Shown here: in pieces, positions 1-64,000 of the stretch
Layout: every line of letters begins with the position of its first letter
How positions within the stretch are numbered: position 1 is the first letter of the stretch
Source of the DNA: Schaalia odontolytica
GTDB taxonomy: Bacteria; Actinomycetota; Actinomycetes; Actinomycetales; Actinomycetaceae
DNA: 64,000 bases
Assembly: GCF_024584435.1 (NCBI RefSeq)
Contig: NZ_CP102197.1
Span: forward strand, 2,232,001 to 2,296,000
Direction: 5' to 3'
Notes under the pieces: generated by a model
The model's database searches: none
Told to the model about the DNA's origin: nothing
What the model saw: the letters and a program-made list of their open reading frames with translations, nothing else
Translations under genes and position numbers: made by a program

Positions 1-99
1 CTCGTGCGAGGCGTCGGTGGGGACACCGGAGAAACCGGAGAGATCGGCCGCTTCGGGGCGTGCGTGCCCCGAAGCCATCGGATCGGTGGATGCGCTCAT
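1..99 (-). CDS. Truncated unknown protein, N-terminal 33 residues only
   Basis: Only the first 33 codons lie in the window; the gene runs off the left edge. It opens with MSASTDPMASGHARPEAADL and continues without a stop. The segment is Ala/Ser/Pro-rich and hydrophilic, with no signal peptide or recognisable motif, so no function can be given. It lies 91 bp downstream of metX on the same strand. The ATG at 99 is chosen because a good extended -10 (TATGCT) ends 6 nt upstream of it, which would give a leaderless transcript. Reading frame and start are moderately sure; identity is unknown. Confidence 0.5.
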   Translation of the reverse strand, partial: MSASTDPMASGHARPEAADLSGFSGVPTDASHE

Positions 100-105
100 A
101 GGGTC

Positions 106-111
106 AGCATA
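106..111 (-). promoter_or_regulatory. Candidate -10 box of a leaderless promoter
   Basis: Read on the minus strand this is TATGCT, a TANNNT-type -10. It is followed by 6 nt and then the ATG at 99, so transcription would start at or next to the start codon. Leaderless mRNAs are common in actinobacteria. No convincing -35 is visible. Confidence 0.35.
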
Positions 112-190
112 ACGCGCTCAAAGGTGGACCTGGCGAGCGCGACGCGGACGCCGGGAGCGGCACGCGCGAGGGAGGGGGCCGGTCGCGACC

Positions 191-1348
191 CTACGCGAAG
201 GACGAGGCGCGAGAAGGGATGCGCTCGTTGAGAAACTCATCCAGGAGGGCCGTGAGCTGGTCCGACTCGATGAGGAAGCCGTCGTGACCGTGGTCGGAGT
301 GAATCTCGCGGTAGAAGGCACCCGAAATGCCCGACGCCATCTGCCAGACCTGCTCGGGGTAGAACAGGCGATCCGAATCGACGGCGACGGCGAGCGTGCG
401 CGCCGTGACGGACTTGAGGGCCTCGGCAACTCCGCCGCGGTCGCGGCCAACGTCGTGGGAGAGCATCGAACGACACAGGGCCACGTAGGAGCCGGCGTCG
501 AAACGGCGCACGATCTTCTCGCCGTGATAGTCCAGGTAGGACTCGACCGCGAGGCGCCCGCCGTGCAGGGGATCCTCGTCGTTTTGGGGGATCCGGCCGA
601 AACGCTCGTCCAGCTCGGAGGGAGAGCGGTAGGTCGTGTGCGCGATCTGGCGGGCCAGGGCCAGGCCTGCACAGGGTCCGGGCCCGGCGTAGTAGTCGCC
701 GCCCCGCCACGCAGGATCCAGCTGGATCGCGCGGATCTGCGTGTGGGTCCACGCCGCCTGCTCGGCGGTCGTCTGCGCGCCCGACGCGACGACCACCAGG
801 CGCTCCACCCGCTGGGGGTAGGTCACCGCCCACTCGATGGCGCGGTGACCGCCGAGGGACGCGCCGACCACGAGGCTCCAGGAATCGATCCCCAACAGGT
901 CGGCCAGACGCGCCTCGGCGCGGACCTGGTCCCGCGTGGACACGACCGGGAAACGCGACCCCCAGGGCGCGCCGTCGGGGGCAAGCGAGGCCGGTCCCGT
1001 GGACCCCTGGCATCCCCCCAGGACGTTCGCGGCGACCACGAAGTAGCGTTCCGTGTCAATGATGCGCCCCGGTCCCACGATCTTCTCCCACCAGCCGGGG
1101 GTGGGCTGCCCGGGGGCGGCCTCGCCGCACACGTGCGCGTCCCCGGTCAGGGCGTGCAGGATGAGCACCGCGTTCGAGGACGCCTCATCGAGGGTTCCCC
1201 ACGTCTCGTAGGCGAGGGTGACGCTGGGCAGGACCGTCCCGTTCTCCAGGCGCTGGGCGCCCAGGTTGGCGAATTGGCGCAACGCCGGCGGATCCCCTTC
1301 CCGCCACGCGCCGGACGTGGGAGCTGGGGGGAGGCTGTGGCGGCTCAT
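191..1348 (-). CDS. metX: Homoserine O-acyltransferase (MetX family)
   Basis: 385 residues, the usual MetX length. It is an alpha/beta hydrolase that activates L-homoserine by transferring an acetyl (or succinyl) group from the CoA thioester, for methionine synthesis by direct sulfhydrylation. Visible motifs: HALTGDAHV near the N-terminus (oxyanion region), the nucleophile elbow GASLGG carrying the catalytic Ser, and near the C-terminus DSDRLFYP (catalytic Asp) and SDHGHDGFL (catalytic His). The open frame extends further upstream, but the ATG at 1348 (MSRHSLPPAP) is the first that fits the family start. It lies 82 bp downstream of metY on the same strand, so the two enzymes act consecutively and are probably cotranscribed. 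Acyl preference cannot be decided by eye. Confidence 0.93.
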   Translation of the reverse strand: MSRHSLPPAPTSGAWREGDPPALRQFANLGAQRLENGTVLPSVTLAYETWGTLDEASSNAVLILHALTGDAHVCGEAAPGQPTPGWWEKIVGPGRIIDTERYFVVAANVLGGCQGSTGPASLAPDGAPWGSRFPVVSTRDQVRAEARLADLLGIDSWSLVVGASLGGHRAIEWAVTYPQRVERLVVVASGAQTTAEQAAWTHTQIRAIQLDPAWRGGDYYAGPGPCAGLALARQIAHTTYRSPSELDERFGRIPQNDEDPLHGGRLAVESYLDYHGEKIVRRFDAGSYVALCRSMLSHDVGRDRGGVAEALKSVTARTLAVAVDSDRLFYPEQVWQMASGISGAFYREIHSDHGHDGFLIESDQLTALLDEFLNERIPSRASSFA

Positions 1349-1430
1349 CGTATCCTCTTTCGTCTCTCTCGTGACTCGCTGCTCCGTGGGTCGGGTGGTG
1401 GCGGCGCGGGAGGGGCGCCGCCACCGTGGC

Positions 1431-2756
1431 TTAGGCGGTGGCTGCGCGGGCGGCGTCAAAGCCCAGCTGCAGGTCGGCCAGAATGTCCTTGATGTTCTCC
1501 AGGCCGATCGAGAGGCGGACGGTTCCGGGTGCAACGCCGGCCTTGGCGAGCTCGTCGGGCGTGAGCTGGGAGTGCGTCGTCGAGGCGGGGTGGATGACCA
1601 GGGACTTCGCGTCGCCGATGTTGGCCACGATGGGGAGCAGGCGCACGCCGTCGGCGAAAGCACGGCCGGCCTCGTAGCCGCCCTTGATGTCGAAGGACAG
1701 CAGGCCGCCCACGCCCAGGGGAGCGTACTTTCGGCCCAGCTCGTAGTAGGGGGAGGACTCCAGGCCCGCGTAGTTGACCGACTCGACGTCCGGGTGCTCC
1801 TCGAGGAAGCGCGCGACCGCCAGGGCGTTGGAGACGTGACGCTCGACGCGCAGGGACAGCGTTTCGATGCCCTGCGAGATGAGGAACGCGTTGAAGGGGG
1901 AGGTGACGGCCCCGAGGTCCCGATTGACGAGCGTCTGGATGCGCAAGAGGAAGGCGAGGTTCGCGCCGAGGGCGCCCCCCACGCCTAGGTCGCGGGCGTA
2001 GACGAGGCCGTGGTAGGACTCATCCGGCGTGTTGTACAGCGGGAAACGCTCGGGCTGGGAGGCGAAGTCGAAGGCGCCGGAGTCCACGATAGCGCCCGCG
2101 ATGGACGTGCCGTGGCCGCCCAGATACTTGGTCGCCGAGTGGACGACGATGTCTGCTCCCCACTCGATGGGCCGCACGAGGTAGGGGGTGGCGACCGTGT
2201 TGTCGACGATGAGTGGGACGCCGACCTCGTGTGCGGCCGTCGCGATCGGTTCGATGTCGAGGATGTCGCCGCGGGGGTTGGGGATGGATTCGCCGAAGAA
2301 GGCCACCGTCTTGTCGTCGGCCAGGGCGCGCCATGCCTTCGCGTCGAGCGGGTCGGGAACGAATCGGGTCTCGATGCCCAGGCGTCCGAGCGTGTTCTTC
2401 AGGAGAGTGACCGTGCCGCCGTAGAGGGAGGGGGAGGCGACGATGTTGTTGCCGGCCACGGCCAGGGCGAGGAGCGACAGGGCGGTCGCCGATTGGCCGG
2501 AGGACACGAGCAGGCCGCCGACGCCGCCCTCGAGGGCGGCGATGCGGGCGGCCACCGAATCGGTCGTTGGGTTGTTCAGGCGCGTGTAGATCGGGCCGAG
2601 CTCTCGCAGGGCGAAGCGTCCGGCAGCCTGTCCGGTATCGGAGAAGGCGTAGGAGGAGGTCTGGTAGATGGGCAGCGCGGTCGCGCCCGTCGATTCGTCG
2701 ATGGCGAATCCTGCGTGGATCTGCTTGGTCTCGAAGGCCCAGTCGTTGGTGGTCAT
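1431..2756 (-). CDS. metY: O-acetylhomoserine sulfhydrylase (PLP enzyme)
   Basis: 441 residues, a cytosolic Cys/Met-metabolism PLP enzyme. It uses O-acetylhomoserine from MetX plus sulfide to make homocysteine. Evidence: IHAGF near the N-terminus, SGQSATALSLLAL in the PLP-phosphate region, and SATKYLGGHGTSIAG with the Schiff-base Lys. The length of about 440 fits OAH sulfhydrylase better than cystathionine gamma-synthase (about 380). AAGGAG lies 6 nt before the ATG at 2756. It is the first gene of metY-metX; a candidate attenuator lies just upstream (2857-2913). Confidence 0.93.
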   Translation of the reverse strand: MTTNDWAFETKQIHAGFAIDESTGATALPIYQTSSYAFSDTGQAAGRFALRELGPIYTRLNNPTTDSVAARIAALEGGVGGLLVSSGQSATALSLLALAVAGNNIVASPSLYGGTVTLLKNTLGRLGIETRFVPDPLDAKAWRALADDKTVAFFGESIPNPRGDILDIEPIATAAHEVGVPLIVDNTVATPYLVRPIEWGADIVVHSATKYLGGHGTSIAGAIVDSGAFDFASQPERFPLYNTPDESYHGLVYARDLGVGGALGANLAFLLRIQTLVNRDLGAVTSPFNAFLISQGIETLSLRVERHVSNALAVARFLEEHPDVESVNYAGLESSPYYELGRKYAPLGVGGLLSFDIKGGYEAGRAFADGVRLLPIVANIGDAKSLVIHPASTTHSQLTPDELAKAGVAPGTVRLSIGLENIKDILADLQLGFDAARAATA

Positions 2757-2856
2757 TGGCGGCTCCTTGCGTGGGGTGGCGTGTCGTCGTTGATTCCCCG
2801 GAGGCGGGCCGCGTGGGCGTGGTGTGCATGCGTCGAGGCGCGTCCCGCTGTCGGGG

Positions 2857-2913
2857 GACTGCGCGGCAGTCGCTTGTGCTGACGCGCAGTCAGCGGCGCA
2901 TTCGACGGTTCAT
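2857..2913 (-). promoter_or_regulatory. Candidate metY leader: 7-codon ORF with two mutually exclusive hairpins
   Basis: On the minus strand a short ORF (2913 down to 2890) encodes MNRRMRR. Its stop codon lies at the foot of a 9-bp perfect stem, GACTGCGCG (2891-2883) pairing with CGCGCAGTC (2865-2857). The second arm can instead form a small competing hairpin, GACTGC-CGC-GCAGTC (2871-2857). Short ORF plus alternative hairpins is the layout of a translation-coupled attenuator. No known SAM or cobalamin riboswitch was recognised. A ribosome site for the mini-ORF is weak (AGGGGG one base from ATG), so this is a hypothesis. Confidence 0.3.
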
Positions 2914-3137
2914 GCCCCCTATCTTTCGGTATTCGCGGCGGGAGCGCCGGGGCTGTTTCGCATGGCGGACGTGTGTGACGGGGCGATTGGGCGGGCGATG
3001 GGTCGGTGGGGTGGTGCATATCACGAGTGGGCTGGCGGGTGAGGAAATCTCGTCGTAATTGCTCGGTATTCATGGTGCGAATGTTGCAGATGTTGTGATT
3101 GTGATGTTTGTGAGATCTGGGAATCTTGTTGCGTTTG
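2914..3137. other. Intergenic region between metY and the NlpC/P60 gene
   Basis: Divergent intergenic DNA. It is GC-rich towards metY and clearly more AT-rich from about 3050 on, towards the NlpC/P60 gene. No ORF or RNA was recognised beyond the metY leader candidate and the promoter at 3138-3166. A c-di-AMP riboswitch, known before some actinobacterial NlpC/P60 genes, was looked for but its core was not seen. Confidence 0.4.
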
Positions 3138-3166
3138 TTGCCAAGCGTGACGAAAGTGGTTAGGCT
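3138..3166 (+). promoter_or_regulatory. Promoter of the NlpC/P60 hydrolase gene
   Basis: TTGCCA (3138-3143), a 17-nt spacer, then TAGGCT (3161-3166): a five-of-six -35 match and a TANNNT -10. The predicted start near 3173 gives a leader of about 45 nt before the ATG at 3218. Confidence 0.55.
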
Positions 3167-3217
3167 CGTTCTCATGTACGCGCCCACGGGCGCTTCCGCC
3201 AACGAGATGAGACGACG

Positions 3218-4522
3218 ATGAGACGACGCGGATCCATCCGCCTGGGCCTGTCGGCACTGGCCGCATGCGCCCTCCTGGTCCTGCCCCAGGTGGCACAGGC
3301 CGCCCCCTCCGAGGAGGAGATTGCCGCCGCGAAGGCCGCCGAAGAAGCGGCCAAGATGAGCGTGGCGCAGATCGAGGTCAAGCTGGCGGAAGTCTCCGCG
3401 AGCGCGGCAACCGCGACCCAGAACGCGCAGATCGCGGGCGAGGACCTCAACGAGGCCAACATCGCGCTGGCCGAGGCGAGCGCGACCGCCACGCAGGCCT
3501 CGGCCGATGCGGATGCCGCCGAGGCGGCGTTCAACGAGGGCAAGCAGCAGATCGCGTCCGTCGCCCAGGCGGCCTACCGAGGCGGAGGGGGGTCGCTCGA
3601 TGCGATCGCCCCCTACCTCGGCTCCGACGGGCTGCGCAGCGTCGAAGCCAAGCAGGCAGGCATCAGCTCCTTCTCTGCCTCGGCCGAGGCGAAGATGCAG
3701 AACGTCGCCGCCCTCGAGCAGGTTGCCAAGGTGACCCGCGAAGCGGCCAATAGTGCGCTGGCCAGCCAGGAGGCTGCCACCGCCGAGGTGCAGGCGCGCA
3801 CCGACGCGGCGAATCGAGCCGCGGCTACCGCTCAGAACGAGGCGGCCATCGTCGCCGCTCAGCGCAACGCCTACGTGCAGGAGCTTGCCGCCAAGCAGAA
3901 CACGACCGTCGACCTGATCAATCAGCGCGAGGCCGCGCTCGAGGCGGAACGCCAAGAGGCCGCCCGCGTCGCCGCCGAGCAGGCGGCGGCTGCCGCCGCT
4001 GCCGCTGAGGAGCGCCGCCAGGCGGAGGCTGCCGCGGCCCAGGCCCAGGCCCCGTCCGTCGCGGACGACGATGACGATGACGACGGCGACACGGCTCCCT
4101 CCTACACCCCGCCGTCATACTCGCCTCCCGCCTACACTCCGCCCGCTTCCTCCGGTGGTGGCGCCGCCACCGCAATCGCTGCGGCAAAGAGCTACCTGGG
4201 CGTGCCCTACGTGTGGGGCGGGGAGTCCTACGGTGGCGTGGACTGCTCGGGCCTGACGATGCTCGCGTGGGGCAGTGCCGGGGTTGATCTGCCGCACCTG
4301 TCGCGCGCCCAGTACGGCTACGGAACGCACGTCCCGATCGGCTCCATGGAGGCGGGGGACCTCATCTTCTGGTCCTCCAACGGAACCCAGTCCGGCATCT
4401 ACCACGTCGCGATCTACCTCGGCGGCGGTCAGATGATCGAGGCGCCCACCTTCGGTGTGCCCGTGCGCATCACCGGCGTCTACAGCTGGGGGTCGATCAT
4501 GCCCTACGCCGTGAGGCTGTGA
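3218..4522 (+). CDS. Secreted NlpC/P60 peptidoglycan endopeptidase (RipA-like)
   Basis: 434 residues. A Sec signal peptide occupies about residues 1-28 (cut after AQA), followed by a long Ala/Glu/Gln-rich coiled coil (about 30-275). Next comes an acidic run of Asp (about 282-291), a Pro/Ser/Tyr linker of PSYTPP-type repeats, and the NlpC/P60 domain (about 318-434). Catalytic Cys343 lies in VDCSG and His396 in YHVAIYLG; the third polar residue is probably in the MIEAP region. Enzymes of this layout cleave D-Glu-meso-Dpm-type bonds in stem peptides outside the membrane and help separate daughter cells; the coiled coil usually serves as an autoinhibitory or docking segment. It has its own promoter upstream and a strong hairpin downstream, so it is probably monocistronic. 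Confidence 0.9.
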   Translation: MRRRGSIRLGLSALAACALLVLPQVAQAAPSEEEIAAAKAAEEAAKMSVAQIEVKLAEVSASAATATQNAQIAGEDLNEANIALAEASATATQASADADAAEAAFNEGKQQIASVAQAAYRGGGGSLDAIAPYLGSDGLRSVEAKQAGISSFSASAEAKMQNVAALEQVAKVTREAANSALASQEAATAEVQARTDAANRAAATAQNEAAIVAAQRNAYVQELAAKQNTTVDLINQREAALEAERQEAARVAAEQAAAAAAAAEERRQAEAAAAQAQAPSVADDDDDDDGDTAPSYTPPSYSPPAYTPPASSGGGAATAIAAAKSYLGVPYVWGGESYGGVDCSGLTMLAWGSAGVDLPHLSRAQYGYGTHVPIGSMEAGDLIFWSSNGTQSGIYHVAIYLGGGQMIEAPTFGVPVRITGVYSWGSIMPYAVRL

Positions 4523-4528
4523 GGACCG

Positions 4529-4564
4529 GCGCCCCGCGGACCAGTCCATCGGTCCGCGGGGCGC
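4529..4564 (+). terminator. Perfect 14-bp stem hairpin after the NlpC/P60 gene
   Basis: GCGCCCCGCGGACC (4529-4542) pairs perfectly with 4551-4564 across an 8-nt loop, 6 nt after the stop codon. There is no T-tract, as is common for actinobacterial terminators. It also lies just downstream of the convergent gene ending at 4595, so it may work in both directions. Confidence 0.75.
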
Positions 4565-4594
4565 GGGACGCCACCGGACGCGGCGGAGCCGGGG

Positions 4595-5296
4595 TCAGTG
4601 CTGAACCGCCCAGTAGCCGCCCATCGAATCGAACCGCAGGGCGTGCAGGCGTTCGGGCGCGAGTGCGACGGGAAAGCCAGTGACCCGTCCGGTCAGCCGC
4701 GCGAGCGCGTCACGGAACTCGCCGGGGGGCAGCGGCACGGGCATCGCCGGCCGGTAGTAGGCCACGGTGATGTGGGGCGTGAACGGCCCGGAGGGGACGA
4801 CCTCGTCGAACAAGCCCCGGGCCATCAGCAGCTTGCGGTGCTCCTCCTCGTCCACGGCCCTGACCCCGATGACGGCGCTCGTGTTCATCATGTTGAAGAC
4901 CGCGGTGGCCACCGTGCGGATGGGGCCGATCCCGCGCGCCCGTGCGACCAGTGCGCTCGCGCGCGCCGAGCTGGCCTCCACCAGGGGCCGGACCTGGTCC
5001 CGGTCCGGGGAGGCGTGGAGGTCGTGGAGCGTCACGTGCGCCATTTCCACTGGCAGCGGCTCCGACAGCGACTCGCCGAAACGGGCATGGAGGTCGCTCG
5101 CGATTGATCCGACGAGATCCCGGACCCGGTCGTCGAGGAAGTAAGCGACCGTGTCCCCGTGGAAGGGCCGCAGCGAGCCGGAGCGCGGGGCCACCTTCTC
5201 CTCCAGTGACGGGGGCAGTGCGAACACCGGCTCGTAGGGGACCGAGTCGGTCTGGAACGATCCGATGCGCTCGTCGAACTCGTGGAGTGTTTCCAA
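4595..5296 (-). CDS. 2H phosphodiesterase superfamily protein (2'-5' RNA ligase-like)
   Basis: 233 residues, cytosolic. Two H-x-T-x motifs about 90 residues apart, HVTLHDL and HITVAYY, are the paired catalytic signature of the 2H superfamily (LigT/ThpR, cyclic phosphodiesterases). The substrate cannot be told: members act on 2'-5' RNA linkages, cyclic phosphates or ADP-ribose cyclic phosphates. No neighbour gives a clue. The gene lies between a hairpin and ppa on the same strand, 71 bp after the ppa stop, so cotranscription with ppa is possible. Confidence 0.75.
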   Translation of the reverse strand: METLHEFDERIGSFQTDSVPYEPVFALPPSLEEKVAPRSGSLRPFHGDTVAYFLDDRVRDLVGSIASDLHARFGESLSEPLPVEMAHVTLHDLHASPDRDQVRPLVEASSARASALVARARGIGPIRTVATAVFNMMNTSAVIGVRAVDEEEHRKLLMARGLFDEVVPSGPFTPHITVAYYRPAMPVPLPPGEFRDALARLTGRVTGFPVALAPERLHALRFDSMGGYWAVQH

Positions 5297-5367
5297 TGCG
5301 GATCCCTTCTACGGGTGGGGTTGGCGCTCGTGCGCGGGCGGGGTGGCCCGCCGTGGCGTGCCGGGCC

Positions 5368-5862
5368 CTAGTGCCCCGCCTCGCGCTCCTTGAGGCGCTC
5401 GTAGGAGCGGCGGATCTCGGCCTCGGCATCCTCGCGGCCAACCCAGTGGGCGCCCTCCACGCTCTTTCCGGGTTCGAGGTCCTTGTAGACCTCGAAGAAG
5501 TGCTGGATCTCGAGGCGGTGGAACTCGGACACGTCCTCGATCTCGGTGCGCCACGAGGCGCGCTGGTCGGACGCGGGGACGCACAGGACCTTGTCGTCGC
5601 CGCCCTTCTCGTCGCGCATGCGGAACATTCCCAGCGCGCGGCAGCGGATCACGCAGCCCGGGAACGTCGGTTCCTCCAGGAGCACCAGGGCATCCAGCGG
5701 GTCGCCGTCCTCGCCGAGCGTGTCATCGATGAAACCGTAGTCGTCCGGGTAGCGGGTTGACGTGAAAAGCATGCGGTCCAGGCGGATGCGTCCGGTCTCG
5801 TGGTCGATCTCGTACTTGTTTCGATTTCCCTTCGGGATCTCGATGGTCACGTCGAATTCCAT
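5368..5862 (-). CDS. ppa: Inorganic pyrophosphatase, family I
   Basis: 164 residues, normal for the soluble bacterial family I enzyme, which hydrolyses pyrophosphate to drive biosynthetic reactions. The metal-binding signature [10 protein letters not shown] is present, as are the N-terminal [12 protein letters not shown] segment and a YPxDYGFI motif. It is divergent from dacB with about 100 bp between; this arrangement (ppa back-to-back with a PBP4-type dacB and tilS-hpt-ftsH) is frequent in actinobacteria. Confidence 0.96.
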
Positions 5863-5964
5863 GGCTGGCCTTCCGCGTCAGCCCCCGAAACTCGGGGGTC
5901 CAGGTGGTTGTGTCGGGGCAGGGACGGGTACTGTAGCTACCGAGGTAACCACGAAGGGACATCC

Positions 5965-7320
5965 ATGCAACGCACGTCTATGGGGACAATTGTAAGCGCT
6001 AGCGCCGCTCTTGTGGGCACGGCGGCGCTGGTGGTCGCCGGTTGCTCGCCGTCCGGTCCCGCCGCCGCGCCTCCCCCCGCGCTCCCCACGCTCGACGCCG
6101 CGGTTGCCTCGCAGGGGACCCAGGCCTCGTCCACGCCCGTCGACCCCGCCAACGTCGAGGAACTGTGGGCGCCCGTTGCCGCTGCCGCCGCCGCCGGCGG
6201 GTACACCGCCTGGGGCACCGTCGTGGACGCGCAGACGGGCCAGGTTCTCCTCGACGCGGAGGCATCCACCCCGCACACCCCCGCGTCCACGACCAAGACC
6301 CTCACCGCCTTCACCGCCCTGGCACACCTGGACCCCACGGCCACCCTCACCACCAGCGCCCTCCTCGGCGCCGACTCCCACACCCTCTACCTCGACTCGG
6401 AAGGGGACCTGCTCCTGGGAATCGGGGCCTCGGAGACGAGGGAGGTACCCGGGCGCGCGGGCCTGCAAACCCTAGCCGACGACACGGCCTCCGTCCTTGC
6501 CCAGCGAGGCGTCACCTCGGTGACCCTCGACTGGCGGGGAACGCTCTTCGAGGGCGCATCGCACCTGTCCTCCTGGGACGCGCAGGAGGTGGGAGCCTAT
6601 GAGGGGGAAGTCGGCCCCATGGCGATTGACGCCGGGCGCACCTACGAGGGCGCAAACGACTTCTACTCCGATTCCCCTGCCCGCGTCGCCCAGGTGTTCG
6701 CCCAGGCCCTCGGCGCCGCCGGAATCAACGCGACCCTCGGCGAGGCAGGCGAACCCCCCGCCGGGGCGGCCGCCCTCGCCACCGTCAGCTCCGCGACGAT
6801 GGGCGAGCAGCTGCGCTGGATGCTCGCGCACTCGGACAACACCCTCGCCGACCAGTACTGCCGCTTCGCCGCTCGCGCAGCCGGAGCGCCCGCGACCTAC
6901 GAGGGGGCGACATCCACGGTCGCCTCGACCCTGAGCGCCGCCGGCGTCCCCACCGACGGCCTCTTCCTCGAGGACTGCTCCGGCCTGTCCAGCAACGACC
7001 GCATCAGCGCCAACACGCTCGTCGGAGTCCTCAAGGCCTCCTACTCGGGGCAGGGAACAAGCGCCGACACGATGCGCCTGCTGCCCTGGGCGGGACTCGT
7101 CGGCACGCTCTCCAAGCGCATGACCGAAGAACCCGCCGTCGGCAACGTCCAGGCGAAGACCGGAGCGCTCGCCGAGGTCTCCTCCCTCTCCGGGTCCGTC
7201 ATCACGCGCGGGGGGCGCGTCCTCCTGGTATCGATCGGACACGACCAAGTCACCGCGGGAGCCCTCGCCACGCGCGGCCGCCTGGACGCCTTCGAGGAGG
7301 GCCTGGCCGGGCTAAACTAG
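5965..7320 (+). CDS. dacB: D-alanyl-D-alanine carboxypeptidase/endopeptidase (PBP4 type, S13), lipoprotein
   Basis: 451 residues from the ATG at 5965 (GAAGGG upstream); the longer open frame before it runs into the ppa promoter region. The N-terminus MQRTSMGTIV leads into a hydrophobic stretch ending in LVVAGC, a lipobox, so the mature protein should be a membrane lipoprotein. All three penicillin-binding motifs of family S13 are visible: Ser108-Thr-Thr-Lys111, Ser290-Asp-Asn292 and Lys398-Thr-Gly400. It trims pentapeptide stems or cleaves cross-links outside the membrane. The next gene starts 4 nt after its stop, suggesting one transcript through to tilS. Confidence 0.92.
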   Translation: MQRTSMGTIVSASAALVGTAALVVAGCSPSGPAAAPPPALPTLDAAVASQGTQASSTPVDPANVEELWAPVAAAAAAGGYTAWGTVVDAQTGQVLLDAEASTPHTPASTTKTLTAFTALAHLDPTATLTTSALLGADSHTLYLDSEGDLLLGIGASETREVPGRAGLQTLADDTASVLAQRGVTSVTLDWRGTLFEGASHLSSWDAQEVGAYEGEVGPMAIDAGRTYEGANDFYSDSPARVAQVFAQALGAAGINATLGEAGEPPAGAAALATVSSATMGEQLRWMLAHSDNTLADQYCRFAARAAGAPATYEGATSTVASTLSAAGVPTDGLFLEDCSGLSSNDRISANTLVGVLKASYSGQGTSADTMRLLPWAGLVGTLSKRMTEEPAVGNVQAKTGALAEVSSLSGSVITRGGRVLLVSIGHDQVTAGALATRGRLDAFEEGLAGLN

Positions 7321-7324
7321 GGTC

Positions 7325-8167
7325 ATGGATATGCCGTTTGGCCCGCGCGACGTCGCGGGAGTTCTCGCCTCGCTGTCCTACGCGGGACCCTCGGCCTCCC
7401 GCGTGGGTGCCTCTGCTGTCGTCGCGCGCCTGCGCCGATCCGTGGCCTGGTCGGACCGCAGGCTCGCGCAGCTCTCGACCCTGTCCGACGCGTCGCGCAC
7501 CGTCGCCGCGTCCCCGACCCTCGTCGTCGATCGCCGCGGACTCATCTCCACGGTGGGGGCGCTCATGGACCGCTTCGAGGACGCGCGCACGCCCCTCGTT
7601 CTGGCCGCCGAGGCCGTGATCCTGCGCTCCCTGGCCAAGAGCGCCACCGGCATCTGGGACGTGATTCACGGGCGCCGGATCCTGGTCGCACCCAACGTTC
7701 TCGCCGACGCGCAGCGTTACGCCCTGGATCAGACGGACTGGTGCCGCTGGGTGTCCCTGTGTACGGGCCTGCGCGCCGTACACCTCACTCACGCGCCCCA
7801 CCTCGTGCCCTACATCGCGGAGCTGATCCAAGCCCTGCCCCAGCGAAGCGACGAGCTCGTGCGCATCGTGCTGCTCCTGGACGCCCTCCCCACCGCGCAG
7901 ATGGAGGTCCTCACCCCCCGCGATCTGCCCTCGATTCAGTGGCTGCGCACCCACCGCGCCCAGGCCGGGGGAGTGGCCCTCGTCCGCGCGTGCGCGGCTG
8001 CCGGAATGCCCCTGGCAGGGGTCGAGGCCATCTGGGCGCAGACCGAGGGATTCGCGCGCACGGTCGTGCGTGAGGGGGCGCTCGCGGAGCTTCTGTCCGG
8101 CGTGGACGCGCTCCCCAGCGCGGGCGAGTACGCCGAACCCGCAGCGTGGCTGGCGCGTGTGCGCTGA
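7325..8167 (+). CDS. DUF2342-like protein with degenerate metalloprotease motif
   Basis: 280 residues. Position between dacB and tilS and the segment LVAPNVLADAQR match the zinc-dependent metalloprotease / F420-associated family (DUF2342) that occupies this slot in actinobacteria. In that family a stretch of form WVxLHExTH follows. Here the aligned stretch is RWVSLCTGLRAVHLTH, so the HExxH zinc site is gone and only a displaced His remains. The gene is otherwise intact, with no stop or frameshift. It is likely catalytically inactive and may keep a structural role. The family assignment rests on context plus one motif, so it is moderate. Confidence 0.6.
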   Translation: MDMPFGPRDVAGVLASLSYAGPSASRVGASAVVARLRRSVAWSDRRLAQLSTLSDASRTVAASPTLVVDRRGLISTVGALMDRFEDARTPLVLAAEAVILRSLAKSATGIWDVIHGRRILVAPNVLADAQRYALDQTDWCRWVSLCTGLRAVHLTHAPHLVPYIAELIQALPQRSDELVRIVLLLDALPTAQMEVLTPRDLPSIQWLRTHRAQAGGVALVRACAAAGMPLAGVEAIWAQTEGFARTVVREGALAELLSGVDALPSAGEYAEPAAWLARVR

Positions 8168-9266
8168 CGCCTCGCGCCTGGTGGGCCCCAACCCCTCCGG
8201 CCCCCTGCGTGCCTGCTCCCTTGCGGTGCGCGCTGCCCTGCACCCGATCCTGGCGGGAGGCACTCGCGCGCGCCGACTCGTCGTGGGCCTGTCCGGAGGA
8301 GCGGACTCGCTGGCCCTCGCCCTGGTCACCGTCGACGCGGCCAGCCGGGCGGGCGTGCCCGTCGTGACCGTGACCGTCGACCACGGGCTGCGCCCCGGCA
8401 GCCGCGCCGAGGCCGAAAGCGTCGCCGAGCTGGCGCGCTCCCTGGGGGCCGACGCCATCGTCGAGACGGTGACCGTTCCGAGCCGCGGCGCGGGCGGCCC
8501 CGAGGCCGCGGCGCGAGATGCCAGGCGCGCCGCCCTTCGCGCGATCGCCGCGAGCGAGCACGCCCCCGTCCTCCTCGGACACACCATGGAGGACCAGGCC
8601 GAAACCGTTCTGCTGCGTCTGGCCAGGGGGTCCGGCCCTTCCTCGCTGCGTGCGATCGCGCCGCTTGCTCGCGACGAGGCCGGCGTCACCTGGCTCCGTC
8701 CCCTCCTGGGCTTGCGGCGAGCGGACACCGCGGGAGCATGCGCCCAGGCGGGCCTGACCCCGGTCGAGGATCCGACCAACGCCGTCGACGGACCGTGGAG
8801 GGCGGCCGACGGTAGCCCGCTGCGACGCAGCGCCCTGCGTCACCGTGCCCTGCCCGCCCTGGCCTCGGCCCTGGGAATGGACCCCGTTCCCGCGCTCGCG
8901 CGAAGCGCCCAGCTGTGCGCGGACGACGACGACGCCCTGCGGCAGTGGGCGAGGCAGCTCACCCGGGGCGCGCGCTCTGGCGACGCGCCGGAACCCGGGC
9001 CGAGCGGCGTGTCCCTGAGCGTGTCAGCCCTCGCGCAGGCCCCCCGCGCGGTGCGCGCCCGAGCCGTGAGAGAGGCGGCGTCGCGGGCGGGACTCGGAGC
9101 GCTTTCGCTGGCCAACGTCGAGGCCGTGGACGGTCTCGTGGTCGCCTGGAGGGGACAGGGGCCGATCGACCTGCCCTCGGGGAGCGCCTCGCGCGTGGGA
9201 CGCGGGGCCGAGGCGCGAATCGTCTTGTCTCCCCGAGCGGGGAGCCCGGCGTTGCGCTCACAGTGA
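8157..9266 (+). CDS. tilS: tRNA(Ile)-lysidine synthase
   Basis: About 369 residues. The PP-loop motif SGGADSLALAL marks the ATP-pyrophosphatase core. DHGLRPGSRAEA and LGHTMEDQAETVLLRL are the further conserved TilS segments. The enzyme attaches lysine to C34 of the CAU-anticodon tRNA-Ile, letting it read AUA. No ATG fits. GTG at 8157 overlaps the preceding gene by 11 nt and GTG at 8181 is an alternative; neither has a strong ribosome site, so the start is uncertain by 8 codons. The C-terminal substrate-binding part is short, as in other actinobacterial TilS. Confidence 0.9.
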   Translation: MCADASRLVGPNPSGPLRACSLAVRAALHPILAGGTRARRLVVGLSGGADSLALALVTVDAASRAGVPVVTVTVDHGLRPGSRAEAESVAELARSLGADAIVETVTVPSRGAGGPEAAARDARRAALRAIAASEHAPVLLGHTMEDQAETVLLRLARGSGPSSLRAIAPLARDEAGVTWLRPLLGLRRADTAGACAQAGLTPVEDPTNAVDGPWRAADGSPLRRSALRHRALPALASALGMDPVPALARSAQLCADDDDALRQWARQLTRGARSGDAPEPGPSGVSLSVSALAQAPRAVRARAVREAASRAGLGALSLANVEAVDGLVVAWRGQGPIDLPSGSASRVGRGAEARIVLSPRAGSPALRSQ

Positions 9267-9311
9267 GAATCTCGCTCTCCGTGGGGCGTCGGCGCGGATC
9301 TGTGGCACGCT

Positions 9312-9317
9312 TATAGT
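9312..9317 (+). promoter_or_regulatory. Candidate -10 box before hpt
   Basis: TATAGT lies 39 nt before the GTG start of hpt, in the 89-bp gap after tilS. The -35 region is poor. It could give hpt-ftsH-fol its own transcription start. Confidence 0.4.
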
Positions 9318-9355
9318 GGAATCGCTCGCGTAGCAACACACGAAAAGAGGACACG

Positions 9356-9910
9356 GTGGACGCCACCGACATGGGAAACGACCTCAAAGAGATCCTGGTG
9401 ACCGCCGAGGATATGGACCGCAGGCTCGGCGACATGGCCGAAGAAATCGACCGCGACTACGCGGGCAAGGACCTCCTCGTCGTGGGTGTCCTGCGCGGCG
9501 CCGTCATGGTCATGGCGGACCTGTCGCGCAAGCTTCACACCCCCCTCGAGATGGACTGGATGGCCGTGTCCTCCTACGGGTCGGGCACCAAGACCTCCGG
9601 CGTCGTTCGCATCCTCAAGGACCTCGACCAGGATGTCGCCGGGCGCCACGTCCTGATCGTCGAGGACATCATCGACTCGGGCCTGACGCTGTCGTGGCTG
9701 CAGGCCAACCTCGTGGGGCGTGGGGCGGCCTCCGTGCGTATCGCCACCGCGCTGCGTAAGCCAGCCGCCGCGAAGGTGGATGTCGAGGTCGCTTACGTGG
9801 GCTTCGACATCCCCGACGAGTTTGTCGTCGGCTACGGCCTCGACTACGCGGAAAAGTACCGCAATCTTCCCTTCGTGGGGACGCTGCAGCCCCACGTTTA
9901 CAACAACTGA
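9356..9910 (+). CDS. hpt: Hypoxanthine phosphoribosyltransferase
   Basis: 184 residues from a GTG preceded by AAAGAGG. It salvages hypoxanthine and guanine by transfer of phosphoribose from PRPP. The PRPP-binding loop VLIVEDIIDSGLTL is clear, as are LLVVGVLRGAVMVMADL near the N-terminus and GYGLDYAEKYRNLP near the C-terminus. The tilS-hpt-ftsH order is widely conserved in Gram-positive bacteria. A 22-nt gap separates it from ftsH. Confidence 0.95.
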   Translation: MDATDMGNDLKEILVTAEDMDRRLGDMAEEIDRDYAGKDLLVVGVLRGAVMVMADLSRKLHTPLEMDWMAVSSYGSGTKTSGVVRILKDLDQDVAGRHVLIVEDIIDSGLTLSWLQANLVGRGAASVRIATALRKPAAAKVDVEVAYVGFDIPDEFVVGYGLDYAEKYRNLPFVGTLQPHVYNN

Positions 9911-9932
9911 GACGACCAACCTGTAGGGACGC

Positions 9933-11984
9933 ATGAACGAGAGAACGAAGACTAAACGCCCCAGCCTCGCGTGGGTGGCGATTCCGCTGATGGTCCTGCT
10001 CGCGGGGGGATGGTTCCTCTGGCAAACCCTGCAGCCCCAGTCCGTGAACACCTCGGAGGGCCTGGCGCTCATCTCGGGCGGCACGGTCGAGAAGGTTGTC
10101 CTCAACGAGGGAACGCAGCAGGTGAACCTGACGCTGACCGAGAACTACCACCACGAGGGCACGGGCGGCGACGACCGGAGCGCCGACCTGGGTAAGCACG
10201 TGTACTTCACCTACTCCTACGCTCAGACGAAGGAGATCCTGGACGCCGTGGCCGCGCAGGCTCCCGCCAAGGGGTGGAACGCGGTGCGCCCGCAGTCCGG
10301 CGCCCTCGGATTGGTCCTGCAGATTCTCGTCCCCCTGCTCTTCATCTCCGCTGCCTTCTACTTCATCATGCGGTCGATGTCGGGGTCGCGAATGATGGGC
10401 GGATTCACGGCCTCGCGCGCCAAGGAATTCAACCAGGAGCGCCCCGACGTGACCTTCGCGGACGTCGCCGGCGAGGACGAGGCCGTGGAGGAGCTGGAAG
10501 AGATCCGCGAGTTCCTGGCCTCTCCCGACAAGTTCCACAAGGTGGGCGCGCGCATTCCCCGCGGCGTCCTGCTCTACGGTCCCCCCGGGACGGGCAAGAC
10601 CCTGCTGGCCAAGGCGGTCGCGGGCGAGGCGAACGCCCCCTTCTTCTCGATCTCGGGCTCGGAGTTCATGGAGCTGTACGTCGGCGTGGGCGCGTCCCGC
10701 GTGCGCGAGCTCTTCGAACGCGCCAAGAAGAACGCCCCGGCCATCATCTTCGTGGACGAGATCGACGCCGTTGGCCGCCACCGCGGAAGCGGCATCGGCG
10801 GCGGCAACGACGAGCGCGAACAGACGCTCAACCAGCTGCTGGTCGAGATGGATGGCTTCGACGAGCGAGCCAACATCATCCTCATCGCGGCCACCAACCG
10901 CCCCGACATTCTCGACCCGGCGCTGCTGCGTCCCGGCCGCTTCGATCGCCAGATCGCCGTCGAGGCACCCGACCTGAAGGGCCGCGAGGCGATCCTGAAG
11001 GTTCACGCGCACGGCAAGCCGCTCACCGAGCAGGTGGACCTGCGTCAGATCGCCAAGCGCACCCCGGGGTTCACCGGCGCGGACCTGGCCAACGTCCTCA
11101 ACGAGGCAGCCCTGCTGACCGCGCGATCCAACATGCGTTTCATCGACGAGCGTGCCATCGACGAGGCCATCGACCGCGTCATCGCTGGCCCGCAGAAGCG
11201 CACGCGCGTCATGAACGACCACGACAAGGCGGTGACCGCCTACCACGAGGGCGGCCACGCGCTGGCCGCCGCGGCCCTGAACTACACGGATCCCGTCACG
11301 AAGGTGACGATCCTGCCGCGCGGGCGCGCGCTGGGCTACACGATGGTCATGCCCACCGAGGATCGCTTCAACAAGACGCGCAACCAGCTGCTGGATGACC
11401 TCGTCTACAGCATGGGCGGCCGCGTGGCCGAGGAGATCGTCTTCCGCGATCCCTCGACCGGCCCGGCCAACGACATCCAGCAGGCCACCAAGACCGCCCG
11501 CGCCATGGTCACGGACTACGGCATGAGTGATCGCATCGGCATGGTGAAGCTGGGTGAGAGCGACACCGAGGCCTTCGGGCACGGCTCGGGAGAGGGGCCT
11601 CGTGCTTTCTCCGACGAGACCTCCGCCATCATCGACGAGGAGGTCCGTCGGCTCCTCGACAACGCGATGCGCGAGGCCTGGCAGATCCTCACGACGAACC
11701 GGGCGATCCTGGACACGCTGGCCGCCCGGCTCCTGGAGGAGGAGACCCTGGATGAGGCTCAGTTGGCCGAGATCTTCAGGGACGTCGTCAAAGCCCCCGA
11801 GCGTCCGGTGTGGAACTACCAGTCGGACGCCGCCGTTCCCGGTGCCGTCCTGGGCAACCCGGTCGGCCTGGGGTCGCCTCAGGTCGGAGGCGCGCAGGAG
11901 GTCGTCTTCGAGGCGCCGACGATCGACGTCACGGACGTGGTGGGCGAGCCGGACTCGTCGGCCGATGGTGAGGAACAGTCGTGA
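9933..11984 (+). CDS. ftsH: ATP-dependent membrane zinc metalloprotease FtsH
   Basis: 683 residues, normal length. An N-terminal membrane segment (about 11-30), a short extracytoplasmic domain and a second membrane segment (about 127-148) precede the AAA+ domain. Walker A is GPPGTGKT at about 216; Walker B is IIFVDEID; the second region of homology is [20 protein letters not shown]. The peptidase has the zinc site His438-Glu-Gly-Gly-His442. It degrades misassembled membrane and some soluble regulatory proteins. The stop overlaps the folE start by 4 nt, so it is translationally coupled to the folate genes. Confidence 0.97.
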
Positions 11985-12550
11985 CATACGATCCTGCTGG
12001 TGTGGAGAAGGCGTCGCGTGACCTGCTGGTCGCGCTCGGGGAGGATCCGACGCGCGAGGGCCTGGTGGGTACCCCGGAGCGCATGGCTCGCGCATGGCGG
12101 CAGATGTGCTCGGGCCTGGCCGAGGATCCTCGCGAGCACCTGCGCACCCAGTTCCATGCGGGCACCGACGAGCTCGTTCTCGTGCGTGACATCACGTTCC
12201 ATTCGGTGTGTGAGCATCACCTGCTTCCCTTCTTTGGTCGCGCCCACGTGGGCTACATCCCCCGCGGAGGCGTGGTGACGGGGCTGTCGAAGCTGGCCCG
12301 CCTGGTCGAGGGGTACGCTCGTCGGCCCCAGGTGCAGGAGCGGCTGACCGCCGAGGTCGCCGACGCCATCGACGAGGTCCTGCACCCCCAGGGAGTCATC
12401 GTCGTCATCGAGGCGGAGCACATGTGCATGTCGATGCGCGGCATCTCCAAGCCCGGATCGTCGACCGTGACGAGCGCCCTGCGCGGCATCATGAACGACG
12501 GTGCGACCCGGGCCGAGATGATGGCCCTGGTGCTGTCGGGAAGCCGCTGA
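11981..12550 (+). CDS. folE: GTP cyclohydrolase I
   Basis: 189 residues, first enzyme of folate synthesis, converting GTP to dihydroneopterin triphosphate. Zinc-site and active-site motifs visible: [12 protein letters not shown] (Cys and His ligands), the [10 protein letters not shown] segment, and [10 protein letters not shown] with the second Cys ligand. The GTG start overlaps the ftsH stop (GTGA), which also fixes the start. Confidence 0.96.
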
Positions 12551-12551
12551 C

Positions 12552-13421
12552 ATGTCCGCGCTGCCCCTGCCCGATCCTCCGGCAACGCCCGCGGTCGCTC
12601 CTGCGGCGCCGACGTTGCCCCACGGCCTGGCCGTGCCTTCTTCTCGGGCGCTGATCATGGGGATCCTCAACGTGACCCCGGATTCGTTTTCGGACGGGGG
12701 ACGCTACGCGGACCCTCGTGCCGCGCTCGCTCACGCCCGCGTGATGCTCGGCGCCGGCGCCGATCTGATCGACGTGGGCGGGGAGTCGACGAGGCCGCAC
12801 TCCACGCGCATCTCGGCGCAGGAGGAGTGGGCGCGCATCGGCGCGATCGTCAAGGCCCTGGCTCGGGAGGGAGTGGTCGTGTCGGTGGACACGTTGCACG
12901 CCTCGACGGCTCTGCGGGCCGCGGAGGCGGGGGCCGCGATCATCAACGATGTCAGCGGCGGGCGATGGGATCCGCGGATGAATCGTGCGGTCGCCGAGAG
13001 CGGGTGCGCGTATGTGATTCAGCACTACCGCGCGTTGCCGGGAATGCCGGGGGAGTCCTTCGACTACGGGCCGGACCTGGTGGGGACCCTGATCGAACGG
13101 CTCAATTCCCAGGTCACAGACGCAATTGATGCTGGTGTGACACCTGATAAAATTGTTGTTGACCCGGGTCTGGGCTTCTCGCTGACGGTCGAACAGTGCT
13201 GGCAGATACTGTCCGAACTACCGCGTTTCCTCTCCGGTGGGTACCCTGTACTTATCGGAGCGTCGCGTAAGCGATTCGTCAAGGCCCTCGGAGGCGACGT
13301 CGACACCGACAGCGCTTCCATTGCCGCCTACTGCGTCCGCCAGGGTGCGTGGGCCGTGCGGGTCCACGACGTAGCAGGCACCGCGGCGGCCATCGCCCGA
13401 AAGGAGAACGACGTTGAGTAG
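12552..13421 (+). CDS. folP: Dihydropteroate synthase
   Basis: 289 residues. Condenses p-aminobenzoate with dihydropterin pyrophosphate; target of sulfonamides. Signatures: IMGILNVTPDSFSDGG, DVGGESTRP, IINDVSGG, and VDPGLGF plus GASRKRF towards the C-terminus. The start is 1 nt after the folE stop, and the end overlaps the folBK start by 8 nt, all consistent with one operon. Confidence 0.96.
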   Translation: MSALPLPDPPATPAVAPAAPTLPHGLAVPSSRALIMGILNVTPDSFSDGGRYADPRAALAHARVMLGAGADLIDVGGESTRPHSTRISAQEEWARIGAIVKALAREGVVVSVDTLHASTALRAAEAGAAIINDVSGGRWDPRMNRAVAESGCAYVIQHYRALPGMPGESFDYGPDLVGTLIERLNSQVTDAIDAGVTPDKIVVDPGLGFSLTVEQCWQILSELPRFLSGGYPVLIGASRKRFVKALGGDVDTDSASIAAYCVRQGAWAVRVHDVAGTAAAIARKENDVE

Positions 13422-15630
13422 CAGACGCGTCATCATCGCCCTGAAAGGACTGGGGGCGCTGGCCAACCACGGTGTGTACGACTTCGAGCGCACGCAGCGC
13501 CAGCGCTTTTGTGCCGACGTCGTCATGTGGGTCGAAACCGCGGGTGCCAACGACGACATCGCGGCGACGGTCTCCTACGCCGACATCGCCGACGAGACGA
13601 TGGCCGTGCTCACCGGAAGCCCCGTCGACCTCATCGAGACCCTGGCCGAGGACATCGCCTCGCGCGTCATGAGCCACGACGGCGTCGTCGGCACCGAGGT
13701 CACCGTCCACAAGCCGGACGCGCCGATCGACCAGCCCTTCGCCGACGTGTCCGTCACCGTGCGCTCCGGTGCGACCGACGCGCTGCCGCTGTCGCTGACC
13801 CTCAAGGGAATCTACGAGGCCGAGGACGGCTCCGTCCTGACCGGAGAGATCGAAGCCTACGGCCGCGCCCAGGCACCCAGCCCGGCCGAGCAGGGACAGG
13901 GCGAACCCTCCCCCTCGCGGCGCTCCGGCGCGACGGCACCTGGCGCGCGGGAGGCCTCCATGCCCGAGCACCTGCGTTCGCGCAAGGTCGTCCTGGCGAT
14001 CGGCGGAAACCTCGGGGATGTGCCCGTCACGCTCATGCACACGGTCGAGGCCCTGTCCTACATGGAGGGCTTCCAGATCGACGACGTGTCGCCGATCATG
14101 CGCACCAAGCCCGTCCTCGCCCCCGGGCAGGCGCCCCAGCCCGACTACTGGAATGCCGTCGTCATCGGCTCCGCCATCGCCACTCCCGACGAGCTTTTCG
14201 CCCAGACGAGCCGCATCGAACGCGAGCTGGGCCGCGAGCGCCACGAGCGCTGGGGGGCGCGCACCGTCGACATCGACATCATTCAGGTCGAGGGCCTGGC
14301 CTCCTCCGATCCCGTCCTGAGCCTGCCGCACCCGCGCGCGAAGGAGCGGGCCTTCGTCCTGGCGCCCTGGCTCCTGTGCGATCCCGACGCCGTCCTTGAG
14401 GGCTTTGGACGGGTCGCGGATCTCCTCGCGCTGACCCCCGACCGCGAGGGCATCATCGACGCCGTTGACGACTGGCTCGAAGACCCGGCGGCCGTCATGG
14501 CCGACTCCGATCAGCTCCTGGCAGAGCGCGCCGAGCAGGCCAGCGCCGACATGCGTGAGCTCATCGAGACGCTCACGGGAGAGATCAGCCAGGTCGACCC
14601 CCGCCTCGCCGCCCCGGAGTCTCACTCCCCGGCCTCCCGTACCCCCGCGACGCCGACGACGCCCGACGAGGAGACGGCACCCGAGCCCGACGAGCCCGAG
14701 GAGCGCGCCGGCGCCTCGGGGGGCGCCGAGGCCGCCCCGGCCGACGCCCACGGGTCAGACGCCAGCCAGCCGCGCGAACGCGAGCGCCGCGGCGATCCCC
14801 GCAGCGTTGACCCCGCCACGTGGAACAACCTCTGGTCCCGGTGGGCGGCAACCGAGGTCGGCGAGGAGATCGCCAACGCCATGGGCATCGAGCGGCCCCC
14901 GGCCCCCGAGGCGGTTCCCGGCGCCGACGAGCCCGAGGATCTCCTCGAGGAGGACATCCCCCCGGTCGCGCAGCCCGAGACTCCCGCGCAGCTCGCCGCC
15001 CGCGCGGCCCGACAGGCGCGGCCAGCGGCTGTGCCACCCCCCCGGCCCGACGCCCCGCAGGGCGAGGGTCAGCGCCCGGGCGGCGTGCAGGCGCAGGACG
15101 AGCGTGGCGTGGCCGAGCAGGCGCCAGATGACCCGAGTTCCGCGTCGCAGGCGCAGGCCGCGTCCGGCCAGGATGCCTCGCCCCGTCGCGCCCCCCGGAC
15201 CTCGGCGCGCCCCTCCTGGCATCCCATCTCCTCCGTGCCCGCCGACTCCCCGGCCGGGCGGATGACCCGCAAGATCGGGACTGGGACGTACAAGCCGCGC
15301 AACGAGGACAGGCCCCACTGGGTGCCGGTCTTCGACGCCAAGCGCGACGACCCCCACTCCGACATCGCGCTTCCGGACTGGAACTTCCCCGTCGGCTCCG
15401 CTCACGACGTGCGGGTGGTCGACGACCGCTCCGGCCTCGCCCGCGAGGAGGAACCCCCCAAGCCCACGGTCCATGCCGACGGGCGCTCCACGATCCTCGC
15501 CCCCGGGCTGCCCGACAACACCCCGGTCGGTCCCATCCCCGAGGACGAGGCCACACAGACCGGCATCCTGCGCAGGGTCGTCGTTCGCCCCACGATGACC
15601 GGCGCGATCCCGGTCGTCAAGAGGCGATAG
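13414..15630 (+). CDS. folBK: FolB-FolK fusion: dihydroneopterin aldolase / HPPK with long disordered tail
   Basis: 738 residues from TTG at 13414 (AAGGAG 7 nt upstream). Residues about 1-120 are FolB (LKGLGALANHGVYDFE at the start); about 190-350 are FolK (LAIGGNLGD, RWGARTVDIDII, LPHPRAKERAFVLAPW). Together they turn dihydroneopterin into the pyrophosphate used by FolP. After about residue 360 comes a tail of nearly 380 residues rich in Pro, Ala, Glu, Asp and Arg. It has no catalytic motif but contains two ordered-looking islands (RPSWHPISS... and HWVPVFDAKRDDPHSD...). FolB-FolK fusions are known; a tail this long is not typical and its role is unknown. Domain calls are sure. Confidence 0.93.
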   Translation: MSSRRVIIALKGLGALANHGVYDFERTQRQRFCADVVMWVETAGANDDIAATVSYADIADETMAVLTGSPVDLIETLAEDIASRVMSHDGVVGTEVTVHKPDAPIDQPFADVSVTVRSGATDALPLSLTLKGIYEAEDGSVLTGEIEAYGRAQAPSPAEQGQGEPSPSRRSGATAPGAREASMPEHLRSRKVVLAIGGNLGDVPVTLMHTVEALSYMEGFQIDDVSPIMRTKPVLAPGQAPQPDYWNAVVIGSAIATPDELFAQTSRIERELGRERHERWGARTVDIDIIQVEGLASSDPVLSLPHPRAKERAFVLAPWLLCDPDAVLEGFGRVADLLALTPDREGIIDAVDDWLEDPAAVMADSDQLLAERAEQASADMRELIETLTGEISQVDPRLAAPESHSPASRTPATPTTPDEETAPEPDEPEERAGASGGAEAAPADAHGSDASQPRERERRGDPRSVDPATWNNLWSRWAATEVGEEIANAMGIERPPAPEAVPGADEPEDLLEEDIPPVAQPETPAQLAARAARQARPAAVPPPRPDAPQGEGQRPGGVQAQDERGVAEQAPDDPSSASQAQAASGQDASPRRAPRTSARPSWHPISSVPADSPAGRMTRKIGTGTYKPRNEDRPHWVPVFDAKRDDPHSDIALPDWNFPVGSAHDVRVVDDRSGLAREEEPPKPTVHADGRSTILAPGLPDNTPVGPIPEDEATQTGILRRVVVRPTMTGAIPVVKRR

Positions 15631-15642
15631 AGGGAAGCGGAC

Positions 15643-16119
15643 GTGAAACCCCTGTCGATCGCCTGGGTTGGACTGGTCGGCGTCGTGAGTGCCGCGCTGA
15701 GTTTCTTAGGGTTCCTCGCGCACATGCGCGTCGGCAACACGCCCCTGATCGTCACGCCCGGCCCGGCGGTGCTCTTCGCGCTCGCCACGGCGCTCCTCAT
15801 CTGGTCCGGCCTGGCCGTGCGGCGCCTGCGGGCCGACAAGGAGACGTGGATCAATGCCCTGGGTGCCATGCCGGTGGCGGTCTTCGCTCGCGCGAGCGCC
15901 CTGGTCGGCAGCGCCCTCACCGGGATCCTCGCCGGAGTCATGGCCGTTTCCCTCCTACAGGTGAGTGCTCCCGCGATGGCGTCGAACGCGATCGCGGCGG
16001 GCCTGAGTGCCCTCGTCGGCCTGGTGTGGGTGATCGTCGCGATCGTCGTCGAGCGATGGTGCGTCATCAACCCCGACGACGAGGGGGGCTCCTCGAACAC
16101 GCCCAGCGCGGCCGCCTGA
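15643..16119 (+). CDS. DUF3180 family membrane protein
   Basis: 158 residues from a GTG 12 nt after folBK. Four hydrophobic helices are evident (about 3-24, 39-57, 80-106, 112-138) with a short polar tail. DUF3180 proteins regularly follow folK in actinobacteria; no biochemical role is known to me. The family call rests on topology, size and position. Confidence 0.7.
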   Translation: MKPLSIAWVGLVGVVSAALSFLGFLAHMRVGNTPLIVTPGPAVLFALATALLIWSGLAVRRLRADKETWINALGAMPVAVFARASALVGSALTGILAGVMAVSLLQVSAPAMASNAIAAGLSALVGLVWVIVAIVVERWCVINPDDEGGSSNTPSAAA

Positions 16120-16138
16120 GGGCACCGGGAGGCGGTTC

Positions 16139-16155
16139 GCCCGCGTGCGGCGGGC
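16139..16155 (+). terminator. Short GC hairpin ending the fol operon
   Basis: GCCCGC and GCGGGC form a 6-bp stem with a 5-nt loop, followed by AAAAT, 20 nt after the DUF3180 stop. Modest stability. Confidence 0.4.
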
Positions 16156-16204
16156 AAAATCGGACGCCCCCGAGCGTGAGGCGCGCGTCGGGGTCCTCGC
16201 CCGG

Positions 16205-16210
16205 TATCGT
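16205..16210 (+). promoter_or_regulatory. -10 box of a leaderless promoter
   Basis: TATCGT followed by 6 nt and then the GTG at 16217. The spacing puts the transcription start at the start codon and supports that codon over upstream candidates. Confidence 0.45.
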
Positions 16211-16216
16211 GGATGC

Positions 16217-17128
16217 GTGGCTGATCAGCGTAAGAACTCCCCCAAGCGGCCCTCCCGGCGCCCCGCGTCGACGAGCGCCCACGGTCGCGTCGGCGACCGC
16301 GCGTCCCGAGCCTCCTCGGGCGCGCGCCCCGCGTCTGCGCGCCCGAGCGGGGAGCGAGGACGAGGCCGGGCCGGGGCACGTGCGGCGAACGCGGCGTCGG
16401 CCTCCCGTGGCGGCGGGCCGCCCGTGAACCTGTGGCCCAGGCGCATCATCACCGGGCTCGGGCTCCTCCTCATCATCGCCCTCCTCCTGTGGGGCATCTC
16501 CTCCGTCGTGCGAGCCATCGCCTCCTCCGTGTCCGGGGGGCAGGCCGCCCAGTCCGACTCTCAGTCGGCCCAGTCCGGCGCGGTCGAGGCCTCGGAGTAC
16601 GCTTTGTCGGGAGGCCAGGTGGCCACGGCGGACGGGCTCCTCACAGACGGAACAACCATCGACATTCCGGCCTGCCCCGAGCGCGACATCGCCGCGAGTG
16701 CGACGGCGGAATCGATCAGGTCCGGGTCGGCTCTCCCCGTCGCGCTGACCCTGGGCAACCGCGGGAACGTCGCCTGCTCAACCTCCCTGACGCGCTTGTC
16801 CCTGCGCGTGACGACGGGAGACCAGACGGTCTACAACTCCGCGAGCTGCGCCGACTCCCAGCAGGTCTCCACGGCCCTGCTGCTTCGTCCGACGGCGTCG
16901 TGGACCGGGTCGCTCACCTGGGACGGCCGGGTGTACGCGGACGGCTGCACGGCGCCGACGGGTGGGGCGAGCCCCGCCCCCGCGGGCACCTACAGGGTCG
17001 CGCTCGTGATGGACGGGCGCGAGGTCGGTTCTACCGTGGTGGATGTCGCGCCTGCCCCCACTCCCGCCCCCACCCCCCAATCCGGCGCTCAGTCGGGGTC
17101 GCAGTCGGGGGCCCAATCGGGCCGCTGA
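16217..17128 (+). CDS. Unknown membrane-anchored protein with secreted domain
   Basis: 303 residues from the GTG at 16217, chosen by the leaderless -10. A basic, Arg/Ser/Ala-rich cytoplasmic region (1-70) is followed by one membrane helix (about 75-97, IITGLGLLLIIALLLWGISS) and an extracellular domain of about 200 residues. That domain holds three Cys (IPACPE, VACSTS, SCADSQ) plus one in DGCTAP, likely two disulfides, and a beta-rich pattern. The tail is Pro/Thr then Gln/Ser/Gly repeats (SGAQSGSQSG). No family was recognised. It converges on disA with a 40-bp overlap that may be an artefact of a disA frameshift. Confidence 0.7.
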   Translation: MADQRKNSPKRPSRRPASTSAHGRVGDRASRASSGARPASARPSGERGRGRAGARAANAASASRGGGPPVNLWPRRIITGLGLLLIIALLLWGISSVVRAIASSVSGGQAAQSDSQSAQSGAVEASEYALSGGQVATADGLLTDGTTIDIPACPERDIAASATAESIRSGSALPVALTLGNRGNVACSTSLTRLSLRVTTGDQTVYNSASCADSQQVSTALLLRPTASWTGSLTWDGRVYADGCTAPTGGASPAPAGTYRVALVMDGREVGSTVVDVAPAPTPAPTPQSGAQSGSQSGAQSGR

Positions 17129-18282
17129 TCGGGGAAGGCGGGCATCGCGGGCGGGCGCACCCGCGGCCGAAGGCGGCGAGGAGAGCCGCCGCCCTGTCTC
17201 CCGAGCGGGCTACCAGCCGACGATGCCGGTTGCGACCGCCCGCGCCTGGTGTGGGCCAGGTTCTCGGTGATGACCTTCGCCCGGTAGGGGCCGATCCCCT
17301 CGATGCGTTCCAGGTCCGCCACCGAGGCCGCGCGCAGCTCGGGCAGGGACGTGAAGCGCGAGGACACCTCCTTGATGGCGTTCCACGACAGGTGAGGCAC
17401 CAGCGACAGGGCGCGCACGCCGCGGGGCGTGATCTCGCGGTCGAGGTCCGCGACCTCGTACACGTCCAGGCCGAGGATGTTCGCGATGGCGGTCAGGTCC
17501 ACGATCCGCTCCGATCCCATGGACGAGAGCTCGGCCTCGACGCGGGCGACGTCGCCGGGGTCGCGGATGTAGTCGCGCATGACGAGTGCGCGCTCGGAGG
17601 CGGATCCGCGCACCAGGTCTTCGACCTGCAGGGCCAGAAGGCGGCCCTCGGACCCCAGTTCCTCCAGGCACTCGGTGATCTCCGAGGTGATGCGCCGGAT
17701 CATCTCCATGCGCTGCATGACGGTGGCGACGTCGCGCACGGTCGCGCTGTCGCGCATCTCCAGGATCGTCAGGGTCTGCAGCACCTCGTCCAGGCGCTGG
17801 CTGTAGCGATCCAGCGTGTCCACGGCCAGGTTGGCGCGCGACAGGAGCGCCTCGGGCTCCTCCACGAGGCGGTGCTCGGTCCCCACGTAGATGGAGATCA
17901 TGCGCATGGAGGCGGACAGGGACAGGACGGGAAGGTGGGTCTGCCGAGCGGTGCGCTGGGCGGTGCGGTGGCGCATGCCCGACTCGTCGGTGGGGATCGT
18001 GGGGTCGGGGAAGAGCTGCACGTTCGCCTTGCGGATGCGCCACAGGTCGGGGTCGATGATGACCGCGCCGTCCATCTTGCACAGCTCGCGCAGGCGGGCG
18101 GCCGTGAACGCCACGTCCAGGTCGAAGCCTCCCGAACAGATGGCCTGCACCTCGGGCGTGTATCCCAGGACGATGAGCGCACCGGTGTGGGAGCGCTGGA
18201 TCCGTTCCAGTCCCTCGCGCAGGGGCGTTCCCGGCGCGACTGTGCGCAGTGCTTCACGAAGGATCGCTGCGTCGGACGTCAA
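17089..18282 (-). CDS. disA: Diadenylate cyclase DisA, 3' end probably frameshifted
   Basis: 397 residues as read. DisA makes c-di-AMP from ATP and scans DNA. The DAC domain has both signatures, Asp71-Gly-Ala73 and RHRTA (104-108). A helical spine follows, then a helix-hairpin-helix region (LERIEGIGPYRAKV). The family ends soon after this point (about 355 residues). Here the frame continues about 45 more residues of Arg/Pro/Gly-rich sequence and overlaps the convergent gene by 40 bp. Removing two bases at the GTGT near 17249-17252 would move to a frame ending HQARAVATGIVGW with a stop at 17210, the expected length. Function is sure; the 3' end is doubtful. It lies 36 bp after radA, a common pairing. 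Confidence 0.9.
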   Translation of the reverse strand: MTSDAAILREALRTVAPGTPLREGLERIQRSHTGALIVLGYTPEVQAICSGGFDLDVAFTAARLRELCKMDGAVIIDPDLWRIRKANVQLFPDPTIPTDESGMRHRTAQRTARQTHLPVLSLSASMRMISIYVGTEHRLVEEPEALLSRANLAVDTLDRYSQRLDEVLQTLTILEMRDSATVRDVATVMQRMEMIRRITSEITECLEELGSEGRLLALQVEDLVRGSASERALVMRDYIRDPGDVARVEAELSSMGSERIVDLTAIANILGLDVYEVADLDREITPRGVRALSLVPHLSWNAIKEVSSRFTSLPELRAASVADLERIEGIGPYRAKVITENLAHTRRGRSQPASSAGSPLGRQGGGSPRRLRPRVRPPAMPAFPDQRPDWAPDCDPD

Positions 18283-18318
18283 TGTGGTTCCCTCCCAAAT
18301 GAGTAGGCTTGCTACCTA

Positions 18319-19704
18319 TTATTGCGAGTCCGTGGGGAAAGCGGCGCGAATCGCCGTGGCCAAATCAGAGACAGTGAACACGGTGATGCCGCACGCGTCG
18401 GTCAGGTCCTCGCTGCCCTGGGCGGGGACGATCGCGCAGGAGAAGCCCAGGCGCGCCGCCTCGGCGAGCCGCCGCTGCGTGCCCGTGCAGGCGCGCACCT
18501 CCCCCGTCAGCGAGATCTCTCCGACCGCAACCAGGTCCGGGCGAGGGGGAACCCCCTTGAGCGAGGACACGATGGAGATGGCCATCGCCAGGTCGATGGC
18601 GGGTTCGACGGTGCGCGAACCCCCGACCGTGGACACGTACACGTCCGCCCCCGAGGCGTCGGCGCCGATCCTGGCCTGAAGGACCGCGAGGATCATCGCG
18701 ACCCGCGCGTGGTCCACGCCCGAGGTGGTGCGCCGGGGGGACCCGCCGGAGGAGGGGGCAACCAGGGACTGGATCTCGGTGGGCAGGGGCCTGCGCCCCT
18801 CCAGGGACACCGTCGCGCAGGTGCCGGGAACCCCGCGAGCGGTGCGCGAGAGGAAGAGCCCCGATGGGTCGGCCAGCCCGTAGATGCCGGAGTCCGTCAG
18901 CTCGAAGCAGCCGACCTCGTCGGTGGGACCGTAGCGGTTCTTCACCGCGCGCGCCAGCCGCAGGCGCGAGTGGCGATCCCCCTCGAATTGGCACACGACG
19001 TCGACGAGGTGTTCCAAGACTCGCGGGCCTGCGATCCCCCCGTCCTTGGTGACGTGGCCGACGAGGATGGTCGGAAGGTCGGACTCCTTGGCGACACGGA
19101 TCAGGGAGGCGGCAACGGCGCGCACCTGGGCGACGCCCCCCGCCCCGCCCTCCACCTGAGCCGAGGAGATTGTCTGCACCGAGTCGACGATCAGCAGGGA
19201 GGGGGCCGACTGGCGGACGTGGCCGAGGACGACTCCCAGCTCCGTCTCGTCCGCGATCAAGAGGTTTGGCTCGAGGGCCCCGATGCGCTCCGCGCGTCCG
19301 CGCACCTGCGCCGCCGACTCCTCTCCCGTGACGTACAGGACCGGCCCGAGGCCGCCCGATCGGGCGGTGCGCGCGGCCTTGGCCGCGACGTCCAGCAGCA
19401 GCGTGGACTTGCCCACCCCGGGCTCCCCGGCCAGCAGGATCACGGCCCCCGGGACGATGCCCCCGCCGAGGACGCGGTCGAGCTCGCCCACGCCCGTCGA
19501 ACGCAGGGACGCGCGCTCCCCGTCGACCTCGCCAATGGGCAGGGCGGGACGCCGTGGCGTCGTCGCGGACGCCCGGGGGCCGCCGGAGGCCTCGCCGGCC
19601 TCATCGACGCTTCCCCACGCCCCGCATTCGCGGCACTGGCCCACCCACTTGGGTGAGACCCACCCGCACTCGCTGCAGCGGAACGTGATCTTCTCTTTCG
19701 CCAT
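18319..19704 (-). CDS. radA: DNA repair protein RadA (Sms)
   Basis: 461 residues from the ATG at 19704; the longer open frame upstream lacks family features. A zinc finger with Cys10, Cys13, Cys24 and Cys27 is followed by a RecA-like ATPase with Walker A GEPGVGKST, the RadA-specific KNRYG motif, and a C-terminal Lon-protease-like domain (about 285-455). RadA drives branch migration at recombination intermediates. disA follows 36 bp downstream, as in many Gram-positives where RadA interacts with DisA. Confidence 0.95.
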   Translation of the reverse strand: MAKEKITFRCSECGWVSPKWVGQCRECGAWGSVDEAGEASGGPRASATTPRRPALPIGEVDGERASLRSTGVGELDRVLGGGIVPGAVILLAGEPGVGKSTLLLDVAAKAARTARSGGLGPVLYVTGEESAAQVRGRAERIGALEPNLLIADETELGVVLGHVRQSAPSLLIVDSVQTISSAQVEGGAGGVAQVRAVAASLIRVAKESDLPTILVGHVTKDGGIAGPRVLEHLVDVVCQFEGDRHSRLRLARAVKNRYGPTDEVGCFELTDSGIYGLADPSGLFLSRTARGVPGTCATVSLEGRRPLPTEIQSLVAPSSGGSPRRTTSGVDHARVAMILAVLQARIGADASGADVYVSTVGGSRTVEPAIDLAMAISIVSSLKGVPPRPDLVAVGEISLTGEVRACTGTQRRLAEAARLGFSCAIVPAQGSEDLTDACGITVFTVSDLATAIRAAFPTDSQ

Positions 19705-20066
19705 GCCCCCACCGTAACCCGGGGCGCCCTCACCTGCGGCCGGGGGGAGCGCCGGGAGCGAGGCCGCGCCCACCTGGGATGGGAACGCGACGGCGCGCCG
19801 AGCCTCGGTGGCCTCGCCGCGCTGGAGAGCGGACCCGGCCCCACGGAGAGTCAAATGCGCGACTGTGGTCAGGTTCTCGCAAGTGCCCCGGCGTGCGCCC
19901 CACCGCCGAAAAAACGGCTCGGTGCCGCCCACGTGGGCACGGTCTTCTTGTCCTTCCCCGGGTTTATCCATAGGGTTGGTCGGTGTGTATCCTTGGGGTG
20001 AGCGCGTACTCGCCCGGGGGTACCGATACGCCCGGACACGACGCACATCGAGACTGAGGAATCGAC
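19705..20066. other. Divergent intergenic region radA / Ig-like protein, with a 10-bp palindrome
   Basis: 362 bp between divergent genes. A perfect palindrome CCCACGTGGG sits at 19928-19937 and could be an operator or protein site. The part from about 19970 has TATCCA and TATCCT as weak -10 candidates for the large plus-strand gene. No ORF in it is supported. Confidence 0.35.
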
Positions 20067-23000
20067 ATGAAGAAGGCGCGTCAATCGCGAAACACCTGGA
20101 CGAAGCGGATCCCTGCCATCGCCGTTCTCGTGGTGTCGGCGATGCTGTGCGTGCTCGCTGTCGTCTACCGCGGCGTCGAGGTCACCCAGGTGAGCGTCGA
20201 CGACGGGGGCATCTGGGTGACGAACCAGGACCGCAAGCTCGTGGGCCACCTCAACTACGACTCCCTCATGCTGGACGGCACCGTCGCCGTCAAATCCGCG
20301 TCCTTCGACATCGGCCAGGCCGGAGGGGACGTGACGCTCGGAGAGGCCGTGACGCGCACGGTCTCCCCCGTGCGGCCGACCTCCTTCTCCATCGGGCAGG
20401 CGGTGACGCTGCCCGAGAAAGCGATCCAGGTCCAGGGAGGACCCGTCCTGGCGGTGCTCGACCCCAACGAGGGGCTCCTGTGGGCTGGCAAGGCCGACGA
20501 ACCCGCGTCGATGTCCTTCACGCGCGAGGACGCCGCAGCCAAGGACCTCAGCGACGCCGTCGTGACCGTGTCCCGCTCGGGCAAGATCTTCGCCTACTCT
20601 CCCGATTCCTCCACGCTGGTGACGATGGAACAGGAGGGCCAGACGTGGCGCTCCAAGACCACCACGATCAAGGGATTCCAGGGGCCGGGTCCCCTCTCGA
20701 TCACCGCGGTCGGCGATAAGCCCGTCATCTACGACCAGGGAGGCAACAGCCTCGTCACTCCCGACGGGAAGGTGCGAGACCTGGGCGAGGACCACATCAC
20801 CGGAGCGGTCCTGCAGGCCCCCGGGGACGAGGCCTCGGGCGTTCTCCTGGCCACCGGCGACGAACTCGTGACCGTGCCCCTGAGCGGGCAGGGAGTGACG
20901 CGCCAGCCGGCCTCGGACCAGGGGCTCACGGGCACGCCCGCCCCGCCGGTCTTCCACCGCGGCTGCGCCTACGGCGCGTGGGCCGGCTCGGGCGCGTTCG
21001 TTCGCGCCTGCACGGACGCGTCTCGCAACCAGGCCCAGACGGTGCCGACCCTCGCCGAGGCCGCCTCCGCGGTCTTCCGCACGAACCGCACGCGCATCGT
21101 CCTCAACGACGTCTCGACGGGCACGCTGTGGCTCCCCGACAAGAACATGGTCGTGGTCAACAACTGGGATCAGATCCCCACCGAGGAGCAGGAAGAAGAG
21201 GACACGCCCACCCCCGACCAGCGCGAGCAGGTCTCGGAGCCGGAGCACAACGACAAGAACACGCCGCCCGAGGCCGTGGATGACGAGTTCGGCATCCGCC
21301 CAGGCCGCTCCACGATGCTGCCCGTTTTGGACAACGACTCCGACGACGACGGCGACGTTCTCACGGCGCGGGCCGTGTCCGAACCCGAGTTCGGCACGAT
21401 CGCGCGCACCAGGGGAGGGCGCGCCCTGCAGATCACGGACGTGCCGGAGACCATGACCGCGGGTTCCACGTCCTTCACCTACGAGGCCTCGGACGGCCTC
21501 GCGGGCGCCACGGCGAACGTGAAGGTGACGATCCACCCGTGGAGCCAGAACGAGGGACCCCGGCAGATGAAGCACCCTGTCATCAAGGTGGGGGCGAACG
21601 CCCAGGTCGAATACAACCTCCTGTCGGACTGGATCGACCCCGACGGCGACCAGTTCTTCCTCAAGGAGGTCAGCGCGCCCGACGGCATGTCGGCTCAGTT
21701 CTCCGAGGACGGCACCGTCCAGATCCGCGACCTGGGGTCGGGCGTCGGGGTGAAGTCCGTGAGCGTCACCCTCTCCGACGGGCGCGCCGAGACGGTGGGC
21801 GACCTGCAGGTGAGCGTGCAGGAGGCTGGCAACGTGCCTCCCGTGGCGCGGGCGGACTTCTACGTCGCGCGGGTGGGCGAGCCCCTCATCCTCGACCCCG
21901 TCTCGAACGACACCGACCCCAACGGCGACCCCCTGTCCCTCGTCGCGGCGGGCGCCCCGCCGGTCGGCACCTCCGTGTCCGCGGACCTGGCGCGCGGGAC
22001 GCTGACCTTCACCGGGTCCGTGCCCGGATCCTTCCAGTTCACCTACACGGTCTCGGACGGGCCCTCCACGACGGTGGGCGTGATCCGCGTGGACGTCGTC
22101 GCCGATGACACGAACGCCCTGCCGATCGCGGAGGACGACCTGTCGGTGCTTCCCAGCGGCGGCGCCTCCCTCGTCGCCCCGCTCGCCAACGACACGGATC
22201 CGTCGGGCGGCGTCCTGGTCGTGCAGTCGATCGACGTGCCCGCCAAGTCCGGCCTTGAGGTGACCCTGATCGAGCGTCACCTGCTGAGGGTCACCGCCCC
22301 CGGTGGTCTGACCGACGTCACCTCCTTCACGTACACGGTGTCTAACGGTTCCGGTTCGGCCACCGCGCAGGTCAGCGTCATCCCAACCGAGGCGCAGAGC
22401 GAGGAGCAGCCTCCCCAGGCGGCGCCCGATTCGGCGAAGGTGCGCGCCGACGACATCGGTTCGGTGAGCGTCCTGGCCAACGACCGCTCGCCGATCGGCC
22501 TGTCGCTGAGCCTCGACCCCGACGTGGAGGTCCTGGCCGGGTCGGAGCTGGGCCGAGTCTTTGTCACCGGGAACCAGGTGCGCCTGGCCGCGGGCTCGGA
22601 GCCGGGCGTCGTGCGGGTGAGCTACACGGTCGTCGACTCGGCGGGCAACCGCGCGACCACGACCGTCACCTTCGAGATCGTGGCCGCAAGCGCCGCGAAC
22701 AGCGCTCCCGTGCCCAAGCCGCTGAGCGCCTGGGCCGTCCAGGGGCAGATGAGCCGCATCCCGGTGCCCCTGACGGGCATCGACCCGGACGGCGACTCCG
22801 TTGCCCTCGTCGGCATCGATCAGCCACCGGCGAAGGGAAGCGTCGTCCTGGGCACCGAGTGGCTGGAATACACGCCGAGCGACGACGCGACCGGCACGGA
22901 TACCTTCTCCTACATCGTCGAGGACCGCCTCGGCGTCCAGGGGCGCGCCCGAGTGCGCGTGGGCATCGCTCCGCCCGGATCCGAGAACCACAATCCGACG

Positions 23001-26000
23001 GCCGTCCCGGACTCGGTGACGGTGCGCCCGGGGCGCGAGGTGCGCGTCAACGTGCTGGCCAACGACCTGGACGCGGACGGCGACGCGCTGTCCGTGGAGA
23101 CCGACCCGGCCACCGTGACGGTGTCCAACCCGGCGGCAGCCGTGTCCGTGGCCGAGGAAGCGGTCACCGTCAAGGCCCCCGACTCCAACGGAGTCTTCGT
23201 CGTCGCCTTCCAGATTCAGGACGGACGCGGGGGACGCGCCCAGGGGCAGCTGACCGTGACGGTGGACGCCGAGGCGCCGCTGCGCGCTCCGATCGCCCGC
23301 GACGACGTGGTATCGGTGGCCGACCTGCCCTCCGACTCCAAGCCCGTGAGCGTGGCCGTGCTGGCCAACGACGAGGATCCCGACGGCACGATCGACGCGC
23401 TCAGCGTGTCCTCCGACGCCTCGAGCGTGAGCGTGTCCGGGCAGAACCTGTCCATCACCCCCGATGCCCGCCGACGCCTCGTCGTCTACACGGCGACCGA
23501 CCCCGACGGCCTGAGCGCGAGTGCCGTCGTCACCGTTCCGGGCACGGACCTTTTGGCCCCGCGCCTGGATACCGCGCGCGTCCCGGTGGCGATGCGAGCC
23601 GGGTCCACGCTGACCCTGGACATCGGCGACTATGTCCTCGTGCGCGACCGCTCGCGTTCCCCGGTCATCACCGACGCCGGTTCCGTCGCCTCCAGCGGCG
23701 GCCTGAATTCGGTGACCCTGCAGGATGCAACCCACCTGGTGCTCAGCGCCCCAGAGGATGCCTCGGGCCGGGCCTCGGTGTCCTTCACGGTGCGCGACGG
23801 CGGGGCGGACGACGCCTCCGCGCTCTCGGCCACCCTCACGATCCCGATCACGATTCAGCCGGCCCGTAACCTGCCGCCGCGCCTGACGCCCACCCCGATC
23901 GTCATCGGCCAGGGCGAGTCGGTGACCGTGGACCTGACCCAGATGGTCGACGACCCCGACGACCAGGCGAAGAGCTCCTTCGACTACCGCGTGACGAAGG
24001 TGCCCGGAGGCGTGGACGTGTCGCTCGACGGGCACGCCATGACGGTGTCGGGCAAGAAGGACCAGCCCAAGGGGCCGGTCGGCGCGATCACGGTCAGCGT
24101 GGATGACGGGTCCGGCGCGGTCAGCGCCGACATCCCGGTGACGATCGTGAAGTCCTCGAAGCCGCTGGTGACCACCACGGACGCGCGCGTCAAGATCAAC
24201 GCCGGGCAAACCGCGGAAGTGAACCTGGCGGAGTACACGACCAACCCCTTCCCGGAGCCGCTCGTGGTCCTGGACGCCTCCGTGCACGTGGGGCAGGGAA
24301 CCGCCTCGGGCAACGGAAACACGCTGCTGGTCACGCCCAAGGCGGGCTTCCACGGCGACATGATCGTCGTCTACCGCGTCATGGACGCCACGAACGACCC
24401 CGATCGCGTCGTCCAGGGGCGCGTCATCGTCAAGGTCCTGGATCGCCCCGATCCCCCCGAGAATGTCGTGGCCACGGCCTACGGTCCGGGCACCGCGTTC
24501 ATCACCTTCGAGGCGAGTGCCCCCAACGGCGGCACGATCTCCGGCTACACGGTCACCGACCTGAACTCCGGTGAGACCTTCAAGACGCACAACCCCGGCG
24601 TGCAGGTCACGGGACTGTCGAATGGGGAGTACCACAGGTTCACCGTCGTCGCGCACAACGAGGCGGGCACATCCGACCCCTCGGCGCCATCGGCCCAGGT
24701 GCTGATCGACGTGGCGCCCGAGCAGATGGCGGCACCCACCGTAACGGGGGCCGACTCGGCCCTGGACATCACCTGGAGCGCCCCGAAGAACAACGGGTCT
24801 CCGATCAAGAGCTACACGATCAACGTCGCGGGTAACACGAGTGGAAAGACCTACACCTACACGGCGGGCCCAGGGGAGACCCACAAGCGGCTCGACGGCC
24901 TGCGCAACGGCGAGATGTACACGGTGAGCATTCAGGCGCACAACGGCGCCGAAACCCCCTCGGTCCCGTCCCCCGGCGCGGCGAACTATCCGCACGGCGC
25001 GCCGGACGTGGCTCAAGCAGTGTCCGCCTCGGCGACGAACGTGGATCCGCACAACTCCTCCCGCGCGGTCGTCACTGTGAGTTGGCAAGTTGGCGCGTCG
25101 GGTGGCAGGGGCTGGGGCCCGACCACCGTGACGGTGGGGAATACTACCGTCCAAGCGCCGGCCGGGGCAACGCAGGTGGATGTTCCCAACGTGGAACCGG
25201 GCGCAAACCTCCCGGTGACGGTGACCCTCAGCAACTCCGACCGGGACACCTCGGCACCGGCGTACGCGTCGACGAGTGTCGCCACGACCCCCGCCCCGAT
25301 CGCGCCACCGCGGCTGTCGGGCACCGGCGGGGGAATGGAGCTGCGCGTGGATGGCCTGGCGGTCGTCCCGGGCAACGGCTTCGACGCGGGGAGCCTGACG
25401 CTGCGCTACGCGTGGAGCGAGGACACGTGCGCGGGCGGCCAACCGATCACGAACGGTACGTCGATTCGGGTCGACAGCTGGCAGACGCACACCGTGTACT
25501 TCTGCCAGACCGGACTCGGCGTGGGAGGCAGGCCGGCCGTGTCGAGCGTCGTCTCGGCCAGCGCCGCCCCCACGGGCAAGCCCTCGCAGGTCGGTGTGTC
25601 GATCACCAACGTCGGAACGAACAGCGCCACGGTCCGCTGGGATTCGGTGCCCGCCAACCCCGGTGTCAGCCAGATCCGAGTGAGCCTGGGCTCGCAGACG
25701 CAGGTCGTCTCGGGCGGGGCGACGGAGGCAACCTTCTCCGGCCTCGCCCAGGGCGGCTACTACGAGGCGACGGTCACGGCCGTCAACTCGGCGGGTGAGA
25801 CCACCATGCCAAAGCACCCGTCGGTCGTCACGAAGCTGGACGTCGCGGCGACGTGGGTGGCCGCCTGCCAGGGCGGAGAGAAACACTTTGGCGGCGGTGA
25901 CTGCCACACCTTCTCGCTGAGCGCGCCCGGATGGACGGGCTCCTCCGTGACGCACGTCTGCACGGTCCGCTCCGACAGCGATAACGCCACCGAGGAGGTC

Positions 26001-26111
26001 ACCGTCAACGGTCCCGGTCCGATCCCGTCCCGGGTCGCGACGAAGGCGGGCTCGGAGGCGGCCTTCAACGCCGGCAACTACATCGTCGGCGAGTGCCGAC
26101 CCAAGGGGTGA
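20067..26111 (+). CDS. Giant membrane-anchored Ig-like / fibronectin type III protein
   Basis: 2014 residues. A single N-terminal membrane helix (about 17-36, no cleavage site) leaves the rest outside. Residues about 40-370 look like a beta-propeller-type repeat region. An acidic linker (EEQEEEDTPTPDQ) follows. About ten tandem Ig/cadherin-like repeats of the pattern PxAxDD...VLANDxDxDGDxLS...FTYxxSDG (about 410-1450) come next. Then follow Fn3 modules (about 1455-1960; clearest at SGYTVTDLNSGE and KSYTINVAG) and a Cys-containing C-terminal segment. It is a stalk or adhesin-like surface protein; the partner is unknown. It heads an operon with DUF58, transglutaminase-like and kinase genes, all with overlapping ends. 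An equally long open frame on the other strand is a high-GC shadow. Confidence 0.85.
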   Translation: MKKARQSRNTWTKRIPAIAVLVVSAMLCVLAVVYRGVEVTQVSVDDGGIWVTNQDRKLVGHLNYDSLMLDGTVAVKSASFDIGQAGGDVTLGEAVTRTVSPVRPTSFSIGQAVTLPEKAIQVQGGPVLAVLDPNEGLLWAGKADEPASMSFTREDAAAKDLSDAVVTVSRSGKIFAYSPDSSTLVTMEQEGQTWRSKTTTIKGFQGPGPLSITAVGDKPVIYDQGGNSLVTPDGKVRDLGEDHITGAVLQAPGDEASGVLLATGDELVTVPLSGQGVTRQPASDQGLTGTPAPPVFHRGCAYGAWAGSGAFVRACTDASRNQAQTVPTLAEAASAVFRTNRTRIVLNDVSTGTLWLPDKNMVVVNNWDQIPTEEQEEEDTPTPDQREQVSEPEHNDKNTPPEAVDDEFGIRPGRSTMLPVLDNDSDDDGDVLTARAVSEPEFGTIARTRGGRALQITDVPETMTAGSTSFTYEASDGLAGATANVKVTIHPWSQNEGPRQMKHPVIKVGANAQVEYNLLSDWIDPDGDQFFLKEVSAPDGMSAQFSEDGTVQIRDLGSGVGVKSVSVTLSDGRAETVGDLQVSVQEAGNVPPVARADFYVARVGEPLILDPVSNDTDPNGDPLSLVAAGAPPVGTSVSADLARGTLTFTGSVPGSFQFTYTVSDGPSTTVGVIRVDVVADDTNALPIAEDDLSVLPSGGASLVAPLANDTDPSGGVLVVQSIDVPAKSGLEVTLIERHLLRVTAPGGLTDVTSFTYTVSNGSGSATAQVSVIPTEAQSEEQPPQAAPDSAKVRADDIGSVSVLANDRSPIGLSLSLDPDVEVLAGSELGRVFVTGNQVRLAAGSEPGVVRVSYTVVDSAGNRATTTVTFEIVAASAANSAPVPKPLSAWAVQGQMSRIPVPLTGIDPDGDSVALVGIDQPPAKGSVVLGTEWLEYTPSDDATGTDTFSYIVEDRLGVQGRARVRVGIAPPGSENHNPTAVPDSVTVRPGREVRVNVLANDLDADGDALSVETDPATVTVSNPAAAVSVAEEAVTVKAPDSNGVFVVAFQIQDGRGGRAQGQLTVTVDAEAPLRAPIARDDVVSVADLPSDSKPVSVAVLANDEDPDGTIDALSVSSDASSVSVSGQNLSITPDARRRLVVYTATDPDGLSASAVVTVPGTDLLAPRLDTARVPVAMRAGSTLTLDIGDYVLVRDRSRSPVITDAGSVASSGGLNSVTLQDATHLVLSAPEDASGRASVSFTVRDGGADDASALSATLTIPITIQPARNLPPRLTPTPIVIGQGESVTVDLTQMVDDPDDQAKSSFDYRVTKVPGGVDVSLDGHAMTVSGKKDQPKGPVGAITVSVDDGSGAVSADIPVTIVKSSKPLVTTTDARVKINAGQTAEVNLAEYTTNPFPEPLVVLDASVHVGQGTASGNGNTLLVTPKAGFHGDMIVVYRVMDATNDPDRVVQGRVIVKVLDRPDPPENVVATAYGPGTAFITFEASAPNGGTISGYTVTDLNSGETFKTHNPGVQVTGLSNGEYHRFTVVAHNEAGTSDPSAPSAQVLIDVAPEQMAAPTVTGADSALDITWSAPKNNGSPIKSYTINVAGNTSGKTYTYTAGPGETHKRLDGLRNGEMYTVSIQAHNGAETPSVPSPGAANYPHGAPDVAQAVSASATNVDPHNSSRAVVTVSWQVGASGGRGWGPTTVTVGNTTVQAPAGATQVDVPNVEPGANLPVTVTLSNSDRDTSAPAYASTSVATTPAPIAPPRLSGTGGGMELRVDGLAVVPGNGFDAGSLTLRYAWSEDTCAGGQPITNGTSIRVDSWQTHTVYFCQTGLGVGGRPAVSSVVSASAAPTGKPSQVGVSITNVGTNSATVRWDSVPANPGVSQIRVSLGSQTQVVSGGATEATFSGLAQGGYYEATVTAVNSAGETTMPKHPSVVTKLDVAATWVAACQGGEKHFGGGDCHTFSLSAPGWTGSSVTHVCTVRSDSDNATEEVTVNGPGPIPSRVATKAGSEAAFNAGNYIVGECRPKG

Positions 26112-27349
26112 GCGTGAAGGGACTGCGTCGAATGCTCCGCGGCTTCTCGCGCGCGGTGAGCTCGCGCCTGCGCGCGATGCCCGGATACGAGGTGGCGGCG
26201 CGCTGGCTCGGGGTGCTGACGCCGGTGGGTTGGTCCGTGAGCGCGGCCCTCGTCGCCGGCGTCGTGGCCTCGGTGGTCTTCGGATGGATCGAGGGCTTCA
26301 TCGTGGCGGTGATGGGCCTGGTCGGCCTCGCCGTGGCGATCGCGTCGGTGGCCTCGCCCTCGCCCCTGTCCGTGTCGCTGCGCATGGCCAGCGACAGGAT
26401 CGTCGCGGGCCAGGTGGCGGTTGGACGGGTTCGGGTGCTCAACGAGTCGGCGCGCCGCTCGGGGGCGACGCTGGTCGAGGTCGCGATCGGGCGAGGCAGC
26501 GGTGAGTTCATGGTCCCCCCGATCGCAGGAAACGGGACCTGGAACGAGGCGTTCTCCGTCATGACCAAGCGCCGCGGGGTCATCTTGGTGGGTCCCGCGC
26601 GTACCGTGCGCATGGACGGGCTGGGCCTGCTGCGCCGCGTGCGCGAGTGGGACGAGCCGATCCTCGTGCACGTGCACCCGCCGACGGTGCGTTTCTCCTT
26701 CGATGCGACGGGCATGCAGATGGATGTCGAGGGCGTGGCCAGCGAGAAGCTGACCAGCTCGGACGTGTCCTTTCATGCCCTGCGCGACTACGAGCCGGGG
26801 GATGACCGCCGCTCCGTTCACTGGCCGTCAACGGCTCGCTACGGGCGCCTGATCGTGCGCCAGTTCGAGGAGACCCACCGCTCCCACCACATGGTGGTGC
26901 TGGACACGAGGATTGACTCGTGGGATCGACGTTCCTTCGAGACGGCCGTGTCAGTGGCCGCGTCCCTGGCGATCGCCGGATCGGGTGAGGCGCGCACCGT
27001 GTCGATGCACACGGCGGACGAGTGGATTCCCACGAGCAGGCCCGTGGCGATGCTCGACGCGCTCTCGGAGATGGAGACCTCGACGCGATCGGACTTCGCC
27101 GGGGTGGTTCGCCGCTGCGTGATGGAGCGAGGCGGAATCTCGGTCCTGTCCATCGTGGTGGGCGAGAGCGTGGATGACGAGGAGGCGGCGCGCCTGGCCA
27201 ACATCGCGCCGATCGACGTGTCCGTGTCCGTCATTCGTGTTGTGCCCGGTCGGGCGAGGAGGCGCCGGAAGATCACGCGCGGCGTGATCATCGACTGCCC
27301 GTCGCTGGAGGACCTTCCAATGCTGGTCTCGCGGGGGGTGTCGGTGTGA
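26108..27349 (+). CDS. DUF58 family membrane protein
   Basis: 413 residues from a GTG overlapping the preceding stop (GTGA). Two membrane helices lie at about 44-78. The cytosolic part carries the DUF58 signature LRDYEPGDDRRSVHW followed by KS/ST-type GRLIVRQFEE, and then a vWA-like fold (MVVLDTR). DUF58 proteins are typically paired with a MoxR-type AAA+ ATPase and a transglutaminase-like protein; the ATPase is absent from this operon. Exact biochemical role unknown. Confidence 0.85.
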   Translation: MSVKGLRRMLRGFSRAVSSRLRAMPGYEVAARWLGVLTPVGWSVSAALVAGVVASVVFGWIEGFIVAVMGLVGLAVAIASVASPSPLSVSLRMASDRIVAGQVAVGRVRVLNESARRSGATLVEVAIGRGSGEFMVPPIAGNGTWNEAFSVMTKRRGVILVGPARTVRMDGLGLLRRVREWDEPILVHVHPPTVRFSFDATGMQMDVEGVASEKLTSSDVSFHALRDYEPGDDRRSVHWPSTARYGRLIVRQFEETHRSHHMVVLDTRIDSWDRRSFETAVSVAASLAIAGSGEARTVSMHTADEWIPTSRPVAMLDALSEMETSTRSDFAGVVRRCVMERGGISVLSIVVGESVDDEEAARLANIAPIDVSVSVIRVVPGRARRRRKITRGVIIDCPSLEDLPMLVSRGVSV

Positions 27350-29916
27350 ACGCGCGCTCTCGCGGGGCGGCCCCCGTGCGCTCCGGTCGATCCTCCGCGC
27401 AGGAGACGACGATGGGTGCGTCGGCTCGCCGCGCCGCCATGCCCTCGTGGTCCCTGGCCGTCCTTGCGCTCCTGTTCGTCGGGCCGGTCGCCTCCTTCGA
27501 GGCGGTGTTCGGCGCAGGCCAGGGGGCCATCGCGGCCGCCGCGGGTGTCGCCGTGGGCCTGGCGCTCGCGTGGGCAGCCTTCCGGTGGCGCTGGGATCTC
27601 CTGTCCATCACGGCCGGCGTCGTGGCCTCGTACTTCCTGTTCGGCGGGGCGGCGGCGCTGCGCGAGACGACCCGTTGGGGCGTGATTCCCACCTCCCGCA
27701 CCATCCAGACTCTCGTGATCGGCGCGGTCGAGTCGTGGAAGGATCTGTTGACGCTCACCCCGCCCGCGGCCTCGTACGTGGGGCCGGCGCTGGTGCCGTG
27801 GATGACGTGCCTGGTGTGTTCGGCCGTCGCGGGCGTCGTGACGGTGCGCTTCGGGCACCCCATGTGGGGGTCCGTGGCCCTGGTCGTCGCCGGCGGGGTC
27901 GCGACCATGTGGGGTCCCACCGCCAAGGCGCCGGGCATCGTCTTCGTGGCCGTGTGGTGGCTTGGCCTGATCATCTGGTGGTCGTGGGCCTCGGCGATCA
28001 CGAGGGCCCGTTCGGGCGCGGACATCGTCATCGGCATGGCCTCGTCGACCACGTCGGCGTCGACGACGATGGGAGGGTCCTCCCGCCAGGTCGTGCACGT
28101 GTGGTGGCGCGTGGGCATGGGCGCGCTGATGGTCGCCGTGATGGCGGCGGCCGCGATCCCCGCGGGCGCTCTCCTGGGGCCAGCGGCCTCGGATCGCCTG
28201 GTGGGGCGCGACTTCGTGGAGCCTCCCGTGGACGCCCGCGAGTACCCCTCGCCGCTGTCGAGCTACCGCCACTACAACAAGGACTTGGAGAACGATTCCC
28301 TGATCCGCGTGTCCAACATGCCCAAGGAGTCGCGCGTGCGCCTGGGCGCCATGGACGTCTACGACGGGACGACCTTCGGGATGGGGGTGGCCAACGAGGA
28401 CGGCACGGCCGGATACCGGCGCGTGGGTTCGACGATCCCCGGCCGCAGCGCCGACACGGCGCAGACCGAGACGAGCGTGTCCACCTCCGGGCTGCTGGGG
28501 CCGTGGGTGCCCACGATCGGCGAGGTGTCCGTCCTGCGCTTCGATCCGGCGAACGCGGAGTCGGCCGCCCAGCAGAAGGGCCTGAACTACGACCTGTGGG
28601 CCGAGACCGCGCTCACGACCGGCCCCGCGGGCCAGATGAACTACTCGCTGAGCACGTCGATGCCGCGCGCCCACGAGGACCCGGAGTACGCCAGCGTGGA
28701 CGCGCAGCGCTACGCGGGCGGAGACACGAACGTCCCGAAGGACGTGGATACCCTGGCCTCCGAGCACTCCTCGACGGCGCGCTCGGACCTGGAGAAGGCG
28801 CGCGCGATCGAGTCCTACCTGCACACGGAGGGCTTCTACTCCAACGAGGACACGATCGACTCGCGCCCGGGTTCGTCCCAGGATCGCATTCAGCGCATGA
28901 TCGGGGCGGACATACTGGTCGGGGACGACGAGCAGTACGCGACCCTGATGGCGCTCATGCTTCACTCCCAGGGGATCGCCGCCCGCGTCGTCATGGGCGC
29001 GTATCGCGAGGGCGCCTCGGGCAGCGTGGACCTGACGGGCTCCGACATGCACGCCTGGGTCGAGGTGGAGTTCCCGGGCGTGGGTTGGGCGACCTTCGAC
29101 CCGACGCCTCCGCGCGACCAGCAGCCCACCACGAAGATCAACAAGCCTAAGTCGGTGCCCAAGCCGCAGGTTCTGCAGCCGCCCGAGCCTCCGGAGCCGC
29201 CGGTGGAGCTGCCCCCCGCCACGCGCGACCAGGCCACCGACCCGCAGGATCCGAGCGGGCTGCACATCCCGTGGATGCTGATCGGCTCGGTGTCCCTGTC
29301 CGTCCTGGTGCTGCTCGGACCCGTCCTGTTGGTTCTCCTGCTCAAGGCCCGCCGCCGCTCGGTGCGCCGCCGGCTGGGGGCCGCGCAGGCGGTGCGTGGG
29401 TCGTGGGATGAGCTGGTGGACACCGCGATCGACTCCGGTCTGGTGGTCGAGTCGCACCTGACCCGCCAGGAGGTCGCGTGGGCGCTGGCCTCGCAGTGGA
29501 GCCCCGAGCAGGAGCAAGAGCAGGCTGAGGGAGGCGAGCCCGGCCAGGACACGCAGGCGGGCAAGGGCCGCAAGCCGCGGGCGGCCCGCAAGCGTTCGGC
29601 GGCGGACGTGCGCGTGCCCGGCTGGTCGCTGTTCTCCGGCAAGGTGCCCCGCGTCGTCACGGTGGCCCGCCGGGCCGATGTCGCCGACTTCGCCTCGGGC
29701 GGGGCGCGCGAGGAGGACGCCGAGCGGGCGTGGAGCGACGTCGATGAGCTGCGTCGGCAGTGGGCGTCGTCGGTGTCCGTGTTGGCGCGCGTGCGCGCCG
29801 CCCTGTCGCTGAAGTCGCTGCGCTGGCGTCGCCGGGCGCGCCGCCAGGCTGCCTCGGGTCGTACGCGCCGTCCGCTGGCCTCGAGGTTGGCGGGCACGAG
29901 GAAAGGGAAACGCTGA
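27346..29916 (+). CDS. Multi-pass transglutaminase-like protein, catalytic Cys replaced
   Basis: 856 residues, GTG start overlapping the DUF58 stop. Several N-terminal membrane helices (about 30-225) precede an extracellular domain. In it the transglutaminase-core region reads GDDEQYATLMALM, then GIAARVVMGA, DMHAWVEVEF and FDPTP. The His and Asp of the triad are present, but where the core family has GDCExxA this has Asp in place of Cys, so peptide crosslinking is unlikely. A Pro-rich linker, another membrane helix (about 643-667) and a basic cytosolic tail follow. The tail contains a DUF4129-like region (TRQEVAWALASQW). Position in the operon suggests a surface-assembly complex with the Ig-like protein and DUF58. 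Confidence 0.82.
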   Translation: MNARSRGAAPVRSGRSSAQETTMGASARRAAMPSWSLAVLALLFVGPVASFEAVFGAGQGAIAAAAGVAVGLALAWAAFRWRWDLLSITAGVVASYFLFGGAAALRETTRWGVIPTSRTIQTLVIGAVESWKDLLTLTPPAASYVGPALVPWMTCLVCSAVAGVVTVRFGHPMWGSVALVVAGGVATMWGPTAKAPGIVFVAVWWLGLIIWWSWASAITRARSGADIVIGMASSTTSASTTMGGSSRQVVHVWWRVGMGALMVAVMAAAAIPAGALLGPAASDRLVGRDFVEPPVDAREYPSPLSSYRHYNKDLENDSLIRVSNMPKESRVRLGAMDVYDGTTFGMGVANEDGTAGYRRVGSTIPGRSADTAQTETSVSTSGLLGPWVPTIGEVSVLRFDPANAESAAQQKGLNYDLWAETALTTGPAGQMNYSLSTSMPRAHEDPEYASVDAQRYAGGDTNVPKDVDTLASEHSSTARSDLEKARAIESYLHTEGFYSNEDTIDSRPGSSQDRIQRMIGADILVGDDEQYATLMALMLHSQGIAARVVMGAYREGASGSVDLTGSDMHAWVEVEFPGVGWATFDPTPPRDQQPTTKINKPKSVPKPQVLQPPEPPEPPVELPPATRDQATDPQDPSGLHIPWMLIGSVSLSVLVLLGPVLLVLLLKARRRSVRRRLGAAQAVRGSWDELVDTAIDSGLVVESHLTRQEVAWALASQWSPEQEQEQAEGGEPGQDTQAGKGRKPRAARKRSAADVRVPGWSLFSGKVPRVVTVARRADVADFASGGAREEDAERAWSDVDELRRQWASSVSVLARVRAALSLKSLRWRRRARRQAASGRTRRPLASRLAGTRKGKR

Positions 29917-31415
29917 TGGACAGTGACGCTCGCGTCGGAATGGTCCCGGTGCTGCCGGGCTACCAGTGGATTCGTCCCCTGGGGTCGGGCGGCTTCGCGG
30001 ACGTGTACCTGTGCCGTCAGGAGCTGCCCAGCCGTGACGTTGCCGTGAAGGTGGCGCGCCGGGATCGGGGGGCCGACGGCGAGGCGGGGATCGCCCGCGA
30101 GGCCGACGTGATGGCGCTCGTGTCCGGTCACCCCGCGGTCGCCCAGCTCTACGGGGCGGGTCGCACCCCGGATGGTCGCCCGTTCCTGGTCATGGAGTAT
30201 TGCCCGGTCGCGAACATCCTCGATCAGGTGCGCGCTAATCCGATGGCCGCCGACCGGGCGCTGTCGATGGTGATCCGCATGTGCGGCGGCGCGGAGATGC
30301 TGCACCGCGCGGGCTACGTGCATCGCGATATCAAGCCCAGCAACATCATGATCAACGCCTTCGGGTCGCCGGTTCTCACGGACTTCGGCGTGGCCGAGCC
30401 GGTGGGCACGGACCCGCGGGGCGGGCGCGACGGTTTCTCGGTGATGTGGGCTCCCCCGGAGCAGATCGCGGGCACGGCGCGGGCGCACCCGACGCAGGAC
30501 GTGTGGGCGCTCGGCGCTACCCTGTGGACGCTCCTGATGGGTCGGTCGCCCTTCGAGGTTCCCGACGGGGATAACTCGGCGAAGGCGGTTGCCCAGCGCG
30601 TGGCCGCGGGGCGCGTGTCGCGCATTGATCGTCCGGGCGTGCCGGATGCGGTGACCGCGGTGATCCGGCGGGCCATGAGCCTGGATCCGGAGAATCGCTT
30701 CGGTTCGGCCGCTGCCCTGGGCTACGCCCTGCAGACGATCGAGCGTGAGATGCATCGTCCGGTCACGGAGATGAAGCTCAGCGTCGTGGCCTCGTCTGGG
30801 GTGTCCTCCTCGGCGCTGGCCCGCCCTGCGGGCGCCGCCCTGGATGCGGAGCGCACGCGCACCAGGCGCGGGAGCTTCGCCGACGGCGCCGCGCCCGTCT
30901 CGAACGAGGCATGGGACGGGAACTCGACGACCGGGCGGACCGGCCTGGGCGCGGGGGAGTCGAAGCGCCCGGTGTGGGTGCTTCCGCTGCTGGCCCTCGT
31001 CATGGTGGTGGCGACGGCGGGCCTGGTGGTGGCGATGCTGACGGGCGGCGGGCACGCCGTCCACGTGGGCGGGGGAGGCGAGCCCTCGGGCGAGGAGACG
31101 GGCGGCGCGACCGGCACGGTGGCTGACCCGGGCGGGGCGCCCCCCGACGCGGTTGGCGAGGTGCGCGCGACCCAGGTCGGTGCGGAGATCCTGTGGGAGT
31201 GGGATGTTCCCCGCCAGGCGCAGTTCCGGGCGGATCAGCTCGCGTTCAAGTACGTGCTGACGCGCCCGGGCGAGGCCGTGGTGGCCGAGACGATGCGCCG
31301 CAACAGCCTGACAACGACGGCCGTGAGCGGCGAGAATTGCCTGACGGTGAGCGTGGTCGTGGATGCGTCAGGCCGAGAGTCGGCCCCCGTGACGACGTGC
31401 GTGACCGTCCCGTAG
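29916..31415 (+). CDS. Membrane Ser/Thr protein kinase (PknB-like fold, no PASTA)
   Basis: 499 residues; ATG overlaps the preceding stop by 1 nt. Kinase domain about 17-280: Gly loop GSGGFADV, Lys45, catalytic loop His136-Arg-Asp138, DFG from Asp156, and APPE for the APE motif. A juxtamembrane region rich in Ser/Arg follows, then a membrane helix (about 353-374) and an extracellular domain of about 120 residues with two Cys (ENCLTV, TTCVTV) and no PASTA repeats. It could sense an outside signal and phosphorylate the FHA protein encoded at 44983 (inference). The S8 protease gene starts 111 bp later on the same strand. Confidence 0.92.
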   Translation: MDSDARVGMVPVLPGYQWIRPLGSGGFADVYLCRQELPSRDVAVKVARRDRGADGEAGIAREADVMALVSGHPAVAQLYGAGRTPDGRPFLVMEYCPVANILDQVRANPMAADRALSMVIRMCGGAEMLHRAGYVHRDIKPSNIMINAFGSPVLTDFGVAEPVGTDPRGGRDGFSVMWAPPEQIAGTARAHPTQDVWALGATLWTLLMGRSPFEVPDGDNSAKAVAQRVAAGRVSRIDRPGVPDAVTAVIRRAMSLDPENRFGSAAALGYALQTIEREMHRPVTEMKLSVVASSGVSSSALARPAGAALDAERTRTRRGSFADGAAPVSNEAWDGNSTTGRTGLGAGESKRPVWVLPLLALVMVVATAGLVVAMLTGGGHAVHVGGGGEPSGEETGGATGTVADPGGAPPDAVGEVRATQVGAEILWEWDVPRQAQFRADQLAFKYVLTRPGEAVVAETMRRNSLTTTAVSGENCLTVSVVVDASGRESAPVTTCVTVP

Positions 31416-31526
31416 GTGAACCGTGATTCCGGGTGCGGGCCGCGCCTGCGACAGGTCTTTCCCGGGGAGTTGACCGGGTGATAAAATGGCGCGTTACGCA
31501 CCGCGAAGACACGAAGGCAGGGACAC
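31416..31526 (+). promoter_or_regulatory. Upstream region of the first mycosin-like gene
   Basis: An AT-richer stretch GTGATAAAATGG lies about 40 nt before the ATG at 31527 and includes TAAAAT as a possible -10. No matching -35 at 16-18 nt is convincing. The gene may have its own promoter or be read from the kinase operon. Confidence 0.25.
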
Positions 31527-32717
31527 ATGAGTGAGCACACGAGGCGCCGGTGGCGCCGTGCGATGGTCGGGGGAGCCGCCGTGGCGGCGGCGGTTGCCGC
31601 GGTCGTGGTCCCGGCCGCCCCGGCCTCGGCGGCGGATCCCGCTATCACGGCGGCCGAGCAGCCCTTTTACGCCTACTACTCGCTGGGGAAGATCCACTCG
31701 GCGGGATACACGGGACGGGGGGTGACGATCGCCCTGATCGACGGACCCGTGAACACCCGCATCCCGGAGCTGACGGGGGCGAGCATCGAGGATTCCAAGC
31801 CCTGTTCGGTTCAGTCGCAGGACAAGTATTGGGACCACGGCACGGTGATCGCCCAGGTCATGGTCGCCCCCGATTTCGGGGTCGCGCCGGGGGCGCACCT
31901 GAGGTCCTACAGGCTCTCGTTCGACGGGGATCAGGCCGGGTCGGATTGCGCAATTGGCGACTGGGGTCGCGGGCGCTCGGACCTGGCGCTGTTGATCGAG
32001 TCCGCGCTGAATGACGGGGTGGACGTGATCACGACGTCGTCGAGCTATCCGAGCAGCTACGAGGGGATGCGGTGGGCGCTGGCTCGGGCGATCACGCGGA
32101 AGGTCCCCGTCGTGGCGTGTACGGGCAACGACGGCGTGCGTAACTCTGCGGAGTGGCTGCCCGCGTGGTCGGGCGTCGTGGGCGTGGGCGCGATCGAGGA
32201 GGACGGAACGACGGCCTCGTATTCGAACGGGGGAGACCCGGTGTCCACGGCCGCGTTGGCCAGGCCGAACTACCGTTCCGCGACCGATGGCCAGCGCTAC
32301 CGGGGGTGGGGCACGTCCTATGCGACCCCGGTGGTCGCGGCGTCCCTGGCGCTGTCGATGCAGCGGTGGCCCAGGGCGACGGGGGACCAGATCATGCAGG
32401 GCCTGGCGCGCACGGGCGTGGGAGGCGGCGGCGGGAAGTGGAACCCGTCCACCGGGTACGGGGCGGTGGATCCGTACGCGATGCTGACGACGGATCCGAC
32501 GCGTTTCCCGGACGAGAACCCCTTCATGGACAAGGGGGCCGAGCCCGTGCCCTCCCGCCGGGATGTCCAGGACTACGCCGACGGCGTGGTGGATCCGAGC
32601 CGCATCGCGGGGGATGATTCCTACGCCTACCTGGGTTTTGACGAGTACATCGCGTTGCGCGCCAGGCACGGCTACCCGACCCACCTGGGGGCCAGCCCGC
32701 GCTACCACAGGCGGTAG
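31527..32717 (+). CDS. Secreted mycosin-like S8 serine protease with HLGxSPRYH tail
   Basis: 396 residues. Signal peptide about 1-35 (cut near ASA-AD). Catalytic triad is intact: Asp72 (ALIDGP), His104 (DHGT), Ser264 (GTSYATP). A Cys pair lies between His and Ser regions: Cys93 in KPCSV and a second in SDCAIG. The C-terminal module DENP...VQDYADG...YAYLG...HLGASPRYHRR replaces the membrane anchor seen in true MycP proteins, so it should be released or held by the tail. Tandem paralogues follow on the other strand and a fifth at 53990. Relation to the T7SS is by location and similarity to mycosins; substrate unknown. Confidence 0.88.
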   Translation: MSEHTRRRWRRAMVGGAAVAAAVAAVVVPAAPASAADPAITAAEQPFYAYYSLGKIHSAGYTGRGVTIALIDGPVNTRIPELTGASIEDSKPCSVQSQDKYWDHGTVIAQVMVAPDFGVAPGAHLRSYRLSFDGDQAGSDCAIGDWGRGRSDLALLIESALNDGVDVITTSSSYPSSYEGMRWALARAITRKVPVVACTGNDGVRNSAEWLPAWSGVVGVGAIEEDGTTASYSNGGDPVSTAALARPNYRSATDGQRYRGWGTSYATPVVAASLALSMQRWPRATGDQIMQGLARTGVGGGGGKWNPSTGYGAVDPYAMLTTDPTRFPDENPFMDKGAEPVPSRRDVQDYADGVVDPSRIAGDDSYAYLGFDEYIALRARHGYPTHLGASPRYHRR

Positions 32718-32741
32718 GCGGCGCCCAGCTGGGGTAGGGGT

Positions 32742-32760
32742 GCCGCCCAGCCGGGGCGGC
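32742..32760. terminator. Hairpin between convergent protease genes
   Basis: GCCGCCC and GGGCGGC form a 7-bp stem with a 5-nt loop between the stops of the genes ending at 32717 (plus) and 32789 (minus). No T-tract. Confidence 0.45.
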
Positions 32761-32788
32761 GGATGCCTGAGCGGGCGAGGGTGCGCGC

Positions 32789-34018
32789 CTACTCGCGGTG
32801 GTACCTGGGGCTGGTGCCCAGGTGGATGGTGATCTTCTTACCGGTGTCGGCGAGTTGAAGCACTTTTTCGTCGGCGCCCCGGTACGTATAGGATTCGCCG
32901 AGCACGGTGTACGTTGGGTCGATGAGTCCGTCGCCGTAGTCCTGGACCTCCTGCGCCGTCGGACTCGACCCGCCCTGCTTTTGGGCCAGGGGGTTCTCGT
33001 CGGGGTACTGGGAGGGATCGGTGTTCACTAATGCACTGGGGTTGACTGCCCCGTAGCCGGTGTACTTGTTCCACTCGTGGTTGGGGTTGAGGCCGGTCGC
33101 CACCAGGACCTGGAGAATCTGGTTGGGAGTGGCGTCGGGCCACTTCTGACGCGCCAACGCCAACATACCCGAGATGATTGCCGTTGAGTTAGAGGTGCCG
33201 TTTGTAACGACGTTCTGTCCGGTTTCGTAATCCCTGCGGGTAAAGGGTTCTCCGAGCGCGGCGGTGGTGATGCCGTTGCCCCAGGAGGAGGTGTCGGCGA
33301 ATGTGCCGTCCTTGTTGATCGCCGAGACACCAACGACGCCTGACCACCGAGACAAGTGGGTGTCGTTGTCGTCACGGCCATTGTTACCTGCAGACGCAAC
33401 AACGAACGTTCCCCCACTTACCGCGCGAGCGATAGCCCATTTCAGATCGTCGCTGTCATCGGAAGCGCCATGTGACAAGGAGATGATCTGAGCTCCGTCA
33501 TCGATGGCCTGATTGATGAGCTGAGCAATAGTATCGAGCCTCTCCCCGCCTACCTCGCACGAACCCGCCGAGTGAGAACTTGAAGCTGAAATCTGGTACG
33601 TGAGCAGGGTTGCGTCGGGTGCGACGCCGTAATCATGAGCCACCAGGTAGGAGGCCATGGCGGTTCCGTGACCTCTGTCTCTCGGTGATGCTTCGATGGT
33701 GCAGCGGCTCTTATCCGTGATGTTGGCGCCCTTGAGTTCGGGGGCGCTGGTGTCGACGGGTCCGTCGATGAGGGCGATGGTCACGCCCTTGCCGGTGTAC
33801 CCCTTCGCCCGAGCCTGATCCAGGTGGTAGTAGGAGAAGTACTCCTGCGTCGTGATCACATCCTCCGCACGCGCAGGAGCAGGCACCACAGCGAGAGCAC
33901 CCACCGCCAACACGGACGCGGACACGAGCGTGGTCAGGGCGCGCGCGGCGCGCCCCGCCCATCCCACACGAGTGCGGAGCGAGGCGGGGGCACCGGAACG
34001 GGGGCGTGTCGCGATCAC
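32789..34018 (-). CDS. Secreted mycosin-like S8 protease, tandem copy 3
   Basis: 409 residues; GTG start overlaps the upstream copy by 4 nt. Signal peptide ends at ARA-ED (residue 51). Triad Asp85, His117, Ser276, the last in GTSNST rather than the usual GTSxAxP; oxyanion Asn in SAGNN. Cys106 and Cys154 form the conserved pair. The C-terminal module DENPLAQKQGG...VQDYGDG...YTYRGADE...HLGTSPRYHRE is shared with its neighbours. No membrane anchor. Signal peptide and both ends are near-identical to copies 1 and 2, while the middle diverges. Last gene of the eccC operon. Confidence 0.88.
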   Translation of the reverse strand: MIATRPRSGAPASLRTRVGWAGRAARALTTLVSASVLAVGALAVVPAPARAEDVITTQEYFSYYHLDQARAKGYTGKGVTIALIDGPVDTSAPELKGANITDKSRCTIEASPRDRGHGTAMASYLVAHDYGVAPDATLLTYQISASSSHSAGSCEVGGERLDTIAQLINQAIDDGAQIISLSHGASDDSDDLKWAIARAVSGGTFVVASAGNNGRDDNDTHLSRWSGVVGVSAINKDGTFADTSSWGNGITTAALGEPFTRRDYETGQNVVTNGTSNSTAIISGMLALARQKWPDATPNQILQVLVATGLNPNHEWNKYTGYGAVNPSALVNTDPSQYPDENPLAQKQGGSSPTAQEVQDYGDGLIDPTYTVLGESYTYRGADEKVLQLADTGKKITIHLGTSPRYHRE

Positions 34019-35253
34019 TTGCGGTGGTACCTGGGGCTGGTGCCCAGGTGAATCGGAACTGAGCTGTTGTCGGATAGACGTAGGACCGATTCATCGGTAC
34101 CGCGGTAGGTGTAGGAGTCGCTGAAAGCATCGGATGTCGGGGCAATCAGGCCGTCGCCGTAGTCCTGGACCTCCTGCGCCGTGGGGGCCGAGCCTCCCTG
34201 CTTCTGGGCGAGGGGGTTTTCGTCGGGGTATTGGGAGGGATCGGTGTTCACCAGGTCGCTGATGCTGATTGCCCCGTAGCCGGTGTACTTGTTCCACTCG
34301 TGGTTGGGGTTCAGACCCGTGTGGGTCAGGACCTGCAGGATCTGGTTGGCGGTGGCGTCGGGCCACTTCTGACGCGCGAGCGCCAGCATGCCTGCGACAA
34401 GTGGGGTGGAGACTGATGTTCCCTGTGTCTGCGCCTGAGGTTGTCCCGTTGAGGTATAGTCGCGCACTGTGACGGGGCCGCCGAGCGCTGCTGTGGTCAC
34501 GCCGTTGCCCCAGGAGGAGTAGTCGGCGAAGGAACCGTCGCTCTTGATCGCGGAGACACCGACCACTCCGGACCACCACTGTAATCCGTCCTCGTTCTCG
34601 TCGGTCCTGTTATTACCGACGGCTGCGGCGACGATGACTCCTTGGTCCATGGCGCGCGCTATTGCCCATTTCATTTCGTCTTCGTGATCATCCGAGCCGC
34701 GAGAATAGGAGATTATCTGGGCACCGTCGTCAATGGCACGATTGATGAGCGCAGAAGTAGAGTCGAGTACCTTGCCGCCGGTGAAGCAGTTGCCGTCGGA
34801 ACTGTCGGTTGTTGACGAGGAGGAGTAGGTGAGCAGCGTGGCGTCGGGTGCGACCCCGTAGTTGGGCGCGACCAGGAGGGATGCCATCAGTGTCGCGTGC
34901 CCCTTGGCCTCGGGAGAGGAGTTCGGAACGCAGGTACTCTTGTCGATGATGTTCGCGCCCTTGAGCTCCGGCGCACTGGTGTCGACGGTTCCGTCGATGA
35001 GGGCGATGGTCACGCCCTTGCCCGTGTACCCCTTCGCCCGAGCAGTATCAAGGTGGTAGTAGGAGAAGTACTCCTGCGTCGTAATCACATCCTCCGCACG
35101 CGCAGGAGCAGGCACCACAGCGAGAGCACCCGCAGCCAACACGGACGCGGAGAAGAGCGTGGTCAGGGCGCGCGCGGCGCGCCCCGCCCACCCCACACAA
35201 ACGCGAGACAGGCGGGGCACACACACGCCGAGAATCTGCCGTGCCATCATCAC
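34015..35253 (-). CDS. Secreted mycosin-like S8 protease, tandem copy 2
   Basis: 412 residues, GTG start overlapping the preceding copy (GTGA). Signal peptide ends ARA-ED. Triad residues are kept: Asp in ALIDGT, His in GHATLM (Ala where Gly is usual), Ser in GTSVSTP; Asn in AVGNN. The Cys pair lies in KSTCVP and GNCFTG. Same C-terminal module, ending HLGTSPRYHRK. Differences from copy 3 concentrate between the His and Ser motifs and just before the terminal motif, which would change substrate pockets. Product acts outside the membrane. Confidence 0.88.
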   Translation of the reverse strand: MMMARQILGVCVPRLSRVCVGWAGRAARALTTLFSASVLAAGALAVVPAPARAEDVITTQEYFSYYHLDTARAKGYTGKGVTIALIDGTVDTSAPELKGANIIDKSTCVPNSSPEAKGHATLMASLLVAPNYGVAPDATLLTYSSSSTTDSSDGNCFTGGKVLDSTSALINRAIDDGAQIISYSRGSDDHEDEMKWAIARAMDQGVIVAAAVGNNRTDENEDGLQWWSGVVGVSAIKSDGSFADYSSWGNGVTTAALGGPVTVRDYTSTGQPQAQTQGTSVSTPLVAGMLALARQKWPDATANQILQVLTHTGLNPNHEWNKYTGYGAISISDLVNTDPSQYPDENPLAQKQGGSAPTAQEVQDYGDGLIAPTSDAFSDSYTYRGTDESVLRLSDNSSVPIHLGTSPRYHRK

Positions 35254-36488
35254 TTGCGGTGGTACCTGGGGCTGGTGCCCAGGTGGATGGTGGCCTTAGT
35301 GTCCGGATCGCGCAGGAGGAACTCGTCTGTTCCCCTGTAGGCGTAGGAGGCATCGGCGGGGAGCTCGTCTGGGGCGATGAGTCCGTCGCCGTAGTCCTGG
35401 ACCTCTTGGGCCGTCGGACTCGATCCCCCCTGCTTTTGGGCCAGGGGGTTTTCGTCGGGGTACTGGGAGGGATCGGTGTTCACCAACGCACTGGGGTTGA
35501 TTGCCCCGTAGCCGGTGTACTTGTTCCATTCATGGTTGGGGTTCAGACCCGTGTGGGTCAGGACCTGCAGGATCTGGTTGGCGGTGGTGTCGGGCCACTT
35601 CTGACGCGCGAGCGCCAACATCCCAGAAGTGATCGCTGCGGCGTTTGACGTGCCGAAGGTGGTCTTGATCCGTCCCGTCTCGTAATCGCGGCCGGTGAAG
35701 GGTTCCCCGAATGCTGCGGTGGTCACGCCGTTGCCCCACGAGGAGTAGTCGGCGAAGGAACCGTCGGCAGCAATCGCGGAGACCCCGACCACGCCTGACC
35801 ATCGGCTCAACTGGTTGGCGTTGTTGTCGGCGCCGGTGTTGCCCGCGGAGTTGACGATGATGACACCCCGGCTCATCGCTCGAGCAATCGCCCACTTGAT
35901 GGCTTCATCGTCTTCACGTGCCGCTACGGAGATGGAGATGATCTGGGCGCCGTCGTCGATGGCCTGGTTGATAATCTGGTCGTAGGTATCAAGTCTGTTG
36001 CCACCGATATCGCATGATCCCGCAGACTTTGATTCGCTCGTGGATACCTGGTAGGTGAGCAGGGTCGCGTCGGGTGCGACGCCGTAGGCGGGTGCGACCA
36101 GGTAGGAGGCCATGGCGGTTCCGTGGCTTCTATCGTTCGGAACCGCCTCGATGGTGCAGCGGCTCTTATCCGTGATGTTGGCGCCCTTGAGTTCCGGCGC
36201 ACTGGTGTCCACCGGTCCGTCGATGAGGGCGATGGTTACGCCCTTACCCGTGTACCCCTTCGCCCGGGCAGTATCCAGGTGGTAGTAGGAGAAGTACTCC
36301 TGCGTCGTAATCACATCCTCCGCACGCGCAGGAGCAGGCGCCACAGTGAGAGCACCCGCAGCCAACACGGACGCGGACAACACAGTGGTCAGGGCGCGCG
36401 CGGCGCGCCCCGCCCACCCCACACAAACGCGAGGCAAACGGGACGCGCCACCATCATGGTTCAGGTCCACATGGTTTGGGTTCACCAT
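35250..36488 (-). CDS. Secreted mycosin-like S8 protease, tandem copy 1
   Basis: 412 residues from ATG at 36488, which overlaps the stop of the PPE-like gene; GTG at 36485 and TTG at 36503 are alternatives. Signal peptide ends ARA-ED. Triad: Asp in ALIDGP, His in SHGTAM, Ser in GTSNAA; Asn in SAGNT. The Cys pair is in KSRCTI and GSCDIG. Ends HLGTSPRYHRK with the shared module before it. First of three head-to-tail copies that are probably translated by coupling from the T7SS substrate genes. Confidence 0.87.
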   Translation of the reverse strand: MVNPNHVDLNHDGGASRLPRVCVGWAGRAARALTTVLSASVLAAGALTVAPAPARAEDVITTQEYFSYYHLDTARAKGYTGKGVTIALIDGPVDTSAPELKGANITDKSRCTIEAVPNDRSHGTAMASYLVAPAYGVAPDATLLTYQVSTSESKSAGSCDIGGNRLDTYDQIINQAIDDGAQIISISVAAREDDEAIKWAIARAMSRGVIIVNSAGNTGADNNANQLSRWSGVVGVSAIAADGSFADYSSWGNGVTTAAFGEPFTGRDYETGRIKTTFGTSNAAAITSGMLALARQKWPDTTANQILQVLTHTGLNPNHEWNKYTGYGAINPSALVNTDPSQYPDENPLAQKQGGSSPTAQEVQDYGDGLIAPDELPADASYAYRGTDEFLLRDPDTKATIHLGTSPRYHRK

Positions 36489-38116
36489 TGGCGAGGATCC
36501 CAACCATCATCAGCGCGCTTGGCCGGAGCAATATCCTTATCCGACCCATACGTCTGAGACATCGGATTCACATAACCCGCAGGCAGACCATCCTCATCCT
36601 CATCCTCAAACCTAAACGCCACATACTTACGCCGACGCGACTTCTTATCCTGCTTACCAGCACCCGCACCAGCACCAGCACCACCACCCATGAAGCCACC
36701 AGCACCAGCGCCACCACGACCAGCAGCACCCGCGGCGCCACCCGCGCCACCAGCACCCGTCGTCCCCGTCACACCAGAAGACCCAGCAGCACCAGAACCA
36801 GCCACACCATTAGCACCAGCAACACCAGCAGGCGGCTTATACGAGCCAAAACCCGACCCCGAATACGAGCCAACCTTCAAACCAGCAGCGCCCGCGCCAC
36901 CGGCGCCCGTACTACCACTGATGCCACGCAACCCGGCAGCACCCGCGCCGCCCATGCCGCGCAGCCCGGCAGTACCCAGGCCGCCGGCGGAACCCAGGGA
37001 GCCCGACCCCATGCGGGCAGCGCCACGCAGGCCCAGGCCGCCCACACCCAGCACGCCCGCGCCGCCCAGGCGACCGGCCACAGACGAGTCAGACGACGCG
37101 GCGCCACCGTTGAGGCGCCACAACGGATGATCCACATCAGCCGGCGGAGCAGGCGTGTGACCGCCCACCACACCGTTACGATACGCAGTCCCATTAACCC
37201 GCGTATGCAACAAATCCGTCCCCATCAAATCCTGCGGATCCGTAATCGGATTCGTCCGAGACCCCACCTCACCATACGCAGGCTCCTGCGTTGGTAGCGC
37301 ACCAGACGCAATCGTCCGATTACGCGCAGCAGCAGCATCAGCCTCACTCAACCACGGCTGATCAAACCCACCCGGATACGCACCCGACGACGGACTACGC
37401 CCCGCCTGACGACCATAACCATCGGAGGGGGAGTACCCCCAACCGGGATTGCTGCCACTACCGGGCCTAGTTCCTGAGCCGGAATCAGCACCCTGGCCAT
37501 CGCCTCGTGAACCGTTTTCCGTATCGTTGCCCGGCCCCTTCGGAGAGGAGGGATCCGGATGATCGCCGCGCTTCATCCTGGTACCGAGCTTGGAGGTGAG
37601 GGAGTTGACCATGTTGAGCACGCGCTCGGCGGCGGCCTCGCGCTGGGCGTTGGCCTGAGCCTCGACCGCCTCGACGTAGGCCGCGCCTGTGGTGAAACGT
37701 GTGTTAATGGGGGAGACATTGATGCCACCGCCCGGCTGATCGGAAGGAACAGCCACGACCCAGCTGTCGCGCATAGCCTCGGTCTTGGAATCCAACAGAT
37801 CCGGCGAGATCGTCTCGGCCTCACGCAGAGCTGACGCCATGACGTCTCTGCCCTGCTGGTAGGTGCTGTGTCCGCGCTCGTAGCGCGCCCGGTAGCCCTC
37901 AATGCGCCTGATCGACTGCTCGACCCAGTCGTTCATGGCGTTGCCGGTCTCGCCGGTAAAGCCGTGGCCCGCGCGGTAGGTCGTCAGGCGCTCGATGGCG
38001 TCCGCGAAGCCCTGCATGGTCTTCTTGTGGTCGGCGTTCCAGGCGTCGAGGCTCTGGTTGGCCTTGGCGGCCTCCATGAACACCTTGAGGCGCTCGTAGT
38101 TCGGTGACGAAACCAT
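36482..38116 (-). CDS. PPE-like T7SS substrate candidate with Gly/Ala-rich C-terminus
   Basis: 544 residues; AGAAAGGA precedes the ATG. The N-terminal about 190 residues are predicted helical and resemble WXG/PPE-type T7SS substrates (helical hairpin region around MQGFADAIERL and MNDWVEQSIRR). A Pro/Gly/Ser linker follows, then a Gly/Ala-rich region of GAGGAGAAGL-type repeats (about 345-490). A basic then acidic end follows (KKSRRRKYVAF, EDEDED), with the C-terminus GWDPRQW. The helical half uses C/G-ending codons; much of the C-terminal half (36.51-36.94 and 37.10-37.44 kb) uses T/A-ending codons, so the gene may be a mosaic. Secretion role is inferred from fold and from lying between eccC and the mycosin-like genes. 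Confidence 0.65.
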   Translation of the reverse strand: MVSSPNYERLKVFMEAAKANQSLDAWNADHKKTMQGFADAIERLTTYRAGHGFTGETGNAMNDWVEQSIRRIEGYRARYERGHSTYQQGRDVMASALREAETISPDLLDSKTEAMRDSWVVAVPSDQPGGGINVSPINTRFTTGAAYVEAVEAQANAQREAAAERVLNMVNSLTSKLGTRMKRGDHPDPSSPKGPGNDTENGSRGDGQGADSGSGTRPGSGSNPGWGYSPSDGYGRQAGRSPSSGAYPGGFDQPWLSEADAAAARNRTIASGALPTQEPAYGEVGSRTNPITDPQDLMGTDLLHTRVNGTAYRNGVVGGHTPAPPADVDHPLWRLNGGAASSDSSVAGRLGGAGVLGVGGLGLRGAARMGSGSLGSAGGLGTAGLRGMGGAGAAGLRGISGSTGAGGAGAAGLKVGSYSGSGFGSYKPPAGVAGANGVAGSGAAGSSGVTGTTGAGGAGGAAGAAGRGGAGAGGFMGGGAGAGAGAGKQDKKSRRRKYVAFRFEDEDEDGLPAGYVNPMSQTYGSDKDIAPAKRADDGWDPRQW

Positions 38117-38141
38117 GTCAGTATCCTTTCTTTAGCGGCTC

Positions 38142-38708
38142 TCAGAAGTCGTCGGGGGCAGAAGTGGCAGCCGGAGCGTTCCTCGTGCCCTCGGTCTCCC
38201 CGCCGGATGCGACGCCGGCCGCGGCACCGGCTGCGGCGCCCGTCGCGGCGCCCGCCGCCACGCTACCGCCAAGGAAGCCGCTTGCCGCCGCGAGGGCCGC
38301 GTTCAGGGCGGAAGCCTCCTGCGAGTTGTTCACCCGCGCCAGAGCGTGCGCCACGGCGCCCTTCTGCGCGCTTTCGTCCATCGATCCGCGAATGTTGTGG
38401 ACCGCGTCCGCGTTCTCCGAATCGGTGCGGGTGTGGGACTCCATCGCGTTGCGCATCTCGGTCTCGAACCGGCCGATCAGGTCATTCTCCTTCGACAGGA
38501 TGTCCGAGATCGCGCTGAACATGTCGCTGGAGCGGTGCCCGAACGTGGACGGGCCGCGCTCGCTGCCCCACACGCTTGACGTCTGAGCCGAGCTGAGGGC
38601 GTAGGAGGCCCTCGACGAGGTCTGGACGGCCTCCTGGCTCTCCTGCACCTTCGGGGCAACCTGGCCCTGCTTTTCACTGTCGTAGCTGACTCCGCCTTCG
38701 CCTGGCAT
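38142..38708 (-). CDS. WXG-superfamily-like T7SS substrate or chaperone candidate
   Basis: 188 residues; AGGAG lies 6 nt before the ATG. Residues about 1-110 form a long helix-turn-helix pattern with a turn at SSVWGSERG, similar in size to WXG100/EspC-type T7SS proteins. The C-terminal part is Ala/Gly-rich and hydrophobic (about 125-170), then polar. No exact family match. It sits between the lipoprotein and PPE-like genes, 25 bp before the latter, so the two may be a secreted pair in the manner of PE/PPE or EspC/EspA. Confidence 0.55.
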   Translation of the reverse strand: MPGEGGVSYDSEKQGQVAPKVQESQEAVQTSSRASYALSSAQTSSVWGSERGPSTFGHRSSDMFSAISDILSKENDLIGRFETEMRNAMESHTRTDSENADAVHNIRGSMDESAQKGAVAHALARVNNSQEASALNAALAAASGFLGGSVAAGAATGAAAGAAAGVASGGETEGTRNAPAATSAPDDF

Positions 38709-38759
38709 TGTGTTCTCCTTGTTCTCGTGATGGGTTGTTCGGCGCGCACCGCGCCGCGA

Positions 38760-39299
38760 CTACTTCGACACCTTAAAACGCCGCACCAACGGCTGAGCGG
38801 GCTGATCCGGCCCCTCAACCTTCAACGTCCACACATACGTCACATCGGAGCCGCTAGGCTCCACGTCCACCGTCCACGACGAGTAATACTCACAATCCTG
38901 CTCCACACACAGGTCATACGTATCCTGCCCCAAACGCCAATAATCCGTGGCCGACATCATCTTGTAGACCATGTCATCCTTATTTACAGCAACCTTGTTC
39001 TGCCCATCCAGCTTGAACTTCTGCCCCGAAATATCAGACGGATCCACACCCACCAACTGAGCACCCACCATCGCACTCAACGCCTGAGCCTTCGCCGCAA
39101 TCTTCTGCTTCTCCGCACCCGACGCCGCATTAAACTGGCTCACCAGCTCCTGCTTCTGACCCTCCGGAATATTCTTCAGCCCACTGATGTCACCACCGCG
39201 ACCACCACCAAGGCCCGGCACACACCCCGACAACGCCACAGCACCACACGCCACCAACGAAACCGCCGCCAACACACGACGCGACACAAGAGAAGACAT
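38760..39299 (-). CDS. Lipoprotein of the T7SS locus, unknown function
   Basis: 179 residues from ATG at 39299, chosen over TTG at 39305 because AGGAG is 6 nt upstream of the ATG. A lipobox ALSGC ends the signal peptide, so the protein should be anchored on the outer face of the membrane. The mature part has a helical half and a beta-rich half with a Cys pair (YDLCVEQDCEYY). No family recognised. Codons end largely in G or T (GGT, GAT, AAG, TTG), unlike the C-ending codons of eccC next door, which hints at separate origin. Confidence 0.7.
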   Translation of the reverse strand: MSSLVSRRVLAAVSLVACGAVALSGCVPGLGGGRGGDISGLKNIPEGQKQELVSQFNAASGAEKQKIAAKAQALSAMVGAQLVGVDPSDISGQKFKLDGQNKVAVNKDDMVYKMMSATDYWRLGQDTYDLCVEQDCEYYSSWTVDVEPSGSDVTYVWTLKVEGPDQPAQPLVRRFKVSK

Positions 39300-39364
39300 C
39301 CTCAACTCCTACTTTCAAACTGGTCAATGATAAGCAAGTCCTGGGCCTCCCTGTCAAGGACGGT

Positions 39365-42300
39365 TCACATGGCGGGTGGGGTCCACGTCAGCTGCGCGGC
39401 AACCACCCCGAGGTCGCGGTGGATGACCTGCGCGCGGCCCGGGACGGCGCGTCTGGGCTTCACGCCGTTGATGATCGCGCCCTCCTTCGGATTACCCGAC
39501 AGGAGGATGCCGGTCACAGCCAGGTCGCCCATCATCTGTATAACCTTCTCGTAGGCCGCGCGCGACGCGCCACCCATGCGGCGGGTGATGATCACGTGCA
39601 GGCCGATGTCGCCCGCCTGCGGGAGCAGGTCGATGAGCTCCATGAGCGGGTTGCCCGACGTGGTGGCCACCAGGTCGTAGTCGTCGACCAGGATCCACAC
39701 CTCCGGACCCGACCACCACGTGCGTTCGCGGATCTGCTCCGCGGTCACGTCCGAGCCGGGCAGGCGCGTGCGCATGAACTTCGCCAGGTCCCGCAGCTGC
39801 CCGATGGCCTCCTGGTGGTTGGTCAGGTAGCGCAGCGAATAGTCCTCCGGGATGTCTCCCAGGAGCGAGCGGCGCATGTCCAGGGCCACGATCTTCGCCT
39901 CGTTGGGGGAGTACAGGCGCGTGATCTCCTGGATGATGGAGCGCAGGAACGCCGTCTTCCCGGTCTTCGCGTCGCCGAAGAGGTAGAGGTGAGACTCCGA
40001 GCGCGTGTTGAAGAGCAGGGGCCCGAGGCGCGACTCCTCCAGGCCGAGGATCATGTCCCCGCCGCCGCGCGGCAGAATCTGCTGCTCCGGAAGCTGTGCG
40101 AGGATCTCCTGGCCCGTGATGCGCTCGGGCAGCAGGCGCAGCTTCGGCCCCTCCCCGGCCACCAGGCACTCGCGGATCTTCTTCACCGTGTAGGCCACGC
40201 CCTGCGACACGGTCGTCGGATCCTGCTCCTCGTCCGCGCGGGGCAGGCCGATCATCATCTCGTGCCCAACCATGTCGATGCCTCGACCCGGGCGCCCCTT
40301 CGGGATGCGGGCCGCGCCCTCGCGGTTGACGATCGACTCCTTCGGATTCGCCGTGTGCAGCTCCAGGCGCGACCCGAAGATGTCCTGAGCCTCCGAACGA
40401 ATGTCCATCCAGCGCGCAGCGGCAATCACCAGGTGAACGCCCAGCGACAGGCCTCGGCTCATCATCGTCGTCACCTCTTTGTCGAGGCTGTCGAACTCCG
40501 AGCGCAGCGCGCCCCAGCCGTCGACCACCAGGAACACGTCGCCGTAGCCGTCGTCGTAGCGGCCCTCCAGGCGCCCGCGCCGGTAGGTGTCCATCGAATC
40601 GATGCCGTTGTGGCGGAAGTAGCGCTCGCGGTCATCCATGATGGAGGCGATCTCGGCGAGCATACGCGTGCGCACCTCGGGGGTGTCGCGCGTCGCGATG
40701 CCGGCCACGTGCGGCGCGCCGTCGAAGCCCGCGAACGTGCCGCCACCGAAGTCCATCACGTAGAACTGGACCTCCTGCGGCGTGTAGGTCAGCGACAGGG
40801 CCTGCACGATCGTGCGCAGCGCCGTCGACTTACCCGTCTGAGGGCCGCCGACGAGCGCGAAGTTACCGCCCGCCCCCGACAGGTCCAAGACCAGGGTTTC
40901 GCGCCGCTGCTCCAGCGGCAGGTCGACCGTGCCCAGCGGGACGCGCAGCGTCCCCGACTCACGCCACGCGCGAGACACGAAACCCAGGTCCGGGTCGGCG
41001 CGCAGGTCCGGCATGAGGGTCGCAAAGGTGTCCGGAACCTCCAGGGGAGGCAGCCACACCTGGTGAGCGGGGTAGCCCTTGCCCTTCATCTTCGCCACGG
41101 CGATGTCCATCTCGGACATGTCCGCCCACTCCTCGTCACCGGCCAGGACCACCTCCTGGTTCTGGTCGACCTCCTCCTTGTCCTCACCCAGGGAGTCGGC
41201 GCGCGTGATCACGGGAGCCACCGTGAACGGCAGAATCTCGATCGGGGCGCTCGGGGCGCCCGCCGTTGAGGCCTCGGACAGGGAGGCCAAGGTGCGGGCG
41301 GGCGGAGGAGCGGCCACGTAGGACGCGCGGAAGCGAACCAGGCCGTCTCCACCGGCCTTGAGGTAACCCGAACCGGGCAGGGGAGGAAGCTTCGCGGCGT
41401 CCGGAATACCCAGGACCTCGCGCGAATCGTTCTCCGTGAACGTCTTCAGGGCGACGCGGTAGGACAGGTGCGACTCCAGGCCGCGCGCCTTACCCAGATC
41501 CATCTTCTGCGAGGCCAGCAGCAGGTGAACCGACAGCGAACGGCCCAGACGGCCGATCATGATGAAGACCTCGCCGAACTCCGGCTTGGCCACCAGCATT
41601 TCCGTGAACTCGTCCAGGACGATGAACAGGGCGGGCAGCGGCGGGAACTCGTGCTTGCCCGCCAGGCGGTCGGCCTCGTAGTCGCTCACGTTCGCGTAGT
41701 TGCCCGCCTGGCGCAGCATCTCCTGGCGGCGAACCATCTCGCCCTGCAGCGCGTCCTGCATGCGGTCAACCAGGGACAGCTCCGACTCCAGGTTCGAAAT
41801 CATGGCCGACACGTGGGGCAGGTCCGCCATGCCCGCGAAGGTCGCGCCACCCTTGAAGTCGACGAGCACCAGGTTCAGCTGCTCGGGCGAGTGGGTCAGC
41901 GCCAGCGCCAGCACCAGCGTGCGCAACACCTCGGACTTACCCGAACCGGTCGCGCCGATCAGCAGGCCGTGGGGGCCCATGCCCTGCTGGGCGGATTCCT
42001 TGATGTCCAGGACGACGGGCTTGCCCTCGGGGGTCACCGCGAAGGGGGCGGCCAGGCGCTCGCGGCCCTCGCGGCGACGCCACTGCTTCTCGGGGTCGAA
42101 ATCGCGGATGTCGCCGATGCCCACCAGCTCCATGAGGTCCTTCTGGCGGGACTCGTCCGAGCGGCCCACCGGCGTGTCGGCCTCCTCCAGGCTCTGCTGG
42201 GTCGCAAATGGCGTCATCCGGCGGGCAATCGCCTCCGCCTGGACCGCCGACAGTCGGTCCGCGTGCGCGCTCTCGGGAACCGAGTCCATGGTGACCACGT

Positions 42301-43423
42301 CGACCACGTCGGAGCCGTTTCGGTCCGCGCTGGGGTGGATGACCAGGCGCAGCGTCGTGTGCGAGGTCATCGGGGTCCACTCGCGCGCGCGGCTCATGAT
42401 CGTCACGCCGCGAACGCCCGAGGGGGAGGCCAGCGGCGAGGAGGAGGGGAACTCGGCCCCGTCGCACACCAGCAGCAGGTGAGGCCACTCCGGCATGTCG
42501 TCCGTGAAGCGGAAGGGACCCCTCATCGGGATGTCCGGGCCGATCATCTCGGCAAGCTCTGCGGGATCCGTGGAGATCATGCGGCCCGGACCCACCGCGT
42601 CGCGCACGAAGGAGGAGCGCGCCTGAGGCATCCACTTGACCCACTCCCAGTCGCCCAGCCGATCGGCCGAACACAGGACCGCGATCTTGAGCTTCGACGG
42701 CTCGATGAAGCACGCCAGGTGCATCATGATGGCGCGCATCTCGTCGTAGACGGACTCGCCCTCACCCGCGACCTCAATGTGGCTGAAGTCGCCCAGGTAC
42801 AGGAACATGCCGACGTTATCCGTGTGGTCATGAACCCCGATGAAGCGGTCCATCGCAGACAGACACACGACGTCCATCTCGGTCATCGGGTCGATCGGCG
42901 GACGGTTGAACGTCAAGCCGAGGGGCTGGGTGCCGCTGCCGTAGCGGAACGCCAGCAGGTCGTAGGTGTTGCCCTCGCGCGACCATAGGCGCGAGCCGTT
43001 GGCCGCCAGCGTCACCAGCGCGTCCGGGTCCGGGTACACCCAGTTGTAGTAGGCGCGCTGCTTCTTGGCGACCTTGCGCACGGCCTCGCGGGTCTCCGCC
43101 AGGTACGACAGGTACTCGCGGCGCTGGGTCACCACGCGCGTGCGGTACTGGGAGAACTGGCGGTACATGTTGAAGCCGACCATGCCCAGCATCGCCACGA
43201 GCATGCCGCCGCCCATCAGCAGCATGCGCGGGTTGGACTGCTGCTGTTGCTGCTGCAAGGCCATGAAGATCATGACGCCGGTCGAACCCAGCATCGGGAT
43301 GACCATCATCAAGACGTTGCCGATCGACGCGGGCTCGGCTTTCTCCGGCGGAATCTGGAGGTCAAGGGTGCCCGAGGGCTGCTCTGGAACCTTGGCGATG
43401 CGCCTCTTTTTGCGTGTAACCAT
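39365..43423 (-). CDS. eccC: T7SS FtsK/SpoIIIE ATPase EccC
   Basis: 1352 residues; AGGAG 5 nt before the ATG. Two membrane helices (about 34-57 and 66-86) are followed by a DUF-type stalk and three ATPase domains. All three have intact Walker A motifs: GATGSGKSE, GGPQTGKST and GDAKTGKTA. The first domain also shows VLVDFKGGATF as Walker B. EccC is the motor that recognises WXG100 partners and drives export; a single fused chain (not split Ca/Cb) is the ESX-4-like arrangement. It heads the minus-strand operon running to 32789 and is divergent from the eccD-like gene. Confidence 0.96.
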   Translation of the reverse strand: MVTRKKRRIAKVPEQPSGTLDLQIPPEKAEPASIGNVLMMVIPMLGSTGVMIFMALQQQQQQSNPRMLLMGGGMLVAMLGMVGFNMYRQFSQYRTRVVTQRREYLSYLAETREAVRKVAKKQRAYYNWVYPDPDALVTLAANGSRLWSREGNTYDLLAFRYGSGTQPLGLTFNRPPIDPMTEMDVVCLSAMDRFIGVHDHTDNVGMFLYLGDFSHIEVAGEGESVYDEMRAIMMHLACFIEPSKLKIAVLCSADRLGDWEWVKWMPQARSSFVRDAVGPGRMISTDPAELAEMIGPDIPMRGPFRFTDDMPEWPHLLLVCDGAEFPSSSPLASPSGVRGVTIMSRAREWTPMTSHTTLRLVIHPSADRNGSDVVDVVTMDSVPESAHADRLSAVQAEAIARRMTPFATQQSLEEADTPVGRSDESRQKDLMELVGIGDIRDFDPEKQWRRREGRERLAAPFAVTPEGKPVVLDIKESAQQGMGPHGLLIGATGSGKSEVLRTLVLALALTHSPEQLNLVLVDFKGGATFAGMADLPHVSAMISNLESELSLVDRMQDALQGEMVRRQEMLRQAGNYANVSDYEADRLAGKHEFPPLPALFIVLDEFTEMLVAKPEFGEVFIMIGRLGRSLSVHLLLASQKMDLGKARGLESHLSYRVALKTFTENDSREVLGIPDAAKLPPLPGSGYLKAGGDGLVRFRASYVAAPPPARTLASLSEASTAGAPSAPIEILPFTVAPVITRADSLGEDKEEVDQNQEVVLAGDEEWADMSEMDIAVAKMKGKGYPAHQVWLPPLEVPDTFATLMPDLRADPDLGFVSRAWRESGTLRVPLGTVDLPLEQRRETLVLDLSGAGGNFALVGGPQTGKSTALRTIVQALSLTYTPQEVQFYVMDFGGGTFAGFDGAPHVAGIATRDTPEVRTRMLAEIASIMDDRERYFRHNGIDSMDTYRRGRLEGRYDDGYGDVFLVVDGWGALRSEFDSLDKEVTTMMSRGLSLGVHLVIAAARWMDIRSEAQDIFGSRLELHTANPKESIVNREGAARIPKGRPGRGIDMVGHEMMIGLPRADEEQDPTTVSQGVAYTVKKIRECLVAGEGPKLRLLPERITGQEILAQLPEQQILPRGGGDMILGLEESRLGPLLFNTRSESHLYLFGDAKTGKTAFLRSIIQEITRLYSPNEAKIVALDMRRSLLGDIPEDYSLRYLTNHQEAIGQLRDLAKFMRTRLPGSDVTAEQIRERTWWSGPEVWILVDDYDLVATTSGNPLMELIDLLPQAGDIGLHVIITRRMGGASRAAYEKVIQMMGDLAVTGILLSGNPKEGAIINGVKPRRAVPGRAQVIHRDLGVVAAQLTWTPPAM

Positions 43424-43470
43424 CAGGTCTCCTCGCGCTGCGCGCGTACGTGTTCGATGCGACTGCCCCC

Positions 43471-43528
43471 AGTGTAGCGGAGTGGACTTCCAAGTTTTAA
43501 CCGACGGTTAGCCTCGGTGCACTACACT
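43471..43528. promoter_or_regulatory. Mirror-image promoter region between eccC and the eccD-like gene
   Basis: TACACT occurs as a -10 candidate on the plus strand (43523-43528) and on the minus strand (43476-43471). Both lie in the same longer context CTACACTGGG, so the two start regions are an inverted repeat. This suggests matched expression of the divergent T7SS operons. -35 boxes are weak. Confidence 0.4.
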
Positions 43529-43561
43529 GGGCACTGTTGTTTCCCTGAGATCGGAGGTCCG

Positions 43562-44983
43562 ATGAGCGCACCCATGGTGTCCGTGACCGTAATCGACCAG
43601 GATGGCGCCTCCGATTTCGCCGCCCCCCAAGGGACCACGGTCGCCGGGCTGTGTGCCATGTTGGCCATCGACCTGACCATTCCGTCGGTCCGCCTCACCC
43701 ATGCGGACGGGCGCCCCCTCGACGGCGCGGCCGTCCTCGGCAGGGAGCTTCCCTCCGGGTCCGCCATCGCCCTGTCCAGCCGTGTCCTCTCCGCCCAGCA
43801 GGCCAACGAGGCCTCCGCCCGTCACGAGAACCAGTGGCTCTCCCCGGTCCTCGCCCTCGTCGGCATCTGCTTCCTCCTCGTCGGCGCGATCACCTCGCTG
43901 TGCCTCATGCCCCTCGTCGCGGACGCGACCCTCCGGGGGTTCAAGTACCCCGAGGACGGCCCGATGTGGGCGATCATCCTCGCCGGGATCCCCGTCTGGC
44001 TGCGGATCCTGTGCTCCCTCCTGTGCTGCGCGGGGGCCCTCGTTCCCCTCTTCGCCTCCCGCCTCGTGCGCTCGCGGCCGGCGATGCTCCTCCTGATGCC
44101 CGCGCTCGCCGGATACAGCGCCATCGGCCTCGTATCCGGCGCGGGCGTGCACGCCCTCGAGGTCGCCCCCGTCGTCGCCGTCTGGGTGGCCCTCATCGCC
44201 GCGGTCGCCGTCGCCTCGCTGACGGGCACCCCCGCAGCGGTCAGCGCGATCCTCGTCTGGGTCGGGGCCGTCGCGCTCGTCACGGTCGGCGCATACCCGG
44301 TTTTCCACCTCGTGAACGTCGCTCCCCTCGCGGTCGTCGTCGGGATCCTCCTGTTCCTCATGGCTCCCAGGCTCGCGCTGCGCGTGCCCGACAACCAGCT
44401 CGTCGATGCCTCCTCCGTCCTCACGATCCCCGTGCGCATCCGTGAGGAGCCCGCGCAGACCCCCAGCCCGGTGACGGGCGGACGCATGGCGACCGCCCTG
44501 GGCCACACGGACGCCCGAAATGCCCTGATCGTCACGGCCTCGACCCTGTTCGTCCTGGTGGGCGGCGTCCCCCTAGCCCTGTCCGTCACCCCCACCATCG
44601 ACGTGGGCCGGGGCATCGGCGGATTCGTCCTGGTGATCGCCGCCATCATCACCTTACTCACCTCCCCGCGCGCCACCCGCAACCACCTGGGCCGGATTCT
44701 GCCGCGCCTCAGCGCCGCGGGGCTGGCCGCGGCCTTCCTCCTGGGGGCCTGGGTCCAGTCCTGGACCGGCCACATCGGCCTCTACCCCCTGCTCCCGGTG
44801 TGCGTCCTCATCGTCGTCGGTGTCTCCGTCGCCGCCGGAGTCGCCCTGTATGAGCCGAAGGGGCACGCGGCCCTCGCGGGAACCATCCTCGATTTCGTCC
44901 AGACCTTCTGTACCTTTCTTCTCCTTCCCGCGGCGTTCATGGCCTCGGGCCTGTTCGAGTTCGCCTGGAGGGCGGTCCTGTAA
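43562..44983 (+). CDS. Second EccD-like T7SS membrane protein
   Basis: 473 residues from ATG at 43562 with GGAG upstream. A ubiquitin-like domain (about 5-80) precedes about eleven membrane helices (about 95-470), the EccD layout. A conserved-looking cytoplasmic loop sits in the middle (RVPDNQLVDAS, then IPVRIREEP). EccD forms the central membrane vestibule of the T7SS pore as a dimer. A canonical eccD is present at 49750, so this locus encodes two different EccD chains, which might form a heterodimer or serve a second assembly. Stop and next start overlap by 1 nt. Confidence 0.85.
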   Translation: MSAPMVSVTVIDQDGASDFAAPQGTTVAGLCAMLAIDLTIPSVRLTHADGRPLDGAAVLGRELPSGSAIALSSRVLSAQQANEASARHENQWLSPVLALVGICFLLVGAITSLCLMPLVADATLRGFKYPEDGPMWAIILAGIPVWLRILCSLLCCAGALVPLFASRLVRSRPAMLLLMPALAGYSAIGLVSGAGVHALEVAPVVAVWVALIAAVAVASLTGTPAAVSAILVWVGAVALVTVGAYPVFHLVNVAPLAVVVGILLFLMAPRLALRVPDNQLVDASSVLTIPVRIREEPAQTPSPVTGGRMATALGHTDARNALIVTASTLFVLVGGVPLALSVTPTIDVGRGIGGFVLVIAAIITLLTSPRATRNHLGRILPRLSAAGLAAAFLLGAWVQSWTGHIGLYPLLPVCVLIVVGVSVAAGVALYEPKGHAALAGTILDFVQTFCTFLLLPAAFMASGLFEFAWRAVL

Positions 44984-46956
44984 TGCCTGACACCCACACG
45001 ACTCCTTTCGCCCCTGCGGCTGCGTCGCGCCTGGTGGGCGCCTACGTCATCGACCTCGCAATCCTCGCCGCGTTGCTCGGGATCACCTGGTTCGTCTACT
45101 TCACACCCCTGACGATGACCCTCATCACCATCGAGGCCGTCCTTGCCTCCGCGATCATGCTGGGAGCAACGGGACGCACGCCGGGGATGGCCGCCATGAA
45201 GGTGTGCCTCATCCGCGACGAGGGCGACGCGCAGACCCCCTCCCTGGGCTCAGCCCTCGCCTACACCGCCATGAACGTCGGCCTGCAGCTGACGGTCGTC
45301 GGACCCCTTGCCGCCTTCGCCATGGTCAACGACGGGCACACCTGGCTGACGGGCCCGACCGGCACCCGCCTCGTCGACCTGCGCAAGCACGCGGCGCTCG
45401 CGGCCGGACCCGGTGACGCGGTGCTGGGCGGAGGCGGGTACTCGCGGCCCGAGCGAACGCCCAGCGGCTTCGACGCCGTCCACACGAGTCCCGTATCGCA
45501 GGACTGGGGGGCGCCCAGCGCCCCGCTCGTGCCCGTCCCCTCCAGCGCTCCCGACCGCTCCGCGCCCGGTTACCGCGCGAACGACCCCTACGGCCCTGAG
45601 TTCGCTGCCGCTCAGCAGGGCGGCGCTGCGGCTCCCGGTGTTCCCTCGGGGTACGGGTTCTCTGTTCCTGCGGCGCCCGCCGCTCCTGGCGCGGCCGGGC
45701 CCTCGGTTCCTGCGGCGCCCGGGCCCTCGGTTCCTGCGGCGCCCGCTGCTCCTGGCGCGGCCGGGCCCTCGGTTCCTTCTGCGTCCGTTCCGCCCTCGGT
45801 TCCTTCTGCGCCCGGGCCCTCGGTTCCTTCTGCGCCCGGGCCCTCGGTTCCTTCTGCGCCCGGGCCCTCGGTTCCTTCTGCGCCCGTTCCGCCATCCGGA
45901 CCGTCGTATGGGGGCTCCTACGGTGGCCCCTCGGTCCCGCCCGCCCCGTCGGCTCCCGCGCCGGGCCGCATCGGTGGTCCCACCCAGTTCGACGAGGTCC
46001 TTGCGGCGCCCGCCGGTCCTGGCGCGCCTGTGGCGTCAGCTTCCAGCGTGCCCGCCGCACCCGCCGTTCCTTCGGCGCCCGCACCCTCCGTTCCTTCGGC
46101 GCCCGCCTCGATGTCTGCATCCGGTGTTCGCTCTGCTCCCACACCGAGCGCTCCTGTCGCGGGGTCTATGCCTTCGGCCCCCGCCGGTTCTGCCGCTTCT
46201 TCGGCGCCCGCCGGTCCTGGCGTACCTGTGGCGTCAGCTTCCGGCGTGCCCGCCGCACCCGTCGTTCCTTCGGCGCCCGCCTCGATGTCTGTACCCGGTG
46301 TTCGCTCTGCTCCCACACCGAGCGCTCCTGTCGCGGGGTCTATGCCTTCGGCCCCCGCCGGTTCTGCCGCTTCTTCGGCGCCCGCCGGTCCTGGCGTACC
46401 TGTGGCGTCAGCTTCCGGCATGCCCGCCGCACCCTCCGTTCGTTCGGCACCCGCACCCTCCGTTCCTTCGGCGCCCGCGCCACCGCCTAGCCGCCGGGAC
46501 TACCAAGCTGCGCAGGCGGGAACGCAGGCCCCATCGCAGTGGGGTGGGGATGGGCGGTCGCAGGCCGGCGTGCCCGGCCGGTCCCAGTGGGGGGCGCCCG
46601 CCGCTCCCACGGTGCGGCCGCTGCTGTGGATCATCTTTGATTCCGGGCAGCGCGAGCTCATCGATTCGCCACTGACCCTCGGCCGAGCGCCCGCATCGGT
46701 GGAGGGCTCCCGCTCAGTTGTGGTGCCCGACACGACGGTGTCCCTGTCGCGCACGCACATGCGCGTTGGCCCCACCGCAAACGGCGCGTGGATTGAGGAC
46801 TCGTTCTCGGCGAATGGCACACAGATCCGCACCCCAGATGGGCGGATCACCGCCCTGACCGGCGGACAAGCGGTGGAGGTCCCCGCCGGCACCGAGATCC
46901 TCATGGGGGAGCGGCGAGCGACCATCGTCTACGCCGATGCTGACACCGCCCACTGA
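44983..46956 (+). CDS. RDD membrane domain - FHA domain protein with repetitive linker
   Basis: 657 residues. An RDD domain with about three membrane helices (about 10-145) is joined by a long Pro/Ala/Ser/Val linker (about 210-510, SVPSAPGP-type units) to a C-terminal FHA domain (about 545-650; LGRAP, SLSRTHMRV, SANGTQI). FHA domains bind phosphothreonine, so this protein could link the kinase at 29916 to the secretion machine; RDD-FHA proteins occur at other actinobacterial T7SS loci. The linker contains two 174-bp near-identical repeats, so its length probably varies between strains. It is followed by a repeat array. Confidence 0.87.
   Translation: MPDTHTTPFAPAAASRLVGAYVIDLAILAALLGITWFVYFTPLTMTLITIEAVLASAIMLGATGRTPGMAAMKVCLIRDEGDAQTPSLGSALAYTAMNVGLQLTVVGPLAAFAMVNDGHTWLTGPTGTRLVDLRKHAALAAGPGDAVLGGGGYSRPERTPSGFDAVHTSPVSQDWGAPSAPLVPVPSSAPDRSAPGYRANDPYGPEFAAAQQGGAAAPGVPSGYGFSVPAAPAAPGAAGPSVPAAPGPSVPAAPAAPGAAGPSVPSASVPPSVPSAPGPSVPSAPGPSVPSAPGPSVPSAPVPPSGPSYGGSYGGPSVPPAPSAPAPGRIGGPTQFDEVLAAPAGPGAPVASASSVPAAPAVPSAPAPSVPSAPASMSASGVRSAPTPSAPVAGSMPSAPAGSAASSAPAGPGVPVASASGVPAAPVVPSAPASMSVPGVRSAPTPSAPVAGSMPSAPAGSAASSAPAGPGVPVASASGMPAAPSVRSAPAPSVPSAPAPPPSRRDYQAAQAGTQAPSQWGGDGRSQAGVPGRSQWGAPAAPTVRPLLWIIFDSGQRELIDSPLTLGRAPASVEGSRSVVVPDTTVSLSRTHMRVGPTANGAWIEDSFSANGTQIRTPDGRITALTGGQAVEVPAGTEILMGERRATIVYADADTAH
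46105..46452 (+). repeat. Two tandem 174-bp repeats inside the RDD-FHA gene
   Basis: Two near-identical copies (46105-46278 and 46279-46452), each 58 codons, encode units with SMPSAPAGSAASSAPAG. A partial copy precedes them. In-frame and likely to expand or contract. Shorter 24-30 bp Pro/Ser/Ala units lie at 45.66-45.90 kb. Confidence 0.85.
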
Positions 46957-47054
46957 TCCCGCGGCGGGCTCGGCCGGCACGGCGGGTGCGGCGGTGAGTT
47001 GCGTGTGTCGGCCCGCACCCTCGGGCTGCCCCTGCGCTTGACCCTCGCCTGGCG

Positions 47055-48214
47055 ATGCAACCGGGCCCGCCCGTGCCTCGGTAGTGTGGCTTGAAATGGG
47101 GCAGTTTGTGGATGCGGGGGTGGTTGGGGTTTCACTGGGGGCGCTGGTGCGGCATGCCAGGGTGGTCTGGGTTTCACGGGCGGCGCTGGTGCGGCATGCG
47201 GGGGTGGTCTGGGTTTCACGGGGCCGCTCGTGCCTGGGGTTGTTTGCGTCGTGGTGTAACCGGGGCCGCCCGTGCCTGGGGCTGTTTGCGCCGTGGTGTA
47301 ACCGGGCCCGCCCGTGCCTGGGGCTGTTTGCGCCGTGGTGTAACCGGGCCCGCCCGTGCCTGGGGCTGTTTGCGCCGTGGTGTAACCGGGCCCGCCCGTG
47401 CCTCGGCAGTATGGCTCGAAATGGGGCAGTTTGTGGATGCGGGGGTGGTTGGGGTTTCACTGGGGGCGCTGGTGCGGCGTGCCAGGGTGGTCTGGGTTTC
47501 ACTGGGGGCGCTGGTGCGGCATGCTGGGGTGGTCTGGGTTTCACAGGTCCGCCCGTGCCTGGGGCTGTTTGCGCCGTGGTGTAACCGGGCCCGCCCCTGT
47601 CTCGGCAATGTGGCTTGAAATGGGGCAGTTTGTGGATGCGGGGGTGGTTGGGGTTTCACTGGGGGCGCTGGTGCGGCGTGCCAGGGTGGTCTGGGTTTCA
47701 TGGGGCCGCCCCTGTATCAGGTCGCTTGCGCCGTGGTGTAACCGGGCCCGCCCCTGCCTGGGGCTGTTGGCGTCGTGGTGTAACTGGGGCCGCCCCTGTC
47801 TCGGTAGTGTGGCTCGAAATGGGGCAGTTTGTGGATGCGGGGGTGGTCTGGGTTTCACGGGCCCGCCCGTGCCTGGGGCTGTTTGCGCCGCGGTGTAACT
47901 GGGACCGCCCGTGCCTCGGTAGTGTGGCTCGAAATGGGGCAGTTTGTGGATGCGGGGGTGGTCGGGGTCTCACGGGCGGTGCTGGTGTGGCATGCTGGGG
48001 TGGTCTGGGTTTCACGGGCGGCACTGGTGCGGCACGCTGGGGTGGCCTGGGTTTCACGGGACCGCCCCTGCCTGGGGCTGTTTACGCCGTGGTGTAACCG
48101 GGCCCGCCCCTGTCTCGGCAATGTGGCTCGAAATGGGGCAGTTTGTGGATGCTGGGGTGGTCTGGGTTTCACTGGGGACGCTGGTGCGGCGTGCCAGGGT
48201 GGTCTGGGTTTCAC
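47055..48214. repeat. Array 1: bidirectional 42-bp repeat array, six modules
   Basis: An 8-bp anchor GTGTAACC (forward; GTGAAACC elsewhere) or GGTTTCAC (reverse) recurs with 34 nt between neighbours. Forward anchors begin at 47055, 47254, 47296, 47338, 47380, 47579, 47736, 47778, 47893 and 48092. Reverse units (GGGTGGTCTGGGTTTCAC) begin at 47118, 47160, 47202, 47443, 47485, 47527, 47642, 47684, 47841, 47956, 47998, 48040, 48155 and 48197. Each forward-to-reverse switch spans a centre with CGAAATGGGGCAGTTTGTGG and exactly 63 nt between unit starts; each reverse-to-forward switch is exactly 52 nt. Open frames here are by-products of a period divisible by three. Confidence 0.9.
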
Positions 48215-48563
48215 GTCCTCTTCGTCTGCGCCTGCATCGGGCCGACGGCGCCTAGCCAAGCAGTGCGATCCATCACCTTGTTGAAGTGTCAAGCGAGTCA
48301 TTGGGCGTGAGAGCCAGGTGCGGACGTGCTGCCACGCTGCGAATTTCGACCGCTTGACTTCGACGTGAATCGCAGCCTTCTTCTTAGCTGGTGCCTCAGG
48401 GCGAAGCAGGGGCATACGGATGCGCAGCCGAAAAGAGCGGGATGCCCTAGCGGCGCTGGCGTGCGCATATCGTGGTGGGCATCGCAGCCCTGCTCGATCA
48501 GGTTAGGAACGGCAGAACCGGAGGATCTGCCCGCGCGGCGCCTCGATGTGCCACCCGAGGGAT
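48215..48563. other. Non-repetitive intergenic stretch, no supported gene
   Basis: About 350 bp between array 1 and the 26-bp repeats. Open frames exist on the minus strand but run into the repeats and have no ribosome site or family signal. I see no gene, RNA or promoter that I can support. Confidence 0.4.
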
Positions 48564-48667
48564 CGCCGCGCTGGTGGAAGCCGGGGTGCCGCCGCGCTGG
48601 TGGAACCCGAGGGATCGCCGCGCTGGTGGAAGCCGGGGTACCGCCGCGCCGGTGGAACCCGGGGTGC
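48564..48667. repeat. Four tandem 26-bp units
   Basis: Units starting CGCCGCGC(T/C)GGTGGAA at 48564, 48590, 48616 and 48642, alternating between AAGCCGGGGT and AACCCGAGGGAT endings. They merge into the 88-bp repeats. Confidence 0.8.
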
Positions 48668-48892
48668 CGCCGCCACGAGCGCGGACAACAGACACAGACA
48701 ACAGACATGGCCAACAGGCACAGCCAACAGGCACGGCCAAACGATAGAAAGGGGCCGCCGCCACAAGCGCGGACAAGAGGCACAGACAACAGACATGGCC
48801 AACAGGCACAGCCAACAGGCACGGCCAAATGATAGAAAGGGGCCGCCGCCACAAGCGCGAACACCAGACACAGACGCGGCCGAAAAACGGAA
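48667..48892. repeat. 88-bp tandem repeats leading into a terminator arm
   Basis: Copies start at 48667 and 48755, with a partial third at 48843. Each has CCAACAGGCACAGCCAACAG and ends in GATAGAAAGGGGCCGCC. The last part equals the left arm of the terminator at 48893-48920, so the terminator edge has been duplicated upstream. Confidence 0.8.
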
Positions 48893-48920
48893 AGGGGCCG
48901 CCCCATCTGGGGCGGCCCCT
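48893..48920 (-). terminator. Strong terminator after the WXG100 pair
   Basis: AGGGGCCGCCCCA and TGGGGCGGCCCCT form a 13-bp perfect stem around TC, 22 bp beyond the WXG100 stop. On the minus strand it is followed by TTTCC. Confidence 0.8.
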
Positions 48921-48942
48921 CTATGCTCTCCGAGCGACGCTA

Positions 48943-49224
48943 TCAGAAGCGGGCAGCGCTGGACTGGTCCGTCTGCTGGTAGTTGGTGCGAGCGGAGTCA
49001 ACGGCGGTCGAGGTCTTACGCAGGACGTCCTTCAGGCCGTTAAGGCCCTCGTTCCACTTGCGCTGGGCGGCCTGGTAGGCTTCCTGAGCCTGGCCTTCCC
49101 ACGACGCGACCAGCTGGTTGAGCGTCTGCTCGAGGTCGCTCAGGCAGCTATCGAGGTTGCCTGCACCGGTGTTGATGTCAGCGGCGGCCTGATCGAGGGC
49201 GCCGTACTGTACCTGGAAATCCAT
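48943..49224 (-). CDS. WXG100 protein, EsxB (CFP-10)-like
   Basis: 93 residues, helical hairpin with Trp42-Glu-Gly44 at the turn. The C-terminus has NYQQTD (Tyr82 to Asp86), matching the YxxxD/E secretion signal read by EccC, which marks it as the CFP-10-like partner. It lies 21 bp after its partner gene. Exported as a folded heterodimer by the T7SS. Confidence 0.93.
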   Translation of the reverse strand: MDFQVQYGALDQAAADINTGAGNLDSCLSDLEQTLNQLVASWEGQAQEAYQAAQRKWNEGLNGLKDVLRKTSTAVDSARTNYQQTDQSSAARF

Positions 49225-49245
49225 TTCAGTCTCCTATCGTCTCTA

Positions 49246-49551
49246 TCACAGTCCGCCGAGAAGCTGAGAGAACGTGCTCTTAGTATCGGCCTCGTTGGCT
49301 TCCATGGACTGGTGCGTGCCGCGCAGGTTGTCAGCGAGCTCCTGCAGAGCCTCGTTAATCTTGCGGGCATTGTCCTGCCACTGCTGCATCAGCTGCGTGA
49401 ACTGGACAGAAGCCGCGCCCTGCCAGGAGCTGCCGATGGTTGACAGGTCGCCCTCGAGACGGGAGAAGTGACCCTGCAGGTCGGCGTAGGTCGACTCGAT
49501 AGCCTGTACGCCCCTAGGAAGGGCGCCGTCCTCGGCCCTCTGGTCTGCCAT
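49246..49551 (-). CDS. WXG100 protein, EsxA (ESAT-6)-like
   Basis: 101 residues from ATG at 49551 with GGAGG 5 nt upstream; ATG at 49563 and a much longer open frame are rejected. Turn motif Trp43-Gln-Gly45 in SSWQGAA. It lacks YxxxD/E, as expected for the ESAT-6-like partner. Its leader contains an 8-bp hairpin (49580-49601, CTCTCGCG against CGTGAGAG) that may affect translation or mRNA stability. Confidence 0.93.
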   Translation of the reverse strand: MADQRAEDGALPRGVQAIESTYADLQGHFSRLEGDLSTIGSSWQGAASVQFTQLMQQWQDNARKINEALQELADNLRGTHQSMEANEADTKSTFSQLLGGL

Positions 49552-49749
49552 GTGAACCTCCATTTTGTATGAGTGGACTCTCTCGCGGGGATGCGTGAGA
49601 GCATGGGGACATACGAATACTAACCATGTTTTCGAGAATTTTTTAGATGTTACGCGAAAATCATGACAAATCCTGACCGACAACCTAGACTTACAGGGTT
49701 GTGTCGTGTACTCGCTTAACCCCATCACACGGCATCTTGGGAGGATTCG
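49552..49749. other. AT-rich divergent control region of the two T7SS right-half operons
   Basis: 198 bp between the WXG100 pair and eccD, strikingly AT-rich at 49610-49680 (GTTTTCGAGAATTTTTTAG). It holds the eccD promoter at 49663-49691 and, on the minus strand, TAGTAT as a possible -10 for the WXG100 genes. Confidence 0.5.
49663..49691 (+). promoter_or_regulatory. Promoter of eccD-eccB-mycP
   Basis: ATGACA (49663-49668), 17-nt spacer, TAGACT (49686-49691). The leader to the ATG at 49750 is about 50 nt and ends with GGGAGG. Confidence 0.6.
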
Positions 49750-51111
49750 ATGGCATCGGTTGCATCTCGTGGCGTGGCGCTTATCCCACTCACGATCACC
49801 TATGGCGTGGATCGTAGCGACGTGACGATCCCCCAGTCGGTACCGCTGGTTGAGCTTCTCCCGGGACTGGTTGAGTCCGTCGGAGCCTTCAGCGACGAGC
49901 CCACGAATGACGGTTTTGCGGTGCGTACGGCGTCGGGTCGCCTCCTCGACCAATCGAAGTCCCTGGCCAGTCAGGGGGTGCGTGCGGGCGCCGCCCTTAC
50001 CCTCGAGCCGCTCGGCGAAGGCGCGTCGGACATGGTCTACGACGATCTGACCGAGGCCGTGGGACAGGTCATCGAAAGGGTGTCCACACCATGGACGCGT
50101 GAGGATACTCGCACACTCGCCGCGCTGTGTGCTGCCGCACTCATCTTCGTCGCGGCGCTCCTCCTGGCGACCACGCCCCCCGACACGATCGCTTCCCTCG
50201 ACAAGGATGCCCTGCGCACACAGAACTACCTCTACGGAGCGATCGGCCTCGTGTCCGCCATGCTCGTTACCGGAACCTCGGTGGTCGTCGCCCGCAAGAG
50301 CCCGGGACCGAGCGGCATCGCCCTGGCCCACACAGTTCCGCTTCTGACGGCCGCCGCCGCGCTGCGGCTGACCCAGAGCCAGTGGGACAAGGGGGGCTGG
50401 ATCAGCGTTGGTGTCGGCCTGCTGATCGGCTCTCTTGCCGCACTCGCGCTGCCCAAGCGCTACCGAATCTCCATCGCGGCCCCGCTCCTCCTCGGCTCCG
50501 TGATCGCAGCCACCGGGCTGATGGTGTACGTCGGAAACCTCTCCCAGCGTGGTGTCTCGGCGGTCCTCTTTGCCTTCGTCGTGGTCCTGCTTCAGCTCGC
50601 CCCGTGGGTGGCGCTCGCCCACATCCCCGTCCGCATCCTCGACGCGAACACGACCGAGCAGATCCCCGCCCAGGGGGTCACCGACCAGGTGAGCACCTCC
50701 TTCGTCTTCGTCGTCGCCCTGCGCTCGGGCGGCGGGCTGGCGGCGATCTTCCTGACGGTGTCGATGCTCTCGGCCCCCGCTAAGGGGTCCGTGTTCCTCC
50801 CCCTCATGCTTGTGCTGCTCGGTGCGGTTTCCCTCATCCTCCAGACCCGCTCGATTCGGGCGCGCGTGGAGGTTCTGCTCGGCGCTCTCACGGGCCTGAG
50901 CGCGATCCTGGTTGCCGCCGCCCTCGCGACCCGGACGGACGCGACGGTCCTGCCGTGGGTGACGCTCTTGGCGGTCGCCGCCGCGCTTGTCCTCGTCATC
51001 ACGAACGTCGTCGGGCCTCGCATGCGACCCCACCTGGCGCGCCTCGCGGACACGCTCTCGGTGCTCTCGCTCTTTGTCCTCATCCCTCTGGCCGTCTACC
51101 TGTGGGGCTAA
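49750..51111 (+). CDS. eccD: T7SS membrane protein EccD
   Basis: 453 residues, GGGAGG 5 nt before the ATG. A ubiquitin-like domain (about 10-95) and an acidic linker (MVYDDLTEAVGQ) precede about eleven membrane helices. This is the canonical copy: it stands before eccB and mycP, as in ESX-4-type loci. A second eccD-like gene is at 43562. It lies 3 nt before eccB. Confidence 0.93.
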   Translation: MASVASRGVALIPLTITYGVDRSDVTIPQSVPLVELLPGLVESVGAFSDEPTNDGFAVRTASGRLLDQSKSLASQGVRAGAALTLEPLGEGASDMVYDDLTEAVGQVIERVSTPWTREDTRTLAALCAAALIFVAALLLATTPPDTIASLDKDALRTQNYLYGAIGLVSAMLVTGTSVVVARKSPGPSGIALAHTVPLLTAAAALRLTQSQWDKGGWISVGVGLLIGSLAALALPKRYRISIAAPLLLGSVIAATGLMVYVGNLSQRGVSAVLFAFVVVLLQLAPWVALAHIPVRILDANTTEQIPAQGVTDQVSTSFVFVVALRSGGGLAAIFLTVSMLSAPAKGSVFLPLMLVLLGAVSLILQTRSIRARVEVLLGALTGLSAILVAAALATRTDATVLPWVTLLAVAAALVLVITNVVGPRMRPHLARLADTLSVLSLFVLIPLAVYLWG

Positions 51112-51114
51112 GTC

Positions 51115-52566
51115 ATGCCGTCGAGTAAAGACATCCTTGAAGCCCAGCGCTTCAATCGCAGTCGCCTGATCACCGCTTTCACATCCGGCACCCCCAACGG
51201 ACGCGAGGTTGACACTCCCTCGCCCGTTCGTCCGCTCATCTTCGGAGTCGTCGTCGCCGTCATCATGTGCGTGATCGGCGTGGCTACTCGCTTCTTCAGT
51301 TCGAATCCGGACCTGAACACGGTGAACTACGAGCTGATCAACGTCAAGGACACCGGCGCCCGCTACTTCTGGGCGAACGGCGTGCTTCACCCGATCAAGA
51401 ACATCACGACGGCTAAGCTCCTCGCGCCGGAATCGGGACTCGGTTCAACGAAGGCCAGTGCTGCTGCCCTCGAGAACTATCCGCGAGGCCCCCAGCTTGG
51501 CCTCGATAACGTCCCCGAAGACGTTCCCGCCGCCAAGCAGCTAGCGAGCACGTGGCTGTCGTGCGATCTGGACGACTCCTCGCACACGTGGATCGCCAAG
51601 AGCCTGCCCTCCGAGCAGTTCAAGCTCACGGAGACCACCTCGGCGCTCGTGACCCCCGATCACGGGGGAACCAGGTACTTCATTGACGGAACCACGCATA
51701 AGAAGTACCTGATCAACGACGCCGACAGTCGCGAGAGCGAATGGGCGCTCGCGTTCCAGAACATCATCGCCTACCCGATCGACGTCGAGCCCGAGTGGCT
51801 TGAGCTCTTCCCGTCCGGCACGCGGCTGAGATCGTGGAGCTATCACGACATCCCGAACGCCGGCCAGCCTGCGACGAAGCTCCCCGGTTCCCTCAAGGAC
51901 AAGGGGCTGACGATCGGCATGGTCGTTGACCAGATCGATTCCAACGGTCAGGTCCTCAACTCCTACCTGGTCGTCGACGAAGCTAACCTGGCGGTCTTCA
52001 ACTCGACCGCGGCGCGCCTGTACAAGGACGCGCCGACCGGCAAGCAGCTCCCGACCGAGGAGTTCAAGGACATCGCCCCCGTCCACGCCGACTTCATCGG
52101 AGAGGACTGGCCGCCGTACGAGCACTTTGCCCAGGCCGAGTGGGCGAACGACAAGCGAGACTCGGCCACTCAGACGGTCGTGTGCGCGAAGATGGATACC
52201 ACCGATCACGCGGTGCCCAAGATCGGCCTGTACACGATGCCCAAGAAAGACGCGGACGCCGCCTCCTACGATCCGGAGTCCCTGAACGCCACGACAGGGC
52301 CGGTGACGACGCGCAAGGTGACGGTCGGCGGCGGTTCGGGCGCCCTCGTCGCGATTTCCCCCGGGGGTGGAGAGGCCGCCGCCTACGGCTTCGTTTCCGA
52401 CCTGGGATACTTCCACTCCCTCGGAGACGTGCCGAGCACCTCCATCAAGCTCCTCGGGTGGACGCAGGCCGACGCGACAGCCATCCCGCAGGCGTGGAGC
52501 AACCTCATCCCGCAGGGCGCCGAACTGACGCCCAAGGCGGCAGCGGCCTCAGTGGGGCTCTCGTGA
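51115..52566 (+). CDS. eccB: T7SS membrane protein EccB
   Basis: 483 residues. A short cytoplasmic N-terminus with the typical SKDILEAQRFNRSRL opening is followed by one membrane helix (41-60) and a large extracellular domain. That domain has a Cys pair (SCDLDD, VVCAKMD) and repeats that form the EccB outer ring. EccB joins EccC and EccD in the membrane core. The stop overlaps the mycP start (GTGA). No eccE gene is present in the window, consistent with an ESX-4-like minimal system. Confidence 0.93.
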   Translation: MPSSKDILEAQRFNRSRLITAFTSGTPNGREVDTPSPVRPLIFGVVVAVIMCVIGVATRFFSSNPDLNTVNYELINVKDTGARYFWANGVLHPIKNITTAKLLAPESGLGSTKASAAALENYPRGPQLGLDNVPEDVPAAKQLASTWLSCDLDDSSHTWIAKSLPSEQFKLTETTSALVTPDHGGTRYFIDGTTHKKYLINDADSRESEWALAFQNIIAYPIDVEPEWLELFPSGTRLRSWSYHDIPNAGQPATKLPGSLKDKGLTIGMVVDQIDSNGQVLNSYLVVDEANLAVFNSTAARLYKDAPTGKQLPTEEFKDIAPVHADFIGEDWPPYEHFAQAEWANDKRDSATQTVVCAKMDTTDHAVPKIGLYTMPKKDADAASYDPESLNATTGPVTTRKVTVGGGSGALVAISPGGGEAAAYGFVSDLGYFHSLGDVPSTSIKLLGWTQADATAIPQAWSNLIPQGAELTPKAAAASVGLS

Positions 52567-53993
52567 GCGGCGGCACTGTCCGTTCGCGGGCGTTTGGACG
52601 AGGCCTTGTCGGCGCCTCGCTGACCGTCGGCCTCGCGCTCGCACCCCTGGTCGTGCCCACCTCCTCACACGAGGCAGGGAACGCCTCCGCCTTCGGTGCC
52701 CGCGTAGCTCACGCGGACCCGGTGCCGACCCCCAGCGTGCGCCCCACGCCCACCGCTCCGCCTACCGAGGCGCCCAGCCCGACTCCGAAGCCAACGGAGA
52801 ACCAGACGTGCCCGCAGGAGAGTCCGACGTACATCAAGGCTCAGCCCGCGATCCTCGATCACGTTGGGGTGCGGCGAGCGTGGGAGGTGTCGCGGGGCTC
52901 GGGAGTCACGGTCGCCGTGGTCGACTCGGGCGTCGCAGCCGGTAACCAGCACTTCAACGCGAGCGGCAAGACGGTCGTGTTGCCGGGGGTCGACTTCAGC
53001 GGCGAGAACACCGATGGGCGCGTCGACGTGGGGGAGCACGGAACCGCCATCGCGGGGGCGATCGCCGCCCAGCAGCTGCCCTCCTCCGTCGGTTCGGGGC
53101 TCATCGGCGTTGCCCCCGACGCGCAGATTCTTCCCGTTCGTGTCGAGACCGGCCTCGAACAGGGGGGGAACGCCAACCCGAAGCAGGGTGAAGAGACCTT
53201 CATGCAGCGCGTGGCGCGCGCGATCCGATGGGCTTCCGACCACGGCGCGCAGATCATCGTGGTCGCTCACTCGTCCGCCGAAAGCGATCCGCAGCTGGAG
53301 GCCGCCATCCAGGCCGTGCGGTCTCGCTCGCTCGTGGTGGCCTCGACGGGCAATACCTACCAGGATCAGCAGGACAAGCAGATCGTCTACCCGGCAGCCT
53401 ACGAGGGGGTTCTGGCGGTGACCGCCAGCAACGCGGACGGCTCCTCCTCCGACCAGCAGGTCCACGGCGCGCACGTCGACGCGGCGGTTCCCGCCGGCGT
53501 CATTCACACCACGTGGTTCGACCAGGCCGACTGCCTGGTCGGCGGGTATTCCGGTGACACACCCCTCCCGTCCTCCTCGTACGCGACCGCCTACGCGGGA
53601 GGGTTCGCGGCTCTCGTGGCCTCCCGATACCCCAACGAGTCACCGGATATGTGGAAGTATCGCTTGGAGGTGACCGCCGTGCGCGGAACCGCAGATCAAC
53701 GCACTGATGAACTCGGGTGGGGAATCCTTTCCCCCTACGATGCCCTGACCTTCGACGACATCGGCACGAGGTTCGGCCCGCCTCACCCGAACCCCGCAGC
53801 GCACCCCGCACCGCAGCATCCCGCCCAGGCTGCGCCGAGGCTGGTGGGGCGCGACACCATTCTCACCATCCGCACATACATCGTCTCGGCCGTGGTGGTG
53901 CTGGGATCTGCGCTGCTTGGCGGCCTGGTGATCCTCTCTCACCTGCGCGGGCGGCCCAGCGTCGTCGAAGACCCCGAGGAGGACCTGTCGTGA
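52563..53993 (+). CDS. mycP: Membrane-anchored mycosin protease MycP
   Basis: 476 residues from the GTG at 52563. Signal peptide about 1-50, Pro/Thr-rich extension (PTPTAPPTEAPSPTP), then the S8 domain: Asp in AVVDSG, His in EHGTAIAG, Ser in SSSYATA (Ser where GTS has Gly). A C-terminal membrane helix (about 436-458, IVSAVVVLGSALLGGLVIL) anchors it, as in all true mycosins, which stabilise the T7SS core from outside. Ends in an acidic cytosolic tail. Its stop overlaps the next protease gene. Confidence 0.93.
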   Translation: MSGGTVRSRAFGRGLVGASLTVGLALAPLVVPTSSHEAGNASAFGARVAHADPVPTPSVRPTPTAPPTEAPSPTPKPTENQTCPQESPTYIKAQPAILDHVGVRRAWEVSRGSGVTVAVVDSGVAAGNQHFNASGKTVVLPGVDFSGENTDGRVDVGEHGTAIAGAIAAQQLPSSVGSGLIGVAPDAQILPVRVETGLEQGGNANPKQGEETFMQRVARAIRWASDHGAQIIVVAHSSAESDPQLEAAIQAVRSRSLVVASTGNTYQDQQDKQIVYPAAYEGVLAVTASNADGSSSDQQVHGAHVDAAVPAGVIHTTWFDQADCLVGGYSGDTPLPSSSYATAYAGGFAALVASRYPNESPDMWKYRLEVTAVRGTADQRTDELGWGILSPYDALTFDDIGTRFGPPHPNPAAHPAPQHPAQAAPRLVGRDTILTIRTYIVSAVVVLGSALLGGLVILSHLRGRPSVVEDPEEDLS

Positions 53994-55186
53994 GCACGAT
54001 ACTGACGAGGCGCCGTGCGCGCCTTGGGACCACGGTTGCGAGCATCCTCGCATTGACGGGCGGCCTACTCGCTGTTCCCTCCGTTCCAGCCAACGCCGTC
54101 GGGCCCACGCTCACGGGCGCGGACCAGGAGTACTACGGCTACTACCGCCTCGATTCCCTGCACTCTCAGGGCTACACGGGGGAGGGAACGATCATCGCGA
54201 TGATCGATGGGCACGTGAATACGAACGTGCCGGAGCTGGCGGGAGCGCACATCGAGAACAAGTCCCCCTGCGCCGTGTCCTCCAACGCCGAGGATCTCGA
54301 TCACGGGACTGCCGTCGCGCAGATCCTGGTGTCTTCCCGATTCGGTATCGCGCCCAAAGCTACCCTCTACACCTACGATTTGGCCTACCGGGACGAGGAG
54401 GCGGGCGCGGATTGCAAAATGCCCGGGTGGAATGGCGCAGGGGCCGCCGACACCTCGTTGCTCATCGAACAGGCGATCAACGACGGCGCGGACATCATTT
54501 CCATCTCCAGCAACTACCCCTACCAATCGCAGGACCTGCGGTGGGCGATGGCCCGCGCCCTGGCCGAGGGGGTCATCGTCGTCGCGTCGATGGGGAATGA
54601 TTCGACCGAGGACGCTGGCGATGGGCTTCCCGTGTGGTCGGGCGTCTGCGGGGTCGGAGCCATCTACGCCGACGGCTCACTGACCGACTACAGCAACTGG
54701 GGCAACGGTATCGAAACGGCCGCCCTGGGCAGGAGCTACTTCCGCTCCGGCTCGGATGGGAGCATCCGCGATGCGCAGGGCACGTCCTTCGCGACGCCCA
54801 TTGTCGCAGGTTTTCTGGCCATCGCGTGGCAGAGGTTTGGTGACGATGTGACGTCGAATCAGATCCTGCAAGCGATGACCACGACGGGCGTGGGAGGCAA
54901 CGGCGAGTGGAACATGTACACGGGATTCGGTGCGATTGACCCGTGGGCGATGCTCAATGCGAAGGCAGGCAGCCTTCCCGACGAGAACCCGTGCGAGTCC
55001 AAAACCTACGCCTCGGATCCCAGCTGGCAGGATGTTGAAGACTACATAGATGGCACCGTCAACCCGTTGTTGATCAGAAACGACGACTCCTACGTCTATC
55101 GCGGCACGAACGAGAACGCCGCCTTCGACTCCCAGCACGACTACCCCGTGCACCTGGGCACCAGCCCCCGCTATCACGCGAGCTGA
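53990..55186 (+). CDS. Secreted mycosin-like S8 protease with HLGTSPRYH tail (fifth copy)
   Basis: 398 residues, GTG overlapping the mycP stop. Signal peptide ends near ANA-VG. Triad: Asp in AMIDGH, His in DHGTAVA, Ser in GTSFATP. The conserved Cys pair is in KSPCAV and ADCKMP. It shares the C-terminal module (DENP, VEDYIDG, YVYRGTNE) ending HLGTSPRYHAS. It lacks the anchor of MycP. Placement directly behind mycP ties this protease family to the T7SS. Confidence 0.9.
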   Translation: MSTILTRRRARLGTTVASILALTGGLLAVPSVPANAVGPTLTGADQEYYGYYRLDSLHSQGYTGEGTIIAMIDGHVNTNVPELAGAHIENKSPCAVSSNAEDLDHGTAVAQILVSSRFGIAPKATLYTYDLAYRDEEAGADCKMPGWNGAGAADTSLLIEQAINDGADIISISSNYPYQSQDLRWAMARALAEGVIVVASMGNDSTEDAGDGLPVWSGVCGVGAIYADGSLTDYSNWGNGIETAALGRSYFRSGSDGSIRDAQGTSFATPIVAGFLAIAWQRFGDDVTSNQILQAMTTTGVGGNGEWNMYTGFGAIDPWAMLNAKAGSLPDENPCESKTYASDPSWQDVEDYIDGTVNPLLIRNDDSYVYRGTNENAAFDSQHDYPVHLGTSPRYHAS

Positions 55187-55432
55187 ACCGCCTGTCCGTC
55201 TCCGTCGCGGGCGGACACGGGGAGACGGGCCGCCGCCGCGGCGATGTCGTCGCCCCTCCTCGCTCGCCGCGGGCGCAGAGCTACCGGGCGACGGAGCCGC
55301 GCGCCCAGCCACGGTTTGACAGGCGTGGACGAGATGACGCTGCGGCCCGGCGCTTCGTGCTCCGCGCGCCTCTTCGGACACCGCAGTGACCGTTGAACTT
55401 TGAACAGTGTGCAGGGTCTGGGGAGGGTGGCG
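55187..55432. other. Intergenic region after the fifth mycosin-like gene
   Basis: 246 bp. CCGTCTCC (55196-55203) and GGAGACGG (55221-55228) can form an 8-bp stem that may end the eccD operon. Tandem TTGAAC-like sequences lie at 55393-55405. No ORF is supported in it. Confidence 0.35.
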
Positions 55433-55492
55433 ATGAACGAGCGTTCGAAGGATGAACAGTATTACGAGAGCAAGCGGGATCAGTTAGGATAA
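55433..55492 (+). CDS. 19-residue small ORF before ybaB
   Basis: Encodes MNERSKDEQYYESKRDQLG, highly charged. The purine-rich GGGGAGGG ends 6 nt before the ATG, a strong ribosome site, and the stop lies 4 nt before ybaB. It may be a real small protein or a leader that couples translation to ybaB, whose own ribosome site is weak. Confidence 0.4.
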   Translation: MNERSKDEQYYESKRDQLG

Positions 55493-55496
55493 CCGT

Positions 55497-55886
55497 ATGG
55501 TAGAAGCACTGGGGCGGACGCCCGAAGAAATCAGACAGACACTCCGGAAACAGATGGCCGAAGCGGAGAAGAGGGCTTCAGACGCGCGCGAGCTCGTCGA
55601 CCTCATCAAGAACGCCAAGGCCTCCGGTTTCGATTCTCGCCGCGAGGTTGAAGTTGAGGTTGACCCCGACGGCCGTCTTGTGAAGCTATCGATCGACGAC
55701 GAAGCACTCGAGGACGCCGACGCTCGCGACGTCGAGGATGCCATCATGGAAGCCTACGCGGACGCGGGACGCAACATGCGCGACTACATTCACCGTCAGA
55801 CCACGGAGCGCTTCGGTGATGACGGAGGTACCTTGAAGGACTACCTCACCAACCTGGACGCGAACCTCGGCTCGTTGGGGCGCTGA
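55497..55886 (+). CDS. YbaB/EbfC-family nucleoid-associated protein
   Basis: 129 residues. Central strand-rich region with DSRREVEVEVDPDGRLVKLSI and helical ends is the YbaB/EbfC fold, a DNA-binding dimer. Such proteins often occur in actinobacterial T7SS loci ahead of substrate genes. 5 bp before the next gene. Confidence 0.8.
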   Translation: MVEALGRTPEEIRQTLRKQMAEAEKRASDARELVDLIKNAKASGFDSRREVEVEVDPDGRLVKLSIDDEALEDADARDVEDAIMEAYADAGRNMRDYIHRQTTERFGDDGGTLKDYLTNLDANLGSLGR

Positions 55887-55891
55887 TCGGT

Positions 55892-57265
55892 ATGAGTTTC
55901 GATCTCGGTGTCGACACGGACCTGATCAGGTCGCACGCATCCGACGTCAGCAGCTGCGCGGATATGCTCAACCAGAACGTGAGCACCGCAGCGGCCACAC
56001 AGGGCCAGGTGAGTGGCAACGCCTTCGGTATTATCTGCTCCTTCTTCGTTCCTCCGGTCAGTTCACAGATCAAGAATCTGCAGAAGATGATCGAGGACTG
56101 CGCCGGCGCGGAATCCCGCCTCGTGAACTGCCTTTACCAGTGGGCGCAAGAAATGGACGACCTCGAGACGAAGATCGAGGACAAGTTCAAGAAAGAAAAG
56201 AAGGAATCGGGGGACAACCCGCCCGGCGGGTCGACTTCTTCCGGCGACGGGGCGACCTCTTCCGGTGGCGGGGCGACCTCTTCCGGCGGCGGTGGCGGTG
56301 GCGGAATGGGTTCCGGCTCCGGTGGCGGTGGCGGGATGGGTTCCGGCTCCGGTGGCGGTGGCGGTGGCGGGATGGGTTCCGGCTCCGGTGGCGGTGGCGG
56401 GATGGGTTCCGGCTCCGGTGGCGGTGGCGGGATGGGTTCCGGCTCCGGCGGCGGATCTTCTGATAGTGGGGGGACTGGCTCGCCTGCGATCCCTGCCACC
56501 CCGGGTCTCCACAGGGCCGACGGAGCGCATGGGGAAACGGACTCCATCACCGGCGACCACAAGAACCATGGGGGCGCCGACGGCAAGGACGGGAACGGTG
56601 CCGACGGCAAGGACGGGAACGGTGCCGACGGCAAGGACGGAAAGGACGCGCACGGCGGTAAAGGCGGCGGCGGAGCCGACGACTTCGAGGCCCTCCTCGG
56701 TGGCCACGACAAGGTGAGCGTCGACGATGATCAGCTGCGCGCCTTCTTGGAGCAACAGCGCAACGACGAGAATACTGACCTTGCTACCTTCTACGAGCGT
56801 CAGCATGCCGACCAGACCGAGGCGCTCGCCCGCTACGCCGACGCCCACCCCGGCCAGGACATGTCCGAGATCAAGTCGTTGGTTGAGTCAAATCAGCAGC
56901 AGCAGCAAGACTCCATGACCGACTTCCTGGCGCGCCAGCGCACGGAAGAAGAAGCGCAGATTCGCCAGTACGTGCAGGAGCACCCCCAGGCAACGAGTCG
57001 CGACTTCGATACGTTCATGTCGCAGCAGCGCAACGACCAGCAGGCTAGCTACCGTTCCTTCGTGGAGGAGCAGCAGAAGGCCCAGACCGCACGAATCGAC
57101 GAGTTTACGAAGGCTCACCCCGATTCGAAGCCGGATGATGTACGTTCGCTCTTTGAGCGACAGGATAGCAACGGCGACCAGGACATCGAGAAGTTCCTCC
57201 ATCGTCAGCGTCAGGACGAAGAACGTAGCTTGCGTCGCTTCGTATTCGAAGGAGTTAAGAAGTGA
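55892..57265 (+). CDS. Large T7SS substrate candidate: EspC-like head, Gly/Ser repeats, Gln-rich coiled coil
   Basis: 457 residues. The N-terminal about 105 residues are helical and of WXG-superfamily size, with three Cys (SSCADM, IICSFF, EDCAGA). Then come GGMGSGSGG repeats from a 30-bp DNA unit (about 130-190) and a collagen-like GADGKDGN stretch (about 230-255). The C-terminal helical part (about 275-455) is built from about 45-residue units with FLxxQRxDE and hPxxxxxDxxxF patterns. Not recognised as a known family. The stop overlaps the next start (GTGA), so the two products may work together. Confidence 0.65.
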   Translation: MSFDLGVDTDLIRSHASDVSSCADMLNQNVSTAAATQGQVSGNAFGIICSFFVPPVSSQIKNLQKMIEDCAGAESRLVNCLYQWAQEMDDLETKIEDKFKKEKKESGDNPPGGSTSSGDGATSSGGGATSSGGGGGGGMGSGSGGGGGMGSGSGGGGGGGMGSGSGGGGGMGSGSGGGGGMGSGSGGGSSDSGGTGSPAIPATPGLHRADGAHGETDSITGDHKNHGGADGKDGNGADGKDGNGADGKDGKDAHGGKGGGGADDFEALLGGHDKVSVDDDQLRAFLEQQRNDENTDLATFYERQHADQTEALARYADAHPGQDMSEIKSLVESNQQQQQDSMTDFLARQRTEEEAQIRQYVQEHPQATSRDFDTFMSQQRNDQQASYRSFVEEQQKAQTARIDEFTKAHPDSKPDDVRSLFERQDSNGDQDIEKFLHRQRQDEERSLRRFVFEGVKK

Positions 57266-58644
57266 ATCTTGAAGCTCCCGAGCATACTCGGAGTATTGAT
57301 AACACAACCCCGACGGAGGGCCTGGGGTTCGTTGACCAGATCGTCGGCGCAGCCGACGACATCAGGAACGGCGATATCGTTTCCCTCGCCGAGTCCGCTA
57401 AAGGCATCTATGACGAGATCGGTAGTTTCGTCGCCGACCCCGTTGGCTATATCGGCAGCATGGTCGTTGAATGGATCATGCAGCATGTGGAACCCCTCAA
57501 GGGGTGGATCAATCAGCTGACCGGCGACTCGGGCCAGGTCTATGGGATGAGTTCCAGCTGGGATTCGATCTCGTCATCCCTGGCATCGATCGCTTCTGAA
57601 CTCGACAGCGGCTCGTCCAGCGCCATGTCGAGCATGCAGGGCGAGGCCGTCCGCGCCTACCTGGAGCGTCAGGCGATCGTGGTGAGCGCCATCAACGCGA
57701 TCTCTGATGCCTCGAGCGCATTTGGTGCAGCCCTGTCGAAGGTCGCCGATTCGGTCGATAACATTCACGACGCGGTGGTTGGCGCGATCTCGGACATTAT
57801 CGTGACGTGCTTCGAAGTGGTTGCTGAGGTTGTCCTCTCACTGGGCACGGCGGCTCCGGTTGCTGCGGAGCAGGTCGCCAGCAGGGTCGCCAAGTGGGTT
57901 GGTCGGATCGAGCCGATCATGGAGACGCTCACCTATGCGCTTGAGGCTCTCCAGGCAATCTTCGCCGTCCTGACCTCTGCGGGCAGTGACCTGACCCGCG
58001 GCGTCGAGAAGATCGGTGAGCAGTGCCAGGCCCCTGGCGGGGGATGCTGCGGAGACGGCGGCATGCAACGGCGTAATCCTGAGCTTCCCGGTGATGGCAA
58101 CTGGAATACCGATGGGCCGTTTTCCAACGGTGCAACCTCGGGCGGTACGAACAACGTCGGTGGCGACAACAACGGGATCAACGCCGGCGGTGACGTCAAC
58201 ATTGACAACAGTCAGCACGATGATCATCACGTCGAGGTCAATCCGCAGATCGAGCCGCACATCGAAGTTGGTGGTGGCGATAAAGAGTCGTCCCATAAGG
58301 GCGGCGATCATGACTCGGGTCACGACGGCCACGATAACGGTAAAGGCGCGGGCCACGGATCCAAACACGATGGCGATCACGGGACGCACAATGGTGGGAA
58401 CCACGGAGGCAACCAGAGTGGGAACCACGGTAACCACAGCGGGAACCAGGGTGGGAACCACGGTAAGCATAGTGCGAACCAGGGTGGGAACCACAGCGGG
58501 AACCAGGGTGGGAACCACGGTAAGCATAGTGCGAACCAGGGTGGGAACCACAGCGGGAACCACGGAGGCAACCACAGCGGGAACCATGGTGGCAACCATG
58601 GTGGCGGTAGTTCTCACCACCGGTCTCATCGCCGTCACCACTGA
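57262..58644 (+). CDS. Large T7SS substrate candidate with His/Gly/Asn-rich tail
   Basis: 460 residues from a GTG overlapping the preceding stop. A helical domain (about 60-260) resembles the WXG-type N-terminal half of T7SS toxins: MSSSWDSISSSLASIA, then MQGEAVRAYLERQ. No toxin domain follows. Instead there is CGDG-type Cys motif (CQAPGGGCCGDGG) and a tail of about 120 residues rich in His, Gly and Asn with NHGGNHSGN units, ending RSHRRHH. The tail DNA has two exact-looking 57-bp repeats. The His density suggests metal binding (inference). It converges on ktrA at a strong hairpin. Confidence 0.65.
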   Translation: MNLEAPEHTRSIDNTTPTEGLGFVDQIVGAADDIRNGDIVSLAESAKGIYDEIGSFVADPVGYIGSMVVEWIMQHVEPLKGWINQLTGDSGQVYGMSSSWDSISSSLASIASELDSGSSSAMSSMQGEAVRAYLERQAIVVSAINAISDASSAFGAALSKVADSVDNIHDAVVGAISDIIVTCFEVVAEVVLSLGTAAPVAAEQVASRVAKWVGRIEPIMETLTYALEALQAIFAVLTSAGSDLTRGVEKIGEQCQAPGGGCCGDGGMQRRNPELPGDGNWNTDGPFSNGATSGGTNNVGGDNNGINAGGDVNIDNSQHDDHHVEVNPQIEPHIEVGGGDKESSHKGGDHDSGHDGHDNGKGAGHGSKHDGDHGTHNGGNHGGNQSGNHGNHSGNQGGNHGKHSANQGGNHSGNQGGNHGKHSANQGGNHSGNHGGNHSGNHGGNHGGGSSHHRSHRRHH

Positions 58645-58740
58645 TGTGCCAGCTTGGCGTGGACGTGTCGTGAGGGCGTGAGCGCCCAAAACAATGCTCG
58701 ACCGACGTCTTTGATCCGGCCTCGTGAGCTTCATCAAGCA

Positions 58741-58774
58741 GTGGGCCCCGCGCGAATCATCGCGCGGGGCCCAC
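58741..58774. terminator. Bidirectional terminator, 15-bp perfect stem
   Basis: GTGGGCCCCGCGCGA (58741-58755) pairs with 58760-58774 around ATCA, between convergent genes. A T-rich stretch (GTCTGTTTGCTT) follows on the plus strand. Confidence 0.85.
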
Positions 58775-58788
58775 GTCTGTTTGCTTCC

Positions 58789-59466
58789 CTACGGGCGGTT
58801 CGCGAAGTACTCCAGCAGGTGCGAGTCGCCCGAGACGATGATCTCGTCGTCGGAGTTGATCCGGGTAGACGCGTCCGCGTACTCGAAACGTTGTTTTGGC
58901 CGACGAATTGCCAGCACATTCACCCCGTAGCGGCCGCGCAGGTCCAACTCCTCCAAAGAGAAGCCGTGGACTTCCTGCGGCGGGCGCAGCTTCATGATGG
59001 AGAAACCATCCTTTTCCATCTCGATGTAGTCGACCATGCGTCCTCCCACCAGGTGCGCTGTTCTCTTGCCCGCGTCCAGATCGGGGTACACGACGTGGTG
59101 GGCGCCGACGCGCCGCAGGATGCGGCCGTGTTGCGATGAGGTCGCCTTAACCCAGATGGATGAGATTCCCATGTCCACCAGGTTCGCGGTAATGAGCACG
59201 GCGGCCTCGAGTGACGATCCGACGCCGACGACAGCGCTGCGAAACTCGCGCGCCCCCAGCTGCTCCAGCGCGTCCTTCGATGTTGCGTCGGCCTCAACGA
59301 GCGGGAAGCGCCCCGCGAATGCCTGTACGCGCGCGGGATTCTTTTCCACAGCCAAGATCTCGTACCCGAGCTGATCCTGCGTCACTGCCACGGCCGAACC
59401 AAAACGGCCCAACCCAATGACGAGCGTGCCCGACTGGAGTTCCTTCGACTCGCGTTCATCTGCCAT
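58789..59466 (-). CDS. ktrA: Potassium uptake regulatory subunit KtrA/TrkA (RCK)
   Basis: 225 residues from ATG at 59466. The N-terminal RCK domain has the nucleotide-binding GLGRFG motif, Glu at the end of the second strand (VEKNP) and ATSKDAL; a C-terminal RCK_C domain follows (about 140-225). It gates the KtrB channel subunit. The KtrB gene is on the same strand but 3.2 kb away, separated by two repeat arrays and another gene. In other bacteria the RCK_C domain of KtrA binds c-di-AMP; disA is also in this window. Confidence 0.9.
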   Translation of the reverse strand: MADERESKELQSGTLVIGLGRFGSAVAVTQDQLGYEILAVEKNPARVQAFAGRFPLVEADATSKDALEQLGAREFRSAVVGVGSSLEAAVLITANLVDMGISSIWVKATSSQHGRILRRVGAHHVVYPDLDAGKRTAHLVGGRMVDYIEMEKDGFSIMKLRPPQEVHGFSLEELDLRGRYGVNVLAIRRPKQRFEYADASTRINSDDEIIVSGDSHLLEYFANRP

Positions 59467-59700
59467 ACCCCCATTCTTCCCTCCGGGCGTGCCGAGCGCG
59501 AATGGGGCGCGCGAGCGGCCCCGTGAAACAACCGTCAAACGCGTGGTGCACATGAGCATCCATGGGTGACGGTGCCCCCACCGACTCATCTACTCTGACT
59601 CATATCCTCTGTGGAAATCCATTGAGTCGGGCCATCTGCCGCGAGATATCGGATGCATGCCGTCATGGTGGTTGCCAGGGAGGCGAAAGCGTGGCGCGCC
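59467..59700. other. Upstream region of ktrA
   Basis: About 230 bp before array 2. No ORF or clear promoter could be supported; GTGAAACAAC near 59523 resembles a lone array anchor. Confidence 0.3.
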
Positions 59701-60159
59701 GTGCAACCGGGGCCGCCCCTGCCTGTGGCGGCGAAGGGGTTGGTGAAACCCGGCCCGCCCCTGCCTGCGGCGACGGAGGGGTTGGTGAAACCGGGGCCGC
59801 CCCTGGCTGTGGCGGTGGAGGGGTTAGTGAAACCGGGGCCGCCCCTGGCTGTGGCGGTGGAGGGGTTAGTGAAACCGGGGCCGCCCCTGGCTGTGGCGGT
59901 GGAGGGGTTAGTGAAACCGGGGCCGCCCCTGGCTGTGGCGGTGGAGGGGTTGGTGAAACCGGGGCCGCCCCTGGCTGCGGCGGTGGAGGGGTTAGTGAAA
60001 CCGGGGCCGCCCCTGCCTGCGGCGGCGGAGGGGTTAGTGAAACCGGGCCCGCCCCTGCTTCGCGTGAATCGCCGGATATTGGTGTTTCTCTTGAGGCGGG
60101 GGTGGTCTGGGTTTCGTGCTGCGCCCGAGAAGGCGTGGCGGGGGTGGTCTGGGTTCCGC
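59701..60159. repeat. Array 2: 42-bp repeat array, one module
   Basis: Forward units start at 59701, 59743, 59785, 59827, 59869, 59911, 59953, 59995 and 60037. The anchor is GTGAAACC (GTGCAACC in the first) followed by GGGGCCGCCCCTG-like sequence; four central units are nearly identical. After a centre (CGTGAATCGCCGGATATTGG) two reverse units begin at 60100 and 60142. The forward-to-reverse step is 63 nt, as in arrays 1 and 3. Confidence 0.9.
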
Positions 60160-60480
60160 GCAGCGCCCGACGCGGAGGCGTAGTGCGGCGGTCTGCCGCG
60201 GGAGCCCAGGGTGAGCTGCCGCGGCCACAGCTACTCAGTGGGGTCACAGGCCGATCGCGGGAAGGTGCTTGTTGCATCCGCGTGGATGGTGGCGATGGGA
60301 GAGAGACCCGGGAAACGCGGAGCCACGTAGTGAATCTCTCCCCAAGGCCTCTGGGCACGGGGAAAGCTACAATCCGGTCGAGCCATCAACAGATGTGACG
60401 CGCCAAGGCCTCTGGGTGCGGCGCAAGCCAGATGCAAGCCACCTTGGGTACCGGGTTCCACACAACGTGAGCGAGAGAGG
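60160..60480. other. Intergenic region with a 28-bp direct repeat
   Basis: Between array 2 and the end of the DUF559-type gene. CCAAGGCCTCTGGG opens two imperfect copies at 60342 and 60403, 61 bp apart. Short open frames across it have no support. Confidence 0.4.
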
Positions 60481-61494
60481 CTATCGTCCCGATCGCGAGC
60501 GAATGGCGGCCCGGATCTGTGCCACTACCTCGTCCATGTGGCGTAGGTCGGACCAGCGGATGCGAATCACCAGCCATCCTTCCACCTCGAGTCTCCTCTG
60601 ACGCCGCTGTTGCGCTTCAACACTGTCGTGCACCTCCTCGACGGTGTTTCCGTACTTGACGCGGCCGTCAAACTCGATGGCAATCTTGAGGGCCGGAAGT
60701 GCGATGTCGATGAAGTAGGTGTTGTCGCGACAGTGGACTTCCTCCTGGGTCGTGAGCCCAGAAATTCCGGCGCGGAGCAACGCGAGTAACACCAGAGCCT
60801 CACCCGGTGACTCGCAACCGGCGTTCGCGTTGCGTGCAATCCACTCTGCGCGTCTCCTCCCTGGAGTATTGACGGGAAGCAGCGATGCTTCGGCGAGGAG
60901 GTCTCGGCGTGCTTCAGCGAGCCGAGCGCGTGACTCACTGGGTCGGAAGCGGTTGAAGTGTGACGCACGTGCCAAGCCCGCACAAGCCAGGACAAATGCC
61001 TGCTCGTCGCAGCATGTGCGGGCACAATCGACCAGGATGCGGCTGGGTGCGGCGATGCGAAAGCCAAGGAACTCTACGGAAGCTGCTGGCTGGCATGGCC
61101 GACACGTCCGCAGCGTCACGCCTGGAATGTGTTGGTCGCCCGGCAACGTCAGGGAAGGAAAATGCACGATCCGGCTGCATCCGCGTGTTGGCGCGTAAGC
61201 GATGAGCTCCTCAAGGCGTCCTTCTCCTGGCAAACCGAGCAGCGGTGCAGTAGCTGCCCCGCTGAGCACATGTGAGGGCAAACGAATACTCAGAGCGCTC
61301 AGTCTGGCTGCGAAGACGACATCCCGGCGCTGTTGAACCCCAAGGTCGGCAAGCGCCGCTGTCGGAACATAGATTCCGGACAAGAGCCGCACTATCTCTC
61401 GTGCCTTACACCGCCGATGCAATTGGACTTTGGTGCCGTGTACTCCTACAACCAACAGCTGCGATCTGATCGCAGTGATTTCATCGGGTGTCAT
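60481..61494 (-). CDS. DUF559-type endonuclease-fold protein
   Basis: 337 residues from ATG at 61494 with GGGAGAG upstream. The C-terminal part (about 240-330) has FIDIALPALKIAIEFDGR followed by QQRRQRRLEVEGWLVIRIRW, the VSR/DUF559 restriction-endonuclease-like core with its acidic and Gln/Arg positions. The N-terminal part resembles the wing-helix/AbiEi-like domain (GIYVPTAAL) often fused to it in actinobacteria. Role unknown; candidates include nucleic-acid processing or a defence-related function. It lies between arrays 2 and 3 within the ktr region. Confidence 0.7.
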   Translation of the reverse strand: MTPDEITAIRSQLLVVGVHGTKVQLHRRCKAREIVRLLSGIYVPTAALADLGVQQRRDVVFAARLSALSIRLPSHVLSGAATAPLLGLPGEGRLEELIAYAPTRGCSRIVHFPSLTLPGDQHIPGVTLRTCRPCQPAASVEFLGFRIAAPSRILVDCARTCCDEQAFVLACAGLARASHFNRFRPSESRARLAEARRDLLAEASLLPVNTPGRRRAEWIARNANAGCESPGEALVLLALLRAGISGLTTQEEVHCRDNTYFIDIALPALKIAIEFDGRVKYGNTVEEVHDSVEAQQRRQRRLEVEGWLVIRIRWSDLRHMDEVVAQIRAAIRSRSGR

Positions 61495-61839
61495 AGCGGC
61501 TTCTCTCTCCCAGGGTGTGCTGACCAAACTCAAGGTCTTGTCTTGACTGTGCGCGGCCGCTGCCGGATCACACAAGCGCCAGATCCGGTCCTGTGGATAA
61601 CTCGCTGCCACTGGGGACGAGAACGACGCGACGAGGAGGAAGCTCTCGCGTCGCAGGCGTCAAGAGGTGACCGCGGGCGGTGAGGGCATGGTCTGGTCGA
61701 TGCAGGTGTGCGTCGAAGCGGCAATGAGGTGACCGTGAGTGGTAGGGCCATCGTGCCGGCCAGTTAAGCTGCCGCTTTTGCGTCTGATCGCATGGGAAGA
61801 CGTGGGCGCGCTGACCTGCGGGGTCGGAAGAGCGGGCTG
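61495..61839. other. Upstream region of the DUF559-type gene
   Basis: About 345 bp with no supported gene. Contains the leader of the minus-strand gene and a moderately AT-rich patch; no promoter boxes were convincing. Confidence 0.3.
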
Positions 61840-62298
61840 GTGATAGTGGGGCGGCCCGTCCCTGTGGTGGCGGAGGGGGTGATGAAACCGGGGCCGCCCG
61901 TGCCTGCGGTGACGGAGGGGGTGATGCAACCGGGACCGCCCGTGCCTGCGGTGGCGGAGGGGGTGATGCAACCGGGACCGCCCGTGTCTGTGGTGGCGGA
62001 GGGGGTGGTGAAACCGGGGCCGCCCGTGTCTGTGGTGGCGGAGGGGGTGATGAAACCGGGACCGCCCCTGCTTCGTATGAATCGCTACATATTGGCGTTT
62101 TTCCTGTGGCGCGGGTGGTCTGGGTTTCATGCGGCGTCCGACAGGGCGTGGCGCGGGTGGTCTGGGTTTCATGCAAAGCTCGAGAGGGGCAGGCAGGGGT
62201 GGTCTGGGTTTCATGCAAAGCTCGAGGGGGACAGGCGTGGGTGGTCTGGGTTTCATGCGGCGTCCGACAGGGTGTGGCGCGGGTGGTCTGGGTTTCAT
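61840..62298. repeat. Array 3: 42-bp repeat array, one module
   Basis: Forward units start at 61840 (degenerate), 61882, 61924, 61966, 62008 and 62050, with anchors ATGAAACC, ATGCAACC or GTGAAACC. The centre contains ATGAATCGCTACATATTGGC. Five reverse units (GGGTGGTCTGGGTTTCAT) begin at 62113, 62155, 62197, 62239 and 62281. Geometry is identical to array 2: 42, 63, 42. Confidence 0.9.
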
Positions 62299-62642
62299 CG
62301 CGGATCAGACAAAGGCTAGGGGTGGAGGGAACTTTGCTCTAGATGCGACGAGGAAACCGGGACACGCCCCGGTCGCAGGTTCTCAGAGTGCCCGGCGTGC
62401 GGCGAAACGCATCACAACGGTAGCGGTGGTGGCCCCGGTGCGCGTGGCGGTGCCATGGGAATGGACGGCGGGGTGGGCCGCCGACGGGGAGAGGGATTGT
62501 GCGGCGGTGCGACTGAGGGGACAGACGCCAGTTGCCTGCGTGGCCGTGGTTGGAAAGGCGCGCGCGGGGGCGTCGTGAGGGGAAATGGTTGGTGGTGATG
62601 GGCATCCCGGTGCGCCCGGCGCATGCGCCGCACGCCCGCGGG
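62299..62642. other. Intergenic region between array 3 and ktrB
   Basis: About 345 GC-rich bases downstream of ktrB. No gene, RNA or strong terminator seen. Confidence 0.3.
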
Positions 62643-63986
62643 TCAGCCGATGATGGGCTGCTCCTCGGGCATGCGGATCACCCGGGAACGCTCCCGGAGT
62701 GCCAGGGCGGCCGCCACTGTCATCGAACCCGTGCGCCCGGCGAACATGAGGGCGATGAGAACGTACTTCGCGCCAACGGGAAGAATCGGCGTGATGCCGG
62801 TGGATAGGCCGACCGTTGCAAACGCGGAGATTGTTTCAAACAGGATGATGTCGAGCGTGTAGTCCGTCATTGACAGGAGCAACACGACGGAGACGGCGAC
62901 GAGGGCGAGCCCGAGGAGCGACACCGCGACCGCAAGGCGAATGGTGGAGGTGGGGATGCGTCGCCCGAAAGTTTCGATGTCCTGATCGCCTCGAGCCTCC
63001 GCGATGACCGCGAGGACGAGGACCGCGAAGGTTGTGACCTTGACGCCGCCGGCCGTTGACGCCGAGCCCCCGCCGATCATCATGAGGATGTCCTGGACGA
63101 AGTGTGTCTGTGAGCGCATGGCGCCCACGTCAAGGGCAGACAGGCCCGATGAGCGCGAATTGACGCCGGCAAGCAGCGCGTTGAGGATCTTGGAGGGCGT
63201 GTCGATCGCGCCGAGAGTGGTGGGATTGTGCCACTCGGTGAGAGCCAGAGCAAGAGCTCCGACGAAGGCAAGGATCAGGTACGTGGACAGGGTGAGCTTC
63301 GTGTGAAGCCGCCAGCGGCGGGGCGTCCGAAGGTGTGTGGACACGTCCATGATCACGGGGAACCCGATGGCCCCCACCGTGGTCCCCAGGATGATGGGGA
63401 CCAGCATCCACCAGTCCGTGACGTGGGGGGACAGCCCGCCGGGAAGGATCACGAAGCCCGCGTTGTTAAAGACCGAGATAGCCATGAAAAGCGCATCCCA
63501 GGCCGCCCGACCGGGGTCGAGCCCCATGGAGAGGAAGCGGGGGAGGAACGCGGCCGCCAGGAGAAACTGCATGGACAGGGAGGTCGCGATGACTGCCTTG
63601 AGAAGCGTGGAGATCTGTCCCATGGCGCCCGTCTTGGTTTCCTGGGTGGCGAGCATGCGCTGGGTCAGGCCGAGGTGGCGAGACACGGCGAAGCCGAGGA
63701 TCGAGGCCAGCGTCATCACGCCCAGGCCGCCGACGACGATACCCAGGGCAATGACCGCCTGCCCAAATGGTGACCAGTAGGTAGCAGTATCGACGGTTGT
63801 GAGCCCCGTGACGCACACGGCGGACACCGCGGTGAACAGGACATCGACGAAGGGAGCGGAGGTGTCCGAGGCGGAGGCGAAAGGCAGCATGAGCAGCGCC
63901 GTGATGACGCCGATAATGAGGGCAAAAGTGCTGATCGCGAGGCGTGCCGGGTAGTAGCGAGCTTGCTTGGCAAGCCACGCGCGCAC
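62643..63986 (-). CDS. ktrB: Potassium channel subunit KtrB/TrkH family
   Basis: 447 residues from GTG at 63986; the frame stays open to the window edge, so the start could be further out. Eight-plus membrane helices arranged as four M1-P-M2 repeats. The four selectivity-filter loops are visible: CVTGLTT, NNAGFVI, NSRSSGLS and TVGLSTG. The short length is KtrB-like rather than long TrkH. It forms the Na+- or K+-dependent K+ uptake channel controlled by the RCK protein encoded at 58789. Confidence 0.92.
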   Translation of the reverse strand: MRAWLAKQARYYPARLAISTFALIIGVITALLMLPFASASDTSAPFVDVLFTAVSAVCVTGLTTVDTATYWSPFGQAVIALGIVVGGLGVMTLASILGFAVSRHLGLTQRMLATQETKTGAMGQISTLLKAVIATSLSMQFLLAAAFLPRFLSMGLDPGRAAWDALFMAISVFNNAGFVILPGGLSPHVTDWWMLVPIILGTTVGAIGFPVIMDVSTHLRTPRRWRLHTKLTLSTYLILAFVGALALALTEWHNPTTLGAIDTPSKILNALLAGVNSRSSGLSALDVGAMRSQTHFVQDILMMIGGGSASTAGGVKVTTFAVLVLAVIAEARGDQDIETFGRRIPTSTIRLAVAVSLLGLALVAVSVVLLLSMTDYTLDIILFETISAFATVGLSTGITPILPVGAKYVLIALMFAGRTGSMTVAAALALRERSRVIRMPEEQPIIG

Positions 63987-64000
63987 GCGTTGGGCTGGCG

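Follow-up and report, generated by a model that had tools for sequence, protein, structure and literature searches.

A type VII secretion system (T7SS) locus lies within the 64,000-nucleotide stretch of Schaalia odontolytica DNA analysed here (the window, whose numbering is used throughout; Table 1). The preliminary description had reported a family of five S8 proteases with a shared C-terminal tail; all five are real, but they make up only 5 of the 12 tailed S8 proteases of this genome. All 12 copies extend to the tail, and 7 of them are located elsewhere in the genome, away from the window and its T7SS locus. As described, three tailed copies form the end of the eccC operon, whose minus-strand order is eccC, a small predicted lipoprotein gene, A, B and three successive copies of C, where C denotes the tailed subtilase and A and B the gene pair ahead of it. 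A further copy sits directly behind mycP on the plus strand, and MycP itself carries the C-terminal hydrophobic helix ascribed to it. Rfam gave no match within the window at the gathering threshold.

Table 1. Tailed S8 protease genes and neighbouring T7SS locus genes in the window.
Feature	Position	Strand	Remarks
Tailed subtilase C, stand-alone copy after Ser/Thr kinase gene	31527..32717	+	396 aa; nonapeptide 32682-32708
Tailed subtilase C, third in tandem	32789..34018	-	409 aa; nonapeptide 32798-32824
Tailed subtilase C, second in tandem	34015..35253	-	412 aa; nonapeptide 34024-34050
Tailed subtilase C, first after B	35250..36503	-	417 aa, TTG start uncertain; nonapeptide 35259-35285
B	36482..38116	-	544 aa; helical N-terminal 184 residues, Gly/Ala-rich middle; probable T7SS substrate
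A	38142..38708	-	188 aa; no Pfam family matched; WXG-like partner, with W-x-x-E-x-G-P seen by eye
Small predicted lipoprotein	38760..39305	-	By eye, from L003 homologue
EccC (FtsK/SpoIIIE ATPase)	39365..43423	-	First gene of operon ending A-B-C-C-C
Two WXG100 genes	48943-49224 and 49246-49551	-	
EccD	49750-51111	+	
EccB	51115-52566	+	
MycP, canonical membrane-anchored mycosin	52563..53993	+	Separate clade from tailed proteases
Tailed subtilase C following mycP	53990..55186	+	398 aa; nonapeptide 55151-55177

The protein features described for the five window copies were largely confirmed. Each has a hydrophobic, signal-peptide-like N-terminal segment (by eye), the catalytic Asp, His, Asn and Ser, and a C-terminal module reading PDENP..DYxDG..YxYxG, then HLG(T/A)SPRYH near the C-terminus, with no C-terminal hydrophobic helix. 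In the 53990 copy the module covers about residues 331-398. The conserved cysteine pair had been misplaced between His and Ser: the order in the 53990 copy is Asp73, Cys94, His105, Cys142, Ser266, and both cysteines are kept in all 121 aligned family proteins. In the three copies scanned, the Pfam matches stop short of the tail, and no propeptide family matched at the N-terminus. A YxxxD/E T7SS motif inside the tail (YRGxD, seen by eye) was considered and dropped, since the acidic residue is absent from the 53990 copy and from some early branches.

Most C copies are preceded by two paired genes: A, encoding a WXG-like protein of about 170 aa, and B, whose product has about 500 aa. A typical B has a helical N-terminus, is Gly-rich and terminates in an acidic-Trp end; in the window B the last 34 residues are strongly conserved, ending in ..DDGWDPRQW. 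A W-x-x-E-x-G motif recurs by eye in many proteins of the A set, and the window A matched no Pfam family, PF06013 (WXG100) included. B gave no significant match to Pfam or PDB chains and no known toxin among the families searched, while the structural match of its N-terminal part to PPE proteins is at noise level, inseparable from helical noise. Of 121 C genes, 58 have B directly upstream; in 20 it is upstream with other Cs in between, in 5 it is downstream, and 38 have no B in the fetched stretch. The 83 C genes with B nearby include the three tandem copies of the window; the 31527 and 53990 copies have none near them. Linkage is accompanied by co-divergence: within a genome, the protein distances between paralogous Bs correlate with those between their adjacent Cs (r 0.44, 40 pairs, matched in 0 of 2000 within-genome permutations). 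C genes also persist where B is truncated. The proposal that multiple proteases reflect several exported proteins is supported by these A/B pairs beside C genes.

Both C and B follow the T7SS across genomes. Within the genus, 23 of 25 EccB-positive genomes encode tailed proteases against 0 of 10 EccB-negative ones, bearing out the proposed tie to the T7SS, and B is present in 25 of 25 and 0 of 10, respectively; some members of this mouth-dwelling group have up to a dozen or more tailed copies. Across 58 genomes a B profile matched 26 of 29 with EccB and 0 of 29 without, and the tail was likewise confined to EccB-positive genomes; a single-sequence B search gave weak partial matches in three genomes without EccB (G036, G042 and G045; E 6e-5 to 8e-4). 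In a sample of 396 genomes of the order, 67 have EccB, as do 28 of the 29 that have B (G337 is the exception). A tail model run on the same 396, with at most 14 candidates scored per genome, matched in 13, of which 6 belong to the genus and 7 to other genera. These latter matches (E 6e-7 to 9e-4) cover only model positions 2-36, the PDENP linker, and a tail outside the genus was accordingly rejected. Neither outcome named in the preliminary description as counter-evidence, a module widespread in genomes lacking a T7SS or a tail that is a known Pfam domain, was thus observed in these genomes and in the three copies scanned.

The proteases had been called mycosin-like. On sequence grounds they are instead a second T7SS-linked subtilase lineage, distinct from MycP. 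In an S8 tree with just two S8 rows as its root, the tailed proteases group in one clade (support 100/99). This clade joins a second, membrane-anchored S8 type in a larger one of 57 rows (99/97), and MycP forms a clade of its own (99/92, 14 rows). MycP mycosins and tailed C are alike in their S8 catalytic domain, signal-peptide-like N-terminus and location at or near T7SS loci; however, they fall in separate clades, the window Cs lack the C-terminal helix, and MycP is present besides them. Subtilisin BPN' and its relatives differ from C in having no tail, the former being a Bacillus exoprotease with another role. Database scores were of little help in assigning the lineage. The best NCBIfam match of the tailed copies is the T7SS mycosin (TIGR03921, 136-176 bits, cut-off 278.75), but four further S8 proteins encoded in this genome reach 152, 137, 77 and 74, and the window MycP itself scores 222.8, likewise below the cut-off. 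Mycosin identity by this score was dropped because two controls overlap the tailed copies and the MycP fails, making for poor discrimination. Mycosin structures were not among the structural matches listed for C, which excludes nothing.

The membrane-anchored relatives come from other families of the order, whose T7SS loci contain a similar trio and a separate MycP, and where the C protein terminates in a membrane helix and lacks the tail. A set of 16 loci in 15 genomes from other genera was selected for B, without regard to C. At 12 of them a second S8 gene adjoins B directly, and the 13 full-length second S8 proteins seen at these loci all have a C-terminal hydrophobic segment and no tail (13/13 and 0/13). 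The C-terminal parts were scanned for a helix, taken as any stretch of 19 residues exceeding 1.8 on the Kyte-Doolittle scale. Of 121 genus C proteins, 118 have none (116 tailed proteins and 2 fragments), whereas it is present in 15 of 15 MycP rows, and the 9 C-type rows scanned have the helix and no tail. The C-type proteases thus share with tailed C the joint clade and the adjoining A- and B-like genes, but differ in their linker and C-terminal helix, and in the loci seen they lie mostly inside the T7SS locus, whereas tailed C genes are spread genome-wide. In three genus proteins (G003, G030 and G031) the tail motif is followed by a linker and then a membrane helix, and a one-step replacement of the anchor by the tail was rejected because these have both.

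The terminal nonapeptide is nearly invariant. Its mean top-residue frequency is 0.95 (95 copies, eight genomes), and none of the 278 nine-residue windows in the catalytic domain is as conserved, so chance does not account for it. All four Gly and all four Pro codons are in use within it, pointing to selection at the protein level and not to gene conversion. This conservation supports the earlier suggestion that the tail may act as a binding or sorting signal. The catalytic residues are retained in most members: 110 of 119 complete proteins keep Asp, His, Asn and Ser, and nine lack the catalytic Asp (two of these also His and Asn), all nine with the tail. A segment flanking the presumed specificity pocket belongs with the less conserved ones (rank 15 of 251). 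The idea that G025 and G027 lost catalysis after losing B was entertained and dropped, as a profile finds a diverged B (frames about 650 aa) in both, missed by the single-sequence search.

We favour, at little better than even confidence, the reading that tailed Cs are dedicated maturation proteases for exported B proteins, with the tail as a shared docking signal. C would probably be exported by the general (Sec) route, given its signal-peptide-like N-terminus, and A and B, in which no signal peptide is visible, probably by the T7SS. Outside the cell C might then trim B, releasing or activating it, as MycP1 trims EspB; two papers describe EspB as processed by MycP1 and as the only mycosin substrate known in 2016 (PMC5082899; PMC9811218). 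In the examined relatives of other families, C is held at the membrane by its C-terminal helix. In the genus, it would have gained the module ending in GTSPRYH and in most species lost linker and helix, multiplying together with its probable substrate B. The catalytic sites could have diversified alongside different B proteins, while the near-invariant tail would dock to one shared partner, be it the T7SS channel, the surface or the envelope. A wider scenario, to which we give somewhat less than even credence, starts from a second subtilase, dedicated to one exported A/B pair and often encoded in addition to MycP in the T7SS loci of the order. In the Schaalia/Actinomyces-like genus this unit would have left the locus and been amplified into substrate-protease cassettes that share one secretion system. 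Each protease would have its own specificity and all the same terminal docking motif, a single system thereby serving many cargo-specific maturation enzymes, some members having lost catalysis and kept docking.

The tail could alternatively be a cell-surface retention signal, for wall or polysaccharide, that succeeded the helix in general surface or defence proteases whose proximity to A/B is historical. The near-complementary distribution of the two features (tail without helix in 116 of 121 genus members, helix without tail in the 13 full-length proteins and 9 rows from elsewhere) and the Cs beside truncated B are consistent with this. We nonetheless consider it unlikely, as tail motif and helix occur together in the three proteins named above, which speaks against a simple anchor replacement, the tail is confined to EccB-positive genomes among the 58 searched, and a similar trio recurs in other families.

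There are two further readings. Tailed proteins might work chiefly without proteolysis, helping to assemble or scaffold the exported A/B complexes or the T7SS as reported for MycP in its non-catalytic role, with the tail as the functional end and proteolysis secondary. Retention of the tail in the nine members without catalytic Asp would fit, and two papers report that ESX complexes are stabilised by mycosins and that secretion can do without MycP1 catalysis (PMC5082899; PMC5156307); however, the full set of catalytic residues has survived strong sequence divergence in 110 members, and we regard this possibility as distinctly unlikely. Still less probable is an autoinhibitory or maturation segment that folds back on the protease and is cut off upon activation. 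The tail is short, conserved and set apart from the catalytic domain by a variable spacer, and no propeptide family was matched N-terminally in the three scanned copies, but the tail is retained in members without catalytic residues and hardly varies while the catalytic domain diverges.

The maturation reading has a precedent in EspB of mycobacterial ESX-1, which resembles B in its T7SS association, helical N-terminal part and accompanying protease. In place of a fused PE half, B would have A as its partner on a separate polypeptide. The actinobacterial polymorphic toxin Ntox38 has a mycosin-like protease noted nearby (PMC3482391), and shares with B a subtilase beside a probable T7SS-exported protein; among the families searched, none identifies B as a known toxin. 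EspB was the only mycosin substrate known in 2016 (PMC5082899). A separable second T7SS subtilase, genetically bonded to a candidate substrate, allows direct tests outside mycobacteria of what mycosins cleave and of the reason for having a protease in T7SSs at all, and a near-invariant nine-residue C-terminal motif on a dozen diverging proteases of one genome offers a handle for a common partner. The cassettes may also matter for surface building by mouth Actinomycetaceae. Among the literature matches listed, judged by titles and the starts of abstracts, none concerned tailed proteases or a Schaalia T7SS; a genomic paper on Actinotignum (PMC10692110) mentions type VII secretion.

In an anti-phage library, two Cs matched only generic subtilases and IetS, and A gave a single weak match, to JukA. 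A mobile-element reading is unsupported, as gene-size patterns in related species show the same neighbours recurring around the cassettes. The small predicted lipoprotein gene likewise recurs next to A or C in relatives.

The window spans 2,232,001-2,296,000 of the host genome, a single contig of 2.39 Mb. A whole-genome search returned 22 S8 matches; 12 are members of the tailed family, and all 12 reach the tail, the conserved C-terminal module ending in HLG(T/A)SPRYH. Five of these proteases had been described in the window, and their existence is borne out, as is the position of one copy directly after mycP and of three at the close of the eccC operon, both of which are seen in the gene calls. 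The preliminary description had also placed a Cys pair between the His and Ser regions; the cysteines instead flank the catalytic His, the residue order in the copy starting at 53990 being Asp73, Cys94, His105, Cys142, Ser266. The tailed protease feature is real and is a variant of the T7SS subtilases, larger and older than was first said, and no paper on it was seen in the literature collection searched. As the named relatives of the 53990 copy come from Schaalia odontolytica (protein P0003, 88% identity) and Actinomyces sp. HPA0247 (locus L136, 71%), we call the group Schaalia/Actinomyces-like. The habitat of the species concerned is the mouth.

A simple coding-score caller gives the order eccC - lipoprotein - A - B - C - C - C for the minus-strand operon and eccD - eccB - mycP - C for the plus strand, where A is a WXG-like protein, B a Gly-rich probable T7SS substrate of about 500 aa with a helical N-terminus, and C the tailed subtilase. 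In each of six stretches beyond the window (L001-L006), a C immediately follows B or part of one, which brings the cassettes to seven; B is intact in five of them and truncated or interrupted in the other two (L002, L005).

The tie of the tailed proteases to the T7SS, which the preliminary description had drawn, was upheld in a survey of 58 genomes, 35 of them from the genus including the host (counts uncorrected for kinship). With the 76-aa tail as query, tailed C was found in 23 genomes, all within the genus, while EccB was found in 29, of which 25 are in the genus; the tail is thus present in 23/25 EccB-positive genus genomes vs 0/10 EccB-negative ones. This query had no match in the EccB-positive G011 and G017. 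G011 has EccB and MycP, lacks the tailed protease, and holds two long B genes (L100 and L101, frames of 660 and 629 aa). A profile of B, whose rows come from some of the genomes searched, detected B in 26/58, these being G047 and every one of the 25 EccB-positive genomes of the genus; a single-sequence search found 19 of those 25, with weak partial matches in G036, G042 and G045, three genomes that lack EccB and belong to other genera. In an order-wide draw of 396 genomes, EccB occurs in 67 and B (E <= 1e-6) in 29, a count likely to include misses since at most three candidates were scored per genome. All but one of the 29 carry EccB, the exception being G337, an assembly of about 580 contigs at 89% completeness. 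Outside the genus, B lies within 10 kb of EccB in 18 of 22 B-positive genomes (exceptions G279, G324, G327 and G337).

T7SS loci of other families hold a comparable trio, with a weak match to A. Of the first stretches (L127-L135), seven were picked by weak linker matches and two by EccB; because this choice was biased, a second set was chosen by B alone, comprising 16 loci (L137-L152) of the 15 genomes left when six already fetched and G337 are subtracted from the 22. In several families (L127-L134, L137-L152), a second membrane-anchored subtilase, here C-type, stands beside B; both the tree and the HMM scores set it apart from MycP. It adjoins B in 12 of the 16 B-chosen loci, is present in L148 where B was uncalled, and is absent from L146, L149 and L150, as from L135; L151 has an additional 76-aa piece. 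A separate MycP adjoins wherever the stretch reached mycP (e.g. L127, L129, L134, L137-L148). The tail is absent from all 13 full-length C-type proteins, each of which carries a hydrophobic segment at its C-terminus. With two family HMMs, each including rows from the window's genus, C-type proteins score 298-412 bits against C and at most 79 against MycP, and MycP proteins score 371-435 against their own model and 67-138 against C. In a tree of 73 rows, rooted by just two other S8 rows, support is 100/99 for the tailed proteins (49 rows), 99/97 for tailed plus C-type, 99/92 for MycP and a weaker 92/71 for C-type alone, with the branching order among early genus members unresolved (to limit its size the tree omits fragments, four MycP rows and the C rows of copy-rich genomes G012, G020, G023, G026, G029 and G034). 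On the simplest reading, the tail would have been gained first and the anchor lost afterwards, perhaps repeatedly.

Stretches fetched from all 23 tail-bearing genomes, with some copies unfetched, gave 121 C proteins above 150 bits, leaving aside 19 weaker matches, which were mostly MycP and included two tail fragments. The tail motif lies in the last 60 residues of 116, which lack a C-terminal hydrophobic segment; two are fragments, and three (G003, G030, G031) possess the segment in the order tail motif, linker, helix. Among 95 copies from eight copy-rich genomes, mean top-residue frequency is 0.95 at residues 388-396 and 0.64 both at 45-330 and across the tail region, and none of 278 nine-residue catalytic windows reaches 0.95. 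Conservation peaks in two tail islands, YxYRG (368-372) and HLGTSPRYH, separated by a variable spacer. Among 88 copies that match the pattern exactly, every one of the four Gly codons and of the four Pro codons is used, evidence for selection at the protein level rather than gene conversion. In a model of the 53990 copy, pLDDT is at least 70 in 245/398 residues, chiefly the catalytic domain, and below 50 at 362-379 and 381-398. Segment 175-180, a strand that presumably lines the specificity pocket as in subtilisin, is one of the less conserved (rank 15 of 251), and other loops are more variable.

What the tailed proteases do may be framed by EspB, whose C-terminal part is cleaved by MycP1 upon secretion and which oligomerises afterwards (PMC9811218, PMC5082899); C would be a cargo-specific counterpart of MycP1. 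One table row of a paper also places a mycosin-like protease near Ntox38, a probable T7SS toxin (PMC3482391). A purely proteolytic role is opposed most strongly by those C members that lack catalytic residues but keep the tail. The full catalytic set is present in 110 of the 121; the others are the two fragments and nine proteins without the Asp (five D-to-G in one group, two D-to-E, and two, from G025/G027, also without His and Asn), and all nine retain the motif. The strongest result against strict pairing of C with B is that 38 Cs have no B nearby, B being directly upstream of 58, upstream past other Cs for 20 and downstream of 5. Both results are more in line with tail-mediated docking than with a protease tied to a single fixed neighbour, and our confidence in the proposed mechanism is therefore moderate. 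The tailed proteases offer a clear path to experiment. The D-to-G sub-lineage (L027, L035, L038, L041, L094), otherwise intact-looking in sequence, possibly comprises pseudoproteases or enzymes of altered mechanism.

Stand-alone tailed copies and neighbouring features in the window
Position	Strand	Feature
20067-31415	+	Directly upstream of first tailed protease: gene for a 2014-aa protein carrying Big_9, cadherin-like and fn3 repeats, followed by genes for DUF58, transglutaminase-like and Ser/Thr kinase proteins
31527 (start)		Tailed copy outside cassettes
38760-39305	-	Small predicted lipoprotein adjoining A in the T7SS operon; no match in family search; recurs beside C in G010 and G019
46956-48943		About 2 kb among T7SS genes; no gene by the coding-score caller, though mechanical ORFs exist
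53990 (start)		Tailed copy outside cassettes
55554-58644	+	After 53990 protease: YbaB/EbfC-family, EspC-like (just below cut-off) and weakly WXG100-like genes, which we take to be reminiscent of ESX-1 accessory genes
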